DNA of 64,000 nucleotides from Isoetes taiwanensis (Eukaryota > Streptophyta > Lycopodiopsida > Isoetales > Isoetaceae), in the NCBI GenBank assembly GCA_021234155.1, contig JAJEKV010000054.1, positions 372,001-436,000 of the forward strand, read 5' to 3'. The position numbers and the translations under genes were made by a program. The notes under the pieces are model-generated. The model saw only the letters and a list, made by a program, of their open reading frames with translations, had not been told where the DNA came from and ran no database searches. Positions 1-64,000 of the stretch are shown piece by piece (within the stretch, counting starts at the first letter, position 1; every line of letters begins with the position of its first letter).

Positions 1-1601
1 ATACATGACAAGATGGATCAATCGAAGACTTGTTTGCCACAGTATAATTACATACCCAAGCAAATCAATAGAGCTTATCCTTTGCAAGTCTCTCTGACAG
101 GTGCAATAGTGCATGGCTCGGTGCCAATTTATTATGGCCATTTTAGTTTGCAATTGTGGAGTGATGGTCCTGATTTTCATATTGGCAGTGTGATGAGGCG
201 CTTGAGGAACTATGAGAGTAGTTATTCTGGTGACCTCCACAACCCTGGAGGTGGTAGCCAACCACTCTTCAGTGCATTGTTGGATAGAAAGCCTAATAGT
301 TTAGAGAAGTTTACTAAGGCAAGGTTTAGGAAGTCAGGTGCTTCTGAACATGTTGGAGCCTCAAGTTCACATCCCCAACCTCGAGATCTACCACCAAAGT
401 TCCTCCTCCAACTTGACAATTGTGCTGGACAGAATAAAAACAGGTATATGTTCGCATTCCTATCGTATTTAACAGCTGTGGGTGTCTTTGAAAGAGTGAA
501 TTTAGGGTTCTTAATGCCTGGACATACTCATGAGGATGTGGATGCATTGTTTGAGAAGTATAGTCTTGTGATTGAAATCTCAAACTGTGACCAATCTTCC
601 TAGACTAATGGAAGTTCTTAGTGAATGCATTTCACCTTCTCCTATAGGGTCGATCATACAAGAGGTGCCTGATTGGAAGAATTTTATCGAAGGTTATGCT
701 CTTGATATGGAAGGTCAATCTAGACCTCTTCAGTACACTTTCTGGGTCATGGGAAATATGAGACCTTCAGATGATAAATGGAGGCCAGATGAGGGAGTAC
801 CTATATGGCACGAAGATGAAAATGGTAAACCTAAGATTCCAAGGGGTCAACCAAAAGCTCTTAAGCCTTTTGCAGAGGTGGATTCATTGCAAAGCACATT
901 GGACGGCATTGCTGAATACATCAAGTATTGGAAAAATAACCCCGATGATACCAACCTTGCATTGATAGATTATTGGACACAGGTACATGGATTATTGGGA
1001 CAAGTAGACACATCCTCTGATGAACTGAAAGATGGATGGCTACCTACGACTAGGTGGAGAGACTTGATAACACGTAGGAAGTTGATGATGTGGTTAGTAG
1101 TATTCGCAAGTCGATGACTCCTCCAGCAGCTGAAAAACACTATGTTGGTCCTAGGAAAGGAAGGCCTAAATATCTCGGGCTGGAGGATTATGATCCCAAA
1201 GATGACTTGGTTTGCCATCAATTTGCACTTATAGTACCAGAGCGCAAAGAGATATACCCTATGTGGATGGGTTACACCATCTCAGAGGTTTGCAAAGAAG
1301 TAGGTGACCGCAATGTGAACAAAGTTCGTGTGGAGTGGTGGTGTCCAGTGCACCAGTTAAATACAGTGGCAGAGGAAGAAAGGTATAGAGACTGTTGAAC
1401 AAAGAGATGGAAGAGAAACCCTATTGAAGGGGATGATTGGGTTGAGTTAGATACTATTTTGTTTTCATGGACCCCAAAGGTCATCCCAGGCAAAACTGCT
1501 AGAGTTACAATACCTGTGGAAGTGAGGAAGAAAGCTATGATATCTCTAGGGGTCACTTCTGAGAAGTTATTGGCGATATGTAACTTCGACATGCATATGT
1601 A
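1..1601 (+). pseudogene. DUF7869-type protein, pseudogene, copy 1
   Basis: The translation shows the family hallmark DNCAGQNKNR near 414-445, followed by a GHTHEDVDALF block near 521-555. I place it in the DUF7869 family of large, transposon-like plant and animal proteins; its biochemical role is unknown. The acidic residues in HDKMD, LDNC and GHT..D could be a DDE-like set, but that is inference. The frame breaks at about 564, where copy 2 reads through, and again at about 1080. A TGA stop at 1396 interrupts a frame that otherwise continues to a TAA at about 1601. The second frameshift and the TGA are shared with copy 2, so they predate the duplication. The N-terminal part lies outside the window. 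Confidence 0.75.
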
Positions 1602-2059
1602 AAATATTTTTAATTTTTAATGCAATCATGTTGTCTTTGTTATATAAAAAAAGTCATATTCTCGATACAAATTTACTAACCCGGGGAAAAAGTTGCAAAG
1701 TGCCAAAATGGTCCAAAATCGACATAAATCCAATTTAAATGAATGATGGTTACCTATCACTATTACTTTGTTTGTTCTGAATATAGCCTCGATTTAGGTA
1801 GATATTCATTTGCAATTTTGTTTTCATCAACACTAAATGATTCTCTCAGATATAGATTGGTCCTCTTTACAATGCGAAGCTCTTTGCACGAGGAAGCTCT
1901 TTGGCTCTTAAATGTGAAACAAACGACATTTAAAACTAATGAAATCAAAGCTCCATAACCTATAGTATTGATTCACATGGTGTGCTGGCAAAGATATGAT
2001 TGCAATGATTTGCAGGATAAGATGGGTTCAAGTCCCAGTAATATATGCTATTGTTCCAG
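1602..2059. other. Non-coding spacer with clustered inter-copy differences
   Basis: No gene is seen here. This stretch (counterpart about 7385-7831) carries most of the differences between the two tandem copies. They take the form of short block replacements with length change rather than single substitutions, for example CGATTTAGG versus CGTTCTGCAG near 1788. A T-arm-like string, GGGTTCAAGTCCC, occurs near 2025 just before the Copia fragment. I could not extend it to a tRNA or SINE. Confidence 0.5.
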
Positions 2060-2270
2060 TATTATATGCATAAGATGCATTTTTCAACATGCTCTAGTGC
2101 AAAAGCAGAATACGCTTCTGCAACCTTGGCTGCAAAGGAGCTAGTATGGGAAAGAAGACTAATAAATGAACTTGGAATTAGACAAGATCAGCCTACACAA
2201 ATGTGGTGTGATAATACTAGCTGCATAGCTATGTCCAAAGATCCTGTGCTACATGAAAGATCCAAGCATA
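2060..2270 (+). pseudogene. Copia RNase H fragment, copy 1
   Basis: The translation around 2090-2270 has the typical Ty1/copia RNase H series: an AKAEYASAT block (the acidic AEY position), KELVWERRL, MWCDNTSCIAMS and a P-V-HERSKH end. Only the N-terminal half of the domain is present. It stops exactly where the Helitron starts at 2271, and in this copy the second half is missing because of the tandem duplication. The reverse transcriptase that would precede it is absent. Confidence 0.85.
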
Positions 2271-2466
2271 TCAATATTGTTAATTTGGGATTTTCAGGTT
2301 TGGCCAAAAATGTTTTTGGAATTTTTTTTAGCATGATTTCCTAAGATTTTAGGGTGTTTGGACACCGGTAAACAATTCCGATAATCCAAAAATTGCAGAA
2401 AATTAATTCACTAAGTTTTTAGGATTTCGTGGCTTGGGCTACCGTCCCCAAGATTTCTTATTCTGG

Positions 2467-2714
2467 CCAAGGGGGATTCACTCATGTATAAGGGGGATAT
2501 GCCATCTGCGTGCATGGGGTGGCAAAAAACCCCCCTGTATACGAATATTTAAAAGCAAATTTTGACCCCTTTCGAATAAAAATTACCTAGGATAGTGCAA
2601 AAAATATCAGAAAAAATACCCCCTGCCGACCGTATATGTACGAAAATGGGTCCAAAAAACCCCCTACCCGTGCATGCAGATGGGTTATACGCCCAAAACT
2701 GTGAACCCCCCTTG
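2467..2714. mobile_element. MITE with ~14 bp inverted termini, present only in copy 1
   Basis: The ends CCAAGGGGGATTCAC and GTGAACCCCCCTTG are near-perfect inverted repeats. The 7 bp direct repeat ATTCTGG flanks it at 2460-2466 and 2715-2721. Copy 2 has a single ATTCTGG at 8232-8238 with no insertion, which is a natural empty site. The interior has C-rich clusters and no coding capacity. A diverged relative sits at 54295-54523. The 7 bp target duplication fits none of the common superfamilies well. Confidence 0.88.
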
Positions 2715-4188
2715 ATTCTGGCTTATCCTTGGCATGTTTGCCACGATTGCTCAGCATATGAAGTTATCGATATGGTCAGCTCAGCGGAATGATTGCTTTT
2801 TCCAAGGTTTATGAATAGCTACGCGTTGAGGCTCGATTGAGAATTTTTTTTGTGGCTAGCCGTCCATGGATGCCATATGCTGAAAGTATGCAGAAGCCTT
2901 TGCATCGTCGGGATGTTAGAGTATGGCACCAAAACAGAGGTATGCCTTTCGGAAGTTTGTGGAGACTCGAGCTCCATCTGCACAAAAACATATACCAATG
3001 AGTGATAGACACGTTCTTTTGTTCTTCTATTTAGGTTAGCCTCTGAATCCTGGTTACAGGCTCGATTTGGGTGATTTTGAGCAAAAGTGCACAGCTTGAT
3101 GATCAGAGCAGGACTTTCATTCTTATAATTCCTGGCATTTCTGCCAAAAGTATGGTGAGTTTTATTTCTTGAATTGCACTTAGGTTTTCATTTCTCTTAA
3201 GGTTTGTCAATATCATTACTTTAGAAATAAAGTCAAATGGTCTTATCAATATCATTTTAAAAGCCCCACTTGAGCATGCAGTTCACGAGATTTATGGTTC
3301 GATAGAAAAATTGTTTACCATCTCTTGGTTTTCTCTATTTACTTCTGTCCGTAACATGGTTGCTGTTGCTTAGATCCCTTGCTTATACATTTCAATGCTT
3401 GCCTCTATAAAAGTTGTTGCCCAGGATTTTACAAGCTATAGTAGTTCATTTGGATCTGCAAACTTTTATAGGGATCTCTGGCCATATGACTAAGGATAGT
3501 GGTGTGTTTAGACACATTCATGCTGATACCAAAGATCTTCAAATAGATCTGAAGGCACATAGCCCTCATTAATTTTGTAAGTGCGTATACGTGATTGAGA
3601 CTTTTCTTTTTGCTCTGCAGGACACTAAGATGTAAGTAGATGGAGTTTATAGAGCAACTTTGAATTGTTGCATTTAGGTAATGCAGTCCCGGGTATGTCA
3701 CATAACCTTTAGAATCAATAATGCTAAGCAAGGTTATAAAATTTTCCAATAAGAACATGACAGCTCTCCCATATTTATACCCTTCGATGTTTTGCATTTT
3801 TCTCATACATTTTCATGCTGAAGACGATTCTGCATTTAGTTTTTCTTTTTGTATTTGTTCAGGTTTGGTTGTTTTCTTCCATCCACTTCTCATATAGCAG
3901 TCACACCAATTTAAACTCTTTCTTTAATTAATGCTATGTTTCCTGTGGTGAACGGGGACTGTTTGTTTCAAAATTCAACCAACATGCATATGCAGTTTAT
4001 GTTTCAAATGATGCAAGTTGTATGGATCTGTTCACCATCCCTTTGTCAGCCCATTATCTTTGTACTCTTAGGAAGTTTTGTGCTTGCGTTAAAGCACATG
4101 ATTCACATGGTGATTTATGCCAGACTAAGTTTTGCAGTTCGATTGTTACTTGCTATTTGGCAGCCAGGTTGCTTGAATACATCAGAAG

Positions 4189-5375
4189 ATGACTTCCCTT
4201 GACAGGTTTGCAGAAAAACAGATGAACGTGGACCTTCGTGATGGAAGTGAAAAAGGTTGCAAATGAATGATCGAGCCTCTTCATACTTATTTTATTTTCT
4301 GATTATCAGGACCCACATTGATGGGAATGAAAGGAGTACAAGGAAAGCAGTCTCAGATTTCGTTCTGAGGCAGATATGCAGGTATTGATGCATCATCATT
4401 AATTTATAGTTTGAAGCATTATATCTTCCTAAAATTTATATTTCTACGAAAGACGGGAAATTAAGACCTCCATAGTGTCCTCTCCATTTCCAGTTTAATT
4501 CCTGGGCATGCCCTATATATAATTATTATGTGCACGTTGACGCAGATCTGCAGGTATGGATGCAAGTCCTGCTCAATAGAGTTGTACAACATTTTGTTTC
4601 CATTTGTAATTGCAACAGATCCTTAAATCCTATGAGATGCCATATTCCTAGCAAGAATGTAGATTTGCAGCATTATATCTTTGTTTCTTTTAATTTTTAA
4701 TAACAAATGGAAGAGAGAAATCAAGAACTCCATAGTGTTTTTCTCCATGTCCAGTTTAATCCATATGCATGCCCTTCTTTGGAAAGAAGGAGATCATGTA
4801 CACCCTTTTTTAGAAAGAAGGAAGATTTTAAATTTCTGAAAGCTCGCTTATAAAAGATAATCTGGGTCATTTCTGGTGCATTTCCAGTTCATGATGGATA
4901 AGTCATTTTGTTGTGCATTTCCAGTTCATGGATTTCAGGGACTCTACATTGCAGTTCAATATTTTGTTCACATCGTTGCAAGATCTCATAATCTTTATTA
5001 TTAAACATCTTTGAGAGTTTCTTTCTTAATAATAGAAATGCGTATTGCCTCATGAAAGCTGGAAAACACCTTGGTAAACAATTTGAACATGGTAATCTTT
5101 ATATAACATTCCAATGCTGATCTTAGGCCATTGCAGTGACCTGTCACATTTTGGTAGAACTTACAGGTTAATATCACATTTTGGTAGAACTTACAGGTTA
5201 ATAATCTTCTCATGGTAAATCATTGTACCGATATTATATTTATCTTTATGTATTCATGCTTTACAGGCCATTCCCAAAAAAAGAGTCACAGATTCTTTGG
5301 TACAACATATCGAGACCTCTGGTTTCTATCTTAAGGAAGCAATATCCCCAAGGCACTTTAATTTTTATGATCTTT
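4189..5375 (+). pseudogene. Candidate captured gene exons in Helitron (copy 1)
   Basis: Three exon-like islands have consensus intron edges. About 4189-4255 opens with MTSLDRFAEKQM. About 4310-4380 follows TTATCAG and contains THIDGNERS and VSDFVLRQIC before a GT. About 5267-5356 follows TTTACAG and contains KKRVTDSLVQHIETSGFYL. The intervening sequence is AT-rich and intron-like. Residue composition looks like real protein, and the islands are preserved in both tandem copies. I do not recognise the parent gene and cannot show that the islands join in one frame. Confidence 0.35.
5001..5222. repeat. Short tandem direct repeat inside Helitron
   Basis: The ~31 bp unit TCACATTTTGGTAGAACTTA plus CAGGTTAATA occurs twice in succession at about 5144-5205, and again in copy 2 at about 10659-10720. 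No function is evident. Confidence 0.7.
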
Positions 5376-5740
5376 GCTTTCCCATGTTCTTTCTTGCATG
5401 TAGTTTTATTCTTACTTGCTACGGTTTGCATCGAACTTAGCAAACTAAATACGGTGTGCATTCAGAGCAAGCTAGAAAAAAAAAATATTATTGATCCCTT
5501 TCACAACCTCTTTAAGTTATATGCATTAACTTAGCCCTATTGTTTCCTTATGTTAACTAATCTGCATTTCACATAAGAATTGAAATACCATCAAATTTGG
5601 CAGCATCCTATGCAAAGATTTATCACATAGCGAGCATATTTCTATTACCATCCTTATAAATGCTGACAAATCCACTGTTCAACATTTTCTGCCTTACTGT
5701 TCAGCTTTAGCAAATCTTGATTCTTGAACTAATACAGAGA

Positions 5741-7384
5741 ACATTATCATGTTTGGAACCCAATAACTATGTTTGTATTATACATGACAAGATGGATCAA
5801 TCGAAGACTTGTTTGCCACAGTATAATTACATACCCAAGCAAATCAATAGAGCTTATCCTTTGCAAGTCTCTCTGACAGGTGCAATAGTGCATGGCTCGG
5901 TGCCAATTTATTATGGCCATTTTAGTTTGCAATTGTGGAGTGATGGTCCTGATTTTCATATTGGCAGTGTGATGAGGCGCTTGAGGAACTATGAGAGTAG
6001 TTATTCTGGTGACCTCCACAACCCTGGAGGTGGTAGCCAACCACTCTTCAGTGCATTGTTGGATAGAAAGCCTAATAGTTTAGAGAAGTTTACTAAGGCA
6101 AGGTTTAGGAAGTCAGGTGCTTCTGAACATGTTGGAGCCTCAAGTTCACATCCCCAACCTCGAGATCTACCACCAAAGTTCCTCCTCCAACTTGACAATT
6201 GTGCTGGACAGAATAAAAATAGGTATATGTTCGCATTCCTATCTTATTTAACAGCTGTGGGTGTCTTTGAAAGAGTGAATTTAGGGTTCTTAATGCCTGG
6301 ACATACTCAAGAGGATGTGGATGCATTGTTTGAGAAGTATAGTGCGCAGTTGAAATCTCAAACTGTGACCAATCTTCCTAGACTAATGGAAGTTCTTAGT
6401 GAATGCATTTCACCTTCTCCTATAGGGTCGATCATACAAGAGGTGCCTGATTGGAAGAATTTTATCGAAGGTTATGCTCTTGATATGGAAGGTCAATCTA
6501 GACCTCTTCAGTACACTTTCTGGGTCATGGGAAATATGAGACCTTCAGATGATAAATGGAGGCCAGATGAGGGAGTACCTATATGGCACGAAGATGAAAA
6601 TGGTAAACCTAAGATTCCAAGGGGTCAACCAAAAGCTCTTAAGCCTTTTGCAGAGGTGGATTCATTGCAAAGCACATTGGACGGCATTGCTGAATACATC
6701 AAGTATTGGAAAAATAACCCCGATGATACCAACCTTGCATTGATAGATTATTGGACACAGGTACATGGATTATTGAGACAAGTAGACACATCCTCTGATG
6801 AACTGAAAGATGGATGGCTACCTACGACTAGGTGGAGAGACTTGATAACACGTAGGAAGTTGATGATGTGGTTAGTAGTATTCGCAAGTCGATGGCTCCT
6901 CCAGCTGCTGAAAAACACTATGTTGGTCCTAGGAAAGGAAGGCCTAAATATCTCGGGCTGGAGGATTATGATCCCAAAGATGACTTGGTTTGCCATCAAT
7001 TTGCACTTATAGTACCAGAGCGCAAAGAGATATACCCTATGTGGATGGGTTACACCATCTCAGAGGTTTGCAAAGAAGTAGGTGACCGCAATGTGAACAA
7101 AGTTCGTGTGGAGTGGTGGTGTCCAGTGCACCAGTTAAATACAGTGGCAGAGGAAGAAAGGTATAGAGACTGTTGAACAAAGAGATGGAAGAGAAACCCT
7201 ATTGAAGGGGATGATTGGGTTGAGTTAGATACTATTTTGTTTTCATGGACCCCAAAGGTCATCCCAGGCAAAACTGCTAGAGTTACAATACCTGTGGAAG
7301 TGAGGAAGAAAGCTATGATATCTCTAGGGGTCACTTCTGAGAAGTTATTGGCGATATGTAACTCGACATGCATATGTAAAATAT
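5741..7384 (+). pseudogene. DUF7869-type protein, pseudogene, copy 2
   Basis: About 380 codons are open from the unit edge to about 6858, including DNCAGQNKNR and GHTQEDVDALF. A one-base frameshift near 6858 moves the downstream homologous sequence (6868-7176, with WWCPVH) into another frame, and a TGA ends it at 7174-7176. The same frame then resumes for about 65 more residues. The open frame can be extended upstream to 5717, but those bases belong to the neighbouring Helitron, so the true gene start is missing. No intron borders are evident. It was probably part of a transposable element or a gene carried by one. Confidence 0.75.
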
Positions 7385-7831
7385 TTTTAATTTTTAATGC
7401 AATCATGTTGTGCTGTTATAAAAAAAAGTCATATTCTCGATACAAATTTACTAACCCAGGAAAAAGTTGCAGTGCCAAAATGGTCCAAAATCCTGACATA
7501 AATCCAATTTAAATGAATGATGGTTACCTATCACTATTACTTTGTTTGTTCTGAATATAGCCTCGTTCTGCAGTAGATATTCATTTGCAATTTTGTTTTC
7601 ATCAACACTAAATGATTCTCTGTATATAGATTGGTCCTCTTTACAATGCGAAGCTCTTGCACAGGAAGCTCTTTGGCTCTTAAATGTGAAACAAACGACA
7701 TTTAAAACTAATGAAATCAAAGCTCCATAACCTATAGTATTGATTCACATGGTGTGCTGGCAAAGATATGATTGCAATGATTTGCAGGATAAGATGGGTT
7801 CAAGTCCCAGTAATATATGCTATTGTTCCAG

Positions 7832-8042
7832 TATTATATGCATAAGATGCATTTTTCAACATGCTCTAGTGCAAAAGCAGAATACGCTTCTGCAACCTTG
7901 GCTGCAAAGGAGCTAGTATGGGAAAGAAGACTAATAAATGAACTTGGAATTAGACAAGATCAGCCTACACAAATGTGGTGTGATAATACTAGCTGCATAG
8001 CTATGTCCAAAGATCCTGTGCTACATGAAAGATCCAAGCATA
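7832..8042 (+). pseudogene. Copia RNase H, N-terminal half (copy 2, split by Helitron)
   Basis: This is the same RNase H sequence as at 2060-2270. Here the domain resumes on the far side of the Helitron at 11969. If 8043-11968 is removed, the reading frame crosses the junction without interruption and keeps the conserved H-F-I-R context of Copia RNase H. This half is therefore the acceptor site of the Helitron. The CDNTSCIA block with the conserved Asp is visible near 7978-8005. Confidence 0.88.
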
Positions 8043-9703
8043 TCAATATTGTTAATTTGGGATTTTCAGGTTTGGCCAAAAATGTTTTTGGAATTTTTTT
8101 TAGCATGATTTCCTAAGATTTTAGGGTGTTTGGACGCCGGTAAACAATTCCGATAATCCAAAAATTGCAGAAAATTAATTCACTAAGTTTTTAGGATTTC
8201 GTGGCTTGGGCTACCGTCCCCAAGATTTCTTATTCTGGCTTATCCTTGGCTTGTTTGCCACGATTGCTCAGCATATGAAGTTATCGATATGCTCAGCTCA
8301 GCGGAATGATTGCTTTTTCCAAGGTTTATGAATAGCTACGCGTTGAGGCTCGATTGAGAATTTTTTTTGTGGCTAGCCGTCCATGGATGCCATATGCTGA
8401 AAGTATGCAGAAGCCTTTGCATCGTCGGGATGTTAGAGTACGGCACCAAAACAGAGGTATGCCTTTCGGAAGTTTGTGGAGACTCGAGCTCCATCTGCAC
8501 AAAAACATATACCAATGAGTGATAGACACGTTCTTTTGTTCTTCTATTTAGGTTAGCCTCTGAATCCTGGTTACAGGCTCGATTTGGATGATTTTGAGCA
8601 AAAGTGCACAGCTTGATGATCAGAGCAGGACTTTCATTCTTATAATTCCTGGCATTTCTGCCAAAAGTATGGTGAGTTTTATTTCTTGAATTGCACTTAG
8701 GTTTTCATTTCTCTTAAGGTTTGTCAATATCATTACTTTAGAAATAAAGTCAAATGGTCTTATCAATATCATTTTAAAAGCCCCACTTGAGCATGCAGTT
8801 CACGAGATTTATGGTTCGATAGAAAAATTGTTTACCATCTCTTGGTTTTCTCTATTTACTTCTGTCCGTAACATGGTTGCTGTTGCTTAGATCCCTTGCT
8901 TATACATTTCAATGCTTGCCTCTATAAAAGTTGTTGCCCAGGATTTTACAAGTTATAGTAGTTCATTTGGATCTGCAAACTTTTATAGGGATCTCTGGCC
9001 ATATGACTAAGGATAGTGGTGTGTTTAGACACATTCATGCTGATACCAAAGATCTTCAAATAGATCTGAAGGCACATAGCCCTCATTAATTTCGTAAGTG
9101 CGTATACGTGATTGAGACTTTTCTTTTTGCTCTGCAGGACACTAAGATGTAAGTAGATGGAGTTTATAGAGCAACTTTGAATTGTTGCATTTCGTGTGCA
9201 GTCCCAGGTATGTCACATAACCTTTAGAATCAATAATGCTAAGCAAGGTTATAAAATTTTCCAATAAGAACATGACAGCTCTCCCATATTTATACCCTTC
9301 GATGTTTTGCATTTTTCTCATACATTTTCATGCTGAAGACGATTCTGCATTTAGTTTTTCTTTTTGTATTTGTTCAGGTTTGGTTGTTTTCTTCCATCCA
9401 CTTCTCATATAGCAGTCACACCAATTTAAACTCTTTCTTTAATTAATGCTATGTTTCCTGTGGTGAACGGGGACTGTTTGTTTCAAAATTCAACCAACAT
9501 GCATATGCAGTTTATGTTTCAAATGATGCAAGTTGTATGGATCTGTTCACCATCCCTTTGTCAGCCCATTATCTTTGTACTCTTAGGAAGTTTTGTGCTT
9601 GCGTTAAAGCACATAATTCACATGGTGATTTATGCCAGACTAAGTTTTGCAGTTCGATTGTTACTTGCTATTTGGCAGCCAGGTTGCTAGAATACATCAG
9701 AAG

Positions 9704-10890
9704 ATGACTTCCCTTGACAGGTTTGCAGAAAAACAGATGAACGTGGACCTTCGTGATGGAAGTGAAAAAGGTTGCAAATGAATGATCGAGCCTCTTCATA
9801 CTTATTTTATTTTCTGATTATCAGGACCCACATTGATGGGAATGAAAGGAGTACAAGGAAAGCAGTCTCAGATTTCGTTCTGAGGCAGATATGCAGGTAT
9901 TGATGCATCATCATTAATTTATAGTTTGAAGCATTATATCTTCCTAAAATTTATATTTCTACGAAAGACGGGAAATTAAGACCTCCATAGTGTCCTCTCC
10001 ATTTCCAGTTTAATTCCTGGGCATGCCCTATATATAATTATTGTGTGCACGTTGACGCAGATCTGCAGGTATGGATGCAAGTCCTGCTCAATAGAGTTGT
10101 ACAACACTTTGTTTCCATTTGTAATTGCAACAGATCCTTAAATCCTATGAGATGCCATATTCCTAGCAAGAATGTAGATTTGCAGCATTATATCTTTGTT
10201 TCTTTTAATTTTTAATAACAAATGGAAGAGAGAAATCAAGAACTCCATAGTGTTTTTCTCCATGTCCAGTTTAATCCATATGCATGCCCTTCTTTGGAAA
10301 GAAGGAGATCATGTACACCCTTTTTTAGAAAGAAGGAAGATTTTAAATTTCTGAAAGCTCGCTTATAAAAGATAATCTGGGTCATTTCTGGTGCATTTCC
10401 AGTTCATGATGGATAAGTCATTTTGTTGTGCATTTCCAGTTCATGGATTTCAGGGACTCTACATTGCAGTTCAATATTTTGTTCACATCGTTGCAAGATC
10501 TCATAATCTTTATTATTAAACATCTTTGAGAGTTTCTTTCTTAATAATAGAAATGCGTATTGCCTCATGAAAGCTGGAAAACACCTTGGTAAACAATTTG
10601 AACATGGTAATCTTTATATAACATTCCAATGCTGATCTTAGGCCATTGCAGTGACCTGTCACATTTTGGTAGAACTTACAGGTTAATATCACATTTTGGT
10701 AGAACTTACAGGTTAATAATCTTCTCATGGTAAATCATTGTACCGATATTATATTTATCTTTATGTATTCATGCTTTACAGGCCATTCCCAAAAAAAGAG
10801 TCACAGATTCTTTGGTACAACATATCGAGACCTCTGGTTTCTATCTTAAGGAAGCAATATCCCCAAGGCACTTTAATTTTTATGATCTTT
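9704..10890 (+). pseudogene. Candidate captured gene exons in Helitron (copy 2)
   Basis: This is the counterpart of 4189-5375. The islands lie at about 9704-9770, 9825-9895 and 10782-10871, each next to AG or GT borders. Gene-fragment capture is typical of plant Helitrons, and their position wholly inside 8043-11968 fits that. The source gene is not recognised. Confidence 0.35.
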
Positions 10891-11940
10891 GGTTTCCCAT
10901 GTTCTTTCTTGCATGTAGTTTTATTCTTACTTGCTACGGTTTGCATCGAACTTAGCAAACTAAATACGGTGTGCATTCAGAGCAAGCTAGAAAAAAAAAT
11001 ATTATTGATCCCTTTCACAACCTCTTTAAGTTATATGCATTAACTTAGCCCTATTGTTTCCTTATGTTAACTAATCTGCACTTCACATAAGAATTGAAAT
11101 ACCATCAAATTTGGCAGTATCCTATGCAAAGATTTATCACATAGCGAGCATATTTCTATTACCATCCTTATAAATGCTGACAAATCCACTGTTCAACATT
11201 TTCTGCCTTACTGTTCAGCTTTAGCAAATCTTGATTCTTGAACTAATACAGAGATGGTACTTCGTATGCAAACATGAAAAAAAAAGGCATGATCATATTG
11301 GCAACAAATATGACGTGATCATAATGGCAGGAAATATGCTATGGTATGAGATACTTTGGTAGGAGAGATGCTATGGTTATATGCTGCAACAAAGATGAGC
11401 AAAGTGAAAAAGCCATGTCTAGCATGTTCTTTCAGACACTTAATGTAAAAATTGTCATGGAAACACCCCATTTTCTACACAATGTGCTATGGTAGATTGC
11501 CAAGTCTTTGAATGAAAGAAATTGTGGAGACTTAACACACTAAGAATTATCCTTATTGTGTTGTGTAGGGACTGTAGCATCTTATGAGCATGCACAATAC
11601 GATTTGTAGTTTTTTCTCTTCTATGTCATATATAAGTTGAAAAATGTGTGCTTTCCATTTTTCATCGTGGCCATAAATGATATGCACATATTTTTTTTGA
11701 AGAATGTATACTTTCCATTTTTCATCGTTGGTGGTGAAATAGACTTTTGCTTTTCTAAGAATATCAATTATCCGCCCTTAGGAAGTACACTTCAAATGCT
11801 GCCATCTATTGTTTTTGCACTATTATAATGTCCTCAACTAAAATCTACTAAAAGAATATTGCACATTAACTACTTGAATGTCATCCACATCCAATTTTCA
11901 AGAGTCTTGGTTAACCCCAATGCAAAATATTGTTGCTAAA

Positions 11941-11957
11941 GCCCGGCAACGCCGGGC
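11941..11957 (+). other. Helitron 3' stem-loop
   Basis: A perfect 7 bp stem with a 3-base loop (GCCCGGC AAC GCCGGGC) ends 11 bases before the CTAG terminus. That spacing and GC-rich stem are the standard Helitron termination signal. Confidence 0.85.
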
Positions 11958-11968
11958 AATGTAACTAG

Positions 11969-12155
11969 TTGAACTAGATTTGCATTTTATAAGAGACGTG
12001 GTAGGAAAAGGAATGGTCAAATTGCTATATGTAAATTTTGAAAACCAATTGGCAGATATCTCAACAAAGGCTCTTCCAGAGTACAGATTCAATTTACTCA
12101 AAGAAAGGATACAGTGTACTGCTTTTGACGTGAAGGGAAAAATGAAGAATATATA
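11969..12155 (+). pseudogene. Copia RNase H, C-terminal half
   Basis: It opens in frame with an HFIRD block, then contains VNFENQLADISTKALP (the conserved ADI-TK-LP signature of Copia polyprotein ends) and FNLLKERI. It ends at a TAG near 12153-12155. It is the downstream half of the domain at 7832-8042, separated from it by the Helitron. Polyprotein sequence upstream of the RNase H is not present in the window. Confidence 0.88.
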
Positions 12156-12174
12156 GTCATGCCAAAACAGTACA

Positions 12175-12697
12175 TGTGACTGGATCACATTTCATCAATA
12201 TGTCATATATATTGATTATTTAAAGGTCGAAAAGATATCTCTAACAAAGTTAGAGATAAGATCTATTATTATGCAAGAGCTTATAATAGATTCAAAGGTT
12301 AAAATTAGCATGAATATTATCGATCCAATAAGTTGGAGGCAAGAAGAATTTCAAACTCGAAGTTTCTTAGTTCGGCACAGAAGGAATGAGATCGGTCCGG
12401 CTCATCGGCCAGATCAATCACAATAAATCTAAGCAGGATGTTGTTTATGATTTTAACTGATGCATAGTTCGTTTGTGTAGACTACACAGATGGAGCTTAG
12501 GCTATCGAAGAATAATATAAATCCATTGCTACAGTAAATCGAGTAGTCACTTTTGAACAGTGTTTATTTACTGTATTATTTCAATGTTTCTCATAATAAT
12601 ATAACATGTGAAGGCTTGCATTGCTTAAAGAAGTGAAATTGCATCTAACTTGTTGTACTAGTGCATTTGGTTTAAATTGCCTAGTCAATTGTCTTCA
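12175..12697 (+). repeat. Probable Copia LTR (boundaries approximate)
   Basis: This ~500 bp non-coding interval lies between a Copia polyprotein stop (12155) and a tRNA-Met-like primer-binding site (12698). It ends in CA at 12696-12697; a TG start at about 12175 or 12203 is plausible. It contains a TATA-like AATATAAAT near 12513. No second LTR is visible in the window for pairwise comparison, so the call rests on position. It would serve as 3' LTR for the upstream body and 5' LTR for the downstream one. Confidence 0.5.
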
Positions 12698-12712
12698 TTG
12701 ATATCCGAGCAC
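12698..12712 (+). other. Copia primer-binding site (tRNA-iMet type, degenerate)
   Basis: TTGATATCCGAGCAC resembles the plant Copia primer-binding site TGGTATCAGAGC with three changes. It lies immediately after the putative LTR end and 9 bases before the gag start codon at 12721. Confidence 0.6.
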
Positions 12713-12720
12713 AGATTGCC

Positions 12721-14328
12721 ATGTCTACCCGGTTTGAAGCAAATCTTTTAAATGCCATAGAAGTTTTTAAGGGTGAAGGAAGTTTTCAAGTTTGGAAACA
12801 AAGCATCAGGAAGGTTCTTGAATTTGAAAATTTGTGGTACCTAATAGATGAGAATGTTGTTAGAAGTACCAGTTCAAATGTAAATGCAGGGATTGCTAAT
12901 GCAGGGGGAACTAGTGCAAGTTCCACTTCTGAAGGTTCGACTGCTGGTGGAGGATCTGTTAATGCCACATTAAGTTTAGAAGTAGTTGATGAAAGCTTGA
13001 ACATTATGGAAGCTCAAGCTATTATTTCATGCAAGGTTGGTATAGTGATTAAGCTGAAACTAAGAGGCCTGTCACCAAGGGATATGTGGTAGTACATGAT
13101 AAAGAATTATGAGGCAAAATCATCCTCTCAGATAGATGTTCTGGAGAAATAATTGAAAAGACTTAAGTCATATGATAAAGATGGTCTCACTGAATTTCTT
13201 GACATTAGGAATAGAGATCATGAAAGGGCCTTCTAAGAACTGCTGACTAAGTTATATGAACTACCAATCAGAAAATGGATCTGGTAATTCAGTCAGCAAA
13301 ACAGTTATAACTAACTCACTGGATCACATTTTCTAGCATAAGTGTTAATAGAAAAGTCTAAATGAGCTTTTGTTTGGTGCAATAGATAGATCTCATTGAG
13401 ATCTTTCCAACCTTGGGTGGTTTGCATATCTTTTAGCCCCATAGGATAGTAAAAAATGGCAAAAACCATATTTTTTTGGAGTTTTGACAATCATAAGTGG
13501 TTAAAATATGTGCACCTAAGGTTTGAAAGATCTCAACGAGATCTATCTATTGCACTAAATGAGAGATCATTTGGACTTTTCTATCAACAGTTATGCTAGA
13601 AAATGTGATCCAATGAGTTAGTTATAACAGTTTTGCTGAATGGACCCGTTAGGCTCTGATTTCTGATTGGTAGTTCATTTATCTTCATTTGACTTAATTG
13701 GCATGTTTTGAAGGCCCTTTTTAATCTAAAAAAACCCTAATGGAATTTTGACTCGATAGTTGCCGATCTTGAAGGGGCAGAGAATGTTCTGACTGAAGAA
13801 TATCTGATACTAGCTATTGCTAGATCAGTATCATATGATTCTCACTTGGCTACTTTATTAAGGAATGTAGCTAGAACGAAGGAGGATGCAATCAGAATGA
13901 TAAGAACAGAATTGGAGTAAAGGGTTATTGGTGCTGACGATCAGACAACAGAAGTACTGTACACAGAGAAATAGAAAGGAAAAAAGGGAGTACTTCGAAC
14001 AAAGGGAAAATTGGACCATGTTAACATTGTGACAGGTATGGCCATTTCAAAGTGGTTGCCCTAAGCTAGGAAGAGAGAACATTTGCTATAATTGTGACGA
14101 CAAGGGACACTTGGCAGGAAATTGCCCAAGTCCAAAAGGGAGTTCTGCTAAAGGCAGGGGGAGAGGAAAAGGAGCAAGTAACCATGGTGGTTGCTTTGAC
14201 AAAGGCAGGGGTACTGGCAGAGGAAAACCAGAAATAAACCTTACACAAGAAACATGTAATGATGAAGAAGAACCAAATGAAGACGAAGAGGTATGTAAAT
14301 CTCTAAGAAAAGTGACTCAAAAATCTTG
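12721..14328 (+). pseudogene. Copia gag with zinc knuckles, pseudogene
   Basis: The ATG at 12721 starts a gag N-terminus of the type in which a membrane- or RNA-binding region precedes the UBN2-like core (FKGEGSFQVWKQSIRKVL). The frame is stopped by TAG near 13090 and TAA near 13150 and 13234. A fold-back interrupts it at 13222-13725. It resumes at about 13740 (VADLEGAENVLTEEY) and ends with two CCHC-type knuckles: a damaged one near 14020-14060 and an intact C-Y-N-C-DDKGHLAG-N-C at 14086-14127, followed by a Gly/Arg/Lys-rich tail. Several stops replace what should be Gln codons. Non-functional. Confidence 0.85.
13222..13725. repeat. Fold-back inverted repeat inside gag
   Basis: The arms at about 13222-13430 and 13515-13725 are imperfect reverse complements (e.g. 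GAACTACCAATCAGAAA at 13258 and its complement ending at 13676), with a loop of about 85 bp. The outer part of each arm contains gag-like sequence (AAGGGCCTTC), so the structure may be an inverted duplication of gag plus inserted DNA rather than a classical MITE. No clear target duplication is visible. Confidence 0.8.
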
Positions 14329-14800
14329 ATTACAGATTCAGAAGCTGAGAGGACAGTGACATGTACTTCCAAACTTAAAGACTGCAAGGGAAGTGGAGGT
14401 GGACATGTTCAACTAGGAAATGGACATTGTCAAAAGATTGAAGATAGTGGCATGCTCGAGCTCTTTGATCTGCAAGGGAAAACGATTAAATTAAAAGATG
14501 TTCTTTGTGTTCCAGGACTTGTTAGAAATTTAATCTCAGTATCTCAACTGGTAGATCTAGGTTATAAAGTTTGTCTTTGAAAGACTGCAATGTAAAGTTC
14601 TTATGAATAATGAAATCAAGTTTCTTGGAAAACGTGTTGGAAACCTCTTTGGTTTGAGTGCAGATCACTATTTACCAAGTATAAATTTAGTTGCATATCC
14701 ATCTATTAAAACATGGCATGAAAGGTTATGCCATGTAAATTCCAAGATTGTAAAACTATTGAATAAACAAGGCTTGATCCATGCACAGGAAAATGACAAT
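14329..14800 (+). pseudogene. Copia protease and pre-integrase segment, pseudogene
   Basis: The protease region starts with a degraded active site (DSEAE in place of DSGA) followed by CTSKLKD, LGNGHCQKIE, KDVLCVPGLVRNLISVSQL and GYKV, the usual aspartic protease order. A frameshift near 14570 leads to KFLGKRVGNLFGLS and the GAG_pre-integrase signature TWHERLCHVN near 14713. The CxxC part of the integrase zinc finger is missing because a composite insertion starts at 14806. Confidence 0.85.
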
Positions 14801-14805
14801 GAAGA

Positions 14806-15246
14806 CCAACACATAATTACCATTACAATATTAACATAAACCATTGCATTTAACACATTAAAATTAAAATCCCCCTTAAACCCCCTTTGGTTTGGGTGCA
14901 TATTCACACGGGGGGTGACGTAGGGCAGCGAGAGCCCTTATAATTATATTTTGTACGTACAAAATCAACACCATATGGTATTTCGGTTCAAATCTTATAG
15001 TATCTTGCAAAACTTGTTATACAGTATAGCAAATTTTGTACTTGCATACCCCACAAACGAGGAACTTTACGTACGGTGTAGATTAAGGAATAAGGGATGA
15101 TTATGCCCATCCAACAGCTCTCGTTGCCCGGAGTCACCCCCCGTGTGAATATGCACCCAAACCAAAGGGGGTTTAAGGGGGATTTTAATTTTAATGTGTT
15201 AAATGCAATGGTTTATGTTAATATTGTAATGGTAATTATGTGTTGG
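14806..15246. repeat. Large palindrome with MITE core
   Basis: The ~130 bp arms (14806-14937 and 15116-15246) are near-perfect reverse complements. The ~180 bp core between them starts GGGCAGCGAGAGC and ends in the complement of a related string. The core and one arm recur at 21369-21735, where only one side is present. This element lies exactly at the Copia insertion edge. Confidence 0.85.
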
Positions 15247-15294
15247 TTGTTATACTAAAAAAAGTTTTGTGCCCTTCGGGCCCTAAAAAAAGCA

Positions 15295-15478
15295 AACATA
15301 CGTAAAAACATGTAAAACATGCAAAACATGTAGCAATATGTGATACGTAATATCTAGCGTTATAAGAAATAAAAAGAAAAACTAATATGAAACCTGGAAC
15401 CATAATATTATAGCATAATGTAATTTAATTACATACGCTTTAAAAGCATATTATTTGAAAAATTTTTAATTTTAAGTC
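15295..15478. other. AT-rich flank of LINE fragment
   Basis: No gene is seen. Comparison with the related repeat at 21690-21760 shows that sequence from about 15295 to 16520 is an extra insertion, of which this is the left edge. Confidence 0.5.
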
Positions 15479-16310
15479 TTTTTTTTTTTTTTTTTTTTTT
15501 GAAGAATATAGGAATATATTAAACCACTAGAATGTGATCAAGTACAATGATAAGTGTGGTGCTAAGAAATGAAGTGCCCATCATGATTCACAATCTGTAA
15601 GAATGTCGACCAAATTTCCCGCTTAATTGTGCCAGACAAGCTTGAGACTTGGTAAGCCTGCCACAACTTATGCCTCAAGATCGGAACCAACCGAAAAGGG
15701 CTAAGCACTGCATTCTGAAAGACCTTCGCTCTCCGTCTTTTTCAAATCAACCACAGAAGCCAAGCTCTGCATAAATGGAACGCCTGCTGCTTGGCCACTG
15801 ACCAACTGCTAGGAAAGACTCCCATGAGAAGCTTCTGACTGCACAGTGAAGACCCAAAGAGGGCTCTCACCCAGGACCAAGCTGTCCCTACCTCGTGCAT
15901 AGGACAAAGCAAAGGCTCAATGGTCTCTCGGCCTCCCACATAGAGGGGCATGTTTCCGCTACACCGAGGCTTGAAACACCGGTACTTTCGGACATTCACC
16001 CCGAGGCTACGATTGCAAGATCTGCCATAAAAGGGTACGGATTTTAGGAGGAGGCAATGTATTCCATGCCCACTTCCATATGGCGGGCCACTTACTCCCT
16101 GGAAGCTTAAGTGACCACTTATCCGAAGGCGGCAATGTGTCCTGAAGCGCTAGAAGCCCATAAGCCGATGCTACAAACTGAGATGCATCAAGTCCACTAT
16201 GCGACTTCCAAACGCGATTGACTTGAGAAGACAACTGCAATGGAATAGCATTCGCAATTCTGGCCCAAGTCCGAATGTCCCAGCGCCGAAGGCCAGACAG
16301 CAAAAGTATT
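15479..16310 (-). mobile_element. 5'-truncated LINE, 3' fragment with poly(A) tail
   Basis: On the minus strand two reading frames (16303-16007 and 15999-15742) give a zf-RVT-type C-terminus: WSLKLPGSKWPAIWKWAW.NTLPPPKIRTLLW, then a Cys-rich stretch with ETIEPLLCP. A T-run of about 22 at 15480-15501 is the reversed poly(A) tail. The reverse transcriptase and endonuclease are absent, as expected of 5' truncation. It differs from the LINE at 59812-62640. Confidence 0.75.
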
Positions 16311-16520
16311 ATAGCAATTTTGAAGCACTCAAAATGGATAGCGGCTCAAGATACGATACATATCTTGGTTGATTTGCCTATCAAACAGTCTGCAGATGGC
16401 AGTTAGCCTATTTATTTGTGCACGTAATTGCCTCCGCTGATCTATGTCCAAATGAACGTGTGCATCAAGTATGAAGTTCTCAATTGAGTGATGTTGAGCA
16501 TGGGCCTCGTCTGTTTCGTG

Positions 16521-17100
16521 CCATTCGTCTCATTGTGATATCTGGAACTAATATCTACCATTAAAAAAACGACACAATTGTTAATAACTAGTAATTTTAA
16601 AAATAATATGAGGAACACAAGGTTGTAATACTAATATCTAGCATTATGTAGTAGATGTTATGATGTTTGAGGGATGGGCATTAGATATTAAAAGGAAGGG
16701 CGATGGTATATACTAGATATTGAGAGGAAGGCTTACATTTTTTTTTTTTCCAAGGTTAAAAGGATGTGCACGACATATCAAGAGGAAGGGCGACATTTGA
16801 AATTTAGAAGTAAAATAGATAAGAATACAATGGTTTTTTTGACATTTTGGATTTAGGGCAGGTTAGAGTTTCAGCATTCGACTATGGCAGATTTAGGGCA
16901 GGTTAGGGTTTCAGCATTCGACTATGGCAGTGTGCATGCTGAAACATGCTTCTGAGGGCCGGATTTTACTGTGGTGTTGCCAGATGAGGGGGTAAAGAGC
17001 GTCCTACAACAGATCCAAACTGCTGGATCGTTTTTTGAAGCCCAAATCTGCGGATTGAAGCGTGAATGCTGCTTGAAACTGCCGGATTGAAGACACTGTG
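16521..17100. repeat. Dispersed repeat, copy A
   Basis: Blocks match 21740-22220 in order: TCGTCTCATTGT, an AACTAATAT block, AATTGTTAATAA, ACTAGTAATTTTAA, a GGGTTTCAGCATTCGACTATGGCAG-type unit present twice here (16870-16930), and CAGATCCAAACTG-TGGATCG. No coding region was recognised. Antisense open frames here are not supported by anything else. Confidence 0.65.
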
Positions 17101-17187
17101 TGGTAATCGGCTGTGTGGCAGCGAGAATGTGATGGTTTGTGGTTTCGAATCCTTGGAAGCAAGACCAAAAACAGAATAACATCGGAT

Positions 17188-17710
17188 TTTCTTGGATATC
17201 TGTGAAACAGAATGGAGTCTGGATTTTCTTATGAATGATAGGACTGCATTACACAATATTGAACAGAGAAATCCAGATAAATGGTTGAAGCTTTGCAAAC
17301 CTGATATGAGAATGCTAGATATTGAAGGGTTATGTTCAGAAAGGAAGACTAGGAGATGCAATGCAGATACTTTATGCCATGCAGATTCCAAAATATTCTG
17401 ACACTGCACCAAACGAACTGACATTCACGACTGCTCTTAGGAGATGCAATGCAGATACTTTATGCCATGCAGAACCCAAAATATTCTGACACTGCACCAA
17501 ACGAACTGACATTCACGACTGCAATCAGAGCTTGCATAGCAATGGGCTGACATGGGCCTTATGACGGATTTCCTTATGAATATCTAGCAAGATCAAATAA
17601 GATTAAAACAGATGAATGAAGGACGGTTTTTCTTGGATATCTGTGAAACAGAATGAAGAACGGAATTCCTTATGAATATCTAGCAAGATCAAATAAGATT
17701 TTAACAAAAA
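17188..17710. repeat. Short direct repeats around PPR fragment
   Basis: TTCTTGGATATCTGTGAAAC occurs at about 17190 and 17630. CTTATGAATATCTAGCAAGA occurs at about 17570 and 17671. A ~88 bp unit is duplicated at about 17352-17430 and 17440-17523. The pattern suggests stepwise local duplication in this interval. Confidence 0.75.
17311..17557 (+). pseudogene. Captured PPR gene fragment with internal tandem duplication
   Basis: One frame reads ILKGYVQKGRLGDAMQIL, then NELTFTTA, then a second GDAMQILYAMQ and NELTFTTAIRACIAMG, ending in TGA. YVQKGRL-DAMQIL-M and PNELTF-AIRACI--G are the helix signatures of plant PPR motifs. The ~88 bp duplication repeats most of one motif. No start or complete domain is present. 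It is unrelated in detail to the PPR gene at 56271. Confidence 0.6.
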
Positions 17711-18035
17711 ACATTGTTAGCAAACAATTTAGAAAAATCTTGCATACCACAACTGTTGAATGAATTGTTCAACAGACGGATCGGAATACCTCCACAAGAA
17801 CTTCTGAGAGAAGAGAACATTTCTGGTTTCATGCATGCATATGAATAAGGAGGTCAAAACAAGAACCGTTAGATTGTTGAAGCTAAAAAAGATCGACGCT
17901 CCAAAAAAGCCGCACTCTAGAAATACTATTTAGTATGGCCCAATGAATACAGCACTGAAATCATAGGAAAACCATGCCAAAAAGCGTACAAAATCACAAA
18001 CAAAACCCCCTGTTATAATGCTAGATATTAGGTAA
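17711..18035. other. Non-coding end of composite insertion
   Basis: No gene is seen. The last ~80 bp (AAAAGCGTACAAAATCACAA...CCCCCTGTTATAATGCTAGATATT) matches the end of a repeat at about 52115-52165, so it is probably the terminus of a transposable element. Confidence 0.5.
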
Positions 18036-18776
18036 ACATAGCAGGCTTCCTTTTAAAAAATCTTGGAAAAGGGCAAAAGGACTATTGGGTCTTGTACACA
18101 CAGATTTGTATGGACCTTTAAATGTGACCAGTATGACTGGTATAAAGTACTTTATGATATTTATAGATGAACAAAGGTATAATATTTAAGATCAAAAGAT
18201 CTGGCTTTTGAAGCTTTTAAGCAATATTTAAGTGAGGTTGAACTGGAAACAGGCAGAAAGGTCAGATGCTTACACTCTGATAGAGGTGGAGAATACCTAT
18301 CAAACGAATTCAAGGCTTATTGTAGAAGCAAAGGCATCAAAAGACAGTTAACCTATAGATTCTCACCTCAGCAGAATGGCATTGTAGAAAGGAAGAATCA
18401 TACTATTTTAAATGCAGTGAGAAGTATGTTGAAGTATACAGAATTACCTAATTTTCTTTGGGATGAAGCAGTCAGAACTTCGTTTTATGTACAAAATCTT
18501 TTATCTTCTAGCAGTATAAATGGTGCACTGCCTGAGATGCTTTGGAATGGCAAACCTCCAAATTATGACAAATTAAAAGCTTATGGTTTCTTAGCTTTTG
18601 CACATGTACCTGAAGAATTGAGGAGGAAACTTGATGACAAGGCATATATCTCCTACCTAGTTGGATATGATGATCTATCTAAAGCCTATAGGCTCTATGA
18701 TCCAAGGAACATGAGGATAATAATAAGTAAGGATGTTTTGATGAAACACAATACTATAAATCAATTCCAAAGGTAA
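18036..18776 (+). pseudogene. Copia integrase, pseudogene
   Basis: The core domain shows all three catalytic acids in context: HTDLYGP near 18100, HSDRGGEY near 18277 and QQNGIVERKN near 18375. These are followed by NHTILNAVRSML, LPNFLWDEAV and the PxExxWxGKPP and GYxxxSKAYRLYDP blocks of the Copia C-terminal integrase. A frameshift lies near 18175 between the first and second acid. The HHCC zinc finger was lost to the insertion at 14806. Non-functional. Confidence 0.88.
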
Positions 18777-19110
18777 ATCTGCATGACGAGAAAATAGAAG
18801 ATAAAAGACAAGTACAGGTTGATACACCAAAAGGGGAACAACATGAACCAAGAATTCAATTTGATATAGATGACATAGAAGATGAATGTGAAATAACTAA
18901 TGCTATTGCAATTCCTAAATATGTGTAGGCTCAACCAGGAGCTCTCAACAAGACAAAGCACTGGCTAAGCAAAGAAAAAGGAGAACTGAAGTCGAAAAAT
19001 TACAAGAAAATGCTGGAGAACAACAAGAATTACTTGGGCGAGATATACATGGTAGAAGCAAAAGATTAGCAGAGAAAAGAGGTGAGTTACATGACTTATT
19101 TGAAGTTCTG
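18777..19110 (+). pseudogene. Copia integrase-RT linker, pseudogene
   Basis: This is low-complexity, charged sequence between integrase and reverse transcriptase, as usual for Copia. It is broken by stop codons (e.g. TAG near 18926) and frameshifts. No domain is present. Confidence 0.6.
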
Positions 19111-19850
19111 ATGCGATCTGATTTTAGTGTGCCTAAGAACTATTCGGAGGCAGTAAATGCAACAGATAAAGATAAGTGGATCAAAGCCATGGAAGATGAA
19201 ATGGCATCTTTTAGAAGAACTGAGACATATGAGCTTACAGACATGCCAAATAATAGAAATATAGTTGGCTGTAAATGGCTTTATAAAATAAAAACAGGTG
19301 CAGATGATATTACACCTAAATATAAGGCTCGACTTGTGGCTCAAGGTTTCTCACAAAGGAAAGGGCAAGACTATGAGGAGACTTTCTCACCTCTAGTTAA
19401 AATGAATAGCATTAGGATGCTTTTATCTATTGCAAATGCATGTAATCTAGAGATACATCAAATGGATGTGAATACAACATTTTTAAATGCAAGGCTTGAG
19501 GAAGAAATGTATTTGAGACAGGCACCCGGATTTGAAGAAGGTGATAATAAAGTCTGGAGACTAAACAGGGCTGTCTATGATCTCAAACAATCACCAACGG
19601 AGTGGTATAAATGCATGGACAGTTATCTCAGAGAACAAGGCTTCAGCAAATTAAAAAATGATGGCAACCTATATAAATTTCAAGCAGAAGATGATTGGTG
19701 TATTATAGCGCTCTATGTTGATGACAACGTCATGATTTCAAAAGAATTAAAGGTTCTGAAGAAATGCAAACAAATCCAAAACCAAAGATTTCAAATGACT
19801 GATCTTAGGGAATTAACCAAGTTTTTAGGAGTTGAAGTGCAAAGGGACAG
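19111..19850 (+). pseudogene. Copia reverse transcriptase (RVT_2), 3'-truncated
   Basis: The open frame of about 250 codons carries the RVT_2 blocks in order: WIKAMEDEM, GCKWLYKIK, YKARLVAQGFSQ, ETFSPLVKM, HQMDVNTTFLNA, VWRLNRAVYDLKQSP, the catalytic YVDD near 19720, and TKFLGVEV. Sequence homology ends abruptly at about 19850, so RNase H and the 3' LTR are absent. This frame is itself uninterrupted, but the element cannot be active. Confidence 0.9.
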
Positions 19851-20030
19851 CGGAAGCAGCCTTAAATAAACTTTTTGATTCTTCCTTAAACTTTTTTATT
19901 CTTCCTTTTTTATTTCGGAAACATTAGATAGACATGGAACTTTTTTATTCTAGATCTTTTGGCCGATTTGGGCTTCCCAGGAGCGAGGCATTTATTTTCT
20001 CCTGATTTCCTGCTTCAGAAAAGGCGCAGC

Positions 20031-20095
20031 TTATAAATCAGGCGCAGCTTTCCTCGCTATCATGGATCCTTTTCAGCGGCAGCTGCGAAGGAAAG
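20031..20095 (+). promoter_or_regulatory. Candidate TATA box and short first coding exon
   Basis: TTATAAAT at 20031-20038 lies 24 bp before ATG at 20062. This is followed by 11 codons (MDPFQRQLRRK) and a splice-donor-like G|GTAAAT at 20096. It looks like a gene 5' end. No convincing next exon was found within the following kilobase, so it may be a captured or orphan promoter fragment. Confidence 0.3.
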
Positions 20096-20899
20096 GTAAA
20101 TATGACAAAGCTTCTTTTTGCCATAGCCGTGGACGACAAATACAGATTTTCAATCGGAAATACAGAAAGCCTAAATTCTGGTCTTGTAGATTTATTCCGA
20201 TATAATTTTTATCAAAAAACTCTAAATGCAGGCCTTGTGGCACTGCAAAATATATGCACAAATTCTCCAGACAGATTAAAGGCAAATGGTGGACAAATTT
20301 TTGACATAAATGCTCCTAACCTTGGAACATACTCGCCATTCTTTGGGTGATATTCCCCACTTACATCCAAATTTTGATCATCATTTCAGTTATTTGTTAT
20401 TGACTTGAATGTTCCTGATGTTGGATAATTGAGGCCTGTCCATTGCTGAATCTTTACATTTATAACATGCCATTCTTTAGGTCATGTTTAGGTACCTTCC
20501 TAATCATTCAAATTTTGATTATCATTTCAAAGGTTTTCCTCATTTTTTTTTACATGAATGCATTGTTATGCATAACCTCTTTGAGATACCTTAGAATGCA
20601 AGTTATTGGTTATGGTAATGGTGGACAAACTTCTCTACTTTGTATAGTTCTCAACGTGTCTCCATGATAAATCAACCAACTTCTAAACTATCGTAAAACT
20701 ATAACTAACTTTAGATAGTTCTCAACATGTGTTCTTCATTCTCATTTTCATTCTCATGCGCACAACAATTTACATTGAAAAAAATTGAGATGTACTTTGT
20801 AAGTATAGAAATTGATTGCCCACAATTTATAACTTTAAACGCTGCCTTGACTGGATCATGATCTTCGTCAATATTCTCAAAAGCATAATCACTTACATT
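20096..20899. other. No gene recognised
   Basis: AT-rich sequence with short open frames lacking family signatures. ATTCTTTAGGT/ATTCTTTGGGT-type strings recur near 20337 and 20471, suggesting internal duplication. No structure beyond that. Confidence 0.4.
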
Positions 20900-21035
20900 T
20901 CATCTGAATCATACGGAGTTGAATCCATTGAAAGCACTTCTTCCTCATGCTCTTCCAAGTTGAACTCTAGCTCCATCAAACGATTGATAACAAGCTATAA
21001 CTTTGCATGAACAAAGGATGCTCAAGGAGCTCTGA
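20900..21035 (-). pseudogene. Possible protein kinase C-terminal fragment
   Basis: On the minus strand, after a CTTCAG acceptor-like site near 21036, the translation begins ELLEHPLFMQSYSLL, like the end of a kinase domain (LLxHPF). After a one-base shift it continues as an acidic tail, LMELEFNLEEHEEEVLSM, ending in a TAA. The fragment is short and the family call rests on one motif. Confidence 0.35.
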
Positions 21036-21107
21036 AGATGGAGAAAACAAACAAATTCAAGTATTTGTAAGACAAATGTGCGCTCACAAAGGTTCCCCTT
21101 CAAATTC

Positions 21108-21329
21108 AAAATGTTGGCGTGCTCCTTACGCTAAGAGAACACCATTTAATGCATGTCATCATACAATCTTGCATATGTGTCACAAGATCTTACACACGTG
21201 CCTAGACTCCTTGATTTTATTTTACAAAATGGAAACCTTATAGGGTTTCCTATCCAAATTAAAACTACATATAGTTTCTAGAATCCTAAATTAGGTTTCT
21301 TTTTAGCGTGAAGAGCACGCCAACGTTTG
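21108..21329. mobile_element. MITE with ~25 bp inverted termini
   Basis: The left end (ATGTTGGCGTGCTCCTTACG, extending to CTAA) and the right end (TTAGCGTGAAGAGCACGCCA, extending to ACG) are inverted repeats with two mismatches. The interior is non-coding. A left-end relative with long internal similarity (CACAAGATCTTACACACGTG, CCTAGACTC) lies at 52170-52395. Confidence 0.75.
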
Positions 21330-21368
21330 AAACCGCATTAGGTTTCCAAAGAAACTAAAACTATATTA

Positions 21369-21735
21369 GGCAGCGAGAGCTGTTGGATAGGCATATTCAA
21401 CCCTTATTCCTTAATCTACACCGTACATAAAGTTCCTCGTTTGTGGGGTATGCAAGTACACAAATTGATATACCGTATAAGAAGATATGCAAAATACTAT
21501 AAGATTTGAAGCAAAATACTATATGGTGTTGATTTTGTACCTGGGAAATATAATTATAACAGCTCTCGCTGCCCTACGTCACCCCCCGTGTGAATAAGCA
21601 CCCAAACCAAAGGGGGTTTAAGGGGGATTTTAATTTAAATATGTTGGACCCAATGGTTGTGTTAATTAATGTTAAAGGTACTTATGTATTAGTTGTTATA
21701 CAAAAAAAATTTTTGGGCCCTTCGGGCCCTAAAAA
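21369..21735. mobile_element. GGCAGCGAGAGC MITE with one flanking arm
   Basis: A perfect 16 bp inverted repeat, GGCAGCGAGAGCTGTT, bounds 21369-21573. It is followed by the arm (GTCACCCCCCGTGTG...GGGGGATTTTAAT) and a CCCTTCGGG hairpin, also seen at 14806-15290. Here only one arm is present, so the two-armed palindrome at 14806 probably formed secondarily. Non-coding. Confidence 0.75.
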
Positions 21736-22225
21736 AGCCATTTCGTCTCATTGTAATATGTTGAACTAATATGTAATATTTACAATTTAAAAAAAAAAAG
21801 AATTGTTAATAATCCCCTTTGGTAATAACTAGTAATTTTAACAATAACCAAGCAATAATATGAGTAATACGAGTAATAATATGAATATGTAATATGGTAG
21901 ATATTGTGAGGAAGGGTTCCATTTTAATTTTCCAAGGTTAAAGGATTTTGAACAAAAATAGATAAGGAAACAATGTTTTTTACCACACTTTTGGAATTAG
22001 GGCAGCGTTAGGTTTCAACATTCGACATGGCAGCTGCTAGGGTTTCAACATTCGAAATGGCAGCTGCATGCTTCAGACTAGGGTTTCAACATTCGAGATG
22101 GCAGCTGCATGCTTCAGGACATGGTTCTGAGTGCCGGATTTGACTGCGGTGTTGGCAGAGCATGGGGTAGAGACGATTCTATAGCAGATCCAAACTGGTG
22201 GATCGATTTTTGAAGCCACAAAGTG
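21736..22225. repeat. Dispersed repeat, copy B
   Basis: Colinear with 16521-17060. It contains three units of a ~55 bp repeat built on GGGTTTCAACATTCGAGATG and GCAGCTGC (about 22010-22120), versus two in copy A. No gene. Confidence 0.65.
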
Positions 22226-22457
22226 AATGTACATAATAACAATACGTCTCTGATAGCATTGGAATGCATTGGATGCAAGCTCCAGAAGGTTTATTCTCAG
22301 CATATTTGTGCCATTGTTCCAACTTGCCTAATTTTGATTGCTGCTTACATGTATTCAACAAAGCTTGAGATGCTGCAAATGCCCATAATCTGTATTCTGT
22401 TCTTTTTGTTTCCACATGGACTTTCTATAGAACACTGGTCATGCAAACATCTGATCC

Positions 22458-22501
22458 CATCTGATCTCATGGTACACTGCCATCTGATCTCATGGTACAC
22501 T
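22458..22501. repeat. 23 bp tandem repeat at CACTA insertion site
   Basis: CATCTGATCTCATGGTACAC plus TGC is complete at 22458-22480 and repeats from 22481 until the CACTA starts after ACT. The bases following ACT on the far side (GC at 51199-51200) complete the second unit, agreeing with an insertion of 22502-51195 at this spot. Confidence 0.65.
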
Positions 22502-22533
22502 CACAACAAGAGAATGGACTTTTAGCGACGTGG
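22502..22533 (+). repeat. CACTA left terminal inverted repeat
   Basis: About 30 bp match the right end in inverted orientation with a few mismatches and one gap: CACAACAAGA, then TTTAGCGACG. Confidence 0.8.
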
Positions 22534-23060
22534 GCTTGCGACGTCTGTGCGACGTGACGTCGCAAATAACGTCACCATGCGACGTCAATGCGACGTCCAC
22601 GTCGCGAGCATCGTCGCATCGCGGCGATATGGTGCGACGTCGACACGTATGGTGCGGCGTCGACGACCTCGCGTGGCGTCGCCGGGGACGGACGGCAGGT
22701 GTCACGCCAGCGTGGACGGACGGACGGTGTCACGCCAGGCGGGACGGCGGTGTCACGCCGCCAGTCGCGTCGCATGCGACGTATGGTGCGGCGTCGACAT
22801 TGTGGCGTAGCGGTCATCCGTCCACGCCAGTGGGCGCTTGCGTCGGTGGACGGCGGGTGTGATGTTCTGGCGTGGCGTCGCATGCGACGTCGTATATGTG
22901 ACGTATGTGACGTATGTGTCGTATATGACACGTCAGTACGTATATGTGACGTATATGACACGTCCATACGTATATGTGACGTATATGACACGTCAGTATG
23001 TATATGTGACGTATATGACACGTTAGTACGTATATGTGACGTAGGTGGTCGCATGTGACG
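22530..23060. repeat. CACTA left subterminal repeat region
   Basis: A dense array of GCGACGT/ACGTCGC motifs in both orientations, including CGTCGCATGCGACGT near 22769 and near 22874. Such clusters are binding sites for CACTA transposase-accessory proteins in known elements. The palindromic motifs create mirrored Arg-rich open frames on both strands; I do not treat these as genes. Confidence 0.8.
22921..23040. repeat. 30 bp tandem repeat, four units
   Basis: Four consecutive 30 bp units begin at 22921, 22951, 22981 and 23011. Each reads GTATATGACACGT, then a variable CAG/CCA/CAG/TAG, then ACGTATATGTGAC with one T variant. It forms the inner edge of the left subterminal region. Confidence 0.9.
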
Positions 23061-23209
23061 TATATTTTTTATACACGAAGTTTTGGTTTTTTAGGATTAC
23101 AAATTCAATACATTGGCATGCGATTGATGCATTGCCTCGAAAAAGACTCGGCGACCAACCCGCAGACTTCATTTAAGCGTGTTGCACGCATTACGCATCA
23201 TCACAGTAG

Positions 23210-24093
23210 ATGTGCTACCGCATGAATTACCTCCTTCATCTAGACTTTGAGAAAAATGGTTTTTTTTGGGGCTTTGAGAGATTGCAAGAGCTGGAAAAAT
23301 ATTGTCTCGAACTATATCAGCAAACCAAAGAAGCACATATGGATACGTCAATAATGGGGGAAGAAGGTTATGATTTAAAATCTCATGCTGGGTATACAAG
23401 TAATTCTAATGGCACTATGGAAGTTGAAAGATCAACATCAAGGTTGGAATCGGCGAACAATGCTTGAACTTGCAACTTTACCTGCCAAACGTCAGGATGA
23501 TTTTGTGATATATGATGGTGGAGGAATTTGCGTTTCAATTGCACAAGTTCCATATGAAGCCGACCCCATTGATGAGGATTTTGAAAAGCCGAGATACTAT
23601 GTGGCTACACCTGTTGATGGCCTTGTTTCGGAGATCCATACATGGAAAGTGGAATTGGAACATAGCTCGCCGCTATGCCGAAGAGTATCTAAACGCCAAT
23701 TTGTTACCTTGGAAGTCTTCAAAGTAGAGCATGTCATGGTGCAAAGGAAAATGGGCTTCAGCCTGGAGCTTAGGGATCACAAGGCGGTTGAGCTTGCCGA
23801 CATTGCTGGGGTCCTTTGGTGCAGTTTTTTAACGCCATGCTCAGATTGTTTTCGCTTCATGACTCATGAACTTGTTCCGTTTGAGCGCCAAGATTTTTAT
23901 GGGTTGCTGCTGCATCGATTGTATGATCCGACAGTCACAACATACAGCAGCCAAAAATCATGCGCTTTTTTCGAGAAATCTCTTAACTGTCTTTTTTAAT
24001 TTCTTCATTATGGCCATTCTGAGGTTGTGGAGGTTGTTGCCTTCTTGGACAAGTTTGTTCATCGAAAATCAAGAGAATTGTGGAGTTGGTTGA
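23210..24093 (+). pseudogene. Unrecognised, broken coding region inside CACTA
   Basis: Overlapping frames of 85 and 204 codons have normal-looking protein composition (e.g. EKYCLELYQQTKEAHMDTS, then VPYEADPIDEDFEKPRYYV). They shift frame near 23440-23470. No motif I recognise. It lies between the left subterminal repeats and the SNF2 fragment, so it is a candidate captured gene fragment or a decayed element ORF. Confidence 0.35.
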
Positions 24094-24309
24094 ACTAAAA
24101 TATTTTAATTGGTCATCTAGCAAAATGCTTTGGGAAGAAAATAAGTGTATTCTCTCGCAACATTCATTCTAGAACTTTCTACAACATTCTGGAATTTTCT
24201 AGAAGGATTCCTTAGGCTCACCCAAGATTCTCTTATATTTTAAAACTTTTTAAAACTTTCTAGAACATTCTAGAACTTTCGTATATGTGACATATGTGAC
24301 ATATGTGTC

Positions 24310-24960
24310 GTAGAAGGTCGCATGTTCCAGAAAGGCACCATCTTCATTGTGCCCTTAAGCCCCAGCAAGCACGTGAACTTTTAGTGTGAGCTTTTCTAAT
24401 GGATTGAGCTTCATCCAGAATAATTCTAAACCACCTAATGTTCGACAGTGTGCCCCTTAGCCTGGGGGCCGCTTCTTTTCATCCTCTTCAGATGGCTTTC
24501 GTAATTCAGAACAAATGGTTCCATATGTAGTAAGCACAATGTCGCGGCTTACAAAGTTCAACACAATTTATTCTTCTCTGATCTTCATGGTATATGTACA
24601 CAGATAGCTTGACAGATGGTGCTACTTTTTCCTTCAATTCATGTTCCCATTGTTTTAAAAGCGATTTAGGGCAAACAATCAAGGTGCTCCTGCATTCTTC
24701 TACATTGTATCTTTGACGTTTTGGCGGTCTAGCCTTCAAAATCAAAGCAATTGCAGAGATTGTCTTTCCAAATCCCTGATAATTTGATAATTATAAACAT
24801 ATGAGTTCCCAGACAATGCCTACGAGTTCAGATTTCTCCATCCAAGCAAGGGCAATACGCTATATTACATCCCAACCATGTCAATTGCAGCTATAAAATA
24901 TGAAATAATAATATATCTAGTCATACCTGGTGCTTCAGAAGTTCTATTGTTATCAGGTCA
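24310..24960 (-). pseudogene. SNF2-family helicase fragment (captured), minus strand
   Basis: Read 5' to 3' on the minus strand, an exon ending DNDLITIELLKHQ stops at a GT donor near 24927. After an intron the next exon begins GFGKTISAIALIL (Walker A motif I) at about 24776. It continues with TLIVCPKSLLKQWEHELKEK (motif Ia region) and, one frame over, DIVLTTYGTICSEL and WFRIILDEAQSIRKAHTKSSR (motif II, DEAQ). The order and text match Rad5/HLTF-like SNF2 ATPases, which remodel nucleosomes or act in DNA damage tolerance. About 50 residues expected between LLKHQ and GFGKT are missing, and a frameshift precedes SRDIVLTT. It lies opposite to the transposase, as expected for a captured fragment. 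Confidence 0.75.
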
Positions 24961-26625
24961 TTGTCTAGATTTGCTTCTTCATCTCCTGCAATTGTATTCT
25001 AATATTCTAACCAATTTATCAGGTCCGGTTGCGAATGGCTAATATGGGACTGTGCACAAATGAGTCTCAGCTTGTAGCTGCGGCGAATGCATTCTTATCA
25101 AGTTCTGACCCTGCAAATAATCTCAAAGCAGGACGAAGATATTAGGTACTTTTCCCGATGGGGGTTGGCAAGGAGTATAGAAAATGATGCGCGTCATCTT
25201 TTAGAGAGCTTGATTCACGCGTTGATGATCGAGCCATCGCGCCACAAAAGTTCAGCCTAGAGGATATTATGCTAGACACTCCACCAGATATTTCTGTGGT
25301 GGATCTAGTTGGCTCTCAAGATAGTGTAGATTGGTTAGATAAGAAAGTCCTTGAGACTGGCATTTCATTTCGTGCTTGTGCAACCAAGTGGGCGGCTTGA
25401 TTTGATAACTGATTCTGCGTTGGATTTTTTGTTTCAGCTCGTCATTCCAAAAATCAACGCAGAAGCACATTTGCCTTTATGATGGAATTGTGGGAAAAAA
25501 AGGTAAGATGCTTCGTTTTATAGATTAAAATCAATGCATGTGGAAATTTAGATACATTATTGGGATAGTTCGCAAAGTTATGTCTTATAAAAAAATTTTG
25601 GAGCGAGGTTTGTCAAGGCAAAGAATTTGCAGGTGAATGATGTGGTAAAAACTTTACATCACCGGTGAAGGGATCCTTCTGGCGGTCTTTGAAATTACTG
25701 ATGTTGATGCGGGATGCAATGACCCTTTGCGAGAAAGTTTTCAGTTGTTTGGAGTCGATATTTGGTATTGAAGCAACTTAAATTCTATCTTTTGATATAA
25801 CTATAATATGGTAGTTTTGAGCTCGAGATTAGCTCTGGTTGATCGAATTTTTGAGCTCGAATTTAGCTTATGGTTGATCGAATTTTTGAGGCACCGCCTT
25901 ATGTATATAAGCATGATGTAGAATACAAAAACCGGATATATGATATGATATAGATTTCGAAATCGAGTTTTTCAAAATGGAATTTGAAGATAAAAATATG
26001 AAGAAGATGAATATGATCAGGATGGATATCAAGAAGATGAATGCCACGATGAATAAGGATATGACAATAATATTGCTTGTTTTAATTTGTATAGGTCTAT
26101 TTGTGCTATGGGTATTTTGAAAAAGCGGATGAATTTAGTGATGGACATGGAGTTGGAGATGGTTGATCCGAGAATTTTTGAGCTCATAATTTAGCTTCGG
26201 GTTGATCTAGAAAGAGAAAAAAGAAGGAATTAGAAATGACATATGGATTTACCCCTAGAATTTCTACAACGAGAATATTGGGTAGTCAAAAAGTGGTACT
26301 CCCATATCCTCAGTCCAACATCTTTAGAGAAGCAACAAAATGCAATCTGAATGAGGAACTTGGTGTCCAAAGATAGTGGGAGAATCGCTTATACGGCGAC
26401 TCCTTGCAAATCCAAGGCATTAATGTCCCATGTGTCAAAGCTGTCGATCAAAATTTGCCTAAAAATGCCATCGCCCACAGGGCCGTGGGCATCGTCACGA
26501 CAAATGTCACGGCAAATGTCAGACCTGTCACGCAATTTGCTCTGTGATGCAGCTAATCAAGCTATGTTCAAGTGTTTTGAGGTATGCAGATTTTAGGTTG
26601 TTACACAAAACTTGCTCAGATTTTA
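24961..26625. other. No recognised gene; short internal repeats
   Basis: Pieces with protein-like composition occur on the plus strand near 25255-25400 (e.g. PPDISVVDLVGSQDSVDWL) but are broken and unassigned. Around 25815-25890 and 26160-26210 a ~45 bp phrase (GGTTGATCGAATTTTTGAGC with TTTAGCT) repeats about four times. The rest is AT-rich and featureless. Confidence 0.4.
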
Positions 26626-26629
26626 GGTT

Positions 26630-26935
26630 GCTCGAGCGCCGCGGTATACATAAATTTCATAACCGGCAAATGTCACGACAAATGTCGGGACGTCGCATGC
26701 GGCGCCATGTGACATCTGAGAACATAAGACACGTCCAAGACGTACTTGCCGCATGTCTTTGCCGGTCGCATGTGACTGGATTTTGACTGTTGACTATCGT
26801 CGCGATGCGGCGTGGTCTGAAACGCATTTACACATGCGTACTCGCGGTGTCTTTGCCAGTGTACCGCCGTAGGTGACTTGGCATGTGATCGTTGACACTA
26901 CGTCGCCCGGCCACGTCCGCGTCGACGTTAAAGAT
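26630..26935. repeat. Internal CACTA subterminal-type cluster
   Basis: CGTCGCATGCGGCGCC near 26691, plus many GTCGCATGTGAC, ACGTCC and GCGTCGACG motifs, closely resemble the element's ends. Together with the TATA box just downstream, this looks like the promoter-proximal end of an autonomous CACTA, now internal. Confidence 0.65.
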
Positions 26936-26947
26936 TTCTATATAAAC
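26936..26947 (+). promoter_or_regulatory. Candidate TATA box of transposase transcript
   Basis: TCTATATAAAC lies at the inner edge of the subterminal cluster and is followed by about 75 bp of pyrimidine-rich leader (TTTTCGCTCCTCTTCCGGCC). It sits upstream of the transposase-associated domain at 27640 on the same strand. Confidence 0.5.
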
Positions 26948-27268
26948 AACTTTTTTTCGGCCTTCATTGTTATTTTCTTTTCGCTCCTCTTCCGGCCTTC
27001 TAGCCTTTGGTGTTCTTCTTTTTAACCATATCTTATACTTGTTTTTCGCCCTACATGGATCACCATGGTCATCGGCATGATCGGCGCTGGAGATGGCAGA
27101 GACAGATTGATCTTTGTCTTTACCACGAGGGGAGGTGGATATGCGGAAACCGTCACATGTAAGTTATCGATTCTTGTATTTAGTAGCCTAGACATATATA
27201 AACTAGGAAGGGCGTACCGCGAAAGTAAAAAAAAACGCGCAGGTGTTTTTGGTCAGGACACGATGCGC

Positions 27269-27509
27269 CTCCACCTTGAGTGGAGAGGACCACGTGTGCC
27301 AGGCCCAAACTCACCTTCATACCTTACTAAGTACAATGTAGATTACAAAATTGAGGTGTCGCGTAGTCAAGGTCATATGTCGACTTCACCTTGAGTGGAG
27401 GGACTCTATGTATCGGGGAGCTAGCGTCTCAAAAGATCTTTATTGAAATTGAAACTTATATAAGGGTCGTACTCGGGGAAAGGGCATGGTGGCTTCACCT
27501 TGAGTGGAG
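27269..27509 (+). repeat. Repeated stem-loop CTCCAC-CTTGA-GTGGAG, three copies
   Basis: Stem-loop cores lie at 27269-27285, 27384-27400 and 27493-27509, spaced 109-115 bp, each followed by GAGGAC(C/T)ACGTGT or a variant. The same core occurs four times at 44923-45251, in another 5' region of this element. Confidence 0.75.
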
Positions 27510-27543
27510 AGGACTACGTGTCCCGCCCCCAATCCATTTAGGA

Positions 27544-27582
27544 TTTAGGGTTTAGGGTTTAGGGTTTAGGGTTTAGGGTTTA
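27544..27582 (+). repeat. Interstitial telomeric repeat (TTTAGGG)5
   Basis: Five perfect copies of the plant telomere repeat TTTAGGG plus a partial sixth, inside the CACTA just upstream of the transposase-associated domain. Confidence 0.95.
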
Positions 27583-27639
27583 TACTACCATATATTGTAT
27601 CTATCCACACCGTTCAAACTATTGTGCAGTATATAGTAC

Positions 27640-27795
27640 TTACCTTTTGTAATTGGCAGAGGGACAAAATAGTTTGCGATTGTAAAAGATGTATGGGGCT
27701 GAAGAGACGACTTAGAACGGTTGTTGAAGACCATCTGATAAGATTTGGTACATTTGAACAACCCACCAGATCTGATGCTCGTCATGGATATCAGG
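27640..27795 (+). pseudogene. Transposase-associated domain (CACTA N-terminal zinc-binding)
   Basis: The translation gives DKIVCDCKRCMG followed by VVEDHLIRFGTF and an HG motif, matching the CPCxxC...V..HL...GF...W..HG pattern of the Transpos_assoc domain at the N-terminus of plant CACTA transposases. A splice-donor-like GTTGGT follows at about 27796 and an acceptor TAG lies near 27888. The main transposase domain follows about 1.2 kb downstream, with a SET-like segment in between. Confidence 0.65.
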
Positions 27796-28385
27796 TTGGT
27801 ATACAATTATTATTTGTTTTTTTTTTTTTTAAGAGTATCTCTCCCAGTTTAAGTATATATTCAAGATGTTTATGATATCTAAATATGTAGGTAGATGATC
27901 TTGATGTCTCCTCCAAACTAGATGTGGATTTTGGTTTAATGTTGTCCATAGAGGCATATGAAACCGGCAAAGAACCGATTCATCAATAATGTGGATGGGT
28001 GCCGCTCAACGCTGAGTGTTCCCCTGCGTGAAAGAACACGAAGGGCTACAATCATGAGAACATTGCATGTGTCGCACATTTCCCAAGAACGCTTGGCCTC
28101 ACTGCCCGAGCGTGAAATTCCTGAAGAATTGCAAAGATTAGTCCGACCCTTTGTTAGGCACCGCGAAGACATTTGGCTTGTGGCGATGACTTACCTATCC
28201 CTATGGATCAAGAATTTGCTTATTGGGGAAGAAGATACATCATTATGCAGCCGCATTTGTCCGTTTGGATTCGCCTTATCTCCCAAGACGCCGTATAGAA
28301 GTGGAGCGAGATACCCACATTCCATTAATGCCATGTGCGGGTCCCGAAAGTAATACGATTGGAAAACTTGGCAAACTTTGACTAA

Positions 28386-28703
28386 ATATGCTTGGCGATG
28401 AGGATTTATGGAATGAATTCCAATGCGTCGATAGGCGTGGGGGCATGTGATGAGGAGTTGAAGTTTATTGATGGTCGGCCGGGGTTCATGGCAATATTGC
28501 AGTGGTTCATCAACGGTTCTATTGACAACCGTGAGCGATGCAATTGTGAATTTTAGAGTGTCAAGGAGGGAGGAAGATTTTTTTACAAGATCCGAAAAAG
28601 CGGATATATCATGGTGTGTGCTATTAAAAGCATAAACATTGGAGATGAGTTATTCATCAACTATCGCTATGATAGACCTCTCCCATTTGAGATGGAACAA
28701 TAG
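28386..28703 (+). pseudogene. SET-domain C-terminal segment inside CACTA
   Basis: The frame reads DGRPGFMAILQWFINGSIDN, RCNCEF, a TAG, then GGRFFYKIRKSGYIMVCAIK and SINIGDELFINYRYD, ending at a TAG. Phe-Ile-Asn-x-Ser, a following N-C, Ala-x-x-x-I-x-x-GDEL-x-x-x-Y is the order of SET motifs III and IV of protein lysine methyltransferases, which bind the methyl donor and substrate lysine. Upstream sequence 27890-28380 is open in pieces but not recognisable. It is broken by stops. It is either a captured host gene or an unusual domain of the element's transposase gene. Confidence 0.55.
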
Positions 28704-28899
28704 TATTGTTGTACTAAAAAAGGAATAAAGAGGTTTTTTTTTTTTTAATATGTTTTTGTCATTCGTGAGTCTATACAAATGGTTGTATTATTTTATACTT
28801 ATTACATTATTTGACATGATGGTTAATCGTTACTCTGGTTAATGAACTCATTCGAGCCGTCTCCATCCCGATCCATTAGTTCTAAGTTACAGTGCAAAG

Positions 28900-31800
28900 G
28901 GAAACCTATCGTCGCGGAATTTCAAGCCGAGCGCACCAATATGAAGATATTGCATACGATCAATATGAAGAGGATGAAACTATTGATTTAACCCGAACGA
29001 AGTCTTTTTCGTTGTGAGCCGATGCTCGATATGTTGCACGCTCTTCAAGAATTACACGATATTGATTTAGATGATGTCGAGGATGGTGGTGGAGAGGATA
29101 TGGTAGAAGATGTGGGATACCCTTCGAGGATTGGTCGACCGACGATGACCCTATTGTTATCGGGGTAAACGCAGCTTATTTCCTGCGTCTCGAACCTCTC
29201 GCTTGTCGGGTGCCCGCTAATTCTCAATCTCCAAACCAAGTTCAAGTGGAGCAATGCAAGTGTCTCTCGCTCTATTGAGGTGACATACTTATCAAGTCTT
29301 TCTATCTTACCACCATCTCCATCTTTTATCTTACCACTCTTAGATGCGAGGTTATTGCACGAGAAGATCCTTCCGAGAAGAACAATATGCCCTACCGACG
29401 GATCTCAAGTTAAGAAAATGATTCAAGCGACCGGCCTTGGTTATAAAGTCATACATGCATGTCCAAATGATTGTATGATCTTCTATCCCCCCGCCGAGCA
29501 TGAGAAGTCCACTCATTGTCTCGTATGTAATGAACCGAGATAGGAATGACCTAAAGGGAAAAAGCGGTACCTTTTAAGGTTATTCGACACTTTCCAATAA
29601 TCCCAAGGTATATGCATCACCACTTCTTACAAATAGTTGTAAATTCACTTATTTTCGGTGACTTATATGTTGCCTATAATTTATTCTATAGGTTAAAGTT
29701 GATGTTCGTTGCAAGACATTGGCTAGCCTAATGGACTTCACGGCTACACATGCATCTAGTGATGATGTGATGCGAGTCCCGGCGACAGTGCGTTTTGGAA
29801 GCATGTCGATGCGACATGGCCCCGACTTTTGAAAAGAACCACGTAAGCGGCGCGTTTGGGCCACCGATGGCGTGAAAACCCATATGGTACACAATCGATC
29901 GCATGGTCTACATGGCCGCTGATGATAGTGAACTACAACATACCCCATGGTTGTTGATGAAGAGTGGGCACATTATGATGACTTTATTGATACCGGGAAG
30001 AAAAACCAAGTAATTTAGATGTGTACCTAAGAATAATTGTGGATGAGTTACTCCCTTTGTGGAACATGTATTCAGTCTCGATGCCCATAAAAATGACGTT
30101 TTTAATCTTAGAGGTATACTATTGTGGACTATGCATGACTTTCCGGGTTTGCCGAAGTGTTCCGGGGTTTAAGACATCGGGGCACTTCCCTTGCATGATA
30201 TGTGGGGAAAAGTTGCAAAGACCGTCACTCTAAGCATCCAAGAAAGTAGTATACTGAGGGTTTTAGGAAGTATTTGCCGCTCCACGCACCCCTTGAAGCG
30301 GCGTGCACAATTCAAAGGGCAATCAGACTATCTGAGAACCACCGCTGCATTACCATACGAGAATGGGGTGAGCGTTGGGATAAGAAGGAAGAGGGGGAAA
30401 ATCCGCAAGGGAAATCCGTAGGGGGGCACTCAGAATGAGGAGGTCGAGCCGACCTAGGCAGTGAGGATGAGGAATTATACAAATGGTGGCGAGGAAGCGT
30501 GAGGAGGAGGAGTCTTTATTGCCAATATGAAAAGGAAGTCTTTTTTTATAGACTACCATATTGGACCGACCTATTGATTCAACACCTTTTTAGACCCGAT
30601 GCATATCTTCAAGAACGTGGGAAACTCTTTATGGAAGCATGTATTTGGTCAAAAAAGACACAACAAATGCCGGGGATGGACCTTAAGGTAAGTAATACAA
30701 AGAAAGAGGCATGGATCCGAGGTGAAGGGCAACCACTTCCTCCGCAAAATGGGTTATTGCTAGGTCTGACCATCGAGCTATTTATGATGATTTAAGGGCC
30801 CTTAGAACACCAACGGTTACATGCAATCATTGCGAACCGCATTCACAAGTAGTGGGAGTCGATCGGGTTTAAAGTCCCATGGTGGCATAAATTCTTGCAT
30901 GTAAGCAATTGAAGTCCACATATATATGCACTACTATAAAATGTAACCCATAACTTATATTTGGTGTTTGGATCATGCGGTTCTTCATGCCCCGACCTTT
31001 AGGGGAGTTTTAGACAAGGGACCATTGGAGGCAATAAGTGCCCTATCAAAGGTCATAAGGTTGTTACCCATGTTGATTTAGTGGTCCCCGTCTATTTTAT
31101 TTGTGGCTAAGTTTTTGTTTTGGACCTCATAGGTGGATGTGTAAAAAACTATACGAAAAGACTAAATTGAAGAGATGAAAGTGAAAATGGCGGAGGCATG
31201 TTGCTTGTTGGAGAAGGAGTTTCCTACGAGCTTTCTTGACGGATCAAACCCATCTTTTGGTACATCTTATTGAGGAAGTGGAGCTCATGAACCGTACATG
31301 CGCCGATGGATGTTTTTCTTGGAAAGGTTTATGAAGGTATTGAAGGATATGGTGCGTCAAAGAGCACGTCCCCCAAGGTAGTATGGCAGAGGGATGGCTT
31401 GGCGAAAGAGTCACTTTTCTATATGACCGAGAATATATTTCCGCCGGTACATCCGGATGCACCTCGCTTTATGGAGTGATGAAGGGACGAAGATTGTGGG
31501 GGTAGTGGCGTAAGGCAATGGTATGCGAGAAGTCATTTCACCGATATGATCATTAAGGTTAATCAATTTCTTCTTTACAATTCGCACCAATGGCAAAATG
31601 GATTGCTTTCGTTATGAGAACATAAGCGAAGAAATGGAAGAGAAGAGGCATGAATGGAGACGACATAATAGCGAGCCCGTACCTCGATGGATATGAACCC
31701 TTTTGGGACAAGATGGAAAGAGAATGGGTACTACAAGCTTTGACCGATGCATATCACAAGGGGAGTATATTACGCCTACGGAATGGGCATACGACAAGGT

Positions 31801-32560
31801 GTCATGAAAAGGTAGTTGCAACAAATTATGTTGATGTCGAAATCGAAAGTATTTTCTTTTGATGTTATTGTATCTATTGACATTAATGGTGCTTTGACAA
31901 AGATATATCTTACTCCTCGATATGGTGGCATGGGACCCACTATCGTGTGAGTTCTCTTGACATACACGGAAGACTTGTGGATCATGTGAGTCATGGCATC
32001 ATTCACGATGGAGTTTCAATCAAGTGTTGCCGATCGTAATCGTCGTCGAAGCCAAGCCCGCGTGATTGGGCCGGAGGTTAAAGACTATAATGGAGGTGGA
32101 TGTTGGTGGCAATTTTAAGACCTTCATATTCGATGTCGATTGGTTTGACCTTCAATTAAGGGGGCCAGCCTACAAGAAAGTATGATAGAACAAGTGGCTT
32201 TTTTCGCCAACTCTAGCAAGATGTACCCCGGTAGTGAGGCGCTTGTCCTTCCGCATAACCGCGTGAGCAGTACACACATACACATATCCACTTCAAAATT
32301 TAGACCATCAATATCAATCTCACGTCCGGCTTCTTTGACCAGATTTTTTCTTTACCGATCGACAAGACCCAACATGGTGGTTTATCATACAAACTACACC
32401 GGGGGGCCAATATTCCAAGGTGTTGTGCTAGAGGAGTCAATAACGTCTGAAGAGCCCTCCGCGAGATCAAGGCATTCAAACTCACTTAGGAAAACGAGCA
32501 TCAAGAGGTTGGACCACCAGCTCTCATGCAAACATCTTACACCGAGCAATTCCACCTAAA
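28900..32560 (+). pseudogene. TNP2-like CACTA transposase, heavily frameshifted
   Basis: The family blocks appear in the correct order in different frames. FKWSN and LGYKVIHACPNDCMIFY with HCLVCNEPR lie at 29230-29545. A VDVRCKTLASLMDF-type stretch and PYGTQSIAWSTWPLMIVNYN lie at 29690-29945. DVYLRIIVDELLPLWN lies at 30020-30065, followed by a LWTMHDFPG-like piece and KTSGHFPCMICGE near 30100-30215. An FLERFMKVLKDMVRQRARPP-type DUF4218 block lies near 31190-31500. A DUF4216-like stretch with VADRNRRR and SLQESMIEQVAFFANSSKMYPG lies at 32010-32250. At least ten frame changes separate them, so no active transposase is encoded. Confidence 0.85.
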
Positions 32561-33224
32561 TCTACGGATGTACTTGGGCATTTTAATACAAATGTTGGTA
32601 ATGCTAACAATGACGACTCTAGTTAGCACCTAGAGGAGACGATCATTAAATTCTATATGTCAAATATTATGCACATCCTCTTGCAATCCTTCGATAGGCT
32701 ATGTCTATTGGTCTTCGTGTGCAATAAAAACCCATTCAATTCAATTCTTTTTCCCCCCCTCCCCCTTTTGGTATACATTATATCGGAGGAATAAAGAACG
32801 GCTGGAACATGGGCTCAAAGAAGCCACATAGGCTCAAGCATTGCCTCTAGACTAGAACATGCAAAGAGTCTTCAATGGTATCTTAGTTACTTCCGATTTT
32901 CTCTAACCTTAAACCAGTGCCACCACCAAGTTAACCTGATCATTGCTTAATTTGATGCTATCCACTAGCTTTCTGTTGTGGATCACTGCTCTACCTTTCA
33001 AACAGATAATAATAATGGTATTTTGTAGGGTGAACAAGTCCAAATACATAGAGTGAACCATGAGGAGCCTACAGATGTTGAACGTGTAGGCGTTGCATTT
33101 CCCTTAGGGTCGAACATGCTACCTAGGTTCAAACAAGCCTCTTAGGCTCAAGCATTGTCTAGGCTCAAACATGCCCCAGTATCAAACATGTACACAACAA
33201 AAATAAAAATAGTTTAAACGACGT
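32561..33224. other. No gene; degenerate short repeats
   Basis: Phrases such as AGGCTCAAGCATTG and CTCAAACATGC recur several times between 32810 and 33190. A C-run (about 32755-32765) is present. No coding signal. Confidence 0.45.
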
Positions 33225-33300
33225 CGCTATAACAAATAACGTCGCATGCGACGTATTGACGCCACATGCACGGCATAATGACGACGTTTAAAACTCATTT
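33225..33300. repeat. Subterminal-type motif at left edge of tandem array
   Basis: ACGTCGCTATAACAAATAAC runs into CGTCGCATGCGACG here. A close copy of the first part lies at 43635-43670 on the other side of the array. TTTAAACGACGTC (33222) and GACGACGTTTAAA (33282) form an inverted pair around it. Confidence 0.75.
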
Positions 33301-33309
33301 CTTAGTTGG

Positions 33310-36300
33310 GTTAACATGAGTGGTCTTTCTCGGGTCGCCGTAACTTGGTCCCGAGGGCAACGCCGACGCTTCCGAGTCCATTGGCGAGTCAAATCGCGAT
33401 TCGACGAGAGGAGGTCGTCGTCCGCCCCGTGGGCCTTGGGGAGAGGAAATTCGGGGCAAGCTTACCGGGATTTTAGGGTCCGCGGATCAAGGCCAACACC
33501 CCCACTCCATCGTCAAGTCATACCTGGCTAAAGGTCCCGCCCAAATCGGAAGAAGGAGAGGGCCTCCAAAACGCGTAAACCCGTGGGTTGCCGGTGTTCT
33601 AGAAGGGTTTTGCGCTTTGGGGCCGGGAGACTTGGTCCGTTGCACTTGGGACTGGCCGAGAAGTACCGGTGAATACGGAGCAAGGGGAACTGACGGAGCT
33701 GGAGTTGGCCCTGCCCTCCTCCCGATGTGGCAAGTAGAAGTCGGGGCTTTGCGCTGGCAAGACATTCATAAATTCGCATAATTAATGCATTGTATGCGAA
33801 AATAAATTCTGATTTTTGCCACCTGGAATCCTAATCCATTTCCAGCATACAGCCCAATTTTCGAAATTTTAGGAGAAGGTCTAGGTCAAAGGGTTAGCAT
33901 TAGAGCGGCGGGGCAGCCCGTTGCGGGGCAACCGTTGTGGCACCCTTCCCCAAGTCAAACGAGGCCAGGACCTTGCGGGGATCCCTCACAAGAGGGGAGA
34001 GTCCGGACCCCAAGAGGCGGGATCCAAAAAGTTCGAGGCAGCCCTTCCTCGGCTTGGGCTCCCCCTCGGGCTGACGTAATGACCCTCCCGAGGCTGGTTC
34101 CCCTATCCGACCGTTGGATCCTCCATTCAGGGCCCCTCTTGGGGAAGGCCCAAAAGATTCCGTGATCGGTCGGGAGAACTTGTCAAACCGCGGGCGCCAC
34201 GAGGTCGGCCTTGTAGAAACATGATGTCTTGTCGTTAGCACCGGGAGGCTCGAATGGCAAATCGACCCCCGCCAAATCGTCAGGAATGGTGAAATTACCC
34301 TAGGGAGCAAGTTACAAGGTCGGTTTTGCAAAAGAAAGAAAACACTCACGCCCTCCACGACAAGATCCCGCGATCCACATCCTAGGCCAATTGACTACGA
34401 AAGTGTGATGGAAGTGAGCTACTTTGGCGCTTCTTGAGGTCGGGTGCTCTTCCGCCCGCGGAACTTGGTCCCGTGGCAACGCGTCGACGTTCGAGTCCAT
34501 TGGCGTAGTCAAATCGCGATTCCGGAGAGGGAGGTCGCCCGTCCGGCCCCCGGGGCCTTGGGGAGAGGAAACGGCAAGCAGCGGCTTCGGGGGATTTTAG
34601 GGTTCGTGCTCTGGCGTCAACACCCCCACTCCACGTCAGAATCACGCCGGGCGCTAAAGGTCCCCGCCCGAACCGACAAGAGAGGGCCTCCAAAACGTAA
34701 ACCACGTGGGTTGCCGTGTTCTAGAAGGGTTTGCGTTTTGGGGGGGACTTGGTCCATTGCACTTGGGACCTGGCCGAAAGCCGCAACCCGAGAATCACGA
34801 GCATGGGGAACCGACGGGAGTTTGGGCCTGTCCTCCTCCGATGTGGCAAGTAGAAGCTCGGGGGCTTTGCGCTGGCAAGACATTCATAAATTCGCTAATT
34901 AATGCATTATACGAAAATAAATTCTGATTTTTGCCATTTGGAATCCTAATCCATTTCAAAGACACAGCCCAATTTTGAAATTTTCGAGAAGGTCTAGGTC
35001 AAAGGGTTAGCATTAGAACGGTCGGGGCAGCCCGTTGGGTAACAACCGAAGCCGCACCCTTCCCCAAGTCAAACGAGGCGGGGACCTTGCGGGGATCCCT
35101 CACAAGAGGGGGGAGAGTCCAGGACCCAAGAGGCGGGATCAAAAAGTTCCAGGCAGCCCTTTCCCGGCAATGGGCCCCTGGGGCTGACGCTAATGACCAC
35201 CCTCCCGGCCGGTTCCCCTATCCGACCGTTGGATCCTCCATTGAGGGGGCCCTCTTGGGGAAGGCCCAAAAGATTCCAGATCGGTCCGGAGAACTTGTCA
35301 AACCGCCGGGCGGCCCCGAGGTCGGCTCGAGGTCGGCCTTGTAGAAACCGCCGTTGTCTTGTCGTTCGGCGCGGGAGGCTCGAATGGCAAATCGACCGCC
35401 AAATCGTCCGGAATGGCGAAATTACCCTAGGGGGAGCAAGTTACAAGGTCGGTTTTGCAAAGAAAGAAACACTCCGCCCTCCACGACGGTATCCCGTGAT
35501 CCACATCCTAAGGCCAATTGACTACGAGTGTGATGGAAGTGAGCTACTTTGGCGCTTCTTGGAGGTCGGGTGGTCTTCTCGGCCCGGAACTTGGTCCCCG
35601 TGGCAACGCCGGCGTTCCGAGTCCATTGGCAGAGTCAAATCGCGATTCCAGGAGAGGGAGGTCGCCCGTCCGGCCCCCGTGGCCTTGGGGAGAGAAGGTC
35701 GGGGCCCAAGCGGCTTCCCGGGATTTTAGGGTCCAGGTGCTCAAGGCGTCAACACCCCACTCCGTCAAGTCACGGCAGCAAGGTCCGCCAATCGACAAGG
35801 AGAGGGCCTCCAAAACGTAAACCCCGCGGGTTGCCGTGTTCTAGAAGGGTTTTGCGTTTTGGGGGGCGAGACTTGGTCTGTTGCACTTAGGACTGGCCGA
35901 GAAGGGCAGCCCAGAAGAATGAGCAAGGGGAACTGACGGAGCGGAGTTTGGGCCTGTCCTCCTCCCGATGTGGCAAGTAGAAGTCGGGGGGCACTTTGCG
36001 TTGGCAAGACATTCATAAATTCGCAATTAATGCATTGTCCGAAAATAAATTCTGATTTTTTGTCAGCTGGAATCCTAATCCATTTCAGCACAACACTTAA
36101 TTTTTGAAATTTTAGGAGAAGGTCTAGGTCAAAGGGTTAGCATTAGAGCGGTGGGGCAGCCCGTTGCGGGGGCAACCGGTGGCACCCTTCCCAAGTCAAG
36201 CGAGGCGGGGACCTTGCGGGGATCCCTCACAAGAGGGGGAGAGTCCCGGACCCCAAGAGGGGATCAAAAAAGTTCCCGAGGCAGCCCTTCTGGCGGCGCT

Positions 36301-39300
36301 CCCCGGGAGAGACGCGCTAATGACCACCCTCCGGGCCGGTTCCCCTATCCGGCCGTTGGATCCTCCGATTCAGGCCCCTCTTGGGGAAGGCCCAAAAGAT
36401 TCCAGATCGGGTCGGGAAAACTTGTCAAACCGCGGGCGCCCCGAGGTCGGCCTTGTAGAAACCCGGTGTCTTGTCGTTCGGACGCAGGGAGGCTCGGAAT
36501 GGCAAATCGACCCCGCCAAATCGTCGGAATGGCGAAATTACCCTAGGGAGCAAGTTACAAGGTCGGTTTTGCAAAAAGAAAGAAACACTCACGCCCTCCA
36601 CGATAGTATCCCGCATCCACATCCTAGGCCAATTGACTACGAGTGTGATGGAAGTGAGCTACTTTGGCTTCTTGGAGGTTGGGTGGTCTTCTGGCCACGA
36701 GGAACTTGGTCCCAGGGCAAGCGTCGGCGTTCCGAGTCCATTGGCAGAGTCAAATCGCGATTCGGGAGGAGGAGAATTGCCCGTCGAATCCCCGGGGCCT
36801 TGGGGAGAGGAAATTGGGGCAAGCAAAGGGGGGATTTTAGGGTCCGTGCTCTGGCGTCAACACCCCACTCCACGTCAAGTCGCGGTGCCAAGGTCCCGCC
36901 CGAACCGGACAAGGAGAGGGCCTCCAAAGCGTAAACCCCGGGTGGGTTGCGAGGGTTCTAGAAGGGTTTGCGTTTTGGGGGCGAGACTTGGTACATTGCA
37001 CCCAGGACCTGGCCGAATGCACTAAATGGAGAATCACGGAGCAAGGGAACCGGAGGCGGAGTTTGGGCATGTCCTCCTCCGATGTGGCAAGTAGAAGTCG
37101 GGGCTTTTGCGGTGGCAAGACATTCATAAATTCGCATTAATGCATTGTACCGAAAATAAATTCTGATTTTTGCCAGCTGGAATCTAATCCATTTCCGGCA
37201 CACAGCCCAATTTTCAAATTTTTGGAGAAGGTCTAGGTCAAAGGGTTAGCATTAGAGCGGTCGGGGCAGCGGGTTGCGGGGGCAACCCGGTGGCACCCTT
37301 CCCAAGTCAAGCGAGGCCGGGGACCTTGCGGGGATCCCTCACAAGAGGGAGAGTCAGGACCCAAGAGGCGGGATCCAAAAAGTTCGAGGCAGCCCTTCTG
37401 GCGGCTCCCGGGTGCTGCGCTAATCGACCACCCTCCCGGGCCGGTTCCCCTATCCGGCCGTTGGATCCTCCGTTCGAGGCCCCTCTTGGGAAGGCCCAAA
37501 AGATTCCAGATCGGTCAGGGGAAAACTTGTCAAACCATGGGCGTCGAGGTCGGCCTTGTAGAAACATGATGTCTTGTCGTCGGGACACCAGGAAGGCTCG
37601 GAATGGCAAATCGACCCCGCCAAATCGTCGGGAATGGCGAAATTACCCTAGGGAGCAAGTTACAAAGGTCGGTTTTGCAAAAGAAAGAAAACACTCACGC
37701 CCTCCACGACAATATCCCGCATCCACATCCTAGGCCAATTGACTACGAGTGTGATGGAAGTGAGCTACTTTGGCTTCTTGGAGGTTGGGTGGTCTTCGGC
37801 CACGGAACTTGGTCCCCAGGGCAGCGTCGGCGTTCGAGTCCATTGGCGAGAGTCAAATCGCGATTCAGGAGAGGGAGGTCGCCTCCCCCAAGTCCCCCGT
37901 GGCCTTGGGGAGAGGAAAGAGGGCAAGCAGCAGGGGATTTTAGGGTCCGTGCGTCAACACCCCACTCCACGTCAAGTCCACGGCGCCGGAGTTTGGAAGG
38001 TCCCCGAATCACGACAAGGAGGGCCTCCAAAAGCGTAAACCCCGGGTGGGTTGCCGGGTTCTAGAAGGGTTTGCGTTTTGGGGGCCGGGACTTGGTCATT
38101 GCACTTGGGACTGGCCGAAGCTGCACTTGGTAGGAATACGGAGCAAGGGGGCGGCGGGCGGAGTTTGGGCATGTCCTCCTCCGATGTGGCAAGTAGAAGC
38201 TCGGGGGCGCTATGATGGCAAGACATTCATAAATTTAATTAATGCATTTATGCGAAAATAAATTCTGATTTTTTGCCATTTGGAATCCTAATCCATTTCA
38301 AAGACACTGACCCAATTTTGAAATTTTTAGGAGAAGGTCTAGGTCAAAGGGTTAGCATTAGAGCGGCGGGCAGCGGGTTGCGAGGGTATAAAACGAGTGG
38401 CACCCTTCCCCAAGTCAAGCGAGGCGGGACCTTGCGGGGATCCTCACAAGAGGGAGAGTCCAGGACCCCAAGAGGCGGGATCCAAAAAGTTCCTTGAAGG
38501 CAGACCCTTCCCCTGGCGACCTCCCCGGGACGCTTAATGACCACCCTCCCGGGCCGGTTCCCCTATCCGACCGTTGGATCCTCCGTTGGGGGCCCCCTTC
38601 TTGGAAGGCCCAAAAGATTCCATCGGTGGGAAAACTTGTCAAACCGGGGGCGTCCACAGTGGGCCTTGTAGAAAGCGGCAGGTGTCTTGTCGTTAGAGAC
38701 GCAGGGAGGCTTCCGAATGGCAAATCGACCCGCCAAATCGTCCGGAATGGCGAAATTACCCTAGGGAGCAAGTTACAAGGTCGGTTTTGCAAAAGAAAGA
38801 AACACTCACGCCCTCCACGACAATCCCCGCATCCACATCCTAGGCCAATTGACTACGAGTGTGATGGAAGTGAGCTACTTTGGCGCTTCTTGGAGGTCGG
38901 GTGGTCTTCGGCCCACGGAACTTGGTCCCTGTGGCAACGTCGGCGTTCGAGTCCATTGGCGAGTCAAATCGCGATTAGGAGAGGGAGGTCGCCCGTCCCG
39001 TCCCGAGGGCCTTGGGAGAGGAAGTGGGGGCAAGCAGCTTAGGGGGATTTTAGGGTCCGTGCTCTGGCGTCAACACCCCCACTCCCGCCGTCAAGTCACG
39101 CGAAGGTCGCCCAAATCGACAAGGAGAGGGCCTCCAAAGCGTAAACCACGTGGGTTGCGAGGTTCTAGAAGGGTTTGCGTTTTGGGGGCGAGACTTGGTC
39201 TGTTGCGCAGGACTGGCGAAGCGCAGCGAGAATGCGAGCAAGGGGAACCGGCGGAGGCGGAGTTTGGGCCTGTCCTCCTCCCGATGTGGCAAGTAGAAGT

Positions 39301-42300
39301 CGGGGGCTTTTGCGTTGGCAAGACATTCATAAATTCGCGAATTAATGCATTGTGCGAAAATAAATTCTGATTTTTGCCAGCTGGAATCCTAATCCATTTC
39401 CGCCAAAGACACAGCCCAATTTTTGAAATTTTGGAGAAGGTCTAGGTCAAAGGGTTAGCATTAGAGCGGTCGGGGCAGCCCCGTTTGCGGGGGCAACCGA
39501 GCTGGCACCCTTCCCCAAGTCAAGCGAGGCCGGGACCTTGCGGGGATCCCTCACAAGAGGGGAGAGTCAGGACCCCAAGAGGCGGGATCCAAAAAGTTCC
39601 CGAGGCAGCCCTTCTGGCGGGCTCCCGGGGGCTGACGCTTAATGACCACCCTCCGGAGCCGGTTCCCCTATCCGGCCGTTGGATCCTCCGTTCAGGGGCC
39701 CCTAGGGGAGCAAACAAGGTCGGGAAGGCCCAAAAGATTCCAGGATCGGTCGAGTGTGGGAAAACTTGTCAAACGGCCCGCGGGCGTCCCGAGGTCGGCC
39801 TTGTAGAAACCGCGAGTGTCTTGTCGTTCGGGCGGGGAGGCTCAGGAATGGCAAATTGACCCGCCAAATCGTCCGGAATGGCGAAATTACCCTAGGGAGC
39901 AAGTTACAAGTCGGTTTTGGTAAAGAAAAGAAACACTCACGCCTCCCGCGGCGGTATCCCCGCATCCACATCCTAGGCCAATTGACTACGAAAATAAAGT
40001 GTGATGGAAGTGAGCTACTTTGGCGCTTCTTGGAGGTCGGGTGGTCTTGGAGTTTGGCCACGGAACTTGGTCCCGGGGGCAATGTCGGCGTCCTCGAGTC
40101 CATTGGCGAGAGTCAAATCGCGATGAAGATAAATTCTGGAGGGGAGGTTGCCGTCCGGATTCGGGCCTGCCCCTGTTGGCCTGGGGAGAGGAAATCTTGG
40201 GGGGCAAGCGGCAAGGGGATTTTTAGGGTCCGTGTTTTGGCGTCCAACACCCCCACTCCCCGTCAAGTCCGTTTTTGGCGCCAAGGTCCCTTGGTCCCGA
40301 ATCGACAAGGAGAGGGCCTCCAAAACGTAAACCCCGTGGGTTGCCGAGGTTCTAGAAGGGTTTTGCGTTTTGGGGGGCGGGACTTGGTCGAATGAATCGA
40401 CATTGCACTTGGGACCTGGCGAGAAGCTGGGGCCAGAGAATCTACGCAGGAGCAAGGGGAACCGGCGGAGGCGGAGTTTGGGCATGTCCCTCCTCCGATG
40501 TGGCAAGTAGAAGTAGGCTTTTTTGCGATGGCAAGACATTCATAAATTCGCAATTAATGCATTGTGCGAAAATAAATTCTGATTTTTGCAATTTGGATTC
40601 CTAACCCATCTCCAAAGACACGGCCCAATTTTGAAATTTGGGAGAAGGTCTAGGTCAAAGGGTTAGCTAAGGTCAAAGGAATGGAGTTTGTGGGATCGTT
40701 GTACTTAGGGTTGACCTTGGCTCATTTGGGCGTTATACTTGGTCTAAGATTGCATTGAGAATATAAGCATCATAACTATTAGAATGAAGATAAATGATTA
40801 CATGAAAAGCATCATAACTACTAGAATGAAGATAAATGATTCTGAGAAAAGTAAAAAGACTAGTCTTGCGGGTTGGGGGTTAGATTTGGTTGCTTGTGAT
40901 GATGGTTGTGTTTTCAAGTATCAAGGCATATGGATAGAGAATGCCCTTGTTCAAGCGATTTTGCTCCCTAAAGCTATTTGACATGGATGGCATAATTAAC
41001 TTGTAATGAACTGAATTGGGGCAAGCAACTTAGGGGGAGGAGTTTGGGGTCCAGCTCTGGTGTCAACACCCCCACTCCATGTCAAGATCACGGTGCAAGG
41101 TCCAGACCAAATCGACAAGGAGAGGGCCTCCGAAATGTAAACCCCGTGACTTGCCGGATTCTAGAAGGGTTTTGTTTTGGGGGCGAGTTTTGGTCTTTCG
41201 GCCCACGAGAACTTGGTCCCGGGGCAACGTCGGCGTTCACGAGTCCATTGGCGAGTCAAATCGCGATTCGGAGAGGGAGGTCGCCCGTCCGTCCCCGGGG
41301 CCTTGGGGAGAGGAAATTGGGCAGCGGCTTAGGGGGATTTTAGGGTCCAGGTGCTGGGCGTCCAACACCCCCACTCCCGCGTCAAGTCCGCGAGGCATGA
41401 GGTCGATCGACGACAGAGAGGGCCTCCAAAGCGTAAACCACGTGGGTTGCGAGGGTTCTAGAAAGGGTTTGCGTTTTGGGGCGAGACTGGTCTGTGTTAC
41501 TTAGGACCTGGAGAAGCCGTAGGAAATCTGAACAAGGCAGGGGCTGGCGGCTCGAGCGGAGTTTGGGCCTGTCCTCCTCCCAGATGTGGCAAGTAGAAGT
41601 CGGGCAGGTGGCAAGACATTCATAAATTTCAATTAATGCATTGTCTGAAAATAAATTCTGATTTTTTGCGGTGGATTCCTAACCCATCTCGGCCTACGGC
41701 CCAATTTTTGAAATTTTCGGAGAAGGTCTAGGTCAAAGGGTTAGCTAAGGTCAAAGGAATGGAGTTTGTGGGATCGTTGTACTTGGGGTTGACCTTGGCT
41801 CATTTGGACGTTATACTTGGTCTAAGATTGCATTGAGAATATAAGCATCATAACTATTAGAATGAAGATAAATGATTACGTAAAAGCATCATAACTACTA
41901 GAATGAAGATAAATGATTCTGAGAAAAGCAAAAGACTAGTGCGGGTTGGGGGTAGATTTGGTTGCTTGTGATGATGGTTGTGTTTCAAATTATCAAGGCA
42001 TATGGATAGAGAGAATGCCCTTGTTCAACTGGTTCGCTCCCTAAAGCTATTTGACATGGATGGCATAATTAACTTGTAATGGCTGAATCGGGGCAAGCAA
42101 CTTAGGGGGAGTTTAGGGTCCCGGCTCTGGCGTCAACACCCCCACTCCATGTCAAGATACGGTGCAAGGTCCGACCAAATCGACAAGGAGAGGGCCTCAA
42201 ACGTAAACCACGTGGACTTGCCGATTCTAGAAGGGTTTTGTTTTTGGGGGCCGAAGTTTTGGTCTTGGCCCGCAGAACTTGGTCCCCTAGGGCAGCGTCG

Positions 42301-43570
42301 GCGTTCGAGTCCATTCTGAGAGTCAAATCGCTTGATTCAGGGAGGGAGGTCGCCCCGTCAGGTCCCCAGGGCCTTGGGGAGAGGAAATCCGGGGGCAAGC
42401 GGCTTAGGGGAGGATTTTAGGGTCCAGTGCTCTAGCATCAACACCCCCACTCCAAGTCACGAGCGCCAAGGTCAGCCCCTAATCGACAGGAGAGGGCCTC
42501 CAAAGCGTAAACCACGTGGGTTGCGAGGGTTCTAGAAGGGTTTGCGTTTTGGGGGCGAGACTTGGTCTGTTGCACTTGGGGACGGCGAGAAGCCGCAACC
42601 CCGAGAATACGGAGCAAGGGGAACAGACGGGGCGGAGTTTGGGCCCTGTCCTCCTCCGATGTGGCAAGTAGAAGTCAAGGGGCTTTGCGTTGGCAAGACA
42701 TTCATAAATTAGCAATTAATGCATTGTGCGAAAATAAATTCTGATTTTTTGCCGGTGGATTCCTAATCCATCTCCATCACCACCCAATTTTGAAATTTTG
42801 AGGAGAAGGTCTAGGTCAAAGGGTTAGCTAAGGTCAAAGGAATGGAGTTTGTGGGATCGTTGTACTTGGGGTTGACCTTGGCTCATTTGGGCGTTATACT
42901 TGGTCTAAGATTGCATTGGACGTAAACCCTGTGACTTGCCAGATTCTAGAAGGGTTTTGTTTTGGTTTTTCTGCTCCCTAAAGCTATTTGACATGGATGG
43001 CATAACTAACTTGTAATGAACTGGTTTTGTTTCTCAGAAACAATTGTACCTTGATGAAAGATTGCTTCATAGTTTCCAAGTGAAAATTTTTTTAATGTGT
43101 CCGCACCGCCTTGTTGCCCCCTGGTCAAAGACTCGCCTTTTTTCGATGCACACTCTTTTAGTTATGCATTTTATTGCATTTATGGTTTATAAATTCGTAG
43201 TTAATGCATGGCATGGAATTAAATTATGGTTTTTGGTCAGCTGGCTTCTATGGTCATCACCGTAAAGATCTGAGGAAAATTTCCAAAATTTTAGGATAAG
43301 GTCGAGACCAAGCGTTGGGGTTAGAACGGTCGAGGCAGCCGTTGTTGGGCAAGCATGTAGCACCCTTCCCCAAGTCAAACAAGGCGACTTTGAATGGCCA
43401 CCTCGATGAGAGGGAGAGTCCGATCCCAGTGAGACGGACCCCAAAAACGTTCGGCGGCAACTGTCAGCACCGCCCACAGGGGGGCGTATGCTAATGAACA
43501 CCCTCGAAGCTTAGTTCCCCTATATATTCGGACCGTTGAATCCTCCGGTTCAAGGATCCAGCCTCAGGAC
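33310..43570. repeat. ~10.3 kb tandem array of ~1.1 kb units
   Basis: The marker GGTCTAGGTCAAAGGGTTAG recurs at 33878, 34991, 36121, 37230, 38336, 39439, 40647, 41725 and 42808 (spacing 1078-1208), with a diverged copy near 43298. Other landmarks recur with it: GTGTGATGGAAGTGAGCTAC, GAGAGGGCCTCCAAA, GATGTGGCAAGTAGAAGT, AGACATTCATAAATT. The first six are type A. The last three are type B, where about half of the unit is replaced by a ~370 bp AT-richer segment (GGAATGGAGTTTGTGGGATC...). Units differ mostly by 1-6 base gains and losses at G/C-rich spots. GC content is visibly higher than the flanks. Many overlapping open frames exist on both strands but none is conserved in frame, so I call no genes. 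Confidence 0.95.
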
Positions 43571-43629
43571 TGTTCAAATAAGCCTAGGGACAAACTTTAA
43601 TGAGCTTCACATTAAAAAAAAAGATGCAA

Positions 43630-43745
43630 AAACAATAACGTCGCTATAACAAAATACGTCGCAAGGACGTCGCGTCGCGACGCAGATTTGAAATAACGTC
43701 GCATGCGACGTGACGTCGCACTCAACGCGACGCTTGACGTAATAT
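43630..43745. repeat. Subterminal-type cluster at right edge of tandem array
   Basis: AACGTCGCTATAACAAAATA, CGTCGCGTCGCGACG and ACGTCGCATGCGACGTGACG occur together. Same orientation as the block at 33225. Confidence 0.75.
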
Positions 43746-43915
43746 TTTGAACCAGCGGGCCGGCTTTTCGGGAACTTTTTTTGCCCTACTTCTTGAGGTT
43801 CTTGGGGCGATCCAGCGGGCGCTAGTACCACGATCTACACGCAAGCAACTATTCTAAGGTTAGTATATCATGTTTTTAGATTGAATAGGTTTTTGGATTG
43901 AATGGTGCATGCCCA

Positions 43916-44735
43916 ACCTTCCTTTTTTTTGGTTTCCTTTCCTTCCTCTTCTTCTTTGTTCTTGATTTTTTTTCTTCCCATTCTTCCATGCCTCGTTCAT
44001 TCTTCCTCCTTCTTTCTTTCTCATGCTTCATTTCTTCCTCATTCTTCCTCATGCTTCATTTCTTCCTCCTTCTTCCATGCTTCATTCTTTCCTCATTCTT
44101 TCTTCCCATATTTCTTCTTTCCTCATTTCTTTCTCATTCTTTCTTCCTCATTCTTTTCTCATTTCTTTCTTCCTCATGCTTTCTCATTCTTTATTCCTCA
44201 CTCTTTCTCATTCTTCCTCATTCTTTCTAATTTCTTGCTTTCTCATTTCTTTCTCATGCTTTCTCATTTCTTTCTCATGCTTTCTCATTTCTTTCTCATG
44301 CTTTCTCATTTGTTTCTCATTTCCATTCTTTCTCATGCTTTCTCATTCCTAATTCTTTCCCCTCCCTTCCCTCATTTCTTTCTTCTCTTCCCTTCCTTAT
44401 TCTTCATTTTTTTTCATTTCTTATTCTTCATTCTTTTTAATTTCATTTCTTCATTCTTCATTTGTTTCTTATTCTTCACATTTCTTCCTCACTTTCCATT
44501 CGATCCTTTTCTTTCCCTTCCCTTATTTCTTCCTTCCATTCTATTCCCTTCCCTTCTCTTATTTCCTCTTATTTTTCTTCATTCTTTCTTGTTTCTTCTC
44601 TTATTTCTTCTCTATTCTATCCTTATTTCTTCCCTTCTATTCTCTTATTTCTTTCTCTTGTTTTATTTCTATCTCTTGTTTTCTATCCCCCCCCCTTTTT
44701 TTCCTTTCTTTCTTCTTGATCTTTTTTTCTTCTTT
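43916..44735 (+). repeat. ~820 bp polypyrimidine tract
   Basis: The plus strand is almost exclusively C and T with sparse A and G, e.g. tandem TTTCTCATGCTTTCTCATTTC near 44230-44320. A 312-codon Phe/Ser/Leu-rich open frame spans it, but its composition is explained by the tract. It occupies the same relative place as the short pyrimidine leader at 26948-27030, between a subterminal cluster and the stem-loop repeats. Confidence 0.9.
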
Positions 44736-44892
44736 GTTCTTATTCCTCTAATGCTTTGTTACTCTACATTTGCAGCTTTCTATTACGATTTGGACCCGGC
44801 GGGATCTTGTACCACGTCCCTTATTTTGGTAAGTAGTTGATCACACTTGCATTTTATTTTTATAGTTTTAAGTAGGTTAAAAAAATTGATGG

Positions 44893-45260
44893 AGTGGCTT
44901 GTTCAAGGGCACGGGAATTCGGCTCCACCTAGAGTGGGGAGGACCATGTGCGGGGTTCAAGTCCACTTTCACTACAATCATAAATGTTTCCTAGGTTAAT
45001 GAGTGGCTTGTTCAAGGGCACGGTCGGCTCCCACCTAGAGTGGAGAGGACCACGTGCAGGTTCAAGTCCACTTCCGGTTCCACTTGTTATTTTTAGGTTT
45101 AAAATAAAATTGTAGTGGCTTGTTCAAGGTCACGAGTCGGCTCCATCTTGCGTGGAGAGGACTAGGTGTCGGGTCCAAGTCCACTTTCCTTCTCATTCTT
45201 AGGTAGATGTGGCTACAAGAAGGACATGGTCGGCTCCACCGCGAGTGGGGAGGACCAGGG
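44893..45260 (+). repeat. Repeated stem-loop, four copies, with tRNA-like B-box strings
   Basis: Cores at 44923-44940, 45029-45046, 45141-45157 and 45233-45251 keep a CTCCAC/GTGGAG-type stem. The first three units also begin with GTGGCTTGTTCAAGG and end with G(G/T)(T/C)CAAGTCCACTT, resembling pol III A- and B-box spacing. Unit length is about 92-112 bp. Confidence 0.75.
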
Positions 45261-45905
45261 TGTTGAGGGCCTTAGTTCACGTTATTGTCGATTTTAATTT
45301 GAGGTAGGTAGCTAGGGCTAGGTTAAGTTAGCGATGAATTTGGATGATTCCCTTCACACCCGTGCTAGTTAAAAAAAAATAGGTTAGGCTAACTTAATGT
45401 AGTACTAATTCGCACTAAAAGCGTTGGTAAAAAAAATAACTTAACTAATTAACTAAATTATTTCGAACATGTCTAGTTAAGTTAGCCAAAGGCATAAAAA
45501 ATTATATGTACAATTAACTAAACTTAAAGTGACCTCTATAGTGCTAATTTCTAATTTAGTTAATTTTTAGTTAATTTTGCTAACTAATCCGAACAAGGTG
45601 CGAAGATAAGTTTAGGTAGTGTGTTTTTGGTTAAAAAAGTTAACTAAAATTTGGGACTATCGCTAACTAATTAACTAGTAATCTGAATGTAAATTGACCG
45701 TGGGTGCGAATACCCTAATCTAACCTATTTAGTTTTTCTTGTTTCTTCTTCTTTTTCGGCTTTTGGGGGTGGGGGGTCGGATAAGGTATTAGTCGCCATA
45801 GGGCGTGTTATAAGTAATGATTATATGGTGCATACATGTTTGATATTGTCGGTATTATGTTGCATTTACTTTGTGCATGCTTAGCTTTTGTATTCATTAT
45901 TTTTG
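45261..45905. other. AT-rich intron-like segment
   Basis: Rich in TTAACTAA, GCTAACT and AACTAATTAACTA. It ends in a pyrimidine stretch and TTTGTAG at about 45918, resembling a splice acceptor before the next coding-like stretch. No gene. Confidence 0.45.
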
Positions 45906-45918
45906 TTTTGTTTGTAGG

Positions 45919-47270
45919 CATAAAAATGGCCTCGATGGGGACGAGATGCTTAGTGAAATTAGCGCATCCTCATCAATCAAATATCGCCTGCAGACCCAGA
46001 CCCGGAACGACATATGCAAACCGATGATCGAATTAACCGTTTTGTAGCATCGGTTGAGAAAGAATGTCGGTGCGAATTATGTGGGAGGTGGCGAGCATGA
46101 GTCCGAGTTGGAAGATATGATGAGAAAGAACTTAAAGTCTTGGGTTTGCAATCCCGAGCGAGAATTGAGGATGCTACTTAAGTATAAAGTGCCACTTATG
46201 AGCCCCTATCTTTGAGGCATACGTGGGGACGATGGGCTAATTGTATGAAGTGCAAAGGTTCGACGCATAAAAGATCACAAGATGGCGATGCTGTCCTCGA
46301 TGATGGCGGTGAAGGAGTTAGATAGTCTTATCCATGGTGGGAGCTCTATTGGTGCGGGGGCTAGATTATCATTACATGCTCATGATAAATGTCTTTGCAT
46401 TTATTGACAAACATTCCTGTGGATCTTTGTTGGAGTTGTAAAGTGCATTGGTAGTAAACAAGACCGCCAAATATACCAAATCGGATCTTGGGAACCCCTG
46501 TACTTTAATCAAGATGATTATTATATGGCATTGTGTGGAGAGGCCAAGATAGAGCTGCATCATGGTTGTTGGTGACAAGTATATCCGTTTCAAGAGCCCA
46601 AGTCCGGCATTGGCCACACCCCTTGGACTTGCCCACGAGGTCTTTGTGGAGATGAGCCACGAGGGGACCAATGGTAGTCCTGCCATTCATGAATGGAGGA
46701 ACCTTTGAGAATTACTTGACCATCTTCCGAGCCAATTCTCTTCTTATAGGAGATGGTCAAATGCAATGCATAGTGCTCCAAGAAGGGCTGATATGAAGAT
46801 AAGTGCGGAGTGGAAAGCCAAAATGAGACTTCGTGTATAAATGCGTCCCGAAATAGCTCTCGCTCTTGCGAAGGAGTCTATGCCATCCACGCTCGGGTTG
46901 GACACACACAAAGCTCAATTGCAAAAGGGTCAAACTCCATTTTGATGACTCCCTTACAAATGTGTGGGTGGCTATTGGTGATTGGGACACGGCCCTCGTT
47001 TTTTGCAAGGAGCGAATGCCCAAATTGAAGAGCCGTTATACACTACAAGATGGAGCTAAGCGATATCCTTGGTGGGAGAAGAGAGTTTTTACATCATCAT
47101 CAGATGACCAAGCATCATGGGGGCATGAGATATCCGACATATATTCCCCGGGCTACATTTACGAGATGCTCCTTGATTTTTGTCCAGCAATGCGGCTTAT
47201 GGGGTTGTGTGTTGAGATAAACCCAACCGACCGATACTCTCTAGCACATTGGACATCATCCAACATATGA
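45919..47270 (+). pseudogene. Unrecognised CACTA-internal coding region, frameshifted
   Basis: Protein-like stretches occur in several frames: MRKNLKSWVCNPERELRMLL near 46110-46190, MAMLSSMMAVKELDSLIHGG near 46280-46340, and a 134-codon frame at 46866-47270 with VAIGDWDTALVFCKERMPKL and SPGYIYEMLLDFCPAMRLMG. The region is preceded by an intron-acceptor-like site. I do not recognise the family. A degenerate second element ORF or a captured gene are both possible. Confidence 0.4.
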
Positions 47271-47599
47271 AGGTCCAAATGATGATGGATAGAGAGCTGG
47301 TGCACATGGATCGCCCATCTATTGCTCGCGTCGTCGATGTGTTCAAAAAAAGGCGGGGCTTTCTTACGATATAGTTGTGAGAGAGAGGCGACATATGAAG
47401 TGTGGTGATCCACTTGAGATGGCTAAGCTCTTTGTTAAATGCTTGCAAGAAGTGATTAATATAATTTTGTCTTCCTATTTGAGGCTTGTTGCAACCAATA
47501 AATGTTTTTTAGTCAAAATTACTAATGAAAAAAGTAATTTATTAATCAAAAAAATTATTATTAATGGTAAATAAATTATTAATCATAACTTGTAGATAA
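47271..47599. other. No recognised gene
   Basis: Short open pieces may extend the preceding region to about 47460. After that the sequence is AT-rich and non-coding. Confidence 0.35.
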
Positions 47600-47910
47600 A
47601 GTGTCGCTACAGACGTCAAACCCTAGGTTTTGTGTGCTACATCATCAAACCCTAGATTGTAAATGCCATGTGGCACAATCTAGGGTTTGATGATGTGGCA
47701 CACCTAAGCTAGGGTTTGATGACATGGCACTTACTATGATGTGGCAATAGGAAGTCGCGACGTGACACAACCTAGGGTTTGATGATGTGCCACACGCATA
47801 GCGTGGGGTTTCATGATGTGGCACTAAAAATGCCACGATGGGATAATTTAGGGTTGATTGTATGACATGATACATGGCACGATAATATGGCAACCTAGAG
47901 TTCGATATGC
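47600..47910. repeat. Degenerate CTAGGGTTTGATGATGTGGC repeats
   Basis: At least six imperfect copies of (C)TAGGGTTTGATGATGTGGCAC or its complement in both orientations (complement CATCAAACCCTAG near 47640). Spacing about 40-60 bp. No coding content. Confidence 0.8.
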
Positions 47911-48049
47911 ACCCCATACATATATCTGAGATACTTTTCTAATATAAATAAGAAGATAAGAATATAAATTTAGGTATTTATTCAAAGACACTTGTTCAAA
48001 GCTTTTCTCTCGCTAATTCTCGTTATGTTCAAATTAATATATATAGTCA

Positions 48050-48162
48050 TGGCGGAGGCTCAATTCTTAGCGGTTTTCCTCATTGTGGCCCTCTTTCTGC
48101 TGATGCAATATTCATGGCATTACGCGTCTCCCCCTCCGCCCCCGGTCAAGACGGTCAAGACT
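48050..48162 (+). CDS. Possible small exon: hydrophobic leader plus proline run
   Basis: ATG at 48050 gives MAEAQFLAVFLIVALFLLMQ, a signal-peptide-like segment, then a run of prolines and KTVKTA before GTAAGT, a donor-like site. It may be the first exon of a small secreted or membrane peptide, or part of the element's next ORF. Evidence is limited to composition. Confidence 0.3.
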
Positions 48163-48349
48163 GCAGTAAGTCTGCCGGGGCTCATTAGTGGCACATTTCG
48201 AACCATAAAAATACTATTTTTCATCTCTATGGTTTGTAAGTATCATTCTATTATTGCAACCAATATCATTCATGGTTATCAAATGTTTCTCTCACAATTT
48301 CTTTTGATCTAGGTGTGCTCTTTTTCTCGGCGATGAATAGAGGTAATCG

Positions 48350-50472
48350 CTAATCGCATGAGGAGAATGAGCAAGACGAAGGTAAGTATTTATATAGTTT
48401 TTATTATATGCTTTACCCTCTAATTAGGTATGTGAGTTTATGCATGGAGTTTTAATTTGTTGTGTAGAGGAAAGGGACGAGTTTAGAGAAAATAGGAGGA
48501 GGACTCCACGAGGTAGGGGCAATCGTGCTGATGGTCCTCCAAGACGCCAACCTCCACCTATCACTACACCAAAGCGAGGTTTGGGTATTAAGATAGCTTT
48601 TTTATAAAAATAATAAATAAATGAATTGTTTTTGCATGATATTTGTGCTTCTGCGACTCCTCCGCCTCGCTCCGCCTTCCTCGCAAACATGTCTCCGAGA
48701 GAGACCAAATTAAAAGCATATTTTGCCTCTTTGACACCAACGCCCGGTTAGGTGACCTCCCGCTCCTATTCCCCAACGACATAGTGTTGATTATCGGCCT
48801 CCACGTTCGCGAGAATATTGAGAATGCTAGACATAGTATGGACTCGTTCTAGGCAAAGAGGCGAGGGAACAGATTTTTCTAATGCAAGGAACTTGGAGGA
48901 AGATTTCAACGGTAAATATATATCCACTACGCATTACCAAACATTTCTTTGGTTGCAGCATGTTAAAGATGCTCATTCTCTCATTACTTCCCAGGTCAAG
49001 AAGTAGTGGAGCAACAGACTCACAACCTTCAAGATCGCGACGATCATCACAGGGTTCGGGATCCGAAGAACATGGTCGCTCGCCTGACTTGGAGAGGCAA
49101 GGATCCCGACGACGTCCACGTGTCACTGAAGAAGAGCGTCCATTTCGCTTTGTTTTAGACACGTAAGTCTGCGGGTGATTTGGCCCCGAATATACCCGAC
49201 TATCATATTAATAATAATTTTTTGATGTAAGTTATGTGAACATATTATTTAAGATATCAACCTTAAATATTAGTACTTTGTCATCTAAATTTGTTGTTTT
49301 GTTCATTCTCTTCACTTAGAATACATTGCAAAGTGCTCAAAAGGTTCTTAATCGGGACGGGATATGTATATTGACGGTAGACATAAACACGCTTTTATAT
49401 ACCCACCATTTATGCTTCAGGGACGCTCTTCCTAAGAAGGATGATGAGGGAAGTGTCTTTTATACTACACTGAGGGACGCGGTCACAAATAATATCTCTC
49501 GTTTATGGCCTCCCCGCGGTATAGGGGAGTGGCCTGGCGCTTATGACCAACGCGAAATAGAGAGCGTCAAAAATAAAATGAAACAGAGTTTCCCAGAGAT
49601 AGAAAAAGCAAAGGCGTTTAACTGGAAGAAGCTCACTTCGATGATGGGCGAGCTTATACGTAAAAGGAGGTACATGACCTAGTCATAGTCTTGTTTTTAT
49701 TATTTTGATATGGCGTTGATCTATCGATTTATGTCAAAGGCACCATGTGGTCAAGGAACTGAAGCAGACTTGCGAAAAAGAAGGAGGCGATTGGTCAAAA
49801 GTCCCTAAACCACTTAATCTCCACAAGGAAGATATCAAGGTATTTCTTATTTTTTTTGTCATTCGTTCACTTTAACTTGTGATAATGTTGTGTGCCTTGC
49901 AATCAGATTGCATTGAGCGAACGCAAAGGATCCAGAAAGCAAACATAGAGCTCGGACCGACAAAGCAACTAAAAGTGATCGAAAGGCGTCTCATTTGGGC
50001 TCCGGCGGTCGAAAAGGGTTTTTCCATAGATTCGTAAGAGCTATATTAGTTCACATTAATTTTAATAAGAACTTTAAATGTCACTAGCTAATACTCGTTA
50101 TATTGTCATAGGAACATCTATACGGGTTTGCCCCTAACAAGCAGCAGGTACAAGTAGCCCACTTTGAACGTGGAAATTTGTTTATCTGTATCAACAAGGT
50201 TATCTGACGAGGGAACTCTCCCAATTGGCGGGAATGCGGGGGGGTGCGTTGTAGAAAATTATTATAATTCTATGAACTACATTATCGCCATATTCTTTTG
50301 GTTTTTATAGGAAGCAGTGGCGGATATGAATGAAGGTCTACAGCATGACATAAGGCTCGGGCGCGGCGAGGGATCTGCAAACGTCGATGGAGAGCCATCC
50401 AATCGCAACCGTACCGTGCGTCCTCTAACTACGTACTCGGATGACTACTCCACTGAATCTGAGAGAGAGTAG
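48350..50472 (+). pseudogene. Possible second CACTA ORF (Transposase_24/Ptta-like), multi-exon
   Basis: Exon-like islands with GT/AG edges include about 48470-48580 (basic, Arg/Pro-rich) and about 48990-49160. A 118-codon frame at 49326-49682 contains LWPPRGIGEWPGAYD and KAFNWKKLTSMMGELIRKRR. Next come about 49740-49840 (HHVVKELKQTCEKEGGDW) and about 50311-50472 ending YSTESERE and TAG. The DAVTNNISRLWPP...W.....KNKMKQSFPE....+ pattern resembles the plant Ptta/En/Spm ORF1 family. The assignment is tentative. It lies just upstream of the right subterminal repeats. Confidence 0.4.
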
Positions 50473-50679
50473 CTCTAGGCTAAAAGGGTGGATACTCCTC
50501 TTAACGAGTCTTTTGTGATTATTTAAAAATATAAATACAATTCACTTTTGTGATTATTTAAAAATATAAATATAAAAATAATTTTGTGACTATTTAAAAA
50601 TATGAATATAAAAACACTTTTGTGATTTTTTAAAAATATTTTTATATAAATATATTTTTTATTTTTTTTTATTTTTTTC

Positions 50680-51165
50680 CCCTTCACGTCGCATGCGACG
50701 TATCCACGTGGCTTTTTTTTTTTTGCCACGTGGCTTTTTTATATAAATATATATATTTTTTTTTCCCCTTCACGTCGCATGCGACGTATCCACGTGGCTT
50801 TTTTTTTTTGCTACGTGGCTTTTCTACACGCCGGATTTTTCGGAATTTTCCGCGAACCGTTTCTACGGTCACGCCGCATGCGACGATATACGCGGGCTTT
50901 TCACCACGCGACGTGGATTTTGGTGATGTTCCACGGTATATTCCACGGTATATTCCACGGTATATTTCACGTGTCACGTGCCATGCGACGTCTGCGCGAC
51001 GTCTGTTTCATCGCCTCATACGCTGACGCCTCGCGCTGACGCCGGCCAACGCCGATAGCGTCGACGCACGCCGCGATGCGACGAAACCGGCAACGACGCC
51101 GGCGTCTGATAGAAGCGCGACGACGCGTCGACGTCCAGACAGATGTCGCGCAGACGTCGCTATTG
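50680..51165. repeat. CACTA right subterminal repeat region
   Basis: Contains two ~88 bp units, each with CACGTCGCATGCGACGTATC followed by CACGTGGC and a T-run (50685 and 50773). Then come CACGCCGCATGCGACG, three tandem CCACGGTATATT units (50928-50965), and a dense GACGTC/GCGACG block. Confidence 0.85.
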
Positions 51166-51195
51166 GCGTCGCTAAATGGCCTTTTTCTTGTTGTG
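51164..51195 (-). repeat. CACTA right terminal inverted repeat
   Basis: It ends CTTGTTGTG, followed by the target duplication ACT. Read on the minus strand it gives CACAACAAGAAAAAGG and ATTTAGCGACGC. Confidence 0.8.
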
Positions 51196-51247
51196 ACTGC
51201 TGCTTATGTCCACCCATTCAATTTGAGGCTTTTTCTACAAGGATGTT

Positions 51248-51520
51248 GATATCCTCTCTTCCACAGTGACCTCCCTAATGCCGCATGTAATCTGTTTTAT
51301 ACAAGGACATGAAAATATAATGTGCATGGAGAGCAGTTGTGTAGGATTTCTGGCATGGCTAGAATGCAAGGTAGTGGAGGAAATTCTATTAGCGGAAGGG
51401 ATTCCATTAACATGCCTACAAAAGGGTTCATATACAGCACAAAAGGATGAGAAGGTTCATGCCAACAGAAGAGGATATGGCATAGCTGCGTATGAATACT
51501 TTGCTCGAATTCGAAACTAG
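51248..51520 (+). other. Open frame outside CACTA, unrecognised
   Basis: Eighty-odd codons (MPHVICFIQGHENIMC, VVEEILLAEGIPLTCLQ, YGIAAYEYFARIRN) end in TAG. Composition is plausible for protein but there is no motif, promoter or intron structure. Low support. Confidence 0.2.
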
Positions 51521-51607
51521 ATGGAAAACAGAGCAACACATACCTGCAAGTAGAAGGAAAGACCAATATCTTTTTGCCGTTTGGGTCACGAGAAAAGTTT
51601 TTCAAAA

Positions 51608-51859
51608 CTACTTAACCGAACCGGTTGTTTCGACCGTCGCCTTTGTCACTTCCATACTTGCAGACTCAACTCTTCTACGGTACGGTGCTCCAACAAAACC
51701 CTCATAAAAACCGTTGGCCATACCCATGAGCTCTGCTCGCGCGCTGGCTTCTGTGTAAGCACAAAGGAGGCAAGGCAAGTTTGGAGGCAAGGCAAGTTTT
51801 CTAGCTGCAATGAACTGTGCCGGAAAAATTGAGATTGCCCTATATTCAAGTCTCTGCAT
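51608..51859 (-). pseudogene. Candidate terminal exon, unrecognised protein
   Basis: On the minus strand, following an acceptor-like TTTGAATGCAG, the frame RLEYRAISIFPAQFIAARKL...GMANGFYEGFVGAPYRRR runs 83 codons to a stop. A 17-18 bp phrase (CTTGCCTTGCCTCCAAA) is tandemly repeated within it. It looks like a C-terminal coding exon, but no family was recognised and no upstream exon was found. Confidence 0.3.
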
Positions 51860-52395
51860 TCAAACAACAAAATAAAACTCTAAAATATGTGACTCAAACT
51901 TTGCATGCCAAAAAAAAAAAACGGGTAAAATTAAAAAAAGGAAAAAAAAACTCTGCCCCTAAAATAAAAAGAGGGCTTTTGTTGTGAGCCCTTGGATGTT
52001 GGACCATTGAAAAAAAAAAGCTAAATCAACGGCTAAGAAATGGTGCACTCTAGATGTACGCATTAGTACATCTATTCGAATACGCCATGAAATCTTAGGC
52101 AAACCTTTGTGAAAAGCGTACAAAAACACAAAAAAAACCCCCTGTTATTATGCTACATATTGCAGTTTCAAATTCAAAACGTTGGCGTGCTCTTCACGCT
52201 AAAAAGACACCATTAATGCATTTGGTAATACAATCTTCCACAAGATCTTACACACATGTGGGTAGATTACATTTTGTCATATAAGCTTGCACATGTGCCA
52301 CAAGATCTTACACACGTGCCTAGACTCTTTCATTTTATTTTAAAAAACAGAAACCTTATAAGATAAGATAAGATGAATTTTTACGTCCAAAAAGT
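51860..52395. repeat. Repeat remnants: element tail plus MITE left end
   Basis: A-rich tracts (51908-51950), then AAAAGCGTACAAAAACAC...CCCCCTGTTATTATGCTACATATT, matching the tail at about 17975-18025. This is followed at 52170 by the TTCAAAACGTTGGCGTGCTC end of the MITE family at 21108. The right terminus of this MITE copy is not found. Confidence 0.65.
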
Positions 52396-52465
52396 AAACT
52401 ATGTATAGTTTCCATTCGGAAATCTTACAAGGTTTTCCCTACAGGAAACCAAAGGTAGTATCCAT

Positions 52466-52506
52466 GGAAACTTGATGTAGTTTCACGAAAATTACATCAA
52501 GTTTCC
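52466..52506. repeat. Perfect 14 bp hairpin
   Basis: GGAAACTTGATGTA (52466-52479) and its exact complement (52493-52506) are separated by 13 bases. The surrounding 52440-52560 has several GGTTTCC/GGAAACC variants, so it is probably part of a decayed MITE. Confidence 0.75.
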
Positions 52507-54287
52507 ATTGAAACCACATTAAGTTTCAATAAGAAACCCTATGAGGTTTCCAGCGAACTCCAACCCAAATCGGGAGTAGAAAAAACCATCGCCAATCGGG
52601 CGTAGATAACATCTTCGAATGAATTATGTTCTAGGATCTCTTGATGTAATTTTACCTCATTTCATCACTCCTAAAGTATGGCCATAAAAACATTTTGGTT
52701 GTGGCCCACGCGATATTTATGTCACTATTTAGTCAAGGTTTGAAAAAGGGATACAATAATATATTAAAAACTATGCTCAAAAAATGGTTACAATAATTTA
52801 AAAAAAAATTATGGAAAAGGGAGGAGGATTTATTAATGGCCATTGTTCCAAAATGATTAGTTAGCTAGGCTTTTATCCTTGAAATTTCAATTTTCCAAAG
52901 GCATCTTCTTCTATTTTATATATGGGGGTATTTGACTTCGTATGTACATAATGCGTAGCTTTCAAAGGTTTAATGCATAGGTTTACATAGTTTTAATGCA
53001 TAAGTTTACATAGGTTTTATGGACACCTCCTCGTAGATATTTCTATCGTCTTTAAGTTGCTTCAGTGGCTTGGAACAATTTGGAGGGTGCTCCATATGTT
53101 GTTCCCATTAAATGGTCCTTGTGGGGAAAAAGTGTAATCGTTGTGACAGCACGGCGGCCATGGTCTCTTCATTCAATGTAAAATAAATTGTAATGACATT
53201 ATTTATAAATAAAAATTCATTGAATTTTGTTTGGAGAAAATAAACTATTCCATTGGTTTTAAATGTGTTTTTTAGTTTCTTGAATTACACTTTCCAGAAA
53301 TCGAGGCCATTTTTATTCCTTAAGTTTTCTATTCATACAAGATAAGATAAGATGAATTTTTACAAGCAATAAGTCTTCTTTTCAGACAATAATGGGGCTT
53401 AAAACAATTCGCACGTCCTTTTGGATTGAAATAACATGGTTTCAAAAAAAAATTAGGAATCGCATGTGACCCACTTTAATTAAATGCGACTTGAAGGCAG
53501 AACATCAGATTGAGTTGCATGGAGCATGCTTCCATTTAAAAACCAGATAAATTGACTCTGTTCTTGTAGAGAAAAACACCATTTAGTCTGGCGCCATGGC
53601 GATAGGGCTCCAACATCGCTGGACACAAAGAAAAGAAGGCAGAAATGAAAATACAGCAAGATAAAAAATAAAATAAAATTGTGCCATGTGGTGCTGCCAA
53701 ATTGGCGTTAGGTGGCTTCCACGTAACAGGAATCTCCTTTTAGGAGGAATTTCGGGGATGTCAACCATGTCTCTGCGCTAGCGCACATCGGCGTTGTTTC
53801 CACGCCCGGAAATACCCACGAAAGGGGGATTCCCTTATACAAGATGGCATTTAAAAAATGTTTGATGGCGGGATATTGGCAAGTGGGAAGCATCTCTTTG
53901 AATGAACCTCGGATAAAAGTTTGATACGTCATATTCCATTTTTTGATCCCTTTTTTATTTCAGATTTGCTTCTCTTGCTGTGCCTCCTGTTTGGGTTCCA
54001 TAGGCCATTGGTCTCCGTGGACGATAGAAACTTTATTCTATTCTATTCTATTCTCATTATTCAAATTTTTATGTATACAATTGATACATGCACCTAGAGG
54101 CATGTGGTGTGTTCTAATGCATTAAGAGCAATTGAACACTATAGAAGTGCATTACAGATTCACATAGCGGCCCTGGACATGGCTCAATCCAAGTAGTCTG
54201 GTAGTTTAAGGTCATTTCTTGGGTTGTTGACATTGTTTTGTGAACAAGTTTCATATGCAAGTATAATGTCTACCTCTTGTTGTTACT
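52507..54287. other. No gene recognised
   Basis: AT-rich intergenic sequence. GATAAGATAAGATGAATTTT occurs at about 52362 and 53340. CTATT repeats occur near 54040. Minus-strand open frames at 53583-53932 lack family features. Confidence 0.4.
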
Positions 54288-54294
54288 CTAGTAG

Positions 54295-54523
54295 CCCGGG
54301 GGATGTACCTATCAGGGGGTATGGCATCAGATTCGACGGGTAGCCAAAAATCCCCCTTATACGCATTTGCGAAAGGCAATTCCCCCCTCTGTGTATAAAT
54401 TTTGCACTAGATCAATGCTTAAAAACACTCCTAATGTCTAAATACCTATGAAAATGGTCCAAAAAATCCTCATTTGTTGAACTCTCATGATTTATACGCA
54501 GATCAAAAGTGAATCCCCCGGGT
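54295..54523. mobile_element. MITE related to the one at 2467-2714
   Basis: The termini CCCGGGGGAT and ATCCCCCGGG are inverted. The flanks CTAGTAG (54288-54294) and CCAGTAG (54524-54530) are a 7 bp target duplication with one change. Internal phrases (GCCAAAAATCCCCCTTATAC; GAAAATGGTCCAAAAAA; TTTATACGCAGATC-like) match the copy at 2467 in order. Confidence 0.8.
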
Positions 54524-54568
54524 CCAGTAGGCTTATTGATGGTGTATATGAGAGAGAGATGCATGAAG

Positions 54569-54680
54569 AGGAGGTTAACCCTCCTCTTGAGCAGATTATG
54601 GGAAATAACCCTCGAGGCCGGCAGGCCGAGAGGGTTTGTTTCCCATAATCTGCAAGAGAGGAGGGTTGACCTCCCTTAAA
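54569..54680. repeat. Short fold-back element
   Basis: GGAGGTTAACCCTCCTCTTG ... GCAGATTATGGGAAATAACC is mirrored as GTTTCCCATAATCTGC ... GAGGAGGGTTGACCTCC. The ~50 bp arms are nearly perfect and meet at a GGCCGGCAGGCC centre. No coding capacity. Confidence 0.85.
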
Positions 54681-54838
54681 CCACAGGTGAGCAGTTTATT
54701 AAGCAGATTGATAAGCCTCTGCAGATTCCTAAATCAATGGATGAAGCCATGGCTGATTTTTAACTCTGATGGAAATTTTCTGCTTGAAGACAAGGGCAGA
54801 AACTTGCTCTAAAATTCTGGCACAACAAATAGCAGGCT

Positions 54839-55490
54839 TTAAAAAACAGCAAACGGAGAATAACTACAAAGCATGCCCCAGCAAACAGGCTGTTGGGCTA
54901 AGCATGACCGAGAAAATTTTTCTTTAAGCATGGCGAGCTTGGCCTGTAGCAAAGGCATCTTGTCATGGCCATTATTATTCTCTGAGCAAGAAATAGAAGC
55001 ACAAATGCTTTGCACCTGCCAGATCTGTGGCTTCGGCAACTCTGTAAGAGTAATTAGGAAACGGATGTATCGTGCTTTAAACCTGTAACAGAAAAATTTC
55101 ATTAGTTATGCTAAAACATTCCTAGAACAGAGGATATGCAAAAGAATGATCTGTAACGAAAATACTCATCCATACATGCATTATGATCCGTTCAAGCCAG
55201 TGCAGAGAACTGAAGCATGTTGCAAAAGTTAAAAAAAGGGCAAACAAAAACTGTGTTCCGGCGAGATTCGGCACCAAATGCAAGGTGTAAGGCCATAATA
55301 TAGAAGAAATCTGATAAGCCAAGAGACATTATAGGCATACCTCATCCTTTCATGGCGACCATAGCTGCCGACATGAGAAATTTAAGGCTGGAATGTTGCG
55401 TTCTTTTATCCCACCAGAAAAAGAACGTACAGTGCTCGAAAATGAAAACAGATCATGATGGAGCTCCATTGCCGGTGGAAGGTGATTAAG
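54839..55490 (-). pseudogene. Candidate two-exon minus-strand gene remnant
   Basis: A minus-strand ATG near 55468 opens MELHHDLFSFSSTVRSFSGG and KERNIPALNFSCRQLW. A donor-like GAG|GTATGCC lies near 55341. A later exon begins after TTCTGTTACAG at about 55085 and reads TELPKPQIWQVQSICASISC and LQAKLAMLKEKFSRS to a stop near 54839. A ~68 bp segment including the start (GATGGAGCTCCAT) is tandemly duplicated at 55445-55545. A stop before the donor breaks the simple model. Function unknown. Confidence 0.3.
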
Positions 55491-55953
55491 TGAAGGTGGA
55501 AGAAAATGAAAACAGATCCTGATGGAGCTCCATCGCCGGTGTTGATCGGTGGAGTTAATCGATGCAGAGTAAACAGGGGATAACGGACGGGTATGATTAG
55601 GGAGATCTACGTGGCAATCTAATAATTGTTAAATTAGAATAAAAGAATATTCGAAAGATTATCGTGATAACCTCCTACAGATTATCGTGATAATCTTCAG
55701 CAATCCAAATTTCATGTTATAACCTATGTTTGATCCAACGGCTGCGAACGGTTGGATCGTGATAAACTGCAAGACCTGTGGTTTAAGGTGTTTGTTTAAT
55801 GCTTTTTCCAAGTATTATGGGTTTATTGATGTTTATGCATACAGGCTAGAGCCATAAGCCACATTGGTTAGGTTAGCCTATTAGATCTACATACGCATCA
55901 AAAGTCCCATGTCAGGGACGAAACGTGGCTGAATTCCCTGGTGTCCTTTTCAG
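55491..55953. other. Intergenic, possible upstream region of PPR gene
   Basis: ATTATCGTGATAA-type short repeats occur near 55660-55695. The stretch 55850-55953 precedes a strong donor-like site and may be the non-coding first exon of the PPR gene. Confidence 0.4.
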
Positions 55954-56223
55954 GTAAGATACTTGGGTGGGCCTAGACAATGGTGGCTGCCCCTGTAGAG
56001 GCATCTTGGTCCGCACTGCTGGGTCTCCCATCAGGGATGAATGCTCCTGTTTGGGATGCCTGTGGCTATTTTCGGCGGGCCTACACAACGGCGGTCACCC
56101 CTGTGGTCTGTTATGTGGGTAAAGAATGACTAGTATGGCTGAATTATGCTTGCTGTCTCTATTTGCTGTATTGATTTGCTGTTATGAGGTTGAATTCTAC
56201 ACAGTACTTGTTTTCATCTGCAG
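55954..56223 (+). other. Probable 5'UTR intron of the PPR gene
   Basis: CAG|GTAAGA at 55951-55959 and CATCTGCAG at 56215-56223 are consensus splice sites 270 bp apart, 48 bp upstream of the PPR start. Inside, GGGCCTA-ACAA-GG-GG-CACCCCTGT is present twice in diverged form. Confidence 0.45.
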
Positions 56224-56270
56224 CAATGCTGGGGAAGCTTACTATACACAACATGAGCTAGCCAAGGATT

Positions 56271-58013
56271 ATGGTCGTTAATTTGAGTCGAGTTGTGAAC
56301 GTTGGTGGAAGGGCTTTTCTTGTATGTCTCGATGTTCAAATTGAGATAAAGAAGCGGTTTTTGCAAATACGATTATTCTCAACGCTGATTTTGGAGAATG
56401 TGACGTACGATCCATTTACAAAGGATGTGAACAAGTTAGCCACAATCTTGAGAAATTATGCTGCTTCAAAATCACTTCGAGAAGGTAAGCTTGTTCACCA
56501 TCACATAGTGAAATGTGGATTAGGTGGGGATAGATTCCTAGCAAACCTCCTTATGCAGATGTATGGAAAGTGTGGAGCTTTGCGTGATGCAAGGGCTATA
56601 TTTGATAATATGCAAAACAAGAATATCTATTCTTGGAACATCATGATTGGAGCATACATTCAAATGCGTCTGCTTAAGGAGGCTCAGGATCTTTTTTATC
56701 AAATGCCTGATAGAGATATTATATCGTGGACTTTGATGATCTCAACATATGCTCAGGAAGGGCACATGAAGGAGGCTTATAAATTATTTAGCAAAATGAC
56801 AAATCCAAGTGTGATCACTTGGAACGTGATGATTTCTGGTTATGCCAAGCAAGGGAAGATCGCCAATGCACTTCAATTATTTGAACATATGCCTAATAGA
56901 AACGTGATATCTTGGACAGCCATGATTTCTGCCTGTGTTCAGCATGGTCAAATGGAGGCAGCATTCCATCTATTTGAGAAGATGCCTCAGCGGGATGTAA
57001 TGACTTGGAATACAATGATTGCTGGTTATGCAAATCAGAACAAGCTGGACGATGCTAACTTCCTTTTTCAAAAGATGCCTTGTAAAGATGTTGTTTCTTG
57101 GACCACCATGATTTCTGCTTACAGCAAGCAAGGTCACTTGAATGAGGCAGTCGAGCTCTTTAACAAGATGCCTTTTCGAGATCTCATTGCTTGGAATGCA
57201 ATGATTGCAGGGTATGCCCAGGAAGGAAAACTGAATGAGGCCTTTTCCCTTTTTGAGCAAATGCCAAAAAAGAACGTAGTCTCCTGGAATACCATGCTCA
57301 CAGCATATTGCCGGCAAGGACATCTCCCAGAAGCCCTTAAGTTCTTTCAGAAAATGCCATTTTCTGATGTGGTTTCATGGAACTCCATGATTTCTGGTTA
57401 TGGACAACACGGCCAGCTTAAGAGTGCTCTTCATCTGTTCAGAGAGATGCTCAGTAGCTATATGAAACCAGATTATGTTACATTCATTAGTATTCTTGAT
57501 GCATGTGCAAGCCAAGCAGGCCTAACGGAGGGCAAGGAAATACATTCTTACATGATTGCTACAATCAGAGCCAAGTATAGTGTTCTTGTAGACAACGCCC
57601 TTGTTAACATGTATGCTAAGTGTGGTTGTCTTGCGGATTCCTGTGGATTATTTGACAATATGCCTGAGAGAGACTTGGTTTCATGGAATGTCCTCTTGGC
57701 AGCCTTTGGGGATCATGGGCTTGGCAATGAATGTTTGCATGTTTTTGGAGAAATGAAGCTGGAGGGTATTGTTCCTGACCGGGTGACATTTTTGAACATT
57801 CTTTCTGCATGCAGTCAAGCTAGCTTGCTGGACGAGGGCTGCCATTACCTAGTTTCTATCTGCGAGAGCCATAGGATTACCACTACTCTGGAACATTATG
57901 ACTGCATTGTTGTCCTGATAGGTCGGACTGTGCAGCTGGATGTGGCGGAATCGGTAATCAATTGCATGCCATGGGATGCTGATCCTCTCTGTTGGAGGGT
58001 ATTCAGTACCTGA
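56271..58013 (+). CDS. Pentatricopeptide repeat (PPR) protein, 580 aa
   Basis: An intronless open frame of 580 codons. Residues about 1-45 are Arg-rich with few acids and end near RLFST, a likely mitochondrial (or plastid) transit peptide. An L-type motif (LREGKLVHHHIVKCGLGGD) precedes an unbroken run of nine 31-residue S-type repeats (each with M-x-x-(R/K)-(D/N)-x-x-(S/T)-W near its start and an M-I-(S/A)-x-Y/C core). A P-L-S group follows with NALVNMYAKCG, MPERDLVSWN and VPDRVTFLNILSACS. PPR proteins of this PLS type bind organelle RNA one base per repeat and mostly guide editing, splicing or stability. The frame ends at DPLCWRVFST, just where the E domain normally continues, and there is no DYW domain. 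It is either a short functional form or 3'-truncated. It is the only clearly intact gene here. Confidence 0.92.
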   Translation: MVVNLSRVVNVGGRAFLVCLDVQIEIKKRFLQIRLFSTLILENVTYDPFTKDVNKLATILRNYAASKSLREGKLVHHHIVKCGLGGDRFLANLLMQMYGKCGALRDARAIFDNMQNKNIYSWNIMIGAYIQMRLLKEAQDLFYQMPDRDIISWTLMISTYAQEGHMKEAYKLFSKMTNPSVITWNVMISGYAKQGKIANALQLFEHMPNRNVISWTAMISACVQHGQMEAAFHLFEKMPQRDVMTWNTMIAGYANQNKLDDANFLFQKMPCKDVVSWTTMISAYSKQGHLNEAVELFNKMPFRDLIAWNAMIAGYAQEGKLNEAFSLFEQMPKKNVVSWNTMLTAYCRQGHLPEALKFFQKMPFSDVVSWNSMISGYGQHGQLKSALHLFREMLSSYMKPDYVTFISILDACASQAGLTEGKEIHSYMIATIRAKYSVLVDNALVNMYAKCGCLADSCGLFDNMPERDLVSWNVLLAAFGDHGLGNECLHVFGEMKLEGIVPDRVTFLNILSACSQASLLDEGCHYLVSICESHRITTTLEHYDCIVVLIGRTVQLDVAESVINCMPWDADPLCWRVFST

Positions 58014-59015
58014 GTGGCCAATTCAATTTTGCAATCAACTGAAATCTAATACTGTGGTTACCAGATCACCATTTTGATATAGTATTACAAGAACAAACAA
58101 ATGAGGAAACCACAATTTTACTTCACTTTACCTTGTTGCCAATCGACATCACAGAGCAGAACATCCTATCGAAACCAAAATGTTTAGGTTGTTTAGAGTC
58201 TCAGCTTCTGGCCTTTGTCATACTCTGGACTCTTGAATTTGCAGCTCAAACCAGAAGTAGTAAGAGGAACTTTTTCCAAAAATTTGGGAATCACAGGCTT
58301 TGTAGTAATAAGAGCATTACTAGTAACAAGCCGCACAAAAGGCCTGTGCAAGATTGGGGATTTGTGTGATACTAATAGTGGAAATGCTAAACTGATTAAT
58401 TTGATGGCCATACCCTTTGGATGACTATTGTTGCCAGGTCTCTAAGCATGCTTCTAAGACGAAAACAAGCTTGTAGTAAGTTGATAGTTATACCCGAGTT
58501 GTTCTGCAAATATGAGAAATTCCATGGATAAAATCCACAGGAGATATTCAGCTACATTGCCTAATAGAGAAATAAAGAGCTTACTTGGGGCACATGCATC
58601 TTATGCAACTCCCCAGGTTGTCTTTTGATCTAATCCTCATAGTTCATCATCTGAGATCTTGGTGACAGGGGTGTGGGTTAGAATCTAATCAGAGCTTTAG
58701 GTCTCCACACTAGCGCTTCAGCCAGTACAAACAAAAATTTTGATGTCCCAGTTTGATGACGAGGTCAAACCCTTCATCATGTTTGTCCTCAAATATCTTA
58801 GAGTTTACCTTTCTACATCTGCACATGCCCTATCAGGCATCACCAACGCTGCATATGTGGCTGCTTAAATTTGGAACTCTTTGCTCTGTGACTGATGAAT
58901 GGTTAACTCACGTGCACATGATACGCACAATTTAAGAGCTTTAGAAGAAAATGTGCTTACATAGCTCAGCTGTAGATCCATTTTCTTCTCTGTCTTATAG
59001 GTTCTTTGATGTTGT
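58014..59015. other. No recognised gene downstream of PPR
   Basis: A minus-strand frame at 58193-58411 (PVIPKFLEKVPLTTSGL) has protein-like composition but no motif. No repeat of the E domain was found. Part of this may be PPR 3'UTR. Confidence 0.35.
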
Positions 59016-59231
59016 TTGCAGCACTTCCCAGATGGAAACGCTTTTGTAAATGAAACACGAGATTGGGGAAAAAGTTGTTTCTGCCTCGATGTTACACCAA
59101 CCACAATGTTGCAAGCGATCCTCAGTCATATCAGCATGGAAGATTTTATGGCATGCAAGGAAGTTTGCTGGGATGATCCTGCTGGATGTCTTGATCTTTT
59201 TGATTCCATAAGGTCAAGGTACTTCCAGTGA
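59016..59231 (+). pseudogene. Candidate last exon, unrecognised
   Basis: After TTTGTTTGCAG (near 59019) the frame reads HFPDGNAFVNETRDWG, then TTMLQAILSHISMEDFMACK and a Leu/Asp-rich end with TGA at 59229. The ILSHIS-EDFMACKEVC stretch is faintly F-box-like. No upstream exon was identified. Confidence 0.3.
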
Positions 59232-59811
59232 ATTCATTATCAAAAGCGTTTTAACTTTACATAAAATGTTTTTGTATGTGTGGTGTTAGTGGAACAACCT
59301 GATTTTGGCCTACAAAGAAATATCTTGCTATTGCCACCAGTTCAATATCAAATCAAGTTTGCACTGGAAACCCACAGCGGCGATGAAATAGTAGTATAGG
59401 GTAATTTAAAAAATGCCCTTGTATTTTTTCCGAGTTGTCAAAATACTCCTGTATTTATCAAAATTGTTATGTTTCCCGCCCATTCTTCTACCAAGAGGAA
59501 TCCGTTCTTAACTTTAACCAATCAACATTTTGAAAGCCCAATCGGTGAATAGCAATCGATCATAATTTTGCCTCTGAGGTAAGTTTCCCACCAACAAAAT
59601 TTGCATGTTCTTTCTGCACAACAAATATGCTTTATTTTGAATAGAGGCGTTTATCCTTCTTGAAATTAGTACAGACTGCTGCAGGTAAGTGAAATTAATT
59701 CATTCTCAGAGTGTACATTGTCTTTCTGTAAGTTATTGGCGATATGGACGCCATAAATCCTAAGTTGCATCCTAAGTCTAGTGGTCGTTGTTGAGTATTC
59801 TTTTCTTAGTA
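59232..59811. other. No gene recognised
   Basis: AT-rich intergenic sequence. Some phrases (AAAATGCCCTTGTATTTTTT; TGTCAAAATACTCCTGTATTT) look like decayed repeats. Confidence 0.35.
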
Positions 59812-62640
59812 TTTAATTTAATTTAATTTATATTCATCATGCAATTGAAGACCCTCAAGTCCATATGGCGAAGCATATGGCGCTTAAACAAAGGCACCAC
59901 CAGCTTCAAGGACTTCCATATTATGATGTCAGCACGTTCCTTCCAAACATCCTTAAGATAAGAACTAAGGAGATTTGGAGGTACATCAAAGAGCTCCGAC
60001 AATGTGGAACTTGAGATGTTATATTTTTCTCGTAAATGATTATAGGCAGGACACTCCAGAAACGCATGTACCTTTGATTCAATCTTTGGGTCAAAACAAC
60101 TTGGGCAGTATCTTATATGTCGAGGAGTTCCATGCCACCTACCTGTCTCAATGTGCAAATGATGAGAGGAAGTTCGTAGCTGAGAAATCATGATTCTATT
60201 TTTCCTGCTAATATTAGATAGCAGGTAAGATTGTTCTCTATATGCAGCCATATTATTAACGCCAGCTTTATAGAATTTTTTCTTCACAACACTGTCGTTG
60301 GAGTCCCACAATTTACCCCACACTTTTGGAATTATTTGTGTGCGTACCTCTTTCAGTTTGCTCGAGTCTGGCCAGGTATACTCATTTACACCCCATCTTT
60401 CTGCCCATTGGATCACTTGAGAGAACCATCCTCGTTCTTTGGATTGCTGCATAGCTTGGAAAGGGAGACGCTCTGAGGGAAAGATTTTATCCAATTTACA
60501 TACGTAATAGTACGACATAAAACCTCTGCTTCAAGGGGAATCAACCCAGTTTCTGCAAGCATAATGCAATATGGAGTTTGTATTTTAGTTCCAAGCTCTT
60601 CCATGAGAAATCTTTTTTGCACCCTTTCAATCTTGTCCCAGCTTCGTTGATCAAGTCCAGGGGCCCAAGCTGGACAACCACATAAGATGACCATCTTGAC
60701 TTGGATGTCATAAAGTAATCTCTTGAGTTTCCAATGCCATAGATTATTCACACGATAAGTATGGAGCATAGCATAAAGGGTTCTAAGCCCACCAGACGCT
60801 CGTTTTTCCGCTGCCAATTTCCATGAATAATTTTTCGCCACCTCTATACCAAGGTATTTGTAACTAGGCACTGTTTTTAGCTCACATTCCCTAATGGTGA
60901 ATCAAAAAGTTTTTTTTTGTGCCAACTATCATGACTTTAGATTTTGCAACATTGATAGCCATACCTTTTTTATCACAAAATCCTTGAAGAGTATCCAAAT
61001 GATATTGGAGATCAGGAGCAATGCTAGAAATCAAGACTATATTATCCGCAAAAAAAGTAAAACTTGTATGAGATATCTACCAATCCTGACTCCAACGCCT
61101 CATGTACGTGCAAGCCACCCCTCAAGTTCATCTATATACATTCCGAAAAGAGTGGGGGAACATGGGCAGCCCTGTTTCACCCCAATTGTGCTCTGGACCT
61201 GTTCAACGCTATCAAATGAAAATGAAAGTTCAATGAGTACCTGCTTATATGGATGTGCAACTGCTTGTTGGAGCTCTGGAGGAACTTGTAGTAGCTCTAG
61301 CCTCTTTTGTAAGTCGCCTTGATCAACTTTATCAAAAGCTTTTGTGAGATCAATGAAGGCCAAAAACTGATTATGTCTAGTATCCTTTGCGCTTTCATTA
61401 ATCACCCTTAAGGTGACTAAATGATCTATAGTGGAATGTTCATGGCGAAAGCCCGCTTGTCCATGTGCACGCTCATTCTTCTCATCAGCCCAGTCAGAGA
61501 GTTTCCTATCAAGCATAGTTGCTTTGCGAATACATTGCTGACCAAAATTGCTCAATAGTTTCTTACTTGATTTTTGTCACCAGCCTTATGAATAGGAACC
61601 ATCTTGCTTGAATACCATTTCCTTGGAAAGCCACAATGGAAAGCTAAACTACAAATATCAACCAATTTGGCATTTAAGAGATCTCCTTCCCATTTAAGCA
61701 ATTCAGCACAGAATACATTTAGATCTAGGGATTTCCCATTTGCATCCTTTTTAGAGCATATGTAATATGACTTTTATTAAAAAGTGTAGTATAGGCAGTA
61801 TCAATATGCATTTCATTGATATTAGCAACGGTATATAACTCTCTAATCCATTCAAGCAAACTTTCTTGTGTAATCTCTCCCATTTCATTTGGATGCTGCA
61901 GTTTTGTCCAAAAACACTTTGGATCTACTACAATGTCGTCTAGAATTCTTGCAGGTGTTCCCTTTCCCATTTTCGCTTTTTATGCTTAACAAGATTCTTA
62001 TAATCTCTCCTGGCAGCACATTTGTCTATAGCAGCTTGGAACACGCGCTTGGCCATAATACATTCATGGTTAAACGACTTTTTATTTTGGTTTTTAGGTG
62101 ACTTTGGCGTTGTAAGCCCAAAGACACTCATAGCAGCTTGCGATAGCACTGCTTTAAGCAGCACATGCATCTCTTCAACATCATCTTTAGACCAAAGAAA
62201 TCTATCCAATTCTGTGTTATTTGCTTTCTCATATTGCCCAACAAGTTTGTAGTGTACTTTAAACTTAAGGAGAGCTTGCTTTTTTTCCATAGGTCTGCAA
62301 TTGATTTTCACATTGTATGTTATGGCAAGAGGAGCATGGTTATAATTATGGAATCCTTTTCTAAGGTCTATTTCACCACGGTTTGCTGGATTAGTTAATG
62401 TTGAGAAATAAAGATAATCTCATTATGTTGAGTTATGCATTCTTTAACCGGCAGGATTTGTGATCGCAGATCTGTGATATGCTAAAACCTCTATTGCCCG
62501 CCCAAAATCAGCTTTCCCCTCAGCTTGGTGGTATATGTTTAGCTTTGATGGTAGCTTTGGTCGTGATAACCTTGTTCTAGATCGAGATAATATTGTTGTG
62601 GGCATCCAAACTAGCTGATAAACCTTGCTGTAAGCCATTT
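59812..62640 (-). mobile_element. Non-LTR retrotransposon (LINE), minus strand, defective
   Basis: Read on the minus strand: an endonuclease C-terminus at 62640-62312 (ADFGRAIEVLAYHRSA; NHAPLAIT in place of the SDH motif); a linker at 62311-61730; reverse transcriptase motif A AFIDLTKAFDKVD near 61360; motif B GVKQGCPCSPTLFG near 61165; motif C FADN near 61050; then a thumb/C-terminal region at 60871-59823 ending with a CPSCF...HAFLECP zinc-binding pattern. Motif C normally reads FADD, so the second catalytic Asp is Asn here. Frameshifts lie near 61970-61945, 61560, 61090 and 60520. The 3' end carries an (AATTA)n tail at 59812-59830. The 5' part of the endonuclease is missing. Confidence 0.88.
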
Positions 62641-62946
62641 ATCTGTTGTAAGGGGCTCGCAGGGGAGCTTATCCCCATCTTAAGTACAGAACAACATGGT
62701 GGAAAATATTGTTATAGGAAAAATTACCAAAATACCATTAAAGTTTGCCAAAATTACCAAAATGCCAGTAAACCCAGTGATATTTTGGAAAAATTGGCAA
62801 TAATATTTTTTCAATGATGGGTAAAAGAAAGCTAGGGTGTATGTGATAGCAGCTCTGGACTCACTATATGTGTAAACACTCTTATCTTTTGAATACAATA
62901 CAGATCATTCTTGCCTTCCAAAAAAAAAAAAAAAAAAAAAAAAAAA
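62641..62946 (+). mobile_element. Retro-sequence 3' end with 27 A poly(A) tail
   Basis: A run of 27 A at 62920-62946 follows TTGAATACAATACAGATCATTC with an AATACA-type polyadenylation signal. This indicates the 3' end of a retroposed transcript of unknown identity. ATTACCAAAATGCCA-type phrases repeat at 62715-62765. No coding content. Confidence 0.55.
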
Positions 62947-63030
62947 TGCCTTTACATTATGTATAATGTAGGGCAATGTAGGCACCCGTTTTTGTTTTTT
63001 TTTTTTTTTGAATTTTAGTTAATTCAAAAT
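62947..63030. other. Poly(T) and AT-rich spacer
   Basis: A T-run (about 62996-63009) follows shortly after the poly(A) tail. No gene. Confidence 0.6.
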
Positions 63031-63204
63031 TATGAGAGGCAGTGGCAACCAGAAAGGACGTTCATTGCGATTTTTTGGAGGGAGATTGCAATGTGTTTCC
63101 TCGTTCGGAAAAAAATTTGTCGCCCTTCCAATTTTTGGTGTTTCTCTGCGATCAAAGAAGCAATTCGACTGCAATTTGTTCTTCTTCCTTGAAATCCTTC
63201 CAAG

Positions 63205-64000
63205 CAATGGATGCCTTTGCCTCCAGAAAGTCACCCAGATTAAATAAGAACATGAAAACAGTTGATTCTAGCAAGAAAGCGAAAAAAAATAAGAGGAAGG
63301 TTCAAGCATTTGAAGAACCAGGGCCAAAAAGAAGACTTATTTGTGAAGAACCCACTGTTGTGGAAGCAAAGCATCTAAGATGTGTCAATGCAGATGAAAT
63401 TTTTCCAGATTTACAACAGATCATGGACGAGCAGTGGGGGCCTAAAGACATACGGGGGGTCCAAAGAATCTAGCGTGAAGCCAGAGTGGTTTGAAAACTT
63501 CTACAAGCATTATGAAATAGTTTTTGGTAAGCAGGAGGTCACCAACTGCCATGTACCTGAGTACTTTGCTCGTGCCTCTGCCCTTCAATTAACAGGTAAA
63601 AAAGTAGATTGAGATACATTTGAAGTTTTGGCCAAAGATTTGGCAAAGCGAGGAGCAAATGAATTTGCTATCACAGAAGAAATTGGGACCTCTAAATCCA
63701 CATCCAAAGTTCTTAAATTGCAGCAAGGATTTTACCCTAAGGAAGACCTTCAATTTGCAGAAACTCTATTGCAGCAGTGTCATGGACATCTAATTAGCAG
63801 CTCTTCCAAGGTTGAAGAACTGAAAAATCAGCAGGCACAACTACGTGACAACATAAATAAGTTTTCAGGAAGAAAGGATGCACATGAAAAGGACCTAGCA
63901 CAGATTCAACAAGACATTGATAGTGTTCTTGACGACGCTAAGCAGAACCAGAGAGACATCAAGAATGTGCAGTAGGAGGTTGACCTTCTGATGAGGGATA
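63205..64000 (+). pseudogene. Coiled-coil protein, pseudogene, runs off window
   Basis: ATG at 63208 opens MDAFASRKSPRLNKN, a basic Lys-rich stretch with KKAKKNKRK (likely nuclear localisation), then VNADEIFPDLQQIMDEQW. A frameshift at a G-run near 63454 moves the continuation (SVKPEWFENFYKHYEIVFG) to another frame. TGA at about 63610 and TAG near 63973 interrupt it further. The C-terminal part (VEELKNQQAQLRDNINKF and following) is strongly coiled-coil. It resembles uncharacterised plant repeat-encoded proteins; I do not recognise the family. An open frame can be extended upstream to 63042. Confidence 0.5.

Follow-up and report, generated by a model that had tools for sequence, protein, structure and literature searches.

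A 28,694-bp CACTA/EnSpm insertion in Isoetes taiwanensis and the predicted SET-domain gene of its transposon lineage

Several described DNA transposons resemble, in part, the locus analyzed here. The soybean CACTA element Tgmt* is 20.5 kb (PMC2613891), and Jozin, a CACTA-like element of Chenopodium quinoa, is reported as 16.5 kb in length with 32.5 copies of a 171-bp unit (PMC8978399). A TAD domain upstream of TNP2 is described as usual, not defining, in Chenopodium elements (PMC8978399). HarbingerS and MuDR elements of the oomycete Phytophthora encode SET domains, and fungal transposons, including EnSpm, carry TET/JBP genes; fungal EnSpm elements are assigned by CAC..GTG ends and a 3-bp duplication (PMC12730594). 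In Arabidopsis, VANDAL/VANC is described as an anti-silencing system (PMC10398659, PMC5735166). No SET gene in a CACTA element was found in the literature searched.

The window is a 64,000-nucleotide stretch of DNA from the lycophyte Isoetes taiwanensis. Positions 22502–51195 are one CACTA/EnSpm insertion, with the following features in and beside it.

22499..22501, no strand: left target-site duplication ACT (single ACT copy in empty sites)
22502..51195, + strand: whole CACTA/EnSpm element, 28,694 bp (ends, 3-bp duplication, co-terminal siblings, paralogous empty sites)
22502..22531, + strand: left terminal inverted repeat, CACAACAAGAGAATGGACTTTTAGCGACGT (first 26 bases identical in most sibling left ends examined)
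22520..23070, no strand: CGTCG-rich subterminal region at the left end, containing a 30-bp repeat (approximate limits set by eye)
24509..24790, - strand: SNF2-helicase-related reading-frame piece, 94 aa (PF00176, E 1.2e-12; common to siblings)
27891..28700, + strand: SET-domain exon remnant, its aligned translation interrupted by 9 stops (tblastn E 3e-60, query the intact L072 SET frame)
28789..29390, + strand: remnant of the exon between the SET and TNP2 domains (tblastn, best piece E 6e-48)
29325..30909, + strand: TNP2 transposase remnant, many stops and frameshifts (PF02992 in a sibling, E 2e-68)
31113..31828, + strand: DUF4218 region remnant, downstream part of the transposase gene (tblastn, E 9e-45; PF13960 in related copies)
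33342..42828, + strand: internal tandem array, period ~1.1 kb, two unit types (same place in siblings)
43902..44837, + strand: pyrimidine-rich tandem tract, open in one frame (long open frames in siblings too)
50690..51180, no strand: right subterminal CGTCG-rich region (limits approximate, by eye)
51166..51195, - strand: right terminal inverted repeat (matches its left counterpart imperfectly)
51196..51198, no strand: right target-site duplication ACT

The left terminus, CACAACAAG, starts at 22502 and the right terminus, CTTGTTGTG, finishes at 51195 in inverted orientation, as a first-pass annotation had claimed. Its CACTA-type label holds at the level of the superfamily, whose CAC...GTG inverted termini are present; the literal CACTA pentamer is not, as both termini read CACAA. 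The CACTA name derives from maize-type elements. The claimed 3-bp ACT duplication flanks both ends. Subterminal repeats, another superfamily trait and likewise claimed as CGTCG-rich arrays, appear as peaks of GCGACG/CGTCGC at both ends (14 in the first kilobase bin and 12 in the last, with 0–9 in the intervening bins). A 23-bp tandem repeat said to be completed on the right is present at 22457–22501, and the right flank supplies merely its last two bases. The TNP2-type transposase reported inside is there, though broken; PF02992 (Transposase_21) is matched at E 2e-68 by the co-terminal sibling C932, 1e-75 by L071, and 1e-73 by L072. Stops and frameshifts interrupt the SET, TNP2, and DUF4218 regions of the window copy, which has no intact transposase frame. 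Rfam families gave no match within 22400–51300. A kinase-like look of 46857–47267 was rejected, with no Pfam, NCBIfam, or meaningful PDB match, and 49320–49679 had no match.

Other copies share both termini. With the left 500 bp as query, 40/40 scored places (window included) start at query base 1 or 2. When the right 500 bp served as query, 36/40 (window included) extend to base 498–500, three of them through a second piece; C478, C916, C412, and C183 fall short. A co-oriented right end was found for 19 of the 39 other left ends, and 13 of these 19 pairs have clean termini with identical 3-bp duplications. Pairs with matching duplications span 3.1–71.7 kb, where the 40–72 kb values are distances between ends and the interiors may include nested inserts or gaps. 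The size of the window copy, called uncommon at first pass, is ordinary in its family. Ends are intact and flanking triplets differ in C1058 (CAG/GAG) and C1003 (GGA/ATT). Right ends of C1029, C1036, C412, and C183 are damaged or unresolved; C183 has no right end within its stretch, so its scripted duplication match is spurious.

Uninterrupted copies of the target were also found. The joined flanks (395-bp junction query) match C133 best, at 100% identity over 395 bp. They match 14 places over full or near-full length at 82–100% identity, and 7 further places at 72–76%. The flanking sequence is itself a ~2.1-kb dispersed repeat (21398–22501 plus 51196–52161); two copies fetched are 97.5–98.9% identical to it on the left and 94.5–95.9% on the right. 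The empty sites are therefore paralogous, not allelic, and an allelic empty site was rejected because homology ends at the limits of the 2.1-kb repeat. Co-terminal copies and uninterrupted targets, the two checks suggested at first pass, confirm the claim of a single CACTA-type element with exact ends.

One of the interior "gene fragments" of the first-pass annotation is what remains of a SET-domain gene belonging to the transposon lineage, which keeps it beside TNP2. The SET reading frame is single, 273–279 aa in length, and intact in three subfamilies at ~48–63% amino acid identity. PF00856 is matched above its curated cut-off by C1090, by 4/4 frames in one set, and by 3/3 in another. Eight frames scored singly gave 23.6–32.6 bits against a cut-off of 22.4, and all 12 members of alignment A1 match the profile at E ≤ 1, the best of them at 1.1e-7. 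A PDB sequence search with SET frames returned no solved SET structure, the one related match being a PR/SET domain at E 1.1, and the C1090 SET frame alone matched no PDB chain. The basis of the SET assignment is Pfam together with a by-eye reading of motifs; the fold is predicted and methyltransferase activity putative.

SET lies 5′ of TNP2 on the same strand in 48 of the 139 TNP2 matches listed, with second-search matches added and SET matches picked by eye, so that the figures are counts among matches listed and give no rate and no proof of absence. The distance is 923–1263 bp in 46 of the 48 and 1409 and 2645 bp in the others. The other 91 have no SET neighbor among the SET matches listed. 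In a first table, 35/139 TNP2 matches listed had SET 0–3 kb upstream on the same strand, with ~0.07 pairs expected by chance. Within the window family, a listed SET match is found inside 18/40 left ends, 16 of these 5.6–6.05 kb from the end. C1040, a related copy, has the left end and the SET-TNP2 block in common with the window family; the DNA fetched for it contains no array, and its right end was not found. In both A and B, the SET exon appears to start in phase 0 after AG, as does the transposase-gene exon that follows it. The SET frame closes with a stop in these subfamilies, and its end showed no in-frame donor. SET is therefore probably made separately, from a gene of its own or through alternative splicing, and the stop and missing donor argue against a simple transposase fusion.

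We consider it highly probable that the window copy is a full-size, non-autonomous CACTA insertion mobilized in trans, from a lineage with a selected SET gene near TNP2. A TNP2-type transposase cuts at the CACAACAAG ends and reinserts the element with a 3-bp duplication, as the anatomy, co-terminal copies, and empty sites show. Since its own SET and TNP2 frames are broken, the window copy was most likely moved by another copy. The lineage encodes a predicted SET protein of ~275 residues, mostly 0.9–1.4 kb upstream of TNP2 on the same strand. This protein might alter chromatin or a partner protein to the benefit of the element, for example against silencing, a role that we put forward tentatively. 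A broader proposal, held with the same reserve, is that SET is a standing part of the CACTA gene block that replaces TAD and may rewrite the element's own or target chromatin to evade silencing, while broken giants are carried in trans.

Possible to a similar degree is that SET is a structural or DNA/protein-binding transposition module that replaces TAD and is not an active methyltransferase. SET lies upstream of TNP2, roughly where other TNP2 loci in this genome have TAD. The two were never seen together among the TNP2 matches listed: TAD (PF13963) has 11 matches genome-wide, of which six are near TNP2 matches listed and 0/6 have SET. No TAD was found upstream of TNP2 in the SET lineage, where a divergent TAD could escape detection. 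The usual NHS motif of SET domains reads NSS in the transposon frames, and catalysis is therefore uncertain. The GxG-like, N-C, and GDEL..Y motifs are retained, which argues against a purely structural role.

Passive capture of a host-gene fragment (transduplication), which would make the SET frame Pack-CACTA-like cargo with no transposon role, is unlikely. Capture of gene pieces by CACTA elements is documented (PMC8978399, PMC13317346), and the window family carries an SNF2 piece too. Recent copies also evolve without constraint: recent pairs within subfamily A have dN/dS values of 0.77, 1.33, and 2.07, and window-family siblings show no codon-phase bias at the set threshold in any 450-base window, so these copies decay neutrally. 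Against passive capture stand the nearly fixed spacing and strand of SET relative to TNP2, its entire frames in three subfamilies, the 1652 and 1852 candidates counted at first look, and older divergence. Purifying selection acts on SET between subfamilies A and B (dN/dS 0.19–0.22 in 4/4 pairs at dS ~1.4; 0.094 for TNP2) and within subfamily C (dN/dS 0.048/0.19, 0.106/0.39, and 0.112/0.41).

Far less probable is a nested composite, in which unrelated elements (the array, the SNF2 piece, and others) were added stepwise at this site to a short CACTA element. Short co-terminal relatives of 3.1, 3.7, and 10.0 kb would fit it, as would relatives that lack the SNF2 region or the array, but the short copies keep both ends and lose the middle, like internal deletions. 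Four full-size siblings (24–29 kb) are colinear with the window copy, with the same part order and ~93–95% identity outside the array, and a composite is contradicted for the window copy. The array and gene pieces were not captured by this copy, as siblings share them at the same places; the satellite and gene fragments of the first-pass annotation are family-wide, and private capture of the array was rejected. Relatives of the SNF2 piece occur in 433 first-look candidates. The 1.1-kb array is an old component of the window subfamily, varying in copy number, with no role demonstrated. In the adjoining 3 kb of 15 further array loci, eight run on into the right half of the family, three hold more array only, three nothing of the family, and one an array scrap with one weak piece. 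Three of the longest array frames (L046, L051, and a window frame) have no Pfam match that would mark a coding repeat.

The accidental pairing of ends from two different elements, to which the non-matching duplications of C1003 and C1058 lend some color, has almost no probability and is rejected by the matching ACT, the 13/19 pairs with matching duplications, and empty sites joined exactly at the junction.

Like Tgmt* and other plant CACTA/EnSpm elements, the window family is large and has CAC...GTG ends, a 3-bp duplication, subterminal repeats, TNP2, and deletion derivatives. It differs in its CACAA ends, a SET frame upstream of TNP2, a 1.1-kb array, and end pairs separated by up to 71.7 kb, with interiors that may hold nested inserts or gaps. 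Its dozens of co-terminal copies with empty sites allow study of the trans mobilization of very large elements. As in Jozin, a tandem array lies within a CACTA element; here the unit is ~1.1 kb, of two types, and common to siblings, whereas Jozin is reported as a single case. Coding order is related in the two, with SET in the place of TAD in the window lineage. HarbingerS and MuDR of Phytophthora are likewise DNA transposons encoding a SET-domain protein. The element here is a plant CACTA with a 3-bp duplication, its transposase is PF02992 TNP2 and not a Harbinger transposase, and the likeness is in SET carriage. A SET frame kept by selection in CACTA subfamilies of a lycophyte would extend SET carriage to CACTA elements and to plants. 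Fungal EnSpm elements with TET/JBP also join an EnSpm-type element to an epigenetic-enzyme gene, a DNA dioxygenase in fungi there and a SET domain in a plant here. The proposed purpose resembles that of VANDAL/VANC, in which an element-encoded protein counters the silencing of its own element; VANC proteins bind a MuDR-type element in a sequence-specific way, whereas the anti-silencing role of the SET protein is putative. Where transposons bring their own epigenetic tools, the contest between silencing and escape can be tested directly.

The window element is a CACTA/EnSpm insertion that opens at 22502 with CACAACAAGAGAATGGACTTTTAGCG and finishes at 51195 with CTTGTTGTG, and ACT flanks it on the left and right. 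Reading both termini confirmed the exact inverted ends and ACT duplication of the first-pass annotation. The terminal 500 bp of each end were searched against the window's own genome (1,658,258,908 bases, 1110 contigs). Rough first-look candidates numbered 707 (left) and 542 (right), and the best 40 places per end were scored, so counts are lower bounds. Matches started at base 1 or 2 of the left-end query in 40/40 places and reached base 498–500 of the right-end query in 36/40. Nineteen other left ends were joined to co-oriented right ends, and DNA of both borders was fetched for each. Clean termini with identical 3-bp duplications were found in 13 of these pairs, as the proposed sharing of both termini among genome copies predicts.

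Co-terminal copies with clean ends and identical 3-bp duplications. Sizes are from match coordinates; pairs over 30 kb may include nested elements or assembly gaps.
C985, 27.3 kb
C932, 27.5 kb
C1032, 44.5 kb
C1060, 29.2 kb
C1090, 10.0 kb
C1072, 51.4 kb
C1100, 15.5 kb
C1081, 46.5 kb
C1099, 66.1 kb
C1070, 71.7 kb
C922, 3.7 kb
C1037, 32.5 kb
C952, 3.1 kb

C1058 and C1003 have intact ends with unequal flanking triplets, and right ends are damaged or unresolved in C1029, C1036, C412, and C183. Five co-oriented pairs lie 51–72 kb apart (C1070, C1099, C1058, C1036, and C1072), three of which (C1070, C1099, and C1072) have exact duplications.

Eight siblings were fetched. In C985, C932, C1060, and C1029, the left part, array, and right part are colinear with those of the window element, at 92.5–95.4% identity excluding the array. 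C1100, C1090, C922, and C952 retain the two ends with portions of the middle missing, as in deletion derivatives. The window element is a single unit. Its internal tandem array varies in unit number among copies and, over much of its length, has a GC content of ~0.55–0.6. C1060 and C1036 carry the array in the same position. The array had 4986 rough first-look candidates genome-wide; in the next 3 kb, 8 of 15 other array loci continue into the family's right half and three contain no family DNA. In a further relative, C1040 (fetched as L072 and L098), the left end is the same as that of the window element, the SET frame is intact, and the SNF2 region is missing; the two sequences part exactly at the expected array start, and no right end of C1040 was found within the DNA fetched.

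For the empty site, left and right flanks were joined with a single ACT. Paralogous loci of this kind were recovered at 14 places with 82–100% identity over full or near-full length, the best being C133 (100% across 395 bp), and another seven places matched at 72–76%. Longer comparison with C133 and C907 identified the target as a dispersed repeat of ~2.1 kb (window 21398–22501 plus 51196–52161), with identities of 97.5–98.9% and 94.5–95.9% for the two parts. The window copy of the repeat is broken precisely at ACT by the element. By sequence comparison, the uninterrupted copies represent paralogous empty sites, and the insertion postdates its host copy of the repeat.

Left of the element, two related reading frames (MDQSKTCLPQ..., window 13–603 and 5717–7012) lie ~5.8 kb apart, and an identical 30-bp tandem pair occurs at 5144 and 10659, which together suggest that this DNA is duplicated. 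The frames possibly encode a protein of another transposon. Frames that by eye resemble copia-type and LINE-type reverse transcriptases flank the element (19111–19869, +; 61100–61555, −), and an intact 580-aa frame at 56271–58013 resembles a pentatricopeptide-repeat protein.

The coding layout of the window copy was determined by tblastn using intact relatives as queries.

Features of the window element. The four tblastn features all contain stops and follow this order on the + strand.
24509–24790, −, SNF2-helicase piece near the left end (E 1.2e-12)
27891–28700, +, SET exon (tblastn)
28789–29390, +, linking exon (tblastn)
29325–30909, +, TNP2 (tblastn)
31113–31828, +, DUF4218 (tblastn)
33342–42828, tandem array, period ~1.1 kb, two unit types

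The annotated TNP2-type transposase is present, and this copy is broken by stops; Pfam gives one weak piece (E 2.4e-4). In sibling C932, a 425-aa frame matches TNP2 at E 2e-68. The SNF2 piece is frequent in the family and relatives, often with stops; several copies share 99–100% of their amino acids with the window piece, and others are full of stops. Two frames (window 46857–47267 and L047:4525–5046, in another fetched locus) resemble a protein-kinase piece by eye, with IGDWD and DIYS-like motifs that we take to be kinase-like; neither matched in Pfam, NCBIfam, or PDB. The plant telomere unit TTTAGGG occurs in 6.6 copies at 27537–27582.

A PF00856 (SET) match was first found in a frame of sibling C1090. 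Genome-wide, two versions of the SET query gave 1652 and 1852 rough first-look candidates. Each fetched locus has one long SET frame, in three groups.

SET groups.
A, e.g., L072, 273 aa
B, L071, 274 aa
C, L099–L101, 278–279 aa

Identity is ~61–63% between A and B and ~47–50% between C and B. All eight singly scored frames (23.6–32.6 bits) exceed the Pfam cut-off of 22.4, and PF00856 matched 12/12 members of the frame alignment at E≤1. Motifs like those of SET proteins (GxG, FIN..NC, and GDEL..Y) are conserved, but the NHS position is NSS. A sequence search of solved structures returned no SET chain, the nearest being a PR/SET domain (E 1.1).

Linkage was tabulated from listed matches (139/150 TNP2, 149/150 SET). 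In 35/139 listed TNP2 matches, a same-strand SET match lies upstream within 3 kb; ~0.07 pairs are expected by chance. Adding matches picked by eye from the second SET search gives at least 48 of 139, spaced 923–1263 bp (46 pairs), 1409 bp, and 2645 bp. The remaining 91 are not classed as SET-less because only listed and by-eye-chosen SET matches were compared. TAD is usually upstream of TNP2 in Chenopodium elements (PMC8978399). Eleven TAD matches were found, six upstream of tabulated TNP2 matches, and among the matches listed none of these six has SET.

SET dN/dS between A and B is 0.19–0.22 in 4/4 pairs (dS 1.3–1.5), compared with 0.094 for TNP2. The quotient within C is 0.25–0.27, and dS is saturated for C versus A or B. 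One within-B pair gave 0.30. By contrast, recent within-A pairs gave 0.77, 1.33, and 2.07, and no codon-phase bias was seen in the window's siblings; the majority of recent copies therefore decay neutrally. Lasting lines retain the SET frame.

The frame starts directly after AG and ends at a stop in all three groups. Read by eye, the next exon in A and B apparently starts in phase 0, and no in-frame donor is visible where the SET frame ends. Because of this stop, exon phase, and lack of a visible donor, SET is probably a separate or alternatively spliced product. En/Spm TNPA and TNPD are alternative splice products. The most likely use of SET would be action on chromatin or a partner protein; anti-silencing, the boldest form of this role, seems rather doubtful.

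Ends, duplication, co-terminal copies, and empty sites agree, and the annotated 28.7-kb CACTA-type element stands; its relatives carry a fitting transposase and the window copy is broken. Movement would be cut-and-paste by TNP2, with the broken copy mobilized in trans. The window copy could instead have broken after landing, yet it carries many lesions while the flanking target copy is 94–99% identical to the uninterrupted copies compared. We favor mobilization in trans.

The window element is a new member of the CACTA superfamily, and its novelty is the SET-bearing lineage. In paper listings that leave out most subscription journals and Repbase Reports, searches bearing on transposon-borne SET, histone methyltransferase, or anti-silencing functions showed no SET-encoding CACTA. 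CACTA has 0 occurrences in the available text of the I. taiwanensis (PMC8566536) and I. sinensis papers. Large CACTA elements (20.5 kb; PMC2613891), a satellite array in a 16.5-kb CACTA element (PMC8978399), and CACTA gene capture (PMC13317346, PMC8616336) are known. The SET gene, rather than element length, is the finding worth following. One study reports SET genes in Phytophthora HarbingerS and MuDR transposons and TET/JBP genes in fungal transposons, EnSpm included (PMC12730594).
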